From Antedon bifida (taxonomy: Eukaryota > Echinodermata > Crinoidea > Comatulida > Antedonidae): DNA of 64,000 bases. The position numbers and the translations under genes are program-made. The stretch covers positions 2,108,001 through 2,172,000 of the forward strand of contig OY727100.1 in assembly GCA_963402885.1 (NCBI GenBank). The letters are read 5' to 3'. The notes below the pieces were generated by a model, which saw only the letters and a program-made list of their open reading frames with translations, was not told the DNA's origin and searched no databases. Positions 1-64,000 of the stretch are shown here, in pieces (position 1 is the stretch's first letter; every line of letters starts with the position of its first letter).

Positions 1-1335
1 TAAGCCTAAGTTACGGAGTTTTGATCGCGCTGTTGTGGTTCGATTTATCTTGTCCAATGAAATCACTTGTTCGTCGCTGGTCAGTTTAATTAAAAACAAT
101 TAAAATCCTTATCAAATTAATTACATGTAGATATATTTTATCTAAATCATTAAAATCTTGCATAATGTCTACTGCTGTTAAATCTAGTCGTGTTGTAAAG
201 AGAAATACCACTTCGTTATCTGAAACTTTTTCAGCTTTCAATGTAAACATATTTAAGGTTATTAGCAATGAATTTCTTTTGTCGTGTTATCAATAATTGA
301 TTGATATGGCTTCATTTATGCTATAAATGTGTTAAAGGTTTAACGCTGTTAGTAGGCCTACACGTTATGTAAATTATGGAAAGGAGAGTGGACTCAGGTG
401 CTTTGGGCGGGGTAGGGTGATGATGACATTTCATCGGCTCACATTGAAATGTAATAGAACACAACAAGAACAAGTTTTTCCAATTCAAATTTATATTATT
501 GCAACCTGCGTTATAGCAAAAATAGCAATATAAAAACATATAGAATTGGTATTAAAATAATAGATATAAAATATAAACAATTGATTATGATTACAGTCCA
601 GCAAGAAAACTCTCAAACATGCAGAAGATACGACATATTCTCCGGGCACTTAAACCAAACACCCTTCAATACCATATGGTTAGTATAATATTAGTTAGTT
701 TTGCTCTCTCGGTTATGATTTTCGGGTTCAGATCTGTTCCTCATTTGTTCTTACAGTACATAAGTATTCAGTACATTAGACAATGAAACTTTAATACTCC
801 GTATATTATATATAATGTGTATGTGTAATTTGAGGTTCTTCATTTTTAACTTCTGCCCAATATTTTTATTTTGACCACCATCCACGAATTCGAATTATGT
901 AATTGTTACTGTAATTTTATTTGTGTGTGATATAAATCAACATTATCATTTTAATTACTATAGACCTATTACCGAGTTATTAGCTTTCGATAATAACGTT
1001 CTATAGAACGCCTAATAATTTTAATATCAAGTTTATTTGTTTTGTAAGAAATGATCCACCCAAGTTTAGTTAATAATTTACTAGTGGTAGCGTCGGATTG
1101 GTCACACTTTCGTCATACTATACCATCGTGTCATCATTAAGGCTTCAGCTAGATTACACTAATGATTGTGCATATTATATCATTATATAAATATATTCAT
1201 ATTATCATACAGAACAGTCAGAACGAGTACAGTCATATTTGATATACCTCAATATTGCACTTTGAAAACGATAGTATATATGGTAATTGTAATAGTAACC
1301 TTTTGCTTTGGAGAATAATAGTTAGAGGAAGAGTG
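1..1335. other. Upstream intergenic region before NPC1
   Basis: This stretch is AT-rich and carries no gene I can identify. It presumably contains the NPC1 promoter and 5' UTR. An inverted CCAAT box (ATTGG) lies near 1096, and the tract at 1160-1200 is TATA-like, but neither is decisive. Minus-strand open frames at the left edge are listed separately. One perfect TAGGCCTA palindrome lies at 353-360. Confidence 0.5.
86..268 (-). other. Possible minus-strand exon of an unknown neighbour gene
   Basis: On the minus strand a frame of about 60 codons has a fairly protein-like composition in its first two thirds (LKAEKVSDNEVVFLFTTRLD), followed by a possible GT donor after a CTACAT. About 50 bases further on the minus strand, a CCAG could act as acceptor before another open stretch that runs to the window edge (about 1-75, reading DEQVISLDKINR). 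The phases do not join cleanly in my reading and I recognise no family, so this may be chance. Confidence 0.15.
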
Positions 1336-1401
1336 ATGGCAATGGGTGATAGAATTCAACTAGTGTTGTGGTTTACTATGTTCCTGCTGTGTCAGAATAA
1401 G
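1336..1401 (+). CDS. NPC1: NPC1 coding exon 1 (signal peptide)
   Basis: Encodes residues 1-22, starting [13 protein letters not shown], a short hydrophobic leader ending just before the mature N-terminal domain. The donor is AAG|GTAAGA, and the exon ends in phase 0. A second in-frame ATG two codons later is possible but less well placed. Confidence 0.85.
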
Positions 1402-4400
1402 GTAAGATCTTTTGAAATAATATAACAATTAATGACACGGGAAGAATATGATAAAACAGCCTTTACCATTGTTTGGTGAAGTATCTGTGACACTAGTGGC
1501 ACTGCTAAAGCCTTGTCTACACTATCAAATTTCATGGTACAAAAATGTGTGATGTGCCCATATATGGTAGTGGTATGCCCAAAGATGGTAGTGATATGAC
1601 ATCATCATGTTCATATATGGGCTATCACATTTTTTTGTCACTTAAGGTTTGATAGTGTAGACAGAACTAAATCTAAAAATAGACATGGGGCTACTTTATT
1701 TTTACTTTATGTCATTTTTTCCTTCAGGTTTATTCAAGTGAAGTACATGAACCAGACACATGTATAATGTACGGTGAATGTGGCATTAATCCTGAAACAG
1801 GATTGCAGTCAAATTGCGATTACAACGGTCCATCACAGGAGTTACGAGACCCAACTGGTATAGTACTATTACAAGAGTTATGTCCACAGTACGCGTCCGC
1901 CAGACCAATAAAGACGTGCTGTTCCACAGATCAGCTTCAGACGTTGCTGGTCAGTCTTCGATTTATCCAGCAAGCGATGCAAAGATGTCCCGCGTGTGTA
2001 GAAAACTTTGTCAATATGTACTGTGAAATGACGTGTAACCCGAACCAGGCTGTGTATATGAACGTAACTCGTTCGTATGACGTAGCTGGACATCCTACGC
2101 GTACAGTTGCTGAAATGAACTACTTCATGACACGTGACTACGCAGACGGTGTTTTTGATTCGTGCAAGAACGTTCAGTTTCCGAGCGCCAATATCAAAGT
2201 GATTGATTTGATGTGCGACGGTGTGCCAGCTGATCAATGTACGCCTGAAATCTGGTTGGGCTTTCTTGGTACTATTGACAATGGATATGCCCCATTCCAA
2301 ATCACGTACGTAATAGGGGACGCTAGCGAGGATGAAATTAACAAAGGTATTGAACCATTGAACGAGTACACATATGCCTGTACAGAATCAGTTGGTAATT
2401 CTTCAACAGCCTGCAGTTGTCAGGACTGTCCACTCGTTTGTTCCAGTGGAAACCCTACAATAGCACCGACTCCAGAACCATGGGAGGTGGGTGAAATATC
2501 TGGATTCACTTTTACAATAATAATGGTATTTGTATGTCTTTCATCCATGTTTATCGCGTTTTTTATTGTGCACGAGCGCAGCAAACTTAAAGACAAAAAA
2601 TCTGATGCTGAAATTGAGTACAAAGTACCACCACCAGAAAAAATAACACCTCTATTAACACAAGAAGACATTGGAACATTTGAGAAAGGTGGTAAAATAT
2701 TCGACGACTATTTGCAGAAGGTGTTTACATCTCTTGGTGTATGGTGTGCAAAACACCCGTACATTGTAATTTTCCTATCAGTTGTCTTCATTGTAGCTTG
2801 CTCTTGTGGAAATTTACAGTTGGTGATTACAACGGATCCAGTGGAACTATGGTCTGCGCCTGACAGTCAATCGCGTTGGGAGAAGGACTACTATGACGAT
2901 GCCTTTATGCCATTTTACAGGACAGCGCAGTTGATTATCACTGCGCCAAACAGAACCTCCACGATTTATGAAAGTTGGAGCGAAGGCCCTGTCGAATTTG
3001 GACCTGTTATGGATAAAGATATTTTAGAACAGGTAAGATGATCTTACGTATTAAAACTATTTTTCTCTCAGTGGGTGTCAAGTACTTTTGTAACACATTT
3101 TGTTTTATGAGATTGGGACATTAAGTCTTATAGTTATATGCTTAATTTGACTACCTTTCCCACTTGAATGTTGTATGCATATGCAAACAAGATTTAAGTT
3201 ATGAATACATATTGTTTGCAAGCATGTTTTAAAATTTATTAAAGTGAATTCAAAACGAAACCAAAGAAAGGATGACTGTAGATTTTACATATTGTGAGAA
3301 TTCACTACATTCTTAAAGTCAGTTTGGACAAATTTAAATCATTGGCCTACATAAGTTCAAATAATTAGAAATATTATTTCTGTTTAGAAAGGTTAAAGTT
3401 ATATATTATTATTTTTCCTCCTCTGTAGATTTTGGAACTGCAACTGCACGTTACTAACATGCAGGTACCTTTTGAATACAAAGGCGTTAAGAAGAATATC
3501 AGCCTCAGTGACGTATGCTTCAAACCAGTCAACGATAAATGTACAGTGACCAGCGCCTTGCAATATTACCAAAACGACCTAGAGACATTAAACTATGAGG
3601 ACATTGGAACAAACGGAAGATTAGCGGACTATCGCGACCACTTCTTATACTGCATGAGGTACATATACTCATTTTTCTTTTATTCAGAAAGTCTCCAAAA
3701 TAGAGACATAATATCAATATCAACACAATACAAAATATGTAAATCTATTCAATTGTTATCATCATCATCATCATCATCATCGTAATTATCATCTTTATTC
3801 ATTCTTCAAAACCCATTAATTATAATATTATTTTATCGAATGTTCTTACTCTTCTTATCATTATTACCATTACAATACTTTTCTAAAATTACTACTTTTG
3901 TTTAGAGCACCACTTTCAACAGTGGACACCACGCCACTTTCGTTACCATGTATAAGTGACTTTGGAGGACCGTCACTACCTTACGTCATTGTTGGGGGAT
4001 TCAATGGTGAGTTTGATATCATTGTGAAACTAAATAACGAACTTTGTCCTTTTTTAAACAGTTTCCGCAATATACAAATACTTTAGAACCAGAAATACGT
4101 GCAGAAACTTTGTTCAGTAGATTTTTGAAATATTGAATAAGAGGCGTTCGTTTGACCTTTAACTTGACCTTTGATTATCAGTGATGACTGCGTAAATTAG
4201 AAATACGTGCAGAAAAAATGTCCTGTATCCGTGTCTAAAGTATTAATCGATATTTTGTCGAGTAAAGCATGAGTATTTCCAGAATGGTGAAGGTTCATAC
4301 TTCTTTGTGCAGTAACAGAAATCGCAAAATCATTAAATTTTCCTATACTAACTGGAATGGAATAATTAAAACTGTTGCTAAACTCCATTGATATTTTCTA

Positions 4401-7400
4401 AACATTAACATAATGTATTATTCTTCTTCTCAACAACGCCATTTTTAATTTACATAGTTACCAATGGGACAGAAGAATACAACACTGCGCAGGCGCACAG
4501 TATAACTTTTGTTGTTTTGAACAAAAAGGATAACGATGAAATCTACCAAATGTCGCTGGCTTGGGAAAAGGCTTATTTAGAGTATATACAAAGCTATCAC
4601 AATGATAACCTGACGATTGCGTACTATGCTGAGGTAATTCAGGAGGAAAACTAAAACATCAAGCATTTTTCTAGAGAATACATGCTATACATTTCATAAT
4701 AAATGCTTCAAAACACTAGGCTAATTTACTATGTTCGTTATTTTGTCTTAAACTGCTCTGCTGTCTACACTATCAAACTAGACAAAAAAAGTGTGATGTG
4801 CCCAAATATGGTAGTGATATGACATCATGATGTCCATATATGGGCACATTACCTTTCCTAATAATAATATACAGTATATAAATCTTTAATTTTGCTTCTT
4901 AAATTAACTTTATTTTTTATTTATTTTTTATATAGCGTTCCATTGAAGATGAAATTGTTCGATCCAGTCAATCAGATGTCATCACGATAGCCGTTAGTTA
5001 TATTGTTATTTTTGCCTATATTGCTTTGGCACTTGGTGAATTTAGTCGATGCGATCGTATTCTTGTAAGTATTGACTTAGTTACATACTTAAGTCATTAT
5101 ACTTTAACTTATAGTTAAGCATTACTTGTATAGCTATTACATTACTTACCAGAGATCCAGTATTCTTACTTTGTTACTTATGTAACAGTATGAAACAACT
5201 GTACTTACTTGTACTTTTACCTAGGACTTAATTATATAAGTATACTTACTTATTTGTCTTATTTGTTTTACAGATTGATTCCAAGATTACTCTGGGGTTA
5301 GGTGGGGTACTGATGGTACTAATGTGTGTGTTTGCGTCCACGGGTGTATATGGCTATTTCGGAGTACCCACAACTTTGATTATAATTGAAGTTATACCAT
5401 TTTTAATTCTCGCCATTGGAGCTGACAATATGTTCATTTTAGTTCTAGATTTTCAGGTAATTACAAAATATTGTTTGACTCTAAATCTCTGTCTACACTA
5501 TCAAACTAGTTTGACAAAAAAGTGTCATATGTCCAAATATGGTAGTGATATGATATCATCATGTCCATATATGGGCACATCACATTTTGTTGTGTAGTAG
5601 ATACCGTAGATAGTTTAAAGGTGTGTAGGCCTAATCTTTGCAAGGAAACGCGTTTGCGAAACCTACTGCACTGTATTGTAACTATAACAAATTTCAACAG
5701 CAAAATGTTCGAACGCAAAATGCGTCTACCTCTGTATAATAGTTCACAGTTCAAGTTTTGCCAATGTATGTTCACAATACAGTATGTCATACTATAGAGT
5801 TTCTGTCAATATTTGAACTTTATCTTGTAGAGAAGTAAGCGAGGCGAGAAAGAAACACTAGAAGAACACATCGGAAGAATTCTTGGAGAGGTTGGGCCCA
5901 GTATGCTAATGTGTGGTCTATCTGAATCGATCGCATTCTTTCTTGGTAAGTAAATGGATTATTTACTTGTACTTTCTATCTTATTGGAAGATATAGGAAG
6001 GATGGACCAAAGAAAGGTAATAATTTACTATTTAGTATGGCTTGCTTCGATAACTGTACTACGTGTGACAACTAGTTATTTTCAGTTAACTGGTGTACGA
6101 AAGATTTTAACCAATCTTGATTTTCGTTTCAATAGGAGCATTAACTGAAATGCCAGCGGTACGCACATTCGCTTTGTATGCCGGTCTAGCTGTTCTAATA
6201 GACTTCTTTCTACAGGTTACGGCCTTTGTTGCTCTACTCACATTAGATTGCAAGCGACAAGAGGTAAGATTGCAACATCAATGTTTAGTTTACAAAACAT
6301 GAATAAAGTATCACATATAGACACTTGTAATAATCATAAATATAAATTGTTAAATTTTTATAGAGTAATCGATATGATATTTGCTGTTTTGTGCGAGATA
6401 AAAACAACGAAAAACCATGACATATACACTTGTAATAATCATAAATATAAAATTGTAATATTTTTTTATTTTGATAGAGTAATCGATATGACATTTGCTG
6501 TTTTGTGCGAGATAAAAACAACGAAAAACCCAAAACTGACTTAGGCTTCGTACAACAGTTCATGGCATCGCATTACGCTCCGTTCATCGTCAAAAAATGG
6601 GTTCGACCATTCATTGTAAGTAAATTAATTTACGGGGGTTTCCCTCCGAAAAGAACGGAAATATTTCCCAATGTTATCATAATGTAGAGATACCGATTTT
6701 AACGTCCCAAGTAGTTAACATGTTGCAATAATAACAATAACAAGTTTTTTTTTTAAATTGATTTGATTTTGACAGATCCTGTTCTTTCTAACGTTCACAT
6801 GCGTCTGTTTGGTGTTTATGGCGAAACTTCCAGTGGGCCTAGAACAAGACATAGCAATGCCTAAGGTAAAGTCACTCTATGCGACTGACAGTCTCAACTC
6901 ATTTTATCGAAACTGTATATATAGGCCCCCTAGTGCGTATACAGTATCATAGCAATTTTCTGCAATTATCATGTCAATTCTGTGATATGGTCTCACATTA
7001 TGTATGACATGTGACGCCTATCATAGACCGTGGTCCTACATAAGTGACACATGTGAATACAGAATGATACTGGACATAAACAAAAAGAAAACAAACAAAC
7101 AATCTATGATATTTTTTCTTTTTTATAGGATTCGTATGTTTTAGATTACTTTGACGGTCTTGCTAAGTATTTAAGCGTTGGTCCTCCAGTTTACTTTGTC
7201 ACCACCTCTGGCTATAACTTCACATCCATCGATGGTCAAAATAAAGTCTGCGGAGGCTTTGGTTGTGCAGAAGACTCCCTCACTCAACAGATATATTTTG
7301 CTTCCATTATCAAGGAACAGTGAGTTCTATTTAGTACCCATTGAAACACTGAATAAATTAGTCATACCGTTTATATAATAGATTTAAACTATTCCTGTGT

Positions 7401-10400
7401 TGTGTAACTACCTTAGGACAACATAATACTATCGGGATTGATTGTTTACCTGCGATAAGCTACTCAAATAAGTCTACTCGTACGTTACATTGAGGTAAAA
7501 CCATTATATAATCAGGTGAACTTTGATTTAACCAGAAGTCTCCTTTATTTTAAGCACCAAATTGTAATATTACCACCATGCGTCTTAGTCAAAATAAGAC
7601 TTACTGATTGATTGTGACTTTAGACCTTGCGGTATGACTTACTGAATCATACTACTGCGCATGTCTACACAGCAATCGAAGCTGTGATAGCTTCTCATCA
7701 CACCCAACTACGCCATTTTTAGCGGGAGCGTTGTCGTAACAACATAGTAACGCTAAGCATTGAATTCGTTTGACATCTCGTCATTTCAAACTGTAAAGTA
7801 TGGGAAATCATGTTGTCTTCAAATCATCGTTTTTTCCCCTCACGTAGGCCTACAATTTAAATAGTGATCAATATGTTTTAATCTATAGGACAACAATAGC
7901 CTACCCAGCAGCCTCTTGGATCGACGACTACCTGGACTGGATAACGCCTAACATAGGTCAAAGTGCATGTTGTCGAACTTATACAGATAACTTGCTTAAC
8001 CCTTATCGTGATAAAGCCGGCCAATTCTGCTCAGCTTCAGGTAGGCCTAAATGAACAGTATTTATTTTCTTTTATTATTGATATGGCTCATAAAATATTG
8101 TTGTATTGGAGGCCTATAATTATTATAATATTATGATAGCAATGCAGAAATAAGTTAATTCATTTAATTAATTGGTGTATTCACTTATTTCTTAGTTGAA
8201 GAAACATTTCCAGTTTGTCGCAGTTGTATGCCTCTGACGTCACGAGGTCAACGACCTGTTGACGATGATTTTAATGATTATATTCCGTTCTTCTTAAATG
8301 ACACACCCACTGAAATTTGTAGCAAGGGGTAAGTTTAAAAAACACATATTTGTAACATAGGTTCATAGGTAGGCCATAAAAGTCTAGAAGAAAAATAAAT
8401 TTAAAAAACAAAAAAAATTTGATATCCATTTTCGTTCATGCTTGTTGTTTTCAGAGGGCGTGCTGCGTATGGAGATGCAGTTGAAATTTTGAATGTCACT
8501 GGCAAGACTGAGGTGGGAGGTAAGTCACTTGTGGTAATTAAGCAGGAAGTATGTATTAAGTGTTTCACTTAAGTGGTAGTGCCGGCCTATTTACTTAAAT
8601 AACAGATTTTGTTATAAAAAGATAAAAGTTAAAATTATTTAAGTGTGATATCAACAACAAATTGTTACAACACTATAAAGGAACGTCGTTGGAAACCAAT
8701 CTTTGTGATAGCTTTCGCAATAACGCCAAATGTAATGGTTACGTGAAATCTACCGTACAGCAGACAGCTTGATGTCTTCAACGACTCTGAATAAAATATC
8801 TATTGACCATTTTTTTCAGCAACATATTTCATGACTTATCACACTATACTGAAAACTTCTGAAGAGTTTACGAATGGTTTACGTCAAGCGAGGGCGCTCT
8901 CTACGAACATTGAAAATGCAATGCGAGAGGAACTTGATCTTCCGCCAGATTTTAAAGTATTTCCATACAGGTATTTCGAAAATTATACTACATTTTTCTA
9001 ATTCCATGGATTGACACAATTCGTGCTTATAATAATACTACGCGCATATGAAAATAGTAGGGACTTTTCGATCCCCACTACTTCAACCGTAACCGAATAT
9101 CCCAACATGCAATGCGTATGCCCCGCCCCTTTGTAAACAAATTGAAATGCGCATGCGTATTTCTTAGGTTAAATTTTTTTTTTATAGGTACGTCGAAAAC
9201 CTTATTGATAATAATGGAACACCTCTTGCACGCGCAGTGATACTGGAACACTGTATTTTTGCTAACATTTGCCAAATAAGAAATAATGATTGACAGCCTA
9301 TTTGACGGTTGAAAATTTATAATTTTTCTAAACTGAATAACGTCTTCTTTTGCAGTCTTTTTTACGTGTATTATGAACAGTATCTGGATATGGTTGAGGT
9401 CGCTGTTTTCAATCTTGGAATCTCCCTGATACCGATATTTCTTGTTAGCTTCCTGATGTTAGGATTTGACGTCATATCCGCTCTCATTATCGTCCTGAAC
9501 ATTCTGATGATTCTATTCGACACGCTTGGTATCATGTACTTTTGGAACATCGACTTCAATGCTATTTCCTTAGTTAATTTAACCATGGTAAGTTTGATGA
9601 CACAAGATAGAGGACGATATATTTTTCAATATATGCTTAGTCTTTAAGACACAAGATAGAGGGCGATATATTTTTCAATAATTATGCTTAATTTTTCGAA
9701 GAGATTGAATATAGTGAATAAATTCCCATACTTAGAAAGGGCTTGGTATACCCTGTTTAATATTGTCCAATTTTTTTTTAATAGCGCCCTTTATATCTGG
9801 ATATATATTATTGATTTAAAATATATCACCCTCTATGGTTTGATAGTTTCCCGGTATTTTATTTTTCGATTTTGTCGTCAGTAATCATCGTTACATCTCT
9901 TGCTAAATTGTTTATTTTTTATTTTTTTTAACAAGGCTATTGGTATTTCAGTAGAGTTTATTTCGCACATTGTTAGAAAATTCAGAACTTGCACTTTGCC
10001 GACAAGGAAGCAAAGAGCTCAGAAGGCATTAGCAACGACGGGGAGTTCAGTAAGTATTTTTAGACAACGCGCGCGTACAAACGCGAATAAAAAAAAAATC
10101 CTTTGTACGCCGCAATCTTTTTTGTTTTTTCCCGATGACAGTAAATATGGTGCTTTACAGTTTCCTTAAAATATATTTCTCCTTTCCAAAACCTATTTTT
10201 GTTTTTCTTTTTAGGTACTTAGTGGTGTTGCTATGACCAATTTACCAGGAATTGTAGTTTTAGCTTTTGCAAAATCGCAACTTTTTAACATATTCTACTT
10301 CAGGATGTTCTTTACAATAACGATTGTAGGAACATTCCATGGACTCGTGTTCCTTCCTGTTTTACTTAGTTTTATTGGTAAGTAAACTAAACATTATGTT

Positions 10401-10881
10401 ACAGTAATAATTAGATTGCTGTTTCCACTAATACATTCGGTCGACTCAAACATTCCTGAGTTCTGATTGGTTGGGTATTCCTTCGCGTCATAAAACGTTC
10501 TTCTGCTCATTTTTTCGTTTACATTTTGGCGCGTAGCCTATGTAGCACGGATTACGTGTTATAATTTTTAAATAATCAGTATTGTGAATGTGTGGTTTTC
10601 CATATGCGTTCCTTCATGTTTTAAAAATCATAAATCGTATTGTATTTACAGGACCTCCAGTCAATAACGCAATGTTGTACGAAGAACAACAAGCTAACAT
10701 CACGAAAAACAGCAGTAAAGCTTATGGAAGTATAGAGACCATATCGGGTCATGATAACCCCGCCGCCGTAGATATATCCGATGAATCTTCTATAAAAGCA
10801 GAAAATAAAGCTGAAGAAGAAAATGAACCTGCAGCTCATAACAAGGAAAATGGTATCACAGATGACACAACCAAACTATAA
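1336..10881 (+). CDS. NPC1: NPC1, intracellular cholesterol transporter (20 coding exons)
   Basis: NPC1 takes cholesterol from NPC2 in the late endosome/lysosome lumen and moves it through the limiting membrane. Joining 20 exons by GT-AG sites and phase gives 1364 codons including stop (about 1363 residues; human NPC1 has 1278). The parts, in order, are: signal peptide (1-22); Cys-rich N-terminal sterol-binding domain starting at MYGECG; first membrane helix near residues 280-303; second near 367-386; the middle luminal domain; a five-helix sterol-sensing domain (about 640-810, with [20 protein letters not shown]); the Cys-rich C-terminal luminal domain (VCGGFGC); and the last helix bundle ([28 protein letters not shown]). 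The start ATG has G at -3 and G at +4. The acidic C-terminal tail of about 75 residues lacks the LLNF sorting signal of the human protein. No frameshift or internal stop was found. NPC1 rather than the vertebrate paralogue NPC1L1 is expected in an invertebrate. Confidence 0.95.
1511..1668. mobile_element. TTAA-type MITE copy in NPC1 intron 1
   Basis: Diverged member of a foldback family found at least seven times here. It has TGTCTACACTATCAAA at the left and its complement TTTGATAGTGTAGACA at the right, with GTGATGTGCCCATATATGG inside. This copy has lost clear TTAA ends and carries no coding capacity. Confidence 0.75.
1728..3032 (+). CDS. NPC1: NPC1 coding exon 2 (N-terminal domain to first luminal loop)
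   Basis: A single 1305-bp exon (435 codons, phase 0 at both ends) holds the whole N-terminal domain, including [26 protein letters not shown] and [10 protein letters not shown]. It also holds the first two membrane helices and the [20 protein letters not shown] start of the middle luminal domain. It is preceded by a pyrimidine tract and CAG, and ends CAG|GTAAGA. Confidence 0.93.
3429..3658 (+). CDS. NPC1: NPC1 coding exon 3 (middle luminal domain)
   Basis: Continues the middle luminal (NPC2-binding) domain with [15 protein letters not shown], a conserved DVCFKP and the HFLYCMR end. Acceptor is GTAG|ATT and donor is GAG|GTACAT. It ends in phase 2, splitting an AGA codon. Confidence 0.9.
3758..3782 (+). 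repeat. (ATC)n microsatellite in NPC1 intron 3
   Basis: Eight ATC triplets in a row just after exon 3's donor region. It is a simple length-variable tract with no visible function. Confidence 0.9.
3906..4006 (+). CDS. NPC1: NPC1 coding exon 4 (middle luminal domain)
   Basis: Completes the split Arg codon and reads [19 protein letters not shown], then [13 protein letters not shown], matching the GTFGGPVFPWLVLGGY region of the human protein. Donor is AATG|GTGAGT. The exon ends in phase 1. Confidence 0.9.
4458..4633 (+). CDS. NPC1: NPC1 coding exon 5 (middle luminal domain)
   Basis: Encodes [20 protein letters not shown] through [14 protein letters not shown] to NLTIAYYAE, corresponding to the AQAWEKEFINFV and NLTISFTAE segment of human NPC1. 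There is one N-glycosylation sequon in each half. The exon ends in phase 0 at GAG|GTAATT. Confidence 0.9.
4755..4855. mobile_element. TTAA-type MITE, left part, in NPC1 intron 5
   Basis: Begins just after a TTAA (4748-4751) with the family terminus CTGTCTACACTATCAAACTA and the inner motif GTGTGATGTGCCCAAATATGG. The right terminus is missing, so it is a partial copy. Confidence 0.7.
4936..5064 (+). CDS. NPC1: NPC1 coding exon 6 (start of sterol-sensing domain)
   Basis: [20 protein letters not shown] leads into the first sterol-sensing-domain helix ([14 protein letters not shown]). The RSIEDE motif is nearly invariant in NPC1. The exon is 43 codons, in phase 0 on both sides. Confidence 0.93.
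5274..5456 (+). CDS. NPC1: NPC1 coding exon 7 (sterol-sensing domain)
   Basis: Encodes two helices of the sterol-sensing domain, with [20 protein letters not shown] followed by GADNMFILV, the most conserved stretch of the family. The exon is 61 codons, phase 0 on both sides, with donor CAG|GTAATT. Confidence 0.93.
5487..5600. mobile_element. TTAA-type MITE fragment in NPC1 intron 7
   Basis: Carries CTCTGTCTACACTATCAAAC and the inner ATGGTAGTGATATGATATCA and CCATATATGGGCACATCAC motifs of the family. The right end is decayed. Confidence 0.7.
5831..5945 (+). CDS. NPC1: NPC1 coding exon 8 (sterol-sensing domain)
   Basis: Cytosolic linker [20 protein letters not shown] followed by the next helix, [19 protein letters not shown]. 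It matches human RILGEVAPSM and SETVAFFLG. The exon ends in phase 1 (G|GTAAGT). Confidence 0.92.
6136..6263 (+). CDS. NPC1: NPC1 coding exon 9 (end of sterol-sensing domain)
   Basis: [20 protein letters not shown] then [21 protein letters not shown]: the last sterol-sensing helices and the start of the following cytosolic segment. The acceptor AATAG sits inside a pyrimidine-poor tract. The exon ends in phase 0. Confidence 0.92.
6312..6525 (+). repeat. Direct duplication copying an intron end and part of NPC1 exon 10
   Basis: Two direct copies, about 6312-6411 and 6417-6525, share the sequence from ACACTTGTAATAATC through the intron 3' end TAGAGTAATCGATATG and on to AACAACGAAAAACC. The spacing is 105 bp at the start and 114 bp later. 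The upstream copy therefore carries an unused acceptor and the first 17 or so codons of exon 10, after which it diverges and is not coding. It reads like a recent tandem duplication across an intron-exon boundary. Confidence 0.85.
6478..6615 (+). CDS. NPC1: NPC1 coding exon 10
   Basis: Encodes [20 protein letters not shown], then [19 protein letters not shown], matching human NRLDIFCCVRG and YSPLLLKDWMRPIV. It is 46 codons in phase 0. Its first half is duplicated in the intron just upstream. Confidence 0.9.
6776..6865 (+). CDS. NPC1: NPC1 coding exon 11
   Basis: A 30-codon exon with one membrane helix ([18 protein letters not shown]) and the conserved [11 protein letters not shown], which precedes the C-terminal luminal domain. 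Confidence 0.9.
7129..7319 (+). CDS. NPC1: NPC1 coding exon 12 (C-terminal luminal domain)
   Basis: [33 protein letters not shown], and the Cys-rich [20 protein letters not shown]. It corresponds to human [20 protein letters not shown] and VCGGMGC. The exon ends in phase 2, splitting a Gln codon (CA|G). Confidence 0.92.
7889..8040 (+). CDS. NPC1: NPC1 coding exon 13 (C-terminal luminal domain)
   Basis: [20 protein letters not shown] followed by [10 protein letters not shown]; the SWIDDY and CCR elements are NPC1 hallmarks. The exon ends in phase 1. The preceding 569-bp intron shows nothing recognisable apart from one TAGGCCTA. Confidence 0.92.
8196..8328 (+). CDS. NPC1: NPC1 coding exon 14 (C-terminal luminal domain)
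   Basis: [20 protein letters not shown], then [20 protein letters not shown], corresponding to human CVRCRPLTPEGKQRP and FLPMFLSDNPNPKCGKGG. The exon ends in phase 2. Confidence 0.9.
8455..8519 (+). CDS. NPC1: NPC1 coding exon 15
   Basis: The smallest exon (65 bp): [21 protein letters not shown], matching GGHAAYSSAVNILLG in human. Acceptor is TTTTCAG and donor is GAG|GTAAGT. The exon ends in phase 1. Confidence 0.88.
8820..8970 (+). CDS. NPC1: NPC1 coding exon 16
   Basis: [20 protein letters not shown] and [11 protein letters not shown], aligning with human [17 protein letters not shown] and YRVFPYSVFYVFYEQY. Acceptor is TTTTTTCAG. The exon ends in phase 2 within a Ser codon. Confidence 0.92.
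9356..9587 (+). CDS. NPC1: NPC1 coding exon 17 (C-terminal helix bundle)
   Basis: [20 protein letters not shown] opens the C-terminal helix bundle. Two or three hydrophobic helices follow, ending [10 protein letters not shown], as in human NAVSLVNLVM. The exon is 232 bp and ends in phase 0. Confidence 0.92.
9599..9690 (+). repeat. 49-bp tandem duplication in NPC1 intron 17
   Basis: GACACAAGATAGAG followed by the T-rich GATATATTTTTCAAT occurs twice, starting at 9599 and 9648, with only a few differences. It lies directly downstream of the exon 17 donor. Confidence 0.85.
9936..10049 (+). CDS. NPC1: NPC1 coding exon 18
   Basis: [20 protein letters not shown] through [13 protein letters not shown], matching human CGISVEFCSHITRAF and RAEEALAHMGSS. 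The acceptor is an unusual AACAAG, with a strong T-tract just before it. Confidence 0.9.
10215..10377 (+). CDS. NPC1: NPC1 coding exon 19
   Basis: [20 protein letters not shown] then [20 protein letters not shown] and [15 protein letters not shown]: the last two membrane helices. Human has [18 protein letters not shown] in the same place. The exon ends in phase 1. Confidence 0.92.
10652..10881 (+). CDS. NPC1: NPC1 coding exon 20 and stop (cytosolic tail)
   Basis: Encodes [20 protein letters not shown] and a hydrophilic, acidic tail of about 75 residues ending DDTTKL, then TAA. The tail is longer than the human one and has no terminal LLNF dileucine signal. A tyrosine-based candidate, YGSI, is visible early in the tail. 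Confidence 0.88.
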
Positions 10882-13301
10882 TATGAAAAGTTTATAGATT
10901 TCTGGTGTTTTGCGTTAGCCGTTGAGACGCGGTAGATATTGCAATACAAATAGGTTGTATAAGAATAGTAAAAACAAATATTTGAGGTCTTATAATGCCT
11001 TCTTGTACGCTTAATACACATCTGTGTTGTGAAGATATATCTCTTATGTGACGTATTATCTTCCTAGGTCTCGAAAACGCTTCCTAACATTTAGGAGTGT
11101 CTTCTGAAAAATAGCCTGGGTATTGCATCCGTCCCATATATCGAACTTCAAACAATGCCAGTCCTATTTCAGATGTGTGACGCCGTGAACTTTCCACGAA
11201 TTGAAGCATAGAGATATTATACAGTGACTATAATATCTCTATGATTGAAGTAAGCCGGTTCTAAAAGAACAGTTTATATATAGGCATACTTGGAATTTGT
11301 ATAATCTCTGTAAATATAATAGTTATGGAAGTAGAAACACTGTTAAAGAAATTGATCGATTTTTCCACTTAGAAAGAAACATAGGCCTATGGTCCCGTCA
11401 CCTGGCGTGGTCGTAGGTGACAGTGGTTGTATTATATCATCTAGTAGGCCTACACAGGGGTAGTCGTCGTCTCGGAAGTGCACATGAGCATTTTATGTAC
11501 ACTGGACCTATAAGGTTTATAGTCCTTATTTATCCGAAGACTCTACCAGAAGTGAGCCTCGAAAGAATCATAAAATGTTTGTAATATTTATACCCATTTT
11601 TTTGTCGCGATATTTTGGAATGAATTTGAAGAATTTCAGATTTTTAATCTCTAGAATTTGTTTATAAAAATTACACAATATAAAATTACTCCAAGAAAAA
11701 TGCGCACATCGGAATCGTAAAGTGAAACCGGCAATTATCGGGTACTGTGACGTCACAACAAAAAATGGTACAAATCATCATGGTATCGAGACTATACATT
11801 TTTTTAAAATTTTGTACGCGTTGCTATGGTAATTGTATTTATTGTAATTTGATCTATTTTGAAGTAAACTTTTCTTTAACAATGTATTTAAAATTCTATG
11901 TTTGTAATCATTATATAACAATACATTTTTATTTATTTGTAAGTATAGTTACAAACCTATCTGACCATAGACATTATAGATTATATTATATTATATACTT
12001 TAAAATCTCTATGATCTGACATTTCAATAATGGGAATATGCTGTATTTATTTGTTTTATTACAAAATGGTCAATAGGCCTTTACACTGGGGGCGGGGGAG
12101 GGGCATGCAGTAAAGGTTAGGCGCCCTACTCAATAATATGGACACATAATGATCGGAGCGCATGCGCGCGTATGCTCTAAATGACTCATGTATTCATTGT
12201 ACTGAATTTAATGCTGCGCATCAAGAGGATGTGAAAAAGGGCCGTCTAAACGTTGATGATAAAAATGGCACAATTTTTGTACGCGCGCGTCTCATCTTTG
12301 TGTATGTTACGATACGATGATTTAGTGTTTAGTCCTTAGGCCAAATTATATTGATTTGAAGATGCAAGAAAGTCGCCGAACAATGATGATCTACCGCGCC
12401 GTAAATATAATATAATAGGGATTGATAGTTGTTTATAAGGGCCTAACATGATAATTAAATGTGAATTAATAATTGTTGAATAAATTGATTGTGTGAGTCA
12501 ACAGCCTCTGTGTATTAAACTGTGCTTTTTATTTTAATAACAATTATTTATTTTGTACAGAAAAAAATGTTTAGCCCCATTAAAATTTCTAGATTTGCCA
12601 CTTAAATTATACTTTATAATGAAACTAAAATTAGCTGAAATCTCCATAACTGACATCATCCATCATCGACAAACAGATGCACTGATATACATCTCAAAAT
12701 ATATTATTATTATTAGTATGCGAGCCAAGTTTTTTTTATCACAATATGGCCTTATTCATGTTGTGATAAAAATTGTAATGATGACTACCCCCTCTATAAT
12801 TTACATGACGTCACAGGGCTTGGCCAAAGGTCTGATTTTCCCCCGCAGGAACTAAACCAAACTACCTTCGACACACAGTCTAGGCCGACAAATTGACGGC
12901 GGAAGAAAGTGGCTTACTTTAACTGATATTTTAGGTGTTTTTTAAATTTTACTTGATTATATTATATTGTAGTTGTTTCGTCAATATTTTAAGTTATTTT
13001 GGTGTTTTTTGGTGTTATATTTTAATTACATTTTCGTGTGTGGGTGTTGGACCAGCAATGTGTCGTCATCGTGAGTAAGGCCTTGGAAGGCGGAAGAAAA
13101 CAGGCGACAAACCGTCATCTGTGTAGGAAAGTAAGCATATCGTTTCCGGCCTACGATCTGACGACTGGTAATCGGTGGTTGACAGAACTTACAAGAAACT
13201 TTGAGGCCTAGGACTACCTTTATCCTATTAACTATCAAAAGGAACTTATTAATTAATGACAATTTGAAAGTAAATTAATATCAATACACAGAGCAATTAA
13301 A
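10882..13301. other. NPC1 3' flank and PAR6 5' flank
   Basis: There is no convincing open frame in these 2.4 kb. The first part should be the NPC1 3' UTR. An AATAAA at 12479 followed by a TG/T-rich stretch is a possible polyadenylation site. CpG-bearing motifs near 12155 (GCGCATGCGCGC) and 12280, and GGCGGAAG at about 12899 and 13089, are compatible with a PAR6 promoter and 5' UTR, but none is proven. Confidence 0.5.
11207..11243. repeat. Perfect 15-bp-arm hairpin
   Basis: CATAGAGATATTATA and its exact reverse complement flank a 7-base loop. It lies in the presumed NPC1 3' UTR, 325 bases past the stop. It could be a tiny foldback element or an RNA hairpin. Confidence 0.7.
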
Positions 13302-13364
13302 ATGTCAACACGAAAGCAGAGACACACGAATGGGATGGTTGGTCTGAAAGAAGTCAAAAGCAAG
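13302..13364 (+). CDS. PAR6: PAR6 coding exon 1
   Basis: Encodes [20 protein letters not shown] and a final Lys. The EVKSK motif directly precedes the PB1 fold in vertebrate PAR6. Donor is AAG|GTAAAA. It is 21 codons, ending in phase 0. Confidence 0.88.
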
Positions 13365-16300
13365 GTAAAATTTATAAAACAAATCTTCCTATAATAATAT
13401 TGAATGAATTACATTAAAAGGAATTCAACATGACATGATATAGCCAGGCCTACAGTACATGTATAATATAATCATAATGCATTAATTAAATTCAATTAAT
13501 TGACAAAATTAATTTAATTAATGTACTCCTACTATATTTAATGTCAAACAATACTGGCTGTACAGTAAGTTAATGATTTCTATTTTATTTCTTGTTTGGT
13601 TGGTTATTTTTTTTAACTAAACTGACATTTTTCTCTGTATTATTAATTTATTTTCTAGTTTGATGCTGAGTTCAGACGTTTCTCTGTAGACACAAATACA
13701 ATGTCAACATTTGATAATTTTTATGCACACTTGGAAAAAATGCACAAGTTGGAGAATATAGAATTCTTAGTGAGTTACACGGATCCTCAGGACGATCTAC
13801 TGCCAATAAACAATGATGATAACTATCACAAAGCGCTAACCAACTTCAAACCGCCATTACGTTTAGTGGTGCAAAGAAGAGGTAAGCATTTACTTATATA
13901 TGGATCACAAAAGTTTGGGTCGAAAAGACGGACTAAGGAACACCTATACCTAACTGTAGGTATACAGACCATAGCCATAATATACAATCTGTGCAGTATT
14001 GTCCACAAAAACCTAGTATACTGTCAATTTCCTACACATCTGTCCTTTAGCGTCTTTACAAAGACTGTACCACCCCCTCCCCCTCTCTTTTTGTTGCGCT
14101 TTTGTGCTTCCCTTATTCTCCCCATTGTTCTATCAAAAGATTAAAGAAAGCAGTACCCTAGAATTCATTTAAACAGTATTAAGCTCTGTCTGCACTATCA
14201 AACTCCATGTGACCAAAAAAATGTGATGTGCCCATATATGGACATGATATCACTACCATATTTGGGCATATCACTACCATATTTGGGCACATCACTTTTT
14301 GTGTCAAACTAGTTTGATAGTGTAGACAGAGCTTAAGTCTAAATGAGTCATCTCAATAGGTGTATTGTTTGTGAAGAATGTGAGAAATACCTTACACTAA
14401 TTAGTGTTATAATCAATAGTTGACATTGTATTGACATGTCTACTGATACAGTAGTACTAATTTTGAGATGCTGTTCGTTCTGCTTGTATACATCTACAGT
14501 AGTACAACCTGTTTATTATCCAACATAGGGGATACCAGCACTTCCAATAAACTCTGCAGGATAACTAGCTAAGGGTGTACTCAATGCTTTGTTGATAACA
14601 GTTAATTTACCTGAGATAACTTTTAATTTTTTAATTGATTACAAATAGTTAAGAATCACGACAGGGTCCTGTAGCTTGGTGGTGTCGGCAGCTTGTGTTG
14701 TTTAGTAGGACTATCACATAGTATTACTTTAGGTGTGAACAACATGCAAACAAGCTAAATAGGTTATAATAATAAATCCCATTCAACTGACTTGTATAGT
14801 TGTATTATTCTCACTGAATTAAGCTCTGTCTACACTATCAAACTTTAGGTGACCAAAAAGTGTGATGTGCCCATATATGGACATGGTGATGTCATATCAC
14901 TACCATATTTAGGGATATCCTTACCATATTTGGGCATCACACTTTTTTTGTCAAACTAGTTTGATAGTGTGGACAGAGCTTAACTCAGTGAGAATAATAC
15001 AACTAACAATTAACTGAGACAAGCAATTAGACACAGACAGGTGAGAAATACCACAATAAACTAACGAAGAAGAATATGATGACATCATCTTGTTGTCACA
15101 CTCTATGATTGACACTTGATGTTCATATCTTGCGAATTTATCTTCATTAAATCTATCAAATTACTCAATTATATGTAATAATGCCCATGATGCTAGTGTG
15201 TGATTGTCAGTCGATCTCTCTGCTCTTTGTTTTTTAGCACAGATATGACTTTTGCTATGGTAACATCAGGTCAAATGTTAGGGGTCAAATTGTTGTGTTG
15301 ATAGCTAGACTATACAACTTTTTTATTGTCAGAGGTCACCTGAAAGCTTACATACCGTATATTTCGGTGTATAAGTCGCACTTTTGACACGCAAATTTGA
15401 CCTCTAAATTAAGGGTGCGTCTTATACACCGAACATAAATGCCTCACCACACAGATTGTACATATCGTCACCTCGTTGGCTAGGCCTGAGTAGGCTAGGC
15501 CTAGCTACAGTATACTAACGTAACGGCAACCTGCTTCTGCCTAGTTTTCAAGGCATTTTAGCGTGATGTTATACTAAATATGATGACAAGATTTGTTCAT
15601 TTAATATGGAGCTGTTTTAGGCGCTCCGATAAAATTTCATTTGTCAACGTTTTATTACGATTGGAATAGTATTTATTTATAGTTATATGCACGATCGCCG
15701 ACCGCCGTACCCCCAGCGCAAGCCTTTCTTGGCGGCCACATGGTGTACGGTATTCGACTATTATATTCTCCAGTTGATTATAGCATGGACCTAGCGTACA
15801 CACTTCTGGGATACATAGATACTAATCGAATACGATTGTCCGTGAAAACGTGCGCCCTCTCGAAATGATCGAGCGAAGCTAGCCCACACACATGCGTGTT
15901 ACACACACGGTCATCATATCCATGCACTCGATGTTGCGGGTGCGAAACTCATGAATAACAAGTTAAAAAGAACTTGTTGAGGCTGGGCGCGGCCGAGCCT
16001 AGGTAAGAAAAAACCTAAATAAAGGACGCCGTTGTAGATAACAAAATATATTATTACAATAATATTGATTACAATTTAAAAAAACATTGTTTTGATGAAA
16101 TATAAAGTGCGTCTTATACATCGACGATATAAAAAATACCGATATTTTACTCTCAGTTAGGGGGTGCGTCTTATACACAGGTGCGACTTATACACCGAAA
16201 TATACGGTATTTTGTTCAAAATGTAGAGTTGATAGTCTGTTCAGGCTCTAGTTTATTATTTATTTGGTCCAAATGCATTTTTAATCAGGAGATAATGTGT

Positions 16301-19300
16301 ATGTTTTGCAGTATACATTACCATTTGCTAATGAATATTGTAAGCAATAGAGCTACTATGTATATCATACAATACACTCACTGACTGCTGTATCTTGATA
16401 CAGTAGTAAATCAATGCTTCATAGTGCTACTAGAATAGTTTCTGCTAAGATGAACAATATCTATACCAAGTACAATATTGGTTACAATAACACTTGATCA
16501 ACTCATTAGTTATGCGTGACTGACCAACACAAAACTGCTAAAATGTAGGATATGCAAAGAAACACTGTAAGATATCTCTAAAATGTTACTGAAGGATATT
16601 GATTTAGAGTTCATGCATTCTCGACTCTCCGAACCAGAAACATCAGATTTTTTTTTATTACAGAGGATTGAATTTTAAATGGCATTGTACTATACTGTAC
16701 AGCTGTATGAATTGGAGACCCTAAAGTTGAGGAAAGATTCACTGTGTCAGGGAGTCCAATCAAATGTACAGTAACAAGTTAAAATCGTACTGTAGTTTAA
16801 TAATCTTGATACAGTATTCTCATAATATTAATTAGAAAAAGTAATTATTAATTGTATAAATAAGATTTCTTTTTAAATTTTAGTTATGAATAATTGTTTT
16901 TTTGTTGTTGACCAAAGATCATTTATTCAACATTCATTTCAAAAATAATAGTACATAACTTGGAATTATTCAATATGACACTTAAATTCTTTCTTTTGAC
17001 TAATGTAATCATTAACAATAACATCCTTACATATGTTTTTATTATCTTTTCTATGAATTGTTAGTTAATGAGTCATTGTAATAATTACCAATACTCATTG
17101 TTTATTGAACTTTTAAACTTTGCATTATTGGATGTAATGTTCTGGTAGCTACTGTACTATCTGTACACTTTACAAGCTTATGACTGTGGATACTATGCCA
17201 AGTCCCCATTGGGCGAATAACGCATGTTCCCACCACCAGACAAAGATTAAATGATTTTGGACAGATATTTAAGTGATCACCCATTTTAAAACTTAATATA
17301 GTTTCTGATGATAGTACAGTAGGTTCAGTTATTCAATATTTTTTTCAATCATATTGTAGTTTGTACAGATCAACATTTTTAACAACTTCCCATTTAGGTG
17401 ACATCCCACATGCTGTATACAAGGAAGTGGTATACTGTATTAACAACCTGTGGCTTCCTTATTGTCTACTTGGAATATTTTAACTGTCAAAATATTATTA
17501 TCGCCATAAAACAGCAGTTTTTTTAAAGATATTTTCTATTGTTCTTTTATCTTCAATGTCAAATAGACGATAAAAATGAATATATGATTTTTGATTGGGG
17601 GTACACGCAAGATTGGGTGGAATTGTATTTTAAAATTTGACTTTTGACATGGCATTTGGTTAATATAATATTAATTAATATAATAATACTGTACAGATAC
17701 TGTACCATGATAGTTTGTTTCTCAATGATTGCAGTACTATTGTGATGAATGAATTGGATAAAAAATGAATATATGATTGTACTATTTTAATTGGGGGTAC
17801 ACGCAAGATTGAGCATAATTGTATTTTAAAATTTGGCTTTTGACGTGGCATTTGGTTATTTCTGTACAGATACAGTACCATGAAATATCGTTTCTCTGAG
17901 CAATTATTTACACAGATTACAAAAGCGAAGAAACACTCTAGCATTACCGCAGATTACTTTTACAAATACGAGGTCAGTACTGAATAAAATCGAAGAATTC
18001 CAGAGCCTAGTCAAATATGATACATATTTTAGAAACTCATGTATAATTGGTCTTACCGAGACCTGGCTAAAGACGGAAACCCCTGACAGTGCTGTAGATT
18101 TAAATGGTTTCCTATTATTTAGAAATGACCGGATTCCAGAGCTATGTGGCAAGAAATGCGGAGGAGGTCTAGGCCTATATATAAACAGAAATTGGTGCAC
18201 AAATATTACCGTAAAAAAATCAATCTGTGAGAGAAATATCGAGCTTTTATGCATATCGCTCAGACCGTACTACCTTCCTAGGGAGTTTAATCAAATCCAT
18301 GTGATCCTGATCTATGTTCCACCCGACGCAAATGCGGATGAAGCCGCTCGTATTGTCGGAGATACTGTGAGTAATATATCAGAGGCATCCCCTGATTCCC
18401 CTAAATTCGTACTTGGAGATATAAACCACAGCGGCAAAGAAATAAAGAAAGCGTTGCCTACTTTCAAAAAGTACGTTGATAAACCTACTCGAGACGGGAA
18501 TATCCTGGACCAGTGCTTCTGTAATTTAAACAAAGCCTATAGATGTATGATCAACGCTCCTATTGCAAGTTCTGATCATAACGTCATTACCCTATTACCA
18601 ACATATAGACAAAAAATTAGAGCGGAAAAGCCTACCAGGAAAATAATTAAAGTTCGAAATAGTGAGGCAATAGAAAAGCTACAGGAATGTTTCCAGTCTA
18701 CTGATTGGTCAACACTTATTGATACAGCAAATGACCTTAATTCAGCAGTACAAGTTGTGAATGATTATATCTCATTTTGCGAGGAATTATGTGTTGAAAC
18801 TAAACGTGTCACCTTTTATCCAAATCAGAAGCCTTGGTTTACGCATAAAGTCAAAGCACTCATTCGCGAACGATCAAATGCCTTTAAAAGTGGTGATACA
18901 GTTCGCATTAAATCTATAAAAGCAGAAATAAAGAATGAGATAAAAAGAGCAAAATATTTATTTAAAGGAAAGCTTGAAAATTCCATGGAATCTGGAGATG
19001 CCAAGGCGGCCTGGAATTGTATGAATATTATGTCTGGTGTTAATGCAAAAAAGAAGGACCTTCTGCTATACAATGACGGTGATAAATTTGTAAATGACCT
19101 AAACAAGCACTTTGCGCGATTTGAGAATGCCAGTCATACCAATTGTACCAATCTGACTTCAAATAATATTATTACTAGCGAACAAGTTAAGATTCAGCCT
19201 TGGAAAATTGAAAAGTTGTTCAAAAAAGTGAAACGAAATAAAGCAAGTGGTCCTGATAACATTAGTGGCTGTATTCTGAGGACATGTGCCCATGAACTGT

Positions 19301-22300
19301 CTATTCCTTTTACCAAACTGTTTCAACTGTCGTTAGATAATCATATTGTTCCATCGGTCTGGAAAGATGCATCTATTATTCCAGTACCCAAAATTCCAAA
19401 CCCTAAGATTTTGAATGACTACCGCCCAATAGCCTTAACCTCGATAGTGATGAAATGTTTTGAAAAATTTATGTGTAACTCAATTATTACTCCCTTATCC
19501 CATTTAATTGATCCATATCAGTTTGCATACCAATCATGCAGATCTGTCGATGATGCGATACTAACTCTTACCCAACTGCTAAACCAGCATACAAATAACT
19601 TAAGTTGTTATGCGAGAGTTACCTTTGCTGACTTCTCCTCAGCATTTAATACCCTTAATCCTGCCATCTTAATAGATAAGTTGATTAAGCTAGAGGTGAA
19701 CCCATCCATAATCAAATGGATTGAAAGTTTCTTATGCAATCGAACACAGAAGGTATCTCTTGGTAACTATAAGTCGAGTGTGATCAACACAAATATAGGA
19801 TCACCCCAAGGTTGTGTGTTAAGCCCCCTCCTATTTATTTTATATACCAATGACTGTAAGTCAACTTCTAGTAGCATACATTATTTAAAATACGCGGATG
19901 ATACCGCCATCGTTGGCCTATTAAAAAACAGAGCTAGTGAAACTGAATATCATGATGAAATCGTTGCTTTTTCGAATTGGTGTAAGGCAAATTGCCTCTT
20001 ACTAAACGAAAAGAAAACCAAAGAAGTAATAATTGATTTTCGAAAAAAATGTACTGCTCTGGCTCCCCTTAAAATTAATAATCAGGAAATTGAATCTGTT
20101 GAAAGCTACAAATACCTAGGTGTGACTGTTGATAACAAATTTAGCTGGGAGAAACATTGTAAAAATACTATAAAAAAAGGAAATACACGACTGTTCTTTC
20201 TCAGAAAACTGAGAAATTATGGGGTAGATAGAACTGTATTAAATTTATTTTACTCTTCGATTGTTGAGAGTGTGCTCACTTTCTGTTGTGTTGCCTGATT
20301 CTGTGGATGTAGAACAGAAGAAAAAACCAGATTACAACGAATATTAAATAAAGTAGGTAGGATCACAGGATCTAGACATAATTTGGATGACCTTTGCAAC
20401 AAAATCATAAGAAATAAGGCTATGAAAATATGCGACGACTCAAACCACCCTTTAAATAAACATTATGTTAAAATGAGATCAAAAAGACTAAATGTGCTGA
20501 GATCGTGCAATAGCAGGGTTATGCGATATTTTAATTCTTTTGTTCCGTATTCTATTAGACTGTTAAATGATTTTGCATAATTTTTGAAATTTTTGATGTA
20601 TTGCAGCTTTTTATTTTTTATTTTTTATTAACTATTGTAATTAATTATTTTTTATATGAAACGTTTTTATATATTTTTGTACAATTTTGTGAAAAGCACT
20701 CAAAATATTTTCCCATGTGGACGAAATAAAGTTAAAGTTAAAGTTAAAGTTAAAGTTACTATTGTGATGAATTCAAATTCTGTTTTGACTTTTATATTGA
20801 CACGTTTTCTAAGTATAAGTACAGTATAGTTCACAGCGTACAAAAGTAACAATTGAGAATTGAAATCTATCTTAAATTACTTTTGACATACCATTTTTCT
20901 ATTTCAAGAATAACTGTAGAATTTTTAATAACAATTGAGTATTGAAATCTGTCTTTTAAGTTTTATTATAAATAAAAAAAACAAGAAGTATTAGCAATTT
21001 ATTATAAACACAATGCCTGGCTAAACAATGGAATTTGGAATTTAAAACAACAAAGACATTGTGGTTGTACAGTATGATATCTAAGGAATGTTTCTTAAGA
21101 AAAGAAAGTTCAATAATAAACTTTCAAAATGATGGTTTTAAAGTCTCTACTAAACCAAAACCACAAAGCTTTTGTGTCTAATTTTGTTCAATTTATTTGA
21201 ACCGATCTTTGACTTGCAATAAGAACTGTCTTAAGTCTATGTTTTCAATGATTTACTATGTCTCTGGTAATGTATACATTTTAAAAAAGGTTAAAATCAT
21301 ATATTCTGTACATGAAGAATGTTCCTCATCTTTTAAACATCAATGTACCTCCCCATAGACCTATAAATTTGGAAACCATATCACTCTTCAGTTGATGTGA
21401 AGGCATTCAAGAACAGAACACTGTAGTGTATGTACTGTATCTTGTTATCTAGCAAATTTATTTGATCAGAAACATATTTATTAGCGTTTTAAGTACTATT
21501 AGTAATTGTACTAAATTTTATTTTATCTGCAATGGATAACAGTGTGTCATTGTTCTTTACCCTGCTCACACAGAGGCGTGTACAAACAAATTGTTTTAGG
21601 GGGCATGACAGATTTGACCCGCAGGGCTATTGAGAAATGTACCCAAACAAAGTGTACAGTGTTGAGTATAAAATGTGTACTATATAATGTAAACAATATT
21701 CTTGTTGACCAAACCATTCAAACCTGTGTTAAACTCAACTTACTCTAGGAAATTATTACTTTTTTTATGTTATTGTTAAAATAAATGAATTAAGTATGCG
21801 TTATTTTCAATTTTTCAATTTCATTCAACATTTATTTCGACCAAAATCAACATACAAACAAGAAATAACAACAAAGTATCATTTGGTTGAGGGACGACAT
21901 AGAGAAACAAATAAGTCTGTCACTGTAGCCCCTCCTCATGACACATAATAATTGCATACAATATTCTGTAGTGATAAAAAATAGTCAAAATAGTCGAGTG
22001 CATTTCAAGTTTATTTTGTAAAACTCCCCCTGGTCCATGATTTGTTCTCTCCTGGGAAAACTCTCAATAGATGACTAAAGGCTAAGAATTTTAAGCCACT
22101 GTCTAAACAAAGGCTTATTGTATACCACTAACAAAAGTTATAGTGAAGGAACAGGCTATTGTTGTGTTATTGCCCTGTCTGCATGTTTAGTCACCCAGGC
22201 CACACCAATTATGTTACAATTATCCCAAAGTTGTATTTCCATTTCATGTTATTAACTCAATTTCATATGAGTTGGTTAGAACTCTACAGTAGTCTAAAAG

Positions 22301-25300
22301 GGCCTGTTTTTTTAGAAAAATCCAGTTTTATGAATTTAATTTTAGTCCATTTCTGTTGGTAAGAAAATACAATTATTTCAAAATTTCGTTTAAAAACCGT
22401 ATTCTTTTACTCACTAAAAAGGGCCGGCCTGTTAAGGCCAATTTACACAGACAAGCAGTAACGGTAAGCAGAAAACCGTGTAGCTTGTCCCACATAGAAT
22501 CTGTCATGAGCAGATATTGCCTGTCCTCTTGGCGTTGTGTGTAAATGGTCTAAGGAATAACATAGATTCTATCATTTGTATTACCATTTCTGCTCGTAAA
22601 TTTAACTTTTTAAATGGTGAAGTAAAGTGTGTTTAACTTTTCAAACAGAAGTTTTCCACAGCAGACAAGTTCCAACAATCAACATCATAGAACACAGTAC
22701 CAATCTGTGTATATGATTTAATGAGTCAATGTTTGGCCTCACTGATTCTAAAACTGTCAATAGTTATTGAACTTCTAGAAAAGTAAAGTTCAATGCCCTT
22801 GTAATAGATACTGTACTACAGGTATATACTCATAAATATTTTAATAATGGTATGCACTGTTTATGTGTGGACCAGCAGATTCTCAATAATCGGCTGTTGT
22901 CAATTCTGATCTGCATATCCACGTCAATTGAAAAGTGTACTGTACATATAGTATTAGCTTAAGCTCCGTCTACGCTATCTATCAAACTTTTTGCTTCCCT
23001 TATCCTCCCCTTTGTTCTATCAGAAGATTACAGAAAACCATACCCTAGAATTCACTTAAACAGTATTAAGCTATGTCTATACTATCAAACTTTATGTGAC
23101 AACAAAATGTGATGTGCCCATATATAACTAAATGATAATGTCATATCACTACCATATTTAAGGATATCACTACCATATTTGGGCACATCACACTTTTTTG
23201 TCAAACTAGTTTGATAGTGTAGACAGATATTAGTAGCCTACGGCATTTCATTTTTTACTTTACAGGTATCTGCTCTCTCTCTCTATACTCTCTGAGAGAC
23301 ATACAGTATAATAACTTCAAAACTGTTGATTATTTAGATTTGATCAAATTGGGATAAAAATATTTCATGCAAAATAGTGTGTGTTTTAAAGAACTTTGTC
23401 AAATAGTGAGATATTAAGCTCTGTCTAGACTATCAAACTAGCTTGACAACAAAAGTGTGATGTGCCCATATATGGTAGTGTTATGACATTGCTAATTTGT
23501 TAATTTAGTCGCAAATTAAGCATCCAACATATACTTTTTTAAAGGCAGTAGAGAGAGTCTTGCTCAGATAAATTATGTAGTGTAGCAGTGGCATTGATTT
23601 CTCACCACATTTACTGTGTTACATCTTGTCTTAATATTAAACATTAACAAGTGGTTTTCAGCAGTTGAAAAACATAGTTAAATCGTTAAATATTAACCCA
23701 TCTGTACAATCTAATTATAGACCTTCATTATGGCGGCCTGGGGTTGTGTGTAAAAGTGAAACAGTAACAACAATATTGTAACAAACTGATCTTGAAACAT
23801 ATTCTTTAGCAAATAAAAAGATATTTAGCATTTGGATGAAGAATCCTTTTTGTTGGCGCTGTTTTAATATCATTGTTTGACTGTAAAGACTTGACAATAA
23901 ATTATGCGACTTTGTAGCTGAACTATCTGGAGAGAGTTTACAGTCAAATAAACAGTGGCAACTGTGTGTGCGTTGAACCGTGGCGATCCTTGGTCCCTGG
24001 TTGAATTCCTTTGCAGTTTCTTTTGGTTTTATGCTTGAGGGGCAAAAATGTTGAAGCACCATAGGACTTTTTCAAATGTGAACATTTTGTAATGTTTACT
24101 AATATGCAATGACATACCTGTATCTCATTTATTGCACAGTTTTACTAAGTGTCCATATCTAATATTTCTTGTCAACAGAAATGTCCAACATATAAAAAGA
24201 ATCAAACTTAATAATATTTTTTTAATAACCCAAGGGCCAAATTGTTCCATTCTCAATCGGCAAAACCGGTTTTTTCGTTGAGCAATTTTTAGCAGAAACG
24301 CAAATGCGTTCTCAAACAAAAGGTCTCTAAATGTTCCGAACATTTGACTAAAAACGATTTCTGGATTATATAATGATTTTATTATGCAACCAAGTAAGAT
24401 AAATGATCACCAATGTCCAAATGAAAAACTAGTTCTATGCAAGAACATACCTCATTTATATATTTGGTAACATTTTTTTTAACAAATAGAACACAACAAT
24501 TTTTTAATACAATATGTGATGTACATTTGAAGATGAAATATAAAGTAAATAATTTAAAAAAATTGATAATAATATTAATAATGCATGAGGATAAAATCAT
24601 ATATTCTATCGGCTTGGATCATAATAAGAAATTCAAAGAACTTGTCTCAAAATGACTTGTAGTTTTGGAGAGAGGGAGGATATAATTGGTTCGTCCTCAG
24701 ATGTGTTCTCTTTTTTTGTTTTTCAGAAGAAGCAAATGAGAGTATGTACATGAGCACAACTTTACGTAAAAACAAAGGAATTGGAAAAATTCTTGGAGGA
24801 GGGAATGCTGCGAAACCTTTAAGACCAATAATGCCCATCTCAATGCCACAGGACTTCCGAAGAGTATCGGCGATTATTGATGTTGATATCGTACCAGATA
24901 CGCACAGAAGGGTACGTCTACACAAGCACGGGTCCGACAAGCCTCTCGGGTTTTACATACGAGATGGAACGAGTGTTCGTGTCACGCCAAAAGGTCTTGA
25001 AAAAGTTCCGGGGATTTTTATTTCGCGGTTAGTGCCCGGAGGTCTGGCAGAGAGTACGGGTTTATTAGCCGTTAATGATGAAGTTTTAGAGGTAAACGGT
25101 ATTGAGGTGATTGGAAAGACTTTAGATCAAGTAACGGACATGATGGTGGCCAATAGTTCAAACTTGATCATTACGGTGAAACCGGTAAATCAACGCAACA
25201 CAATCTCACGATCGCATCGTAAACCGACAGCCCTTTTGGCGTCACAGTCGACTCATTTAAATCGTTCGTTACCATCGTTGGTGGATGCAGGGAGACATCA

Positions 25301-25490
25301 ACATCAACATCACCACAATGACATTGATAGCGATGAAGATGAGGTGATGGATTTAGAAAAAAATGACAAGTCGTACGAGGATCCGATGGGATCTGGTGCT
25401 TCCTTAAGGAATGGCGTTCACAACGGAAACGCTTTACATTCCTCGCAAGAAAACCTGCTGGAAAAAGAAACATCGGCGTTAACTCTTTAA
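13302..25490 (+). CDS. PAR6: PAR6 cell-polarity adaptor (3 coding exons)
   Basis: PAR6 bridges atypical PKC, Cdc42-GTP and PAR3/other partners at the apical or anterior cortex to set cell polarity. Exons 13302-13364, 13659-13881 and 24727-25490 join in phase to 350 codons with stop (349 residues; human paralogues are about 346-376). The PB1 domain spans roughly 17-95 with the acidic [15 protein letters not shown] segment that pairs with aPKC. The semi-[22 protein letters not shown] lies at about 133-155. The PDZ domain lies at about 159-248 with the PLGF peptide-binding loop (168-171) and [10 protein letters not shown]. The tail has a His cluster (HQHQHHH, about 286-292), an acidic patch (DIDSDEDE) and ends ALTL. 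The ATG has A at -3. A 10.8-kb second intron full of mobile elements separates the PB1 and PDZ exons. The family assignment is very secure. Confidence 0.95.
13659..13881 (+). CDS. PAR6: PAR6 coding exon 2 (PB1 domain)
   Basis: [11 protein letters not shown] opens the PB1 domain and [16 protein letters not shown] is its acidic motif. The exon ends PLRLVVQRR plus one base (phase 1) at GAG|GTAAGC. Readthrough past the donor stays open to 14144, but the sequence there is no longer PAR6-like. Confidence 0.93.
14106..14336. repeat. Composite repeat: unique-looking leader plus MITE (copy 1)
   Basis: GCTTCCCTTATTCTCCCC through CCCTAGAATTCATTTAAACA, then a TTAA-MITE, recurs at 22993-23231 in the same order. 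A larger unit containing the MITE was therefore duplicated or transposed as a whole. Confidence 0.8.
14183..14332. mobile_element. TTAA-flanked MITE, complete copy
   Basis: A 150-bp foldback element bounded by TTAA at 14179-14182 and 14333-14336. Terminal inverted repeats are GCTCTGTCTGCACTATCAAA at the left and the complement of GCTCTGTCTACACTATCAAA at the right. Inner blocks ACTACCATATTTGGGCA are tandemly repeated. The TTAA target resembles that of piggyBac-type transposases, but no transposase is present. Confidence 0.85.
14823..14979. mobile_element. TTAA-flanked MITE inserted in a palindrome
   Basis: A 157-bp copy with TTAA at 14819-14822 and 14980-14983. The host DNA on both sides is itself inverted: AGTTGTATTATTCTCACTGA before and TCAGTGAGAATAATACAACT after, so the full stem is about 46 bp with two mismatches. 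The element evidently landed on the central TTAA of an existing palindrome. Confidence 0.85.
15355..16207. mobile_element. 853-bp inverted-repeat DNA element, non-autonomous
   Basis: The ends are perfect inverted repeats of at least 26 bp: CCGTATATTTCGGTGTATAA and the following GTCGCAC at the left, matched exactly at the right. TA dinucleotides flank both ends. The subterminal motif GTGCGTCTTATACA occurs near the left end and twice near the right. No transposase-sized frame is present. Superfamily is uncertain; the TA flanks allow a Tc1/mariner-like or other TA-targeting class. Confidence 0.85.
16211..17566. other. PAR6 intron 2, featureless part
   Basis: AT-rich intronic DNA with many TACAGTA/TACTGTA words. 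I see no gene, RNA or mobile-element boundary here. Confidence 0.5.
17570..17899 (+). repeat. Two tandem copies of a ~187-bp intronic repeat
   Basis: GATAAAAATGAATATATGAT, GGGGGTACACGCAAGATTG and ATTGTATTTTAAAATTTG recur about 187 bp apart (copies from about 17570 and 17757). The second copy is cut by the LINE: its missing TACTATTGTGATGAAT end reappears directly after the LINE tail at about 20758. Confidence 0.8.
17900..20758 (+). mobile_element. CR1/L2-like non-LTR retrotransposon (5'-truncated LINE)
   Basis: A sense-oriented LINE in PAR6 intron 2 with an apurinic-like endonuclease followed by reverse transcriptase. It has a short 3' UTR, an AAATAAA signal and a (GTTAAA)n tail of about four units at 20728-20757. 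The 5' end lacks the beginning of the endonuclease and any ORF1, as expected from incomplete reverse transcription. The target is the second copy of a tandem intronic repeat. Clade placement (CR1/L2/Rex1 group) rests on protein motifs and the simple-repeat tail. Confidence 0.9.
17902..20580 (+). pseudogene. LINE endonuclease-reverse transcriptase ORF with one stop
   Basis: One frame is open from about 17902 to a TGA at 20296-20298, then continues in the same frame to TAA at 20578-20580, giving about 890 codons in all. Endonuclease motifs are [28 protein letters not shown] and the SDHNVI catalytic His region. Reverse transcriptase motifs are [42 protein letters not shown] and the catalytic YADD at 19891-19902. 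After the TGA the frame reads the expected C-terminal region ([20 protein letters not shown]). Related proteins usually have Trp where the TGA lies, so a TGG to TGA change is inferred. There is no initiating ATG because the 5' end is missing. Confidence 0.88.
20759..22965. other. PAR6 intron 2, distal part
   Basis: AT-rich intron. A short direct repeat (AACAATTGAGAATTGAAATC and a near copy about 80 bp later) lies around 20850-20955. No gene was found. Small open frames around 21540 and 22160 have no splice context or recognisable family. Confidence 0.5.
22970..23231. mobile_element. Composite repeat copy 2 with TTAA-type MITE
   Basis: A MITE end fragment (TTAAGCTCCGTCTACGCTAT) at about 22970 abuts the leader GCTTCCCTTATCCTCCCC at 22993. 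A second full MITE follows from the TTAA at 23066 to about 23229. The leader plus MITE match 14106-14336. Confidence 0.8.
23414..23495. mobile_element. TTAA-type MITE, left half
   Basis: TTAA at 23414-23417, then GCTCTGTCTAGACTATCAAA and GTGTGATGTGCCCATATATG. The sequence breaks off after about 80 bases with no right terminus. Confidence 0.7.
24727..25490 (+). CDS. PAR6: PAR6 coding exon 3 (semi-CRIB, PDZ, tail)
   Basis: The exon follows TTTGTTTTTCAG and holds a basic linker ([15 protein letters not shown]), the semi-CRIB, the full PDZ domain and the low-complexity tail, ending TAA. The PDZ block ([20 protein letters not shown] and [14 protein letters not shown]-type core) is nearly identical to the vertebrate one. 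Confidence 0.95.
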
Positions 25491-26286
25491 TTTTATTGAA
25501 TTTTTAAACTATTGATACCAGCTTTTGAATACTGTGCCAAAACATGAACACCAGCTATATTGTACTATACAGTATGATTATTGTTCATTATTAATATGAG
25601 ATTGGATGTACAACAGTACAGTACACACCAAAATCTGATCACTATCACGATTTTACTGCGCCAACATTTGTTGTAACCAGTACACAAAGTAATCATTCCA
25701 GTTGAAAAGGGAAAACAAGGGAAGATCCGTTTGTGCTTGAGTTGATGTTTTCTTCAACAGTCCATCAAAGTGTTTACAATGCTCAGCCTGAGGTGGTTAT
25801 ACTAAGCTAGCAATGTTTAATCCAAGTTCCGTCTAAAATGCAACACTATGTCATTTTGCAATACACATTAATAGTTCTTTAATATTCACCATAAAAAATG
25901 AAATTTCTCAAAATTTATGGAAATGTTGTCACTTTTCACTGTTTGCTAGTTAGGAAGAAATCGACAGGAAATTGGTTAGGCAGCAGGGGGAGAATTGTAT
26001 CCCCCATTCATCTGTAGAAGAGAGAATTTTACTATAAATTGAAATGTCTCTTTCTGAAATTTGAATCACCTTGTCAAATTCATTATGCATTTTTGGGATA
26101 TTGTAGCCTTATAGAATAAAAATAATTTTAATAATTATACTTTTTGAATCAAAATGAAATGGTATTCAATTGTTTTTTAAGGTTCGTAATTGTAGCAATA
26201 AGTTTTAAATAAGATAAGTACTGTACCTTGACAAAATATTTTTAAGAACAAATTGAGGATGTACATTATTTTTAAACTGTTCTGTT
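25491..26286. other. PAR6 3' flank
   Basis: Presumed 3' UTR and downstream DNA with no further gene. AATAAA-like words occur at about 26114 and 26469, but I cannot choose the real polyadenylation site. Confidence 0.45.
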
Positions 26287-26438
26287 GAAGTTTGCTTCCA
26301 ATTTTGACGCATGCAAGGACGTAAGCTCACCATAAGCAATTTGGCCAATCACAACATAATCATCAATCGTTTGCGATTGGTCAACTGACTTGCGCTACGC
26401 CTACGTCGTTGCACTCTGTCAATGTGCGACACCAAGCT
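26287..26438. mobile_element. Foldback MITE, GTTGCGT family, copy 1
   Basis: Left arm AAGTTTGCTTCCAATTTTGA to CCAATCACAAC, and right arm GATTGGTCAACTGACTTGCG to GACACCAAGCTT, are imperfect inverted repeats. It is related in layout and sequence to the element at 28129-28276. Confidence 0.7.
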
Positions 26439-26827
26439 TAATTGAAATGGTATTCATTTGTACAAATAATAATAAAACATTCGTCAAACACCATTGTACA
26501 GTATATTTTAATAAGATTTTAAAATTCTATTAGATAGTTATTCCAATTTTATATTCAGTATACTTTGCTGTATTCCAATGTCAATATTCCATTCCAACAT
26601 CTCAGACACCATTGTTTTTACGATGACATGATAGTTGAGATGCGCACTTTATGCTGTTGGTTCGTTATAATTTCAACAGCAATACAATGATTCTTTTAAA
26701 CTGTAATTTGTAATTAACAAGCTAATTAAACTGTATACTGTAATGATATATTATTGCTAACGCCAAGAGACCCATTATTAGAATATGTTAAACATAACAC
26801 TGTATGTAGATAGAAGGATTGCAATTA

Positions 26828-27497
26828 CTGCAGTGGTGTGATATTCTGCAGTACTGGGATATTCTGCTGTTACAGTACTGGGATATTCTGCAGTACTGGG
26901 ATATTCTGCAGTACTTGGGATATTCTGCAATACTGGGATATTCTGCTACTGCTGCAGTATTGGGATATTCTGCTACTCCTGCAGTATTGGGATATTCTGC
27001 TACTGCTGCAGTATTGGGATATTCTGCTACTCCTGCAGTACTGGGATATTCTGCTACTCCTGCAGTATTGGGATATTCTGCTACTGCTGCAGTATTGGGA
27101 TATTCTGCTACTCCTGCAGTACTGGGATATTCTGCTGTTACAGTACTGGGATATTCTGCAGTACTTGGGATATTCTGCAATACTGGGATATTCTGCTACT
27201 GCTGCAGTATTGGGATATTCTGCTACTCCTGCAGTACTGGGATATTCTGCTACTGCTGCAGTATTGGGATATTCTGCTACTCCTGCAGTACTGGGATATT
27301 CTGCTACTGCTGCAGTATTGGGATATTCTGCTACTGCTGCAGTATTGGGATATTCTGCCACTCCTGCAGTACTGGGATATTCTGCTACTCCTGCAGTACT
27401 GGGATATTCTGCTACTGTAGATGGAAGGATCACAATTACTGCAGTACTAGGATATTCTGCTATTACTGCAGTACTGGGATATTCTGCTACTGTCAAA
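26828..27497 (+). repeat. 27-bp minisatellite
   Basis: About two dozen tandem units built on GGGATATTCTGC followed by TACTSCTGCAGTAYT. Most units are 27 bp, with shorter 15-18-bp variants at the start and two interruptions near 27130 and 27415-27450. Because 27 is a multiple of three, frames stay open on both strands for over 200 codons, but the products are plain repeats (AVLGYSATA; AEYPSTAGV) and I do not consider them genes. Confidence 0.92.
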
Positions 27498-28128
27498 TAC
27501 ACTGTTCACATCTTCAATTCCCACAGCTGCAATCAAACATCACCTTTAGTTTACACTCAAACTCATTTGATTATTTTAATAGTCACCTGACCTCATCTGA
27601 CCTCTATACTACCTGTAAAATCTGTCCTCTACATTGTAAACATACTTGACATTATGGGATGCATATTTTGTAAAAGTAATTTATTAAAATAATACAAGAA
27701 GTGGAGGATATTCTATTTTTAATTTATAGCTTTCAATTCATTTGATTCCATTGTCAGCTACATATTAAAAAGGGTTTTTTCCCAATCAAATTTTGATTTA
27801 AAACTTGTTTATTTTCATAGAATAACTGCCTATTTTGTACAGTAAACAATATGGATCCTTAATACACAGGAAACAGTAGGCAATAGATGTAACCAATATT
27901 TGATATAAAAGAATGTATTGTTAATATTGTGTACATTAACAACTTCTTGTTTGAGCATACAGTAATAACATGTCATTGACCTTTGACACTTACAGTAATT
28001 ACACATTGCGGTAGTACTGTAACTTATCTTGATTATACTTACTACCATACTGACATGGGACAATCTGAAAGCCTAATGGGCTTATACCTGAGTCGCAATA
28101 TGGTTTTAGTATCTTTTGATTTTTGTGT
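27498..28128. other. Intergenic DNA
   Basis: AT-rich sequence between the minisatellite and the second foldback element. No gene or structured repeat is recognised. Confidence 0.5.
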
Positions 28129-28276
28129 TAAGATTGGTTTCCACTAGGGACACAACGCAACGCAACGTTGACCAATCACAAGCAATGGATTATTGGAACA
28201 GTCGCTTGTCATTGGTCAACTCGCTTGCGTTGCGTCTACTTCATTGTGTTGCGTCATTAATGCGAACCAAACTTTA
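28129..28276. mobile_element. Foldback MITE, GTTGCGT family, copy 2
   Basis: The left arm TAAGATTGGTTTCCACTAGG then ACGCAACGCAACGTTGACCA pairs with the right arm TTGGTCAACTCGCTTGCGTT and ending GCGAACCAAACTTTA. It has a short centre and no coding frame. It is the clearer of the two copies in this window. Confidence 0.8.
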
Positions 28277-28617
28277 TACTGTAGTTTTAAACAGGCAACC
28301 AATAGAACTTTAACAATGTTTTTATAAACTGCGCAATTACTTTGTGTGCTCACCCTAAAGTAATGATTGATTATTAACTTCTTAATCTTTGATTGGAAGG
28401 TAAAGATACCTTTACTGTACAGTTGTTCTATTTCGACAGGATTATTTTAAAAACATGCCTTACCACAGATTCACGTAAATACATTCCGCATAACACATGT
28501 AGCAAGATGTAGTATGATGACATTCTTAATTTTTGCATAAATTAGCCAAATGCTGCCCTCATTCAAGTCATAATTTAACCCAATCTGTTGAGCACGACAG
28601 GTCATCGGTGTGGTTTT

Positions 28618-28828
28618 TCGCCCCATAACTACCATTTGCGCCCCATACCTATTATTTGTGCCCATACCTACCATTTGTGCCCCATACCTAACATTTTTCG
28701 CCCATACCTACCATTTGCGCCCCATACCTACCATTTGCGCCCCATATCTAACATTTGCGTCTCATACCTACCATTTGCGCCCCATACCTACCATTTGCTC
28801 CCCATACCTACCATTTGCGCCCCCATAC
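28618..28828 (+). repeat. 20-bp minisatellite
   Basis: Roughly ten tandem copies of GCCCCATACCTACCATTTGC, with scattered changes and occasional one-base slips that shift the frame. Short Tyr/His/Pro-rich open frames result from the repeat itself. Confidence 0.93.
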
Positions 28829-28839
28829 TGTATGTGATC

Positions 28840-30277
28840 TGAAATTATCCAGTATTTAAATGATGCACCACCCACCAATATTTTTCACACCAAGTTTATT
28901 ACTGTACTATGTTACTGTTAATGTATTTATATACAAAGTAATATAGAAATTGATTGGTTCAGCTATGGTCTTAAAATCTCCATGTAACCTAGATTAATTA
29001 GCTTCATTACTAATAAATTCAAAGTTCCAAATACATATTCATTTTTGTAGTTATGGAATCTGTGTATAAAATAAATTGCACAAAATTTCCTAGACTTCTA
29101 TGGTTTCCATAGCAATAGGAGTATGATGTAAAAAGTGTTAATGAATTTTGTATTTTCTTATTGTATGTAATTTTTAATGAATTGAACCATTTATTGGAAT
29201 ATGATATATTGTTATATATATTTTCTGATGGTAGATACTTAAGAATTGATCTTATCTAGTGCCTTTTATTTTGGCGTTAAATGTCAAACATATGTTACTA
29301 TATATTTAGTTTTTATTATCTCCATTTAGGTTATCAGGGGTTTTTTTGGCATAAAAACAAAACAAATTTTAAATGTATGCGACTTTTTAATTACATCTAT
29401 TGGTGCAAATTGCTTTAATATTTTATTTAAAAAATAAAACCAAACTTATGTGTTTTTTTAAGCAATTTGGTTATACATTATTATAAGATAATTCATTTAT
29501 TTGCGTAAATCGATCCTCAATTAATTCATTTACCTTCAAATATTATTCGTTGTTTAATTGCATAAAAAATAGATAAAAGCATTTGATTGAAAAGATGTAC
29601 CGGTATATGATAGGTATTTGCGGATGCATATTTATGTAGTTTTAAAATGCCAATTGTTATATGAAAATGTATACATTATTTTCCTTTATTATCAACAATG
29701 TATTTTTAATTTTGTAAATATTATGTATTTTCTTTTGTATTTGCACTTGTATTATTTTAACTATTTTAATGGGGATTGTGTATCAAATTATAAAATAATA
29801 AAGTGCACTAGTAAGAATCTGCTGCCCTCTATTATTCAATTACAGTAGAACCCCCGCCCCCCTGGTGCTATTTCCGTTTCGCACCGGTATTAATTTCGAC
29901 TACAAACTTGTTACGTAACTTATCGTGAATACCACACCTTAGAAGAATTACATAAAAAGTCTTTTAAATTTATGATTTTACAGACGTGTTTCTCGCATAC
30001 TGTTGGCGAACTTTGCATACTCAAATTTCAATATTTTCGTTTCTATGGAGCGCAAAAAAAGCGTCTACTTTTAATGCATCTATTGAAATACACGTTTTTG
30101 TAAATAAAAATGCTCTAACATGTTACTGCTGATGATGAACTGTTTTCAAAGAATATCAGCCGACCCTAAATCAGAATCACTACAGGGATATTATTTAGAT
30201 GATTGAGGTATAAACCTACAGTACATGTTATGATAACATATATTGTGTTACATCATCTTATAGAGCCAATGTAACTA
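28840..30277. other. AT-rich spacer before the satellite
   Basis: No gene is visible in about 1.4 kb. A TACAGTAGAACCCCCGCC at about 29843 resembles one end of a pogo/Tigger-like element, but no partner end was found. The satellite begins gradually after about 30270. Confidence 0.5.
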
Positions 30278-33200
30278 GTAAAAAAATAAAAGGGTCGAAA
30301 TTTGGCCATTTTTCGAAATTTCCCTTTTTATTTTTTGATACTAATAGCATAATTGACATGCGCAGAACCCATTATTCGACTCTGCGCATGTTTATTATGC
30401 TATAGTAACCATTCGAAAATTGTCCATTTTTCGAAAATTTTCCTGTACTATAGTATAGGGATTTTTTCAAAAAATGACCAATTTTAGACCTTTTTATTTT
30501 TCGATAAAACTGGTTACTATAGCACAATTGACATGCGCAGAACCCATTATTCGACTCTGCGCATGTTTATTATGCTATAGTAACCATTTATGTAAAAAAA
30601 CAAAAGGGTCGAAAAATAGTCATTTTTCAAAAATTTCCCTAACTATAGTACAGGGATTTTTTCAAAAAATGACCAATTTTAGACCTTTTTATTTATCGAT
30701 AAAACTGGTTACTATAACACAATTGACATGCGCAGAACCCATTATTCGACTATTCGCATGTTTATTATGCTATAGTAACCATTTATGTCAAAAAATAAAA
30801 GGGTAAAAAATGACAATTTTTCGAAAATTTCCCTTAATATAGTACAGGGATTTTTTCAAAAAATGACAAATTTTCGACCTTTTTATTTTTTGACATAAAT
30901 GGTTACTATAGCACAATTGACATGCGCAGAACGCATTATTCGACTCTGCGCATGTTTATAATGCTATAGTAACCATTTATGTCAAAAAAAAAAAGGGTCG
31001 AAAATTGGCCATTTTTCCAAAATTTCCCTCACTATAGTACAGGGATTTTTTCAAAAAATGACCAATTTTCTACCTTTTTATTTTTTCCTATAGCACAATT
31101 GATATGCGCAGAACCCATTATTCGACTCTGCGCATGTTTATTATGCTATAGTAACCATTTATGTCAAAAAATAAAAGTGTCGAAAATTGGCCATTATTCG
31201 AAAATTTCCCTTACTATAGTACAGCGATTTTTTCAAAAAATGACCAATTTTCGACCGTTTTATTTTTCAATAAAACTGGTTACTATAGCACAATTGACAT
31301 GCGCAGAACCCATTATTCGACTCTGCGCATGTTTATTATGCTATAGTAACCATTTATGTCAAAAAATAAAATGGTCAAAAAATGGCCATTTTTCGAAAAT
31401 TTCCCTTGTACAGGGATTTTTTCAAAAAATGACCAATTTTCGACCTTTTTATTTTTTGACATAAATGGTTACTATAGCACAATTGACATGCGCAGAACGC
31501 ATTATTCGACTCTGCGCATGTTTATAATGCTATAGTAACCATTTATGTCAAAAAATAAAAGGGTCGAAAATTGGCCATTTTTCCAAAATTTCCCTTACTA
31601 TAGTACAGGGATTTTTTCAAAAAATGACCAATTTTCGACCGTTTTATTTTTCGATAAAACTGGTTACTATAGCACAATTGACATGCGCAGAACCCTTTAT
31701 TCGACTCTGCGCATGTTTATTATGCTATAGTAACCATTTATGTCAAAAAATAAAAGGGTAAAAAAATGGCCATTTTTCGAAAATTTCCCTTACTATAGTA
31801 CAGGGATTTTTTCAAAAAAATGACCATATTTCGACCGTTTTATTTTTTGACATAAATGGTTACTATAGCACAATTGACATGCGCAGAACCCATTATTCGA
31901 CTCTGCGCATGTTTATTATGCTATAGTAACCATTTATGTCAAAAAATAAAAGGGTTGTAAAATGGCCAATTTTCGAAAATTTCCCTTACTATAGTACAGG
32001 GATTTTTTCAAAAAATGACCAATTTTCGACCTTTTTATTTTTCGATAAAACTGGTTACTATAGCACAATTGACATGCGCAGAACGCATTATTCGACTCTG
32101 CGCATGTTTATAATGCTATAGTAACCATTTATGTCAAAAAATAAAAGGGTCGAAAATTGGCCATTTTTCGAAAATTTCCCTTACTATAGTACAGGGATTT
32201 TTTCCAAAAATGACCAATTTTCGACCTTTTTAATTTTTGTATAAAACTGGTTACTATAGCACAATTGACATGCGCAGAACGCATTATTCGACTCTGCGCA
32301 TGTTTATTATGCTATAGTAACCATTTATGTCAAAAAATAAAAGGGTAGAAAAATGGCCATTTTTCGAAAATTTCCCTTACTATAGTACAGGGATTTTTTC
32401 AAAAAATGACCAATTTTCGACCTTTTTATTTTTCGATAAAACTGGTTACTATAGCACAATTGACATGCGCAGAACCCATTATTCGACTCTGCGCATGTTT
32501 ATTATGCCATAGTAACCATTTATGTAAAAAAATAAAAGGGTCGAAAAATGGGCATTTTTCGAAAAATTCCCTTACTATAGTATAGGGATTTTTTCAAAAA
32601 ATGACCAATTTTCGACCGTTTTATTTTTCAACAAAACTGGTTACTATAGCACAATTGACATGCGCAGAACCCATTATTCGACTCTGCGCATGTTTATTAT
32701 GCTATAGTAACCATTTATGTAAAAAAATAAAACGGTCGAAAAATTGCCATTTTTTTCGAAAATTTCCCTTACTATAGTACAGGGATTTTTTAAAAAAATG
32801 ACTAATTTTCGACCGTTTTATTTTTCAATAAAACTGGTTACTATAGCACAATTGACATGCGCAGAACCCATTATTCGACTCTGCGCATGTTTATTATGCT
32901 ATAGTAACCATTTATGTCAAAAAATAAAAGGGGTAAAAAAATGGCCATTTTTCGAAAATTTTCCTTACTATAGTACAGGGATTTTTTTTAAAAAAAGACC
33001 AATTTTCGACCTTTTTATTTTTTGACATAAATGGTTACTATAGCACAATTGACATGCGCAGAACGCATTATTCGACTCTGCGCATGTTTATAATGCTATA
33101 GTAACGATTTATGTCAAAAAATAAAAGGGTAAAAAATTGGCCATTTTTCGAAAATTTCCCTTACTATAGTACAGGGATTTTTTTCCAAAAATGACCAATT

Positions 33201-34870
33201 TTCAATTTTTTTAATTTTTGTATAAAACTGGTTACTATAGCATAATTGACATGCGCAGAACCCATTATTCGACTCTGCGCATGTTTATTATGCTATAGTA
33301 ACCATTTATGAAAAAAAAATAAAAGGGTCGAAAAATGGCCATTTTTCGAAAAATTCCCTTACTATAGTACAGGGATTTTTTCTAAAAATGACCAATTTTC
33401 GACCTTTTTTTTTCGATAAAACTGGTTACTATAGCACAATTGATATGCGCAGAACCCATTATTCGACTCTGCGCATGTTTATTATGCTATAGTAACCATT
33501 TATGTCAAAAAATAAAAGTGTCGAAAATTGGCCATTTTTCGAAAATTTCCCTTACTATAGTACAGGGATTTTTTCAAAAAATGACCAATTTTCGACCGTT
33601 TTATTTTTTGACATAAATGGTTACTATAGCACAATTGACATGCGCAGAACCCATTATTCGACTCTGCGCATGTTTATTATGCTATAGTAACCATTTATGT
33701 CAAAAAATAAAAGGCGTAAAAAAATGGCAATTTTTCGAAAATTTCCCTTACTATAGTACAGGGATGTTTTCAAAAAATGACCAATTTTCGACCTTTTTAT
33801 TTTTTGACATAAATGGTTACTATAGCACAATTGACATGCGCAGAACGCATTATTCGACTCTGCGCATGTTTATAATGCTATAGTAACCATTTATGTCAAA
33901 AAATAAAACGGTCGAAAATTGGCCATTTTTCGAAAATTTCCCTTACTATAGTACAGGGATTTTTTCCAAAAATGACCAATTTTCGACCTTTTTAATTTTT
34001 GTATAAAACTGGTTACTATAGCACAATTGACATGCGCAGAACCCATTATTCGATTCTACGCATGTTTATTATGCTATAGTAACCATTTATGTCAAAAAAT
34101 AAAAGGGTTGAAAAATGGCCATTTTTCGAAAATTTCCCTTACTATAGTACAGGGATTTTTTCAAAAAATGACCAATTTTCGACCTTTTTATTTTTCGATA
34201 AAACTGGTTACTATAGCACAATTGACATGCGCAGAACGCATTATTCGACTCTGCGCATGCTTATAATGCTATAGTAATCATTTATGTCAAAAAATAAAAG
34301 GGTCGAAAATTTGCCATTTTTCGAAAATTTCCCTTACTATACATAGTACAGGGATTTTTTCCAAAAATTACAAATTTTCGACCTTTTTATTTTTCGATAA
34401 AACTGGTTACTATAGCACAATTGACATGCGCAGAACCCATTATTCGACTCTGCGCATGTTTATAATGCTATAGTAACCATTTATGTCAAAAAATAAAAGG
34501 GTCAAAAATTTGCCATTTTTCGAAAATTTCCCTTACTATAGTACAGGGATTTTTTCAAAAAATGACCAATTTTCGACCGTTTTATTTTTCAATAAAACTG
34601 GTTACTATAGCACAATTGACATGCGCAGAACCCATTATTCGACTCTGCGCATGTTTATTATGCTATAGTAACCATTTATGTCAAAAAATAAAAGGGGTCA
34701 AAAAATGGCCATTTTTCGAAAATTTTCCTTAATATAGTACAGGGATTTTTCTAAAAAATGACCAATTTTCGACCTTTTTATTTTTTGACATAAATGGTTA
34801 CTATAGCACAATTGACATGCGCAGAACGCATTATTTGACTCTGCGCATGTTTATAATGCTATAGTAACGA
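30278..34870 (+). repeat. Degenerate left edge of the satellite
   Basis: Monomers here are the most diverged and show no regular higher-order period. The first lacks the TACTATAGTA centre (TTTCCC runs straight into TTTTTATTTTTTGA near 30330). Another, near 31085, has lost the CGATAAAACTGG segment, and several have odd A- or T-run lengths. Such decay toward an array edge is expected where unequal exchange is rare. Confidence 0.8.
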
Positions 34871-34873
34871 TTT

Positions 34874-37800
34874 ATGTCAAAAAATAAAAGGGTTGAAAAT
34901 TGGCCATTTTTCGAAAATTTACCTTACTATAGTACAGGGATTTTTTCCAAAAATGACCAATTTTCGACCTTTTTATTTTTCGATAAAACTGGTTACTATA
35001 GCACAATTGACATGCGCAGAACCCATTATTCGACTCTGCGCATGTTTATTATGCTATAGTAACCATTTATGTCAAAAAATAAAAGGGTAAAAAAATGGCC
35101 ATTTTTCGAAAATTTTCCCTACTATAGTACAGGGATTTTTTCAAAAAATGACCAATTTTCGACCTTTTTATTTTTCGATAAAACTGGTTACTATAGCACA
35201 ATTAACATGCGCAGAACCCATTATTCGACTCTGCGCATGTTTATTATGCTATAGTAACCATTTATGTCAAAAAATAAAAGGGTCAAAAAATGGCCATTTT
35301 TCGAAAATTTCCCTTACTATAGTACAGGGATTTTTTCAAAAAATAACCAATTTTCGACCTTTTTATTTTTCGATAAAACTGGTTACTATAGCACAATTGA
35401 CATGCGCAGAACCCATTATTCGACTCTGCGCATGTTTATTATGCTATAGTAACCATTTATGTCAAAAAATAAAAGGGGTCAAAAAATGGCCATTTTTCGA
35501 AAATTTTCCTTACTATAGTACAGGGATTTTTCTAAAAAATGACAAATTTTCGACCTTTTTATTTTTTGACATAAATGGTTACTATAGCACAATTGACATG
35601 CGCAGAACGCATTATTTGACTCTGCGCATGTTTATAATGCTATAGTAACGATTTATGTCAAAAAATAAAAGGGTTGAAAATTGGCCATTTTTCGAAAATT
35701 TCCCTTACTATAGTACAGGGATTTTTTCAAAAAATGACCAATTTTCGACCTTTTTATTTTTCGATAAAACTGGTTACTATAGCACAATTGACATGCGCAG
35801 AACCCATTATTCGACTCTGCGCATGTTTATAATGCTATAGTAACCATTTATGTCAAAAAATAAAAGGGTCAAAAATTGGCCATTTTTCGAAAATTTCCCT
35901 TACTATAGTACAGGGATTTTTTCAAAAAATGACCAATTTTCGACCGTTTTATTTTTCGATAAAACTGGTTACTATAGCACAATTGACATGCGCAGAACCC
36001 ATTATTCGACTCTGCGCATGTTTATTATGCTATAGTAACCATTTATGTCAAAAAATAAAAGGGGTCAAAAAATGGCCATTTTTCGAAAATTTTCCTTACT
36101 ATAGTACAGGGATTTTTCTAAAAAATGACCAATTTTCGACCTTTTTATTTTTTGACATAAATGGTTACTATAGCACAATTGACATGCGCAGAACGCATTA
36201 TTTGACTCTGCGCATGTTTATAATGCTATAGTAACGATTTATGTCAAAAAATAAAAGGGTTGAAAATTGGCCATTTTTCGAAAATTTCCCTTACTATAGT
36301 ACAGGGATTTTTTCCAAAAATGACCAATTTTCGACCTTTTTATTTTTCGATAAAACTGGTTACTATAGCACAATTGACATGCGCAGAACCCATTATTCGA
36401 CTCTGCGCATGTTTATTATGCTATAGTAACCATTTATGTCAAAAAATAAAAGGGTAAAAAAATGGCCATTTTTCGAAAATTTTCCCTACTATAGTACAGG
36501 GATTTTTTCAAAAAATGACCAATTTTCGACCTTTTTATTTTTCGATAAAACTGGTTACTATAGCACAATTAACATGCGCAGAACCCATTATTCGACTCTG
36601 CGCATGTTTATTATGCTATAGTAACCATTTATGTCAAAAAATAAAAGGGTCAAAAAATGGCCATTTTTCGAAAATTTCCTTTACTATAGTACAGGGATTT
36701 TTTCAAAAAATAACCAATTTTCGACCTTTTTATTTTTCGATAAAACTGGTTACTATAGCACAATTGACATGCGCAGAACCCATTATTCGACTCTGCGCAT
36801 GTTTATAATGCTATAGTAACCATTTATGTCAAAAAATAAAAGGGTCAAAAATTGGCCATTTTTCGAAAATTTCCCTTACTATAGTACAGGGATTTTTTCA
36901 AAAAATGACCAATTTTCGACCGTTTTATTTTTCAATAAAACTGGTTACTATAGCACAATTGACATGCGCAGAACCCATTATTCGACTCTGCGCATGTTTA
37001 TTATGCTATAGTAACCATTTATGTCAAAAAATAAAAGGGGTCAAAAAATGGCCATTTTTCGAAAATTTTCCTTACTATAGTACAGGGATTTTTCTAAAAA
37101 ATGACCAATTTTCGACCTTTTTATTTTTTGACATAAATGGTTACTATAGCACAATTGACATGCGCAGAACGCATTATTTGACTCTGCGCATGTTTATAAT
37201 GCTATAGTAACGATTTATGTCAAAAAATAAAAGGGTTGAAAATTGGCCATTTTTCGAAAATTTCCCTTACTATAGTACAGGGATTTTTTCCAAAATCCGA
37301 TAAAACTGGTTACTATAGCACAATTGACATGCGCAGAACCCATTATTCGACTCTGCGCATGTTTATAATGCTATAGTAACAAATAAAAGGGTCAAAAATT
37401 GGCCATTTTTCGAAAATTTCCCTTACTATAGTACAGGGATTTTTTCAAAAAATGACCAATTTTCGACCGTTTTATTTTTCAATAAAACTGGTTACTATAG
37501 CACAATTGACATGCGCAGAACCCATTATTCGACTCTGCGCATGTTTATTATGCTATAGTAACCATTTATGTCAAAAAATAAAAGGGGTCAAAAAATGGCC
37601 ATTTTTCGAAAATTTTCCTTACTATAGTACAGGGATTTTTCTAAAAAATGACCAATTTTCGACCTTTTTATTTTTTGACATAAATGGTTACTATAGCACA
37701 ATTGACATGCGCAGAACGCATTATTTGACTCTGCGCATGTTTATAATGCTATAGTAACGATTTATGTCAAAAAATAAAAGGGTTGAAAATTGGCCATTTT

Positions 37801-38740
37801 TCGAAAATTTCCCTTACTATAGTACAGGGATTTTTTCCAAAAATGACCAATTTTCGACCTTTTTATTTTTCGATAAAACTGGTTACTATAGCACAATTGA
37901 CATGCGCAGAACCCATTATTCGACTCTGCGCATGTTTATTATGCTATAGTAACCATTTATGTCAAAAAATAAAAGGGTAAAAAAATGGCCATTTTTCGAA
38001 AATTTTCCCTACTATAGTACAGGGATTTTTTCAAAAAATGACCAATTTTCGACCTTTTTATTTTTCGATAAAACTGGTTACTATAGCACAATTAACATGC
38101 GCAGAACCCATTATTCGACTCTGCGCATGTTTATTATGCTATAGTAACCATTTATGTCAAAAAATAAAAGGGTCAAAAAATGGCCATTTTTCGAAAATTT
38201 CCTTTACTATAGTACAGGGATTTTTTCAAAAAATAACCAATTTTCGACCTTTTTATTTTTCGATAAAACTGGTTACTATAGCACAATTGACATGCGCAGA
38301 ACCCATTATTCGACTCTGCGCATGTTTATTATGCTATAGTAACCATTTATGTCAAAAAATAAAAGGGGTCAAAAAATGGCCATTTTTCGAAAATTTTCCT
38401 TACTATAGTACAGGGATTTTTCTAAAAAATGACCAATTTTCGACCTTTTTATTTTTTGACATAAATGGTTACTATAGCACAATTGACATGCGCAGAACGC
38501 ATTATTTGACTCTGCGCATGTTTATAATGCTATAGTAACGATTTATGTCAAAAAATAAAAGGGTTGAAAATTGGCCATTTTTCGAAAATTTCCCTTACTA
38601 TAGTACAGGGATTTTTTCAAAAAATGACCAATTTTCGACCTTTTTAATTTTTGTATAAAACTGGTTACTATAGCACAATTGACATGCGCAGAACCCATTA
38701 TTCGACTCTGCGCATGTGTATTATGCTATAGTAACCATTT
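34874..38740 (+). repeat. Satellite higher-order repeat block A
   Basis: Monomer subtypes recur in a fixed order, with a 976-bp (five-monomer) step from 36241 to 37217. A shortened step follows (547 bp to 37764) because two small deletions, near 37297 and 37380, remove 38 bases from three monomers. Much of the block reappears 6221 bp downstream. Confidence 0.85.
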
Positions 38741-40950
38741 ATGTCAAAAAATAAAAGGGTCGAAAAATGGGCATTTTTCGATAAATTCCCTTACTATAGT
38801 ACAGGGATTTTTTCAAAAAATGACCAATTTTCGACCGTTTTATTTTTCAACAAAACTGGTTACTATAGCACAATTGACATGCGCAGAACCCATTATTCGA
38901 CTCTGCGCATGTTTATTATGCTATAGTAACCATTTATGTCAAAAAATAAAAGGGGTAAAAAAATGGCCATTTTTCGAAAATTTCCCTTACTATAGTACAG
39001 GGATTTTTTCCAAAAATGACCAATTTTCGACCTTTTTAATTTTTATATAAAACTGGTTACTATAGCATAATTGACATGCGCAGAACCCATTATTCGACTC
39101 TGCGCATGTTTATTATGCTATGCTATATGCCATTTATGTCAAAAAATAAAAGGGGTAAAAAAATGGCAATTTTTCGAAAATTTCCCTTACTATAGTACAG
39201 GGATTTTTTCAAAAAATGACCAATTTTCGACCTTTTTATTTTTCGATAAAACTGGTTACTATAGCACAATTGACATGCGCAGAACCCATTATTCGAATCT
39301 GCGCATGTTTATTATGCTATTGTAACCATTTATGTCAAAAAATAAAAAGGGTCAATAAATGGCCATTTTTCGAAAATTTCCCTTACTATAGTACAGGGAT
39401 TTTTTCAAAAAATGACCAATTTTCGACCTTTTTAATTTTTGCATAAAACTGGTTACTATAGCACAATTGACATGCGCAGAACGCATTATTCGACTCTGCG
39501 CATGTTTATTATGCTATAGTAACCATTTATGTCAAAAAATAAAAGGGTAGAAAAATGGCCATTTTTCGAAAATTTCCCTTACTATAGTACAGGGATTTTT
39601 TCAAAAAATGACCAATTTTCGACCTTTTTATTTTTCGATAAAACTGGTTACTATAGCACAATTGACATGCGCAGAACCCATTATTCGACTCTGCGCATGT
39701 TTAATATGCTATAGTAACCATTTATGTCAAAAAATAAAAGGGTCAAAAAATGGCCATTTTTCGAAAATTTCCCTTACTATAGTACAGGGATTTTTTCAAA
39801 AAATGACCAATTTTCGACCTTTTTATTTTTCGATAAAACTGGTTACTATAGCACAATTGACATGCGCAGAACCCATTATTCGACTCTGCGCATGTTTATA
39901 ATGCTATAGTAACCATTTATGTCAAAAAATAAAAGGGGTAAAAAAATGGCCATTTTTCGAAAATTTTCCTTACTATAGTACAGGGATTTTTCTAAATAAT
40001 TACCAATTTTCGACCTTTTTATTTTTGGACATAAATGGTTACTATAGCACAATTGACATGCGCAGAACGCATTATTTGACTCTGCGCATGTTTATAATGC
40101 TATAGTAACGATTTATGTCAAAAAATAAAAGGGTCGAAAATTGGCCATTTTTCGAAAATTTCCCTTACTATAGTACAGGGATTTTTTCCAAAAATGACCA
40201 ATTTTCGACCTTTTTAATTCTTGTATAAAACTGGTTACTATAGCATAATTGACATGCGCAGAACCCATTATTCGACTCTGCGCATGTTTATTATGCTATA
40301 GTAACCATTTATGTCAAAAAATAAAAGGGGTAAAAAAATGGCCATTTTTCGAAAATTTCCCTTACTATAGTACAGGGATTTTTTCAAAAAATGACCAATT
40401 TTCGACCTTTTTATTTTTCGATAAAACTGGTTACTATAGCACAATTGACATGCGCAGAACCCATTATTCGACTCTGCGCATGTTTATAATGCTATAGTAA
40501 CCATTTATGTCAAAAAATAAAAGGGGTAAAAAAATGGCCATTTTTCGAAAATTTTCCTTACTATAGTACAAGGATTTTTCTAAATAATTACCAATTTTCG
40601 ACCTTTTTATTTTTGGACATAAATGGTTACTATAGCACAATTGACATGCGCAGAACGCATTATTTGACTCTGCGCATGTTTATAATGCTATAGTAACGAT
40701 TTATGTCAAAAAATAAAAGGGTCGAAAATTGGCCATTTTTCGAAGATTTCCCTTACTATAGTACAGGGATTTTTTCCAAAAATGACCAATTTTCGACCTT
40801 TTTAATTTTTGTATAAAACTGGTTACTATAGCATAATTGACATGCGCAGAACCCATTATTCGACTCTGCGCATGTTTATTATGCTATAGTAACCATTTAT
40901 GTCAAAAAATAAAAGGGGTAAAAAAATGGCCATTTTTCGAAAATTTTCCT
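38212..40950 (+). repeat. Satellite block B (also at +10333 bp)
   Basis: This 2.7-kb segment matches about 48545-51285 at a constant offset of 10333 bp. Shared oddities include the TATGCTATGCTATATGCC junction (39113 and 49446 regions) and a CAATAAATGG monomer. Its right part (about 39724-40950) occurs a third time near 59257-60480. Confidence 0.85.
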
Positions 40951-41094
40951 TAATATAGTACAGGGATTTTTCTAAAAAATGACCAATTTTCGACCTTTTT
41001 ATTTTTTGACATAAATGGTTACTATAGCACAATTGACATGCGCAGAACGCATTATTTGACTCTGCGCATGTTTATAATGCTATAGTAACGATTT

Positions 41095-44000
41095 ATGTCA
41101 AAAAATAAAAGGGTTGAAAATTGGCCATTTTTCGAAAATTTACCTTACTATAGTACAGGGATTTTTTCCAAAAATGACCAATTTTCGACCTTTTTATTTT
41201 TCGATAAAACTGGTTACTATAGCACAATTGACATGCGCAGAACCCATTATTCGACTCTGCGCATGTTTATTATGCTATAGTAACCATTTATGTCAAAAAA
41301 TAAAAGGGTAAAAAAATGGCCATTTTTCGAAAATTTTCCCTACTATAGTTCAGGGATTTTTTCAAAAAATGACCAATTTTCGACCTTTTTATTTTTCGAT
41401 AAAACTGGTTACTATAGCACAATTAACATGCGCAGAACCCATTATTCGACTCTGCGCATGTTTATTATGCTATAGTAACCATTTATGTCAAAAAATAAAA
41501 GGGTCAAAAAATGGCCATTTTTCGAAAATTTCCCTTACTATAGTACAGGGATTTTTTCAAAAAATAACCAATTTTCGACCTTTTTATTTTTCGATAAAAC
41601 TGGTTACTATAGCACAATTGACATGCGCAGAACCCATTATTCGACTCTGCGCATGTTTATTATGCTATAGTAACCATTTATGTCAAAAAATAAAAGGGGT
41701 CAAAAAATGGCCATTTTTCGAAAATTTTCCTTACTATAGTACAGGGATTTTTCTAAAAAATGACAAATTTTCGACCTTTTTATTTTTTGACATAAATGGT
41801 TACTATAGCACAATTGACATGCGCAGAACGCATTATTTGACTCTGCGCATGTTTATAATGCTATAGTAACGATTTATGTCAAAAAATAAAAGGGTTGAAA
41901 ATTGGCCATTTTTCGAAAATTTCCCTTACTATAGTACAGGGATTTTTTCAAAAAATGACCAATTTTCGACCTTTTTATTTTTCGATAAAACTGGTTACTA
42001 TAGCACAATTGACATGCGCAGAACCCATTATTCGACTCTGCGCATGTTTATAATGCTATAGTAACCATTTATGTCAAAAAATAAAAGGGTCAAAAATTGG
42101 CCATTTTTCGAAAATTTCCCTTACTATAGTACAGGGATTTTTTCAAAAAATGACCAATTTTCGACCGTTTTATTTTTCGATAAAACTGGTTACTATAGCA
42201 CAATTGACATGCGCAGAACCCATTATTCGACTCTGCGCATGTTTATTATGCTATAGTAACCATTTATGTCAAAAAATAAAAGGGGTCAAAAAATGGCCAT
42301 TTTTCGAAAATTTTCCTTACTATAGTACAGGGATTTTTCTAAAAAATGACCAATTTTCGACCTTTTTATTTTTTGACATAAATGGTTACTATAGCACAAT
42401 TGACATGCGCAGAACGCATTATTTGACTCTGCGCATGTTTATAATGCTATAGTAACGATTTATGTCAAAAAATAAAAGGGTTGAAAATTGGCCATTTTTC
42501 GAAAATTTCCCTTACTATAGTACAGGGATTTTTTCCAAAAATGACCAATTTTCGACCTTTTTATTTTTCGATAAAACTGGTTACTATAGCACAATTGACA
42601 TGCGCAGAACCCATTATTCGACTCTGCGCATGTTTATTATGCTATAGTAACCATTTATGTCAAAAAATAAAAGGGTAAAAAAATGGCCATTTTTCGAAAA
42701 TTTTCCCTACTATAGTACAGGGATTTTTTCAAAAAATGACCAATTTTCGACCTTTTTATTTTTCGATAAAACTGGTTACTATAGCACAATTAACATGCGC
42801 AGAACCCATTATTCGACTCTGCGCATGTTTATTATGCTATAGTAACCATTTATGTCAAAAAATAAAAGGGTCAAAAAATGGCCATTTTTCGAAAATTTCC
42901 TTTACTATAGTACAGGGATTTTTTCAAAAAATAACCAATTTTCGACCTTTTTATTTTTCGATAAAACTGGTTACTATAGCACAATTGACATGCGCAGAAC
43001 CCATTATTCGACTCTGCGCATGTTTATAATGCTATAGTAACCATTTATGTCAAAAAATAAAAGGGTCAAAAATTGGCCATTTTTCGAAAATTTCCCTTAC
43101 TATAGTACAGGGATTTTTTCAAAAAATGACCAATTTTCGACCGTTTTATTTTTCAATAAAACTGGTTACTATAGCACAATTGACATGCGCAGAACCCATT
43201 ATTCGACTCTGCGCATGTTTATTATGCTATAGTAACCATTTATGTCAAAAAATAAAAGGGGTCAAAAAATGGCCATTTTTCGAAAATTTTCCTTACTATA
43301 GTACAGGGATTTTTCTAAAAAATGACCAATTTTCGACCTTTTTATTTTTTGACATAAATGGTTACTATAGCACAATTGACATGCGCAGAACGCATTATTT
43401 GACTCTGCGCATGTTTATAATGCTATAGTAACGATTTATGTCAAAAAATAAAAGGGTTGAAAATTGGCCATTTTTCGAAAATTTCCCTTACTATAGTACA
43501 GGGATTTTTTCCAAAAATGACCAATTTTCGACCTTTTTATTTTTCGATAAAACTGGTTACTATAGCACAATTGACATGCGCAGAACCCATTATTCGACTC
43601 TGCGCATGTTTATTATGCTATAGTAACCATTTATGTCAAAAAATAAAAGGGTAAAAAAATGGCCATTTTTCGAAAATTTTCCCGACTATAGTACAGGGAT
43701 TTTTTCAAAAAATGACCAATTTTCGAACTTTTTATTTTTCGATAAAACTGGTTACTATAGCACAATTAACATGCGCAGAACCCATTATTCGACTCTGCGC
43801 ATGTTTATTATGCTATAGTAACCATTTATGTCAAAAAATAAAAGGGTCAAAAAATGGCCATTTTTCGAAAATTTCCTTTACTATAGTACAGGGATTTTTT
43901 CAAAAAATAACCAATTTTCGACCTTTTTATTTTTCGATAAAACTGGTTACTATAGCACAATTGACATGCGCAGAACCCATTATTCGACTCTGCGCATGTT

Positions 44001-44340
44001 TATTATGCTATAGTAACCATTTATGTCAAAAAATAAAAGGGGTCAAAAAATGGCCATTTTTCGAAAATTTTCCTTACTATAGTACAGGGATTTTTCTAAA
44101 AAATGACAAATTTTCGACCTTTTTATTTTTTGACATAAATGGTTACTATAGCACAATTGACATGCGCAGAACGCATTATTTGACTCTGCGCATGTTTATA
44201 ATGCTATAGTAACGATTTATGTCAAAAAATAAAAGGGTTGAAAATTGGCCATTTTTCGAAAATTTCCCTTACTATAGTACAGGGATTTTTTCAAAAAATG
44301 ACCAATTTTCGACCTTTTTAATTTTTGTATAAAACTGGTT
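41095..44340 (+). repeat. Satellite block A' (copy of block A at +6221 bp)
   Basis: Successive monomers match 34874 onward at exactly 6221 bp. The 37217 equivalent (43438) lacks the 38-base deletion, so the deletion in block A came after the duplication. The 976-bp step is visible from 42462 to 43438. Confidence 0.85.
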
Positions 44341-47204
44341 ACTATAGCACAATTGACATGCGCAGAACCCATTATTCGACTCTGCGCATGTTTATTATGC
44401 TATAGTAACCATTTATGTCAAAAAATAAAAGGGTCGAAAAATGGGCATTTTTCGATAAATTCCCTTACTATAGTACAGGGATTTTTTCAAAAAATGACCA
44501 ATTTTCGACCGTTTTATTTTTCAACAAAACTGGTTACTATAGCACAATTGACATGCGCAGAACCCATTATTCGACTCTGCGCATGTTTATTATGCTATAG
44601 TAACCATTTATGTCAAAAAATAAAAGGGGTAAAAAAATGGCCATTTTTCGAAAATTTCCCTTACTATAGTACAGGGATTTTTTCCAAAAATGACCAATTT
44701 TCGACCTTTTTAATTTTTATATAAAACTGGTTACTATAGCATAATTGACATGCGCAGAACCCATTATTCGACTCTGCGCATGTTTATTATGCTATTGTAA
44801 CCATTTATGTCAAAAAATAAAAAGGGTCAATAAATGGCCATTTTTCGAAAATTTCCCTTACTATAGTACAGGGATTTTTTCAAAAAATAACCAATTTTCG
44901 ACCTTTTTATTTTTCGATAAAACTGGTTACTATAGCACAATTGACATGCGCAGAACCCATTATTCGACTCTGCGCATGTTTATTATGCTATAGTAACCAT
45001 TTATGTCAAAAAATAAAAGGGGTCAAAAAATGGCCATTTTTCGAAAATTTTCCTTACTATAGTACAGGGATTTTTCTAAAAAATGACAAATTTTCGACCT
45101 TTTTATTTTTTGACATAAATGGTTACTATAGCACAATTGACATGCGCAGAACGCATTATTTGACTCTGCGCATGTTTATAATGCTATAGTAACGATTTAT
45201 GTCAAAAAATAAAAGGGTTGAAAATTGGCCATTTTTCGAAAATTTCCCTTACTATAGTACAGGGATTTTTTCAAAAAATGACCAATTTTCGACCTTTTTA
45301 TTTTTCGATAAAACTGGTTACTATAGCACAATTGACATGCGCAGAACCCATTATTCGACTCTGCGCATGTTTATAATGCTATAGTAACCATTTATGTCAA
45401 AAAATAAAAGGGTCAAAAATTGGCCATTTTTCGAAAATTTCCCTTACTATAGTACAGGGATTTTTTCAAAAAATGACCAATTTTCGACCGTTTTATTTTT
45501 CGATAAAACTGGTTACTATAGCACAATTGACATGCGCAGAACCCATTATTCGACTCTGCGCATGTTTATTATGCTATAGTAACCATTTATGTCAAAAAAT
45601 AAAAGGGGTCAAAAAATGGCCATTTTTCGAAAATTTTCCTTACTATAGTACAGGGATTTTTCTAAAAAATGACCAAATTTCGACCTTTTTATTTTTTGAC
45701 ATAAATGGTTACTATAGCACAATTGACATGCGCAGAACGCATTATTTGACTCTGCGCATGTTTATAATGCTATAGTAACGATTTATGTCAAAAAATAAAA
45801 GGGTTGAAAATTGGCCATTTTTCGAAAATTTCCCTTACTATAGTACAGGGATTTTTTCCAAAAATGACCAATTTTCGACCTTTTTATTTTTCGATAAAAC
45901 TGGTTACTATAGCACAATTGACATGCGCAGAACCCATTATTCGACTCTGCGCATGTTTATTATGCTATAGTAACCATTTATGTCAAAAAATAAAAGGGTA
46001 AAAAAATGGCCATTTTTCGAAAATTTTCCCTACTATAGTACAGGGATTTTTTCAAAAAATGACCAATTTTCGACCTTTTTATTTTTCGATAAAACTGGTT
46101 ACTATAGCACAATTAACATGCGCAGAACCCATTATTCGACTCTGCGCATGTTTATTATGCTATAGTAACCATTTATGTCAAAAAATAAAAGGGTCAAAAA
46201 ATGGCCATTTTTCGAAAATTTCCTTTACTATAGTACAGGGATTTTTTCAAAAAATAACCAATTTTCGACCTTTTTATTTTTCGATAAAACTGGTTACTAT
46301 AGCACAATTGACATGCGCAGAACCCATTATTCGACTCTGCGCATGTTTATAATGCTATAGTAACCATTTATGTCAAAAAATAAAAGGGTAAAAAATTGGC
46401 CATTTTTCGAAAATTTCCCTTACTATAGTACAGGGATTTTTTCAAAAAATGACCAATTTTCGACCGTTTTATTTTTCAATAAAACTGGTTACTATAGCAC
46501 AATTGACATGCGCAGAACCCATTATTCGACTCTGCGCATGTTTATTATGCTATAGTAACCATTTATGTCAAAAAATAAAAGGGGTCAAAAAATGGCCATT
46601 TTTCGAAAATTTTCCTTACTATAGTACAGGGATTTTTCTAAAAAATGACCAATTTTCGACCTTTTTATTTTTTGACATAAATGGTTACTATAGCACAATT
46701 GACATGCGCAGAACGCATTATTTGACTCTGCGCATGTTTATAATGCTATAGTAACGATTTATGTCAAAAAATAAAAGGGTTGAAAATTGGCCATTTTTCG
46801 AAAATTTCCCTTACTATAGTACAGGGATTTTTTCCAAAAATGACCAATTTTCGACCTTTTTATTTTTCGATAAAACTGGTTACTATAGCACAATTGACAT
46901 GCGCAGAACCCATTATTCGACTCTGCGCATGTTTATTATGCTATAGTAACCATTTATGTCAAAAAATAAAAGGGTAAAAAAATGGCCATTTTTCGAAAAT
47001 TTTCCCTACTATAGTACAGGGATTTTTTCAAAAAATGACCAATTTTCGAACTTTTTATTTTTCGATAAAACTGGTTACTATAGCACAATTAACATGCGCA
47101 GAACCCATTATTCGACTCTGCGCATGTTTATTATGCTATAGTAACCATTTATGTCAAAAAATAAAAGGGTCAAAAAATGGCCATTTTTCGAAAATTTCCT
47201 TTAC

Positions 47205-47208
47205 TATA
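47205..47208. other. Target-site duplication TATA, left
   Basis: The TATA that ends CTTTACTATA before the element. It is repeated after the element, while uninterrupted monomers read ACTATAGTAC with one TATA. Confidence 0.88.
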
Positions 47209-48540
47209 CTGCCCTGTCATGAAAGAACGACTCAACTGACACATTTTTCAAAAATCACTTTTTTAGCTTTTTGGGCTATTTAGGGAACAATACACCTTGT
47301 GGTATATTCAGATATTTAAAATTTTGACTAGAAATATGAAATTTAAAATTCAAAATACCACTCAATTGCAAGTGTGTGTTACTATTGTCATCAAAGACTA
47401 ACTCAACTGCAAATGTCATGAAAGACTCACTCAATTGACATATTAACACCTATTATGTCATAGGAAACCCATTCAAGTGCACAACAATGGTGTTTACTGC
47501 ACAGCAAGCTGTGTACTCAAATGTTCTTGTTTTAAACATTAAATAATTTGGTACTGCCCTACTAATAATTGTCAATATTTATTTTATTCAATACTTACTT
47601 AAACTTATTTAGTTATTATTAGAGTATTAATTATATTTTTCGAATATTCAGAATTAAATACCCCGGAGAGACTACTGTATGTGAACACCATTATGCTATT
47701 ATTGAATATTCTCCCTCTTAAATTATTACTTAAAACTAAAAATAAAAAATACAAGAAACATGAAAAACAATATTTTAAACTTATTTTTAGATACAAATAT
47801 ATGTACACACTATTATATATACAGAAAAGTGGGAAATTTGATTGTAGCAATATAACGACGGTAGTGTCCAGACAAAAATAATTTAAAAAATGAATGAATT
47901 AAATATCATGCCTTAAAAGGTGTCATTATTTTGAATAACATATATTCTTGTTCATTTTCCTCTAATGAAATAATATCACATATAAATTCATTCTTTATAA
48001 GCAAAAACCCCAATTAGTCTTAGGCTTAGCTTATAACAAGCCAAAAAACGCACAGGCAGACAATGGGCTTTGGGTGCCTTATATGACGTAGACAAAATTG
48101 GCCTAGGAACATAAATCATTTAAAAAATCACTATATAACTAAGTATTATATGAACTAAAGTCTTATTATCAAATTATTAAATAATATAAAATGTTTTTTA
48201 TATATTTTTACGTTAAATTAGTACTTTCTTGAAAATACATTTTGTAGTTGAGTTGATTCTTTCATGACAAATGCAGTTGAGTCAGTCTTTCGTGATTTTC
48301 TTGTGTATGATTGACCAAGAATGTTATGAAAAAACAGTAAAACTGACATATCTAAAATTAGAGTCAGTAAATTTAATAAAACTTTCTACACAATAAAGAG
48401 TACTTATATGTACTACTAAAAGGTGTGAAAATCAAAATAATACTATCTACACATAAGAAGGGCTAAAACAATAACACGTTTTGTTGATTATCTCAAAACT
48501 TTGGTTTATGCAGTTGAGTCGTTCTTTCATGACGGGGCAG
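47209..48540. mobile_element. 1332-bp inverted-repeat transposon inserted in the satellite
   Basis: The left end CTGCCCTGTCATGAAAGAAC + GACTCAACTG and the complement of the right end differ at one of 30 positions. TATA occurs on both sides (47205-47208 and 48541-48544), while uninterrupted monomers have it once. Copies of TCAACTGCAAATGTCATGAAAGA-type motifs lie inside both ends in opposite orientation. The longest frames are about 66-81 codons, so it is non-autonomous. The superfamily is not assigned. Confidence 0.93.
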
Positions 48541-48544
48541 TATA
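48541..48544. other. Target-site duplication TATA, right
   Basis: Second TATA copy, directly after GGGGCAG, followed by the rest of the monomer (GTACAGGGATTTTTTC). Confidence 0.88.
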
Positions 48545-51500
48545 GTACAGGGATTTTTTCAAAAAATAACCAATTTTCGACCTTTTTATTTTTCGATAAA
48601 ACTGGTTACTATAGCACAATTGACATGCGCAGAACCCATTATTCGACTCTGCGCATGTTTATTATGCTATAGTAACCATTTATGTCAAAAAATAAAAGGG
48701 GTCAAAAAATGGCCATTTTTCGAAAATTTTCCTTACTATAGTACAGGGATTTTTCTAAAAAATGACAAATTTTCGACCTTTTTATTTTTTGACATAAATG
48801 GTTACTATAGCACAATTGACATGCGCAGAACGCATTATTTGACTCTGCGCATGTTTATAATGCTATAGTAACGATTTATGTCAAAAAATAAAAGGGTTGA
48901 AAATTGGCCATTTTTCGAAAATTTCCCTTACTATAGTACAGGGATTTTTTCAAAAAATGACCAATTTTCGACCTTTTTAATTTTTGTATAAAACTGGTTA
49001 CTATAGCACAATTGACATGCGCAGAACCCATTATTCGACTCTGCGCATGTTTATTATGCTATAGTAACCATTTATGTCAAAAAATAAAAGGGTCGAAAAA
49101 TGGGCATTTTTCGATAAATTCCCTTACTATAGTACAGGGATTTTTTCAAAAAATGACAAATTTTCGACCGTTTTATTTTTCAACAAAACTGGTTACTATA
49201 GCACAATTGACATGCGCAGAACCCATTATTCGACTCTGCGCATGTTTATTATGCTATAGTAACCATTTATGTCAAAAAATAAAAGGGGTAAAAAAATGGC
49301 CATTTTTCGAAAATTTCCCTTACTATAGTACAGGGATTTTTTCCAAAAATGACCAATTTTCGACCTTTTTAATTTTTATATAAAACTGGTTACTATAGCA
49401 TAATTGACATGCGCAGAACCCATTATTCGACTCTGCGCATGTTTATTATGCTATGCTATATGCCATTTATGTCAAAAAATAAAAGGGGTAAAAAAATGGC
49501 CATTTTTCGAAAATTTCCCTTACTATAGTACAGGGATTTTTTCAAAAAATGACCAATTTTCGACCTTTTTATTTTTCGATAAAACTGGTTACTATAGCAC
49601 AATTGACATGCGCAGAACCCATTATTCGAATCTGCGCATGTTTATTATGCTATTGTAACCATTTATGTCAAAAAATAAAAAGGGTCAATAAATGGCCATT
49701 TTTCGAAAATTTCCCTTACTATAGTACAGGGATTTTTTCAAAAAATGACCAATTTTCGACCTTTTTAATTTTTGCATAAAACTGGTTACTATAGCACAAT
49801 TGACATGCGCAGAACGCATTATTCGACTCTGCGCATGTTTATTATGCTATAGTAACCATTTATGTCAAAAAATAAAAGGGTAGAAAAATGGCCATTTTTC
49901 GAAAATTTCCCTTACTATAGTACAGGGATTTTTTCAAAAAATGACCAATTTTCGACCTTTTTATTTTTCGATAAAACTGGTTACTATAGCACAATTGACA
50001 TGCGCAGAACCCATTATTCGACTCTGCGCATGTTTATTATGCTATAGTAACCATTTATGTCAAAAAATAAAAGGGTCAAAAAATGGCCAATTTTCGAAAA
50101 TTTCCCTTACTATAGTACAGGGATTTTTTCAAAAAATGACCAATTTTCGACCTTTTTATTTTTCGATAAAACTGGTTACTATAGCACAATTGACATGCGC
50201 AGAACCCATTATTCGACTCTGCGCATGTTTATAATGCTATAGTAACCATTTATGTCAAAAAATAAAAGGGGTAAAAAAATGGCCATTTTTCGAAAATTTT
50301 CCTTACTATAGTACAGGGATTTTTCTAAATAATTACCAATTTTCGACCTTTTTATTTTTGGACATAAATGGTTACTATAGCACAATTGACATGCGCAGAA
50401 CGCATTATTTGACTCTGCGCATGTTTATAATGCTATAGTAACGATTTATGTCAAAAAATAAAAGGGTCGAAAATTGGCCATTTTTCGAAAATTTCCCTTA
50501 CTATAGTACAGGGATTTTTTCCAAAAATGACCAATTTTCGACCTTTTTAATTTTTGTATAAAACTGGTTACTATAGCATAATTGACATGCGCAGAACCCA
50601 TTATTCGACTCTGCGCATGTTTATTATGCTATAGTAACCATTTATGTCAAAAAATAAAAGGGGTAAAAAAATGGCCATTTTTCGAAAATTTCCCTTACTA
50701 TAGTACAGGGATTTTTTCAAAAAATGACCAATTTTCGACCTTTTTATTTTTCGATAAAACTGGTTACTATAGCACAATTAACATGCGCAGAACCCATTAT
50801 TCGACTCTGCGCATGTTTATAATGCTATAGTAACCATTTATGTCAAAAAATAAAAGGGGTAAAAAAATGGCCATTTTTCGAAAATTTTCCTTACTATAGT
50901 ACAGGGATTTTTCTAAATAATTACCAATTTTCGACCTTTTTATTTTTGGACATAAATGGTTACTATAGCACAATTGACATGCGCAGAACGCATTATTTGA
51001 CTCTGCGCATGTTTATAATGCTATAGTAACGATTTATGTCAAAAAATAAAAGGGTCGAAAATTGGCCATTTTTCGAAGATTTCCCTTACTATAGTACAGG
51101 GATTTTTTCCAAAAATGACCAATTTTCGACCTTTTTAATTTTTGTATAAAACTGGTTACTATAGCATAATTGACATGCGCAGAACCCATTATTCGACTCT
51201 GCGCATGTTTATTATGCTATAGTAACCATTTATGTCAAAAAATAAAAGGGGTAAAAAAATGGCCATTTTTCGAAAATTTCCCTTACTATAGTACAGGGAT
51301 TTTTTCAAAAAATGACCAATTTTCGACCTTTTTATTTTGCGATAAAACTGGTTACTATAGCACAATTGACATGCGCAGAACGCATTATTCGACTCTGCGC
51401 ATGTTTATTATGCTATAGTAACCATTTATGTCAAAAAATAAAAGGGTCGAAAATTGGCCATTTTTCGAAAATTTCCCTTACTATAGTACAGGGATTTTTT

Positions 51501-52013
51501 CCAAAAATGACCAATTTTCGACCGTTTTATTTTTCAATAAAACTGGTTACTATAGCACAATTGACATGCGCAGAACGCATTATTCGACTCTGCGCATGTT
51601 TATTATGCTATAGTAACCATTTATGTCAAAAAATAAAAGGGTTGAAAAATGGCAATTTTTCTAAAATTTCCCTTACTATAGTACAGGGATTTTTTCAAAA
51701 AATGACCAATTTTCGACCTTTTTATTTTTCGATAAAACTGGTTACTATAGCACAATTGACATGCGCAGAACGCATTATTCGACTCTGCGCATGCTTATAA
51801 TGCTATAGTAATCATTTATGTCAAAAAATAAAAGGGTCGAAAATTTGCCATTTTTCGAAAATTTCCCTTACTATAGTACAGGGATTTTTTCCAAAAATTA
51901 CAAATTTTCGACCTTTTTAATTTTTGTATAAAACTGGTTACTATAGCACAATTGACATGCGCAGAACCCATTATTCGATTCTGCGCATGTTTATTATGCT
52001 ATAGTAACCATTT

Positions 52014-55000
52014 ATGTCAAAAAATAAAAGGGTTGAAAAATGGCCATTTTTCGAAAATTTCCCTAACTATAGTACAGGGATTTTTTCAAAAAATGACCAA
52101 TTTTCGACCTTTTTATTTTTCGATAAAACTGGTTACTATAGCACAATAGACATACGCAGAAGGCATTATTCGACTCTGCGCATGTTTATAATTGGCCATT
52201 TTTCGAAAATTTCCCTAACTATAGTACAGGGATTTTTTCAAAAAATGACCAATTTTCGACCTTTTTATTTTTCGATAAAACTGGTTACTATAGCACAATA
52301 GACATACGCAGAAGGCATTATTCGACTCTGCGCATGTTTATAATTGGCCATTTTTCGAAAATTTCCCTTACTATAGTACAGGGATTTTTTCCAAAAATTA
52401 CAAATTTTCGACCTTTTTATTTTTCGATAAAACTGGTTACTATAGCACAATTGACATGCGCAGAACCCATTATTCGACTCTGCGCATGTTTATTATGCTA
52501 TAGTAACCATTTATGTCAAAAAATAAAAGGGTTGAAAATTTGCCATTTTTCGAAAATTTACCTTACTATAGTACAGGGATTTTTTCCAAAAATGACCAAT
52601 TTTCGACCTTTTTATTTTTCGATAAAACTGGTTACTATAGCACAATTGACATGCGCAGAACCCATTATTCGACTCTGCGCATGTTTATTATGCTATAGTA
52701 ACCATTTATGTCAAAAAATAAAAGGGTAGAAAAATGGCCATTTTTCGAAAATTTTCCCTACTATAGTACAGGGATTTTTTCAAAAAATGACCAATTTTCG
52801 ACCTTTTTATTTTTCGATAAAACTGGTTACTATAGCACAATTAACATGCGCAGAACCCATTATTCGACTCTGCGCATGTTTATTATGCTATAGTAACCAT
52901 TTATGTAAAAAAATAAAAGGGTCAAAAAATGGCCATTTTTCGAAAATTTCCCTTACTATAGTACAGGGATTTTTTCAAAAAATAACCAATTTTCGACCTT
53001 TTTATTTTTCGATAAAACTGGTTACTATAGCACAATTGACATGCGCAGAACCCATTATTCGACTCTGCGCATGTTTATTATGCTATAGTAACCATTTATG
53101 TCAAAAAATAAAAGGGGTCAAAAAATGGCCATTTTTCGAAAATTTTCCTTACTATAGTACAGGGATTTTTCTAAAAAATGACAAATTTTCGACCTTTTTA
53201 TTTTTTGACATAAATGGTTACTATAGCACAATTGACATGCGCAGAACGCATTATTTGACTCTGCGCATGTTTATAATGCTATAGTAACGATTTATGTCAA
53301 AAAATAAAAGGGTTGAAAATTGGCCATTTTTCGAAAATTTCCCTTACTATAGTACAGGGATTTTTTCCAAAAATTACAAATTTTCGACCTTTTTATTTTT
53401 CGATAAAACTGGTTACTATAGCACAATTGACATGCGCAGAACCCATTATTCGACTCTGCGCATGTTTATTATGCTATAGTAACCATTTATGTCAAAAAAT
53501 AAAAGGGTTGAAAATTTGCCATTTTTCGAAAATTTACCTTACTATAGTACAGGGATTTTTTCCAAAAATGACCAATTTTCGACCTTTTTATTTTTCGATA
53601 AAACTGGTTACTATAGCACAATTGACATGCGCAGAACCCATTATTCGACTCTGCGCATGTTTATTATGCTATAGTAACCATTTATGTCAAAAAATAAAAG
53701 GGTAAAAAAATGGCCATTTTTCGAAAATTTTCCCTACTATAGTACAGGGATTTTTTCAAAAAATGACCAATTTTCGACCTTTTTATTTTTCGATAAAACT
53801 GGTTACTATAGCACAATTAACATGCGCAGAACCCATTATTCGACTCTGCGCATGTTTATTATGCTATAGTAACCATTTATGTCAAAAAATAAAAGGGTCA
53901 AAAAATGGCCATTTTTCGAAAATTTCCCTTACTATAGTACAGGGATTTTTTCAAAAAATAACCAATTTTCGACCTTTTTATTTTTCGATAAAACTGGTTA
54001 CTATAGCACAATTGACATGCGCAGAACCCATTATTCGACTCTGCGCATGTTTATTATGCTATAGTAACCATTTATGTCAAAAAATAAAAGGGGTCAAAAA
54101 ATGGCCATTTTTCGAAAATTTTCCTTACTATAGTACAGGGATTTTTCTAAAAAATGACAAATTTTCGACCTTTTTATTTTTTGACATAAATGGTTACTAT
54201 AGCACAATTGACATGCGCAGAACGCATTATTTGACTCTGCGCATGTTTATAATGCTATAGTAACGATTTATGTCAAAAAATAAAAGGGTTGAAAATTGGC
54301 CATTTTTCGAAAATTTCCCTTACTATAGTACAGGGATTTTTTCCAAAAATTACAAATTTTCGACCTTTTTATTTTTCGATAAAACTGGTTACTATAGCAC
54401 AATTGACATGCGCAGAACCCATTATTCGACTCTGCGCATGTTTATTATGCTATAGTAACCATTTATGTCAAAAAATAAAAGGGTAAAAAAATGGCCATTT
54501 TTCGAAAATTTTCCCTACTATAGTACAGGGATTTTTTCCAAAAATGACCAATTTTCGACCTTTTTATTTTTCGATAAAACTGGTTACTATAGCACAATTG
54601 ACATGCGCAGAACCCATTATTCGACTCTGCGCATGTTTATTATGCTATAGTAACCATTTATGTCAAAAAATAAAAGGGTAAAAAAATGGCCATTTTTCGA
54701 AAATTTTCCCTACTATAGTACAGGGATTTTTTCAAAAAATGACCAATTTTCGACCTTTTTATTTTTCGATAAAACTGGTTACTATAGCACAATTGACATG
54801 CGCAGAACCCATTATTCGACTCTGCGCATGTTTATAATGCTATAGTAACCATTTATGTCAAAAAATAAAAGGGTCAAAAATTGGCCATTTTTCGAAAATT
54901 TCCCTTACTATAGTACAGGGATTTTTTCAAAAAATGACCAATTTTCGACCGTTTTATTTTTCAACAAAACTGGTTACTATAGCACAATTGACATGCGCAG

Positions 55001-55440
55001 AACCCATTATTCGACTCTGCGCATGTTTATTATGCTATAGTAACCATTTATGTCAAAGAATAAAAGGGGTCAAAAAATGGCCATTTTTCGAAAATTTCCC
55101 TTACTATAGTACAGGGATTTTTCTAAAAAATGACCAATTTTCGACCTTTTTATTTTTTGACATAAATGGTTACTATAGCACAATTGACATGCGCAGAACG
55201 CATTATTTGACTCTGCGCATGTTTATAATGCTATAGTAACGATTTATGTCAAAAAATAAAAGGGTTGAAAATTGGCCATTTTTCGAAAATTTCCCTTACT
55301 ATAGTACAGGGATTTTTTCCAAAAATGACCAATTTTCGACCTTTTTATTTTTCGATAAAACTGGTTACTATAGCACAATTGACATGCGCAGAACCCATTA
55401 TTCGACTCTGCGCATGTTTATTATGCTATAGTAACCATTT
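52014..55440 (+). repeat. Satellite block C, first copy of a 3427-bp duplication
   Basis: About 18 monomers, including the two 152-bp units, are repeated directly downstream at an offset of 3427 bp. Inside are three successive 976-bp steps (52318, 53294, 54270, 55246). Confidence 0.88.
52040..52345 (+). repeat. Two shortened 152-bp satellite monomers
   Basis: In these units GCATGTTTATA joins directly to ATTGGCCATTTTTCG, losing 43 bases including the GCTATAGTAACC arm. The left hairpin arm is also altered (GACATACGCAGAAGG instead of GACATGCGCAGAACC). The same pair recurs 3427 bp downstream at about 55467-55772. Confidence 0.85.
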
Positions 55441-58400
55441 ATGTCAAAAAATAAAAGGGTAAAAAAATGGCCATTTTTCGAAAATTTTCCCTACTATAGT
55501 ACAGGGATTTTTTCAAAAAATGACCAATTTTCGACCTTTTTATTTTTCGATAAAACTGGTTACTATAGCACAATAGACATACGCAGAAGGCATTATTCGA
55601 CTCTGCGCATGTTTATAATTGGCCATTTTTCGAAAATTTCCCTAACTATAGTACAGGGATTTTTTCAAAAAATGACCAATTTTCGACCTTTTTATTTTTC
55701 GATAAAACTGGTTACTATAGCACAATAGACATACGCAGAAGGCATTATTCGACTCTGCGCATGTTTATAATTGGCCATTTTTCGAAAATTTCCCTTACTA
55801 TAGTACAGGGATTTTTTCCAAAAATTACAAATTTTCGACCTTTTTATTTTTCGATAAAACTGGTTACTATAGCACAATTGACATGCGCAGAACCCATTAT
55901 TCGACTCTGCGCATGTTTATTATGCTATAGTAACCATTTATGTCAAAAAATAAAAGGGTTGAAAATTTGCCATTTTTCGAAAATTTACCTTACTATAGTA
56001 CAGGGATTTTTTCCAAAAATGACCAATTTTCGACCTTTTTATTTTTCGATAAAACTGGTTACTATAGCACAATTGACATGCGCAGAACCCATTATTCGAC
56101 TCTGCGCATGTTTATTATGCTATAGTAACCATTTATGTCAAAAAATAAAAGGGTAGAAAAATGGCCATTTTTCGAAAATTTTCCCTACTATAGTACAGGG
56201 ATTTTTTCAAAAAATGACCAATTTTCGACCTTTTTATTTTTCGATAAAACTGGTTACTATAGCACAATTAACATGCGCAGAACCCATTATTCGACTCTGC
56301 GCATGTTTATTATGCTATAGTAACCATTTATGTAAAAAAATAAAAGGGTCAAAAAATGGCCATTTTTCGAAAATTTCCCTTACTATAGTACAGGGATTTT
56401 TTCAAAAAATAACCAATTTTCGACCTTTTTATTTTTCGATAAAACTGGTTACTATAGCACAATTGACATGCGCAGAACCCATTATTCGACTCTGCGCATG
56501 TTTATTATGCTATAGTAACCATTTATGTCAAAAAATAAAAGGGGTCAAAAAATGGCCATTTTTCGAAAATTTTCCTTACTATAGTACAGGGATTTTTCTA
56601 AAAAATGACAAATTTTCGACCTTTTTATTTTTTGACATAAATGGTTACTATAGCACAATTGACATGCGCAGAACGCATTATTTGACTCTGCGCATGTTTA
56701 TAATGCTATAGTAACGATTTATGTCAAAAAATAAAAGGGTTGAAAATTGGCCATTTTTCGAAAATTTCCCTTACTATAGTACAGGGATTTTTTCCAAAAA
56801 TTACAAATTTTCGACCTTTTTATTTTTCGATAAAACTGGTTACTATAGCACAATTGACATGCGCAGAACCCATTATTCGACTCTGCGCATGTTTATTATG
56901 CTATAGTAACCATTTATGTCAAAAAATAAAAGGGTTGAAAATTTGCCATTTTTCGAAAATTTACCTTACTATAGTACAGGGATTTTTTCCAAAAATGACC
57001 AATTTTCGACCTTTTTATTTTTCGATAAAACTGGTTACTATAGCACAATTGACATGCGCAGAACCCATTATTCGACTCTGCGCATGTTTATTATGCTATA
57101 GTAACCATTTATGTCAAAAAATAAAAGGGTAAAAAAATGGCCATTTTTCGAAAATTTTCCCTACTATAGTACAGGGATTTTTTCAAAAAATGACCAATTT
57201 TCGACCTTTTTATTTTTCGATAAAACTGGTTACTATAGCACAATTAACATGCGCAGAACCCATTATTCGACTCTGCGCATGTTTATTATGCTATAGTAAC
57301 CATTTATGTCAAAAAATAAAAGGGTCAAAAAATGGCCATTTTTCGAAAATTTCCCTTACTATAGTACAGGGATTTTTTCAAAAAATAACCAATTTTCGAC
57401 CTTTTTATTTTTCGATAAAACTGGTTACTATAGCACAATTGACATGCGCAGAACCCATTATTCGACTCTGCGCATGTTTATTATGCTATAGTAACCATTT
57501 ATGTCAAAAAATAAAAGGGGTCAAAAAATGGCCATTTTTCGAAAATTTTCCTTACTATAGTACAGGGATTTTTCTAAAAAATGACAAATTTTCGACCTTT
57601 TTATTTTTTGACATAAATGGTTACTATAGCACAATTGACATGCGCAGAACGCATTATTTGACTCTGCGCATGTTTATAATGCTATAGTAACGATTTATGT
57701 CAAAAAATAAAAGGGTTGAAAATTGGCCATTTTTCGAAAATTTCCCTTACTATAGTACAGGGATTTTTTCCAAAAATTACAAATTTTCGACCTTTTTATT
57801 TTTCGATAAAACTGGTTACTATAGCACAATTGACATGCGCAGAACCCATTATTCGACTCTGCGCATGTTTATTATGCTATAGTAACCATTTATGTCAAAA
57901 AATAAAAGGGTAAAAAAATGGCCATTTTTCGAAAATTTTCCCTACTATAGTACAGGGATTTTTTCCAAAAATGACCAATTTTCGACCTTTTTATTTTTCG
58001 ATAAAACTGGTTACTATAGCACAATTGACATGCGCAGAACCCATTATTCGACTCTGCGCATGTTTATTATGCTATAGTAACCATTTATGTCAAAAAATAA
58101 AAGGGTAAAAAAATGGCCATTTTTCGAAAATTTTCCCTACTATAGTACAGGGATTTTTTCAAAAAATGACCAATTTTCGACCTTTTTATTTTTCGATAAA
58201 ACTGGTTACTATAGCACAATTGACATGCGCAGAACCCATTATTCGACTCTGCGCATGTTTATAATGCTATAGTAACCATTTATGTCAAAAAATAAAAGGG
58301 TCAAAAATTGGCCATTTTTCGAAAATTTCCCTTACTATAGTACAGGGATTTTTTCAAAAAATGACCAATTTTCGACCGTTTTATTTTTCAACAAAACTGG

Positions 58401-58867
58401 TTACTATAGCACAATTGACATGCGCAGAACCCATTATTCGACTCTGCGCATGTTTATTATGCTATAGTAACCATTTATGTCAAAGAATAAAAGGGGTCAA
58501 AAAATGGCCATTTTTCGAAAATTTCCCTTACTATAGTACAGGGATTTTTCTAAAAAATGACCAATTTTCGACCTTTTTATTTTTTGACATAAATGGTTAC
58601 TATAGCACAATTGACATGCGCAGAACGCATTATTTGACTCTGCGCATGTTTATAATGCTATAGTAACGATTTATGTCAAAAAATAAAAGGGTTGAAAATT
58701 GGCCATTTTTCGAAAATTTCCCTTACTATAGTACAGGGATTTTTTCCAAAAATGACCAATTTTCGACCTTTTTATTTTTCGATAAAACTGGTTACTATAG
58801 CACAATTGACATGCGCAGAACCCATTATTCGACTCTGCGCATGTTTATTATGCTATAGTAACCATTT
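55441..58867 (+). repeat. Satellite block C', second copy of the 3427-bp duplication
   Basis: Monomer by monomer copy of 52014-55440, including rare variants such as CAAAGAATAAAAGG (55055 and 58482 regions) and the short monomers. It is a recent tandem duplication judging from the near identity. Confidence 0.88.
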
Positions 58868-61070
58868 ATGTCAAAAAATAAAAGGGTAAAAAAATGGCCA
58901 TTTTTCGAAAATTTTCCCTACTATAGTACAGGGATTTTTTCAAAAAATGACCAATTTCGACCTTTTTATTTTTCGATAAAACTGGTTACTATAGCACAAT
59001 TAACATGCGCAGAACCCATTAATCGACTCTGCGCATGTTTATTATGCTATAGTAACCATTTATGTCAAAAAATAAAAGGGTCAAAAAATGGCCATTTTTC
59101 GAAAATTTCCCTTACTATAGTACAGGGATTTTTTCAAAAAATAACCAATTTTCGACCTTTTTATTTTTCGATAAAACTGGTTACTATAGCACAATTGACA
59201 TGCGCAGAACCCATTATTCGACTCTGCGCATGTTTATTATGCTATAGTAACCATTTATGTCAAAAAATAAAAGGGTCAAAAAATGGCCATTTTTCGAAAA
59301 TTTTCCTTACTATAGTACAGGGATTTTTTCAAAAAATGACCAATTTTCGACCTTTTTATTTTTCGATAAAACTGGTTACTATAGCACAATTGACATGCGC
59401 AGAACCCATTATTCGACTCTGCGCATGTTTATAATGCTATAGTAACCATTTATGTCAAAAAATAAAAGGGGTAAAAAAATGGCCATTTTTCGAAAATTTT
59501 CCTTACTATAGTACAGGGATTTTTCTAAATAATTACCAATTTTCGACCTTTTTATTTTTGGACATAAATGGTTACTATAGCACAATTGACATGCGCAGAA
59601 CGCATTATTTGACTCTGCGCATGTTTATAATGCTATAGTAACGATTTATGTCAAAAAATAAAAGGGTCGAAAATTGGCCATTTTTCGAAAATTTCCCTTA
59701 CTATAGTACAGGGATTTTTTCCAAAAATGACCAATTTTCGACCTTTTTAATTTTTGTATAAAACTGGTTACTATAGCATAATTGACATGCGCAGAACCCA
59801 TTATTCGACTCTGCGCATGTTTATTATGCTATAGTAACCATTTATGTCAAAAAATAAAAGGGGTAAAAAAATGGCCATTTTTCGAAAATTTCCCTTACTA
59901 TAGTACAGGGATTTTTTCAAAAAATGACCAATTTTCGACCTTTTTATTTTTCGATAAAACTGGTTACTATAGCACAATTGACATGCGCAGAACCCATTAT
60001 TCGACTCTGCGCATGTTTATAATGCTATAGTAACCATTTATGTCAAAAAATAAATGGGGTAAAAAAATGGCCATTTCTCGAAAATTTTCCTTACTATAGT
60101 ACAGGGATTTTTCTAAATAATTACCAATTTTCGACCTTTTTATTTTTGGACATAAATGGTTACTATAGCACAATTGACATGCGCAGAACGCATTATTTGA
60201 CTCTGCGCATGTTTATAATGCTATAGTAACGATTTATGTCAAAAAATAAAAGGGTCGAAAATTGGCCATTTTTCGAAGATTTCCCTTACTTATAGTACAG
60301 GGATTTTTTCCAAAAATGACCAATTTTCGACCTTTTTAATTTTTGTATAAAACTGGTTACTATAGCATAATTGACATGCGCAGAACCCATTATTCGACTC
60401 TGCGCATGTTTATTATGCTATAGTAACCATTTATGTCAAAAAATAAAAGGGGTAAAAAAATGGCCATTTTTCGAAAATTTCCCTTACTATAGTACAGGGA
60501 TTTTTTCAAAAAATGACCAATTTTCGACCTTTTTATTTTGCGATAAAACTGGTTACTATAGCACAATTGACATGCGCAGAACGCATTATTCGACTCTGCG
60601 CATGTTTATTATGCTATAGTAACCATTTATGTCAAAAAATAAAAGGGTCGAAAATTGGCCATTTTTCGAAAATTTCCCTTACTATAGTATAGGGATTTTT
60701 TCAAAAAATGACCAATTTTCGACCGTTTTATTTTTCAATAAAACTGGTTACTATAGCACAATTGACATGCGCAGAACCCATTATTCGATTCTGCGAATGT
60801 TTATTATGCTATAGTAACCATTTATGTAAAAAAATAAAAGGGTCGAAAAATGGCCATTTTTCGAAAAATTCCCTTACTATAGTACAGGGATTTTTTCAAA
60901 AAATGACCAATTTTCGACCTTTTTATTTTTCGATAAAACTGGTTACTATAGCACAATTGACATGCGCAGAACCCATTATTCGACTCTGCACATGTTTATT
61001 ATGCTATAGTAACCATTTATGTCAAAAAATAAAAGGGGTAAAAAAATGGCCATTTTTCGAAAATTTCCCT

Positions 61071-62460
61071 GTCCAAAAATAAAAAGGTCGAAAATTGGTA
61101 ATTATTTAGAAAAATCCCTGTACTATAGTAAGGAAAATTTTCGAAAAATGGCCATTTTTTTACCCCTTTTATTTTTTGACATAAATGGTTACTATAGCAT
61201 TATAAACATGCGCAGAGTCGAATAATGGGTTCTGCGCATGTCAATTGTGCTATAGTAACCAGTTTTATCGAAAAATAAAAAGGTCGAAAATTGGTCATTT
61301 TTTGAAAAAATCCCTGTACTATAGTAAGGAAAATTTTCGAAAAATGGCCATTTTTTGACCCTTTTATTTTTTGACATAAATGGTTACTATAGCATAATAA
61401 ACATGCGCAGAGTCGAATAATGGGTTCTGCGCATGTCAATTGTGCTATAGTAACCAGTTTTATCGAAAAATAAAAAGGTCGAAAATTGGTTATTTTTTGA
61501 AAAAATCCCTGTACTATAGTAAGGGAAATTTTCGAAAAATGGCCATTTTTTGACCCTTTTATTTTTTGACATAAATGGTTACTATAGCATAATAAACATG
61601 CGCAGAGTCGAATAATGGGTTCTGCGCATGTTAATTGTGCTATAGTAACCAGTTTTATCGAAAAATAAAAAGGTCGAAATTGGTCATTTTTTGAAAAAAT
61701 CCCTGTACTATAGTAGGGAAAATTTTCGAAAAATGGCCATTTTTTTACCCTTTTATTTTTTGACATAAATGGTTACTATAGCATAATAAACATGCGCAGA
61801 GTCGAATAATGGGTTCTGCGCATGTCAATTGTGCTATAGTAACCAGTTTTATCGAAAAATAAAAAGGTCGAAAATTGGTCATTTTTGGAAAAAATCCCTG
61901 TACTATAGTAAGGGAAATTTTCGAAAAATGGCCAATTTTCAACCCTTTTATTTTTTGACATAAATCGTTACTATAGCATTATAAACATGCGCAGAGTCGA
62001 ATAATGCGTTCTGCGCATGTCAATTGTGCTATAGTAACCAGTTTTATACAACAATTAAAAAGGTCAAAATTGGTCATTTTTGGAAAAAATCCCTATACTA
62101 TAGTAAGGAAAATTTTCGAAAAATGGCCAATTTTCGACCCTTTTATTTTTTAACATAAATGGTTACTATAGCATTATAAACATGCGCAGAGTCGAATAAT
62201 GCGTTCTGCGCATGTCAATTATGCTATAGTAACCAGTTTTATCGAAAAATAAAAAGGTCGAAAATTGGTCATTTTTTGAAAAAATCCCTGTACTACAGTA
62301 AGGGAAATTTTCGAAAAATGGCCATTTTTCAACCCTTTTATTTTTTGACATAAATGGTTACTATAGCATATTAAACATGAGCAGAGTCGAATAATGCGTT
62401 CTGCGCATGTCAATTGTGCTATAGTAACCAGTTTTATCGAAAAATAAAAAGGTCGAAAAT
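61071..62460 (-). repeat. Inverted satellite segment
   Basis: Monomer orientation flips to minus after TTTCCCT|GTCCAAAAATAAAA near 61071 and returns to plus at about 62460 (GTCGAAAAT|TGACATGCGC). The first 0.9 kb or so is an inverted copy of about 58673-59563. It shares a one-base deletion (CCAATTTCGACC, one T short) seen near 58953 on the plus strand. Confidence 0.9.
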
Positions 62461-64000
62461 TGACATGCGCAGAACCCATTATTCGACTCTGCACATGTTT
62501 ATTATGGTATAGTAACCATTTATGTCAAAAAATAAAAGGGTTGAAAATTGGCCATTTTTCGAAAATTTCCCTTACTATAGTACAGGGATTTTTTCCAAAA
62601 ATTACAAATTTTCGACCTTTTTATTTTTCGATAAAACTGGTTACTATAGCACAATTGACATGCGCAGAACCCATTATTCGACTCTGCGCATGTTTATTAT
62701 GCTATAGTAACCATTTATGTCAAAAAATAAAAGGGTAAAAAAATGGCCATTTTTCGAAAATTTTCCCTACTATAGTACAGGGATTTTTTCCAAAAATGAC
62801 AAATTTTCGACCGTTTTATTTTTCGATAAAACTGGTTACTATAGCACAATTGACATGCGCAGAACCCATTATTCGACTCTGCGCATGTTTATTATGCTAT
62901 AGTAACCATTTATGTCAAAAAATAAAAGGGGTCAAAAAATGGCCATTTTTCGAAAATTTCCCTTACTATAGTACAGGGATTTTTTCAAAAAATGACAAAT
63001 TTTCGACCTTTTTATTTTGCGATAAAACTGGTTACTATAGCACAATTGACATGCGCAGAACCCATTATTCGACTCTGCGCATGTTTATTATGCTATAGTA
63101 ACCATTTATGTCAAAAAATAAAAGGCGTAAAAAAATGGCCATTTTTCGAAAATTTCCCTTACTATAGTACAGGGATTTTTTCAAAAAATGACCAATTTTC
63201 GACCGTTTTATTTTTCAATAAAACTGGTTACTATAGCACAATTGACATGCGCAGAACCCATTATTCGACTCTGCGCATGTTTATTATGCTATAGTAACCA
63301 TTTATGTCAAAAAATAAAAGGGGTCAAAAAATGGCCATTTTTCGAAAATTTCCCTTACTATAGTACAGGGATTTTTTCAAAAAATGACCAATTTTCGACC
63401 GTTTTATTTTTCAATAAAACTGGTTACTATAGCACAATTGACATGCGCAGAACCCATTATTCGACTCTGCGCATGTTTATTATGCTATAGTAACCATTTA
63501 TGTCAAAAAATAAAAGGGGTCAAAAAATGGCCATTTTTCGAAAATTTCCCTTACTATAGTACAGGGATTTTTTCAAAAAATGACCAATTTTCGACCTTTT
63601 TATTTTGCGATAAAACTGGTTACTATAGCACAATTGACATGCGCAGAACCCATTATTCGACTCTGCACATGTTTATTATGCTATAGTAACCATTTATGTC
63701 AAAAAATAAAAGGGGTAAAAAAATGGCCATTTTTCGAAAATTTCCCTTACTATAGTACAGGGATTTTTTCAAAAAATGACCAATTTTCGACCTTTTTATT
63801 TTGCGATAAAACTGGTTACTATAGCACAATTGACATGCGCAGAACCCATTATTCGACTCTGCGCATGTTTATTATGCTATAGTAACCATTTATGTCAAAA
63901 AATAAAAGGGTCAAAAAATGGCCATTTTTCGAAAATTTCCCTTACTATAGTACAGTGATTTTTTCAAAAAAATGACAAATTTTCGACCGTTTTATTTTTC

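Follow-up and report, generated by a model that had tools for sequence, protein, structure and literature searches.

Few satellite DNAs are built from monomers that are inverted repeats along their entire length. Long dyads within a monomer are attributed to the satellites of Tribolium brevicornis and Trichogramma brassicae and to TmSat2, and longer intra-repeat dyads are called 'not so common', in the part of PMC13081366 that discusses them. The major satellite of T. brevicornis has a 1061-bp monomer with inverted segments of ~470 bp each (Mravinac et al. 2005, as described in that part of PMC13081366). TmSat2 of Tribolium madens has a 704-bp monomer whose ~300-bp imperfect inverted repeats derive from a shared older unit (as summarized in PMC13081366). 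In template switching, copying of the reverse complement can create a hairpin or mend its pairing (outlined in PMC8794818).

The satellite described here, X, is a real, uncommon and compact two-dyad satellite of Antedon bifida that has retained its relatives, and it is good material for learning how palindromic satellites form. Because a short unit, one-dyad relatives and mosaic edges occur on one telomere-to-telomere chromosome, counting can test how such units form and whether breaks and transposons are drawn to the dyads. X denotes the 195-bp satellite of the window, which is the whole analysed stretch of 64,000 nucleotides; Z (187 bp) and Y (~188 bp) are its relatives.

The window lies at C13:2108001-2172000. 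Contig C13 measures 24.04 Mb in a genome of 315.6 Mb in 27 contigs, and TTAGGG-type repeats terminate it at both ends. Tandem Repeats Finder reports periods of 195 and 391 bp between 30413 and 64000, with interruptions, and blast with the X consensus places the left limit of the array at 30278. The array continues ~2 kb beyond the window and ends at C13:2174044 (L013 2044), for a total of ~35.8 kb with the insert included. Loop anchors in the window number 160 on the plus strand and 7 on the minus strand. The 149 whole plus-strand monomers excised from the window have a mean pairwise identity of 94.6%. These homogenised monomers in a long head-to-tail array, with block duplications, have the character of satellite DNA. 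The features of the array are these:

30271-30325: Z-like leftmost half-unit of the X array
30278 to 47208, plus strand: first block of the X array (Tandem Repeats Finder, blast)
31212 to 31221: example of dyad centre 1, TACTATAGTA (consensus position 113; 151 exact copies in the window)
31301 to 31328: one copy of the loop at dyad centre 2, GCGCAGA(14)TCTGCGC (consensus position 14; GCGCAGA occurs 162 times in the window)
47205 to 47208 (left) and 48541-48544 (right): TATA target duplication of the insert, in the middle of TACTATAGTA
47209 to 48540, no strand assigned: transposon-like insert of 1332 bp at dyad centre 1
48541 to 64000, plus strand: second block of the X array, continuing beyond the window
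52456 to 58811 (end approximate), plus strand: duplicated block, in which a run of 15 monomers starting at 52456 is repeated, with 0 differences, starting at 55883 (offset 3427 bp)
61071 to 62458 (borders approximate), minus strand: inverted block of seven monomers (7 minus anchors, 61218-62387)

The preliminary description of this DNA held that the entire monomer is an inverted repeat, and named arm identity no better than that of shuffled monomers as the result that would speak against it. When the X consensus is aligned to its own reverse complement in all rotations, 158 of 196 columns are identical (80.6%, score 118). Dinucleotide shuffles of the consensus, 300 in all, score 19.3 ± 5.4 with a maximum of 38, and their identity never exceeds 61.8%. 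Two inversely oriented subunits therefore cover most of the monomer. Individual copies agree with the consensus: in 50 of the 149 monomers (every third was taken), arm identity ranges from 74 to 84% with a mean of 79.5%. Both proposed dyad centres were recovered, and they are separated by 96 bp in one direction and 99 bp in the other, which confirms half-units of about 98 bp. X is a homogenised interstitial satellite in which each monomer consists of a half-unit of this length and a related half-unit in inverted orientation.

The strong hairpin potential that had been predicted is also evident. The folded RNA of X reaches -91 kcal/mol, compared to -29 ± 4 for 200 shuffles, and a single real monomer folded as DNA reaches -49.8 compared to -15.8 ± 2.9, a value that none of 200 shuffles attained. 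The suggested link between half-units and the nucleosome repeat fared differently. AA/TT/TA power at 10 bp is 0.57, below the quartiles of 100 shuffles (1.04, 2.22 and 3.81), and nucleosome phasing of X is rejected for want of a 10-bp signal.

By structure X belongs with the whole-monomer-dyad satellites, to which it is likened by description and not by sequence. Four 19- to 21-base pieces of X had no match in the literature text searched, and a plasmid collection yielded none. As PMC13081366 portrays it in the part concerned, the T. brevicornis satellite shares long inverted segments in the monomer with X, but its monomer is five times longer and belongs to a beetle, whereas X is 195 bp with two dyads and one-dyad relatives at its edges. 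TmSat2, in the same portrayal, resembles X in having imperfect inverted repeats within the monomer, in adjoining a related satellite and in having inverted subarrays. However, it has a long multi-subunit monomer and probably occupies (peri)centromeric megabases, while X forms short interstitial arrays, with the window array near genes and one small inverted block.

A fold as stable as that of X might reflect selection on the hairpin, with transcripts that give rise to small RNAs or have a role in chromatin. This reading is improbable. The arms are ~20% apart, and among 404 monomers with both arms there are 15 double third-letter changes compared to 11.3 expected, which is not clearly above chance. 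Pairing in these monomers is equally good after the arms are re-dealt among them. The excess of compensatory changes that would accompany upkeep of pairing, as in hairpin-RNA loci, was not found in this set; with no covariation there is no sign of selection for pairing, and selection on the hairpin is rejected. No Rfam family reaches its gathering score in the window, which also counts against a selected hairpin, and a ribozyme in the monomer, as in ribozyme-bearing satellites of the hammerhead type, is rejected on the same grounds. X is probably without function.

X could instead be a centromeric satellite whose cruciforms help to place the centromere, as long dyads have been discussed for Tribolium centromeres in the relevant part of PMC13081366. 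The distribution of X makes this very improbable. Among the matches listed, the C13 arrays are interstitial and scattered at 1.08-3.9 and 13.6-14.1 Mb, the window array is next to genes, and a 10-kb sample taken at C13:7.0 Mb is occupied by a different satellite with an 88-bp unit. This 88-bp satellite, which does not resemble X, takes up almost the whole mid-chromosome sample (L034 173-9860), where X and Y matches are limited to pieces at E 0.005, and it is a candidate for the centromere region.

The genome search for X scored 36 of 456 candidate places and gave at least 1031 matches. Most of the 26 loci were picked beside hits, and for this reason no rate of X or Y occurrence is given. X or Y matches are absent from L032 and L033 (the ends of C13) and from L015, L018 and L027. 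At the C13 end covered by L032, a 148-bp repeat forms subtelomeric blocks (1957-8370), several of them parted by short telomere-like stretches.

Z and Y are found at the edges of X-like arrays, where mosaic copies stand alongside these one-dyad relatives. Each has a half-unit in common with X, each has one dyad compared to two in X, and both are themselves tandem. Z forms an array of its own:

L026 276-9862 (C13:3876276-3885862): Z satellite, 187 bp, 9.6 kb seen, right extent beyond the sequence viewed

We favour an origin of X within an older one-dyad family of ~187 bp, represented by Z and Y, through the gain of a second dyad followed by amplification in multi-kb blocks. A half-unit would have been joined in inverted orientation to another across a hairpin of GCGCAGA, probably through a template switch during replication, to give a two-dyad unit. 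This unit would then have been amplified as blocks of several kb were duplicated. The hairpin would be a side effect, kept because homogenisation acts on whole monomers. The structure, the relatives, the block duplications and the patches in which one arm carries the sequence of the other are the parts of this history that can be seen directly. The direction from Z and Y to X is inferred, since Z lies at the edges and is less uniform, a guide that is usual but not certain. Template switching as treated in the consulted part of PMC8794818 concerns RNA genes, whereas here it is invoked for a satellite that shows no sign of selection.

A half-unit tree (51 rows, 66 columns) retained 5 Y rows; two others, from L014, resemble Z and were left out for that reason. 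XL groups with Z in this tree (97/92), but a grouping of XL with XR is not rejected (p-AU 0.495). Informative sites in single halves number 4 for XL-Z/XR-Y and 2 for XL-XR, and in group consensuses 2 for each. Given the even consensus sites and the AU test, we do not claim that X is a fusion of a Z half and a Y half. The aligned halves leave two histories standing: the arms may stem from one inverted duplication followed by divergence, or from the joining of two subfamilies.

The preliminary description considered an origin from foldback elements amplified in tandem plausible, in which case the monomer would be a foldback or miniature inverted-repeat transposon. The presence of CAGGGATTTTTTC-type inverted ends next to TA agrees with this proposal, as do single Y-like or half-unit relics at L010 8508-8662, L028 212-261 and L009 6341-6378. 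We consider it unlikely, as the relatives Z and Y are tandem one-dyad satellites and the single pieces are degenerate. Inspection by eye of the fragments listed revealed no intact stand-alone copy with a target duplication. The MITE-linked Xenopus satellites Xstir and miDNA4 are like X in linking inverted-repeat elements with tandem arrays, but they have known MITE copies according to the portion of PMC12628747 that covers them, and for X there are none among the fragments listed.

Block duplication is visible within the window array. The exact repeat of 15 monomers is either a very recent block duplication or an assembly duplication, and a second block of 13 monomers recurs at 10333 bp with 9 differences. 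AATTG is common to both sides of the right junction of the inverted block (by eye). Although the 15 identical monomers would be expected if the array length or the inverted block came from a joining error, such an artefact is highly improbable: C13, C8 and C1 each or together hold the two-dyad monomer at several loci, these X-like loci have distinct edges, and C13 carries telomere repeats at both ends.

Each type of arm contains patches with the sequence of the other. From the window and the fetched loci (L001-L008 left out), 869 arms were taken, and the 855 with more than 75% identity to an arm reference were kept. The references differ at 14 sites, two of which (sites 55 and 60) were set aside because they mainly mark the L arms of the window. 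Three or more consecutive states of the other arm occur in 8 of 436 L arms and 43 of 419 R arms. The window holds 33 of these 43 R arms in a near-periodic arrangement, and they are likely copies of a few events. Among the 51 patched arms, 43 have an unpatched partner, 6 (three monomers, in L011 and L025, which are one array) have a patched partner, and for 2 no partner was found. The 6 fit exchange and the 43 fit one-way copying; we reject reciprocal exchange of the two arms within a monomer as the only source of patches. Patterns run in both directions and vary from locus to locus, which would follow from template switching, conversion or partial exchange.

Dyad centre 1 may be a place where breakage and transposon insertion are favoured, judging from where arrays are interrupted. 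The window insert has 30-bp inverted ends (CTGCCC..GGGCAG), and its longest internal stop-to-stop frame spans 97 codons, so that a gene for a transposase is not evident. It is one of three transposon-like inserts (the others are L013 2049 onward and L021 7796-9438) from two families, each starting CTGCCC, and TATA adjoins all three at dyad centre 1. Because the consensus monomer has three CTATAG sites, the placement of all three insertions at dyad centre 1 is weak evidence alone (1 in 27).

Of 37 edges of X-like blocks, those lying within 10 bp of a dyad centre number 13 for dyad centre 1 and 2 for dyad centre 2, with ~4 expected for each; the clustering at dyad centre 1 had drawn attention before the count was made. 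In L026, six edges (three of them among the 13) only mark loss of similarity with Z, and dropping them leaves 10 of 31. After the two sides of inserts and loci with the same flank are joined, 7 independent breaks remain, all within 6 bp of dyad centre 1. They comprise the three transposon insertions and four junctions with other DNA (L016, L019, L022 and L021/L023), and Y-like sequence is close by the junction at L019. A bolder reading, which we regard as tentative and rather doubtful, is that the arrays preserve the template-switch steps from one dyad to two, and that dyad centre 1 extrudes in living cells and is a hot spot for breaks and TATA-duplicating transposons.

A segment of ~6.4 kb (L025 4525 to L011 1020, C13:3864624-3871019) lies between two X blocks near dyad centre 2 and is perhaps an insert. 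Its ends read CCCAGTGGGC..GCCCACTGGG, and its middle was seen in part.

The genes that the window array adjoins encode NPC1, PB1 and PDZ domains (Pfam). The gene with PB1 and PDZ domains is presumably PAR-6. A reverse transcriptase frame of 804 aa (RVT_1), with 93 aa more after a stop, is located at 17884-20580 between the PB1 and PDZ domains. Near the left side of the array are two minisatellites, one at 26828-27492 with a period of 27/54 bp (CTGCAGTACTGGGATATT..) and one at 28615-28828 with a period of 20 bp.
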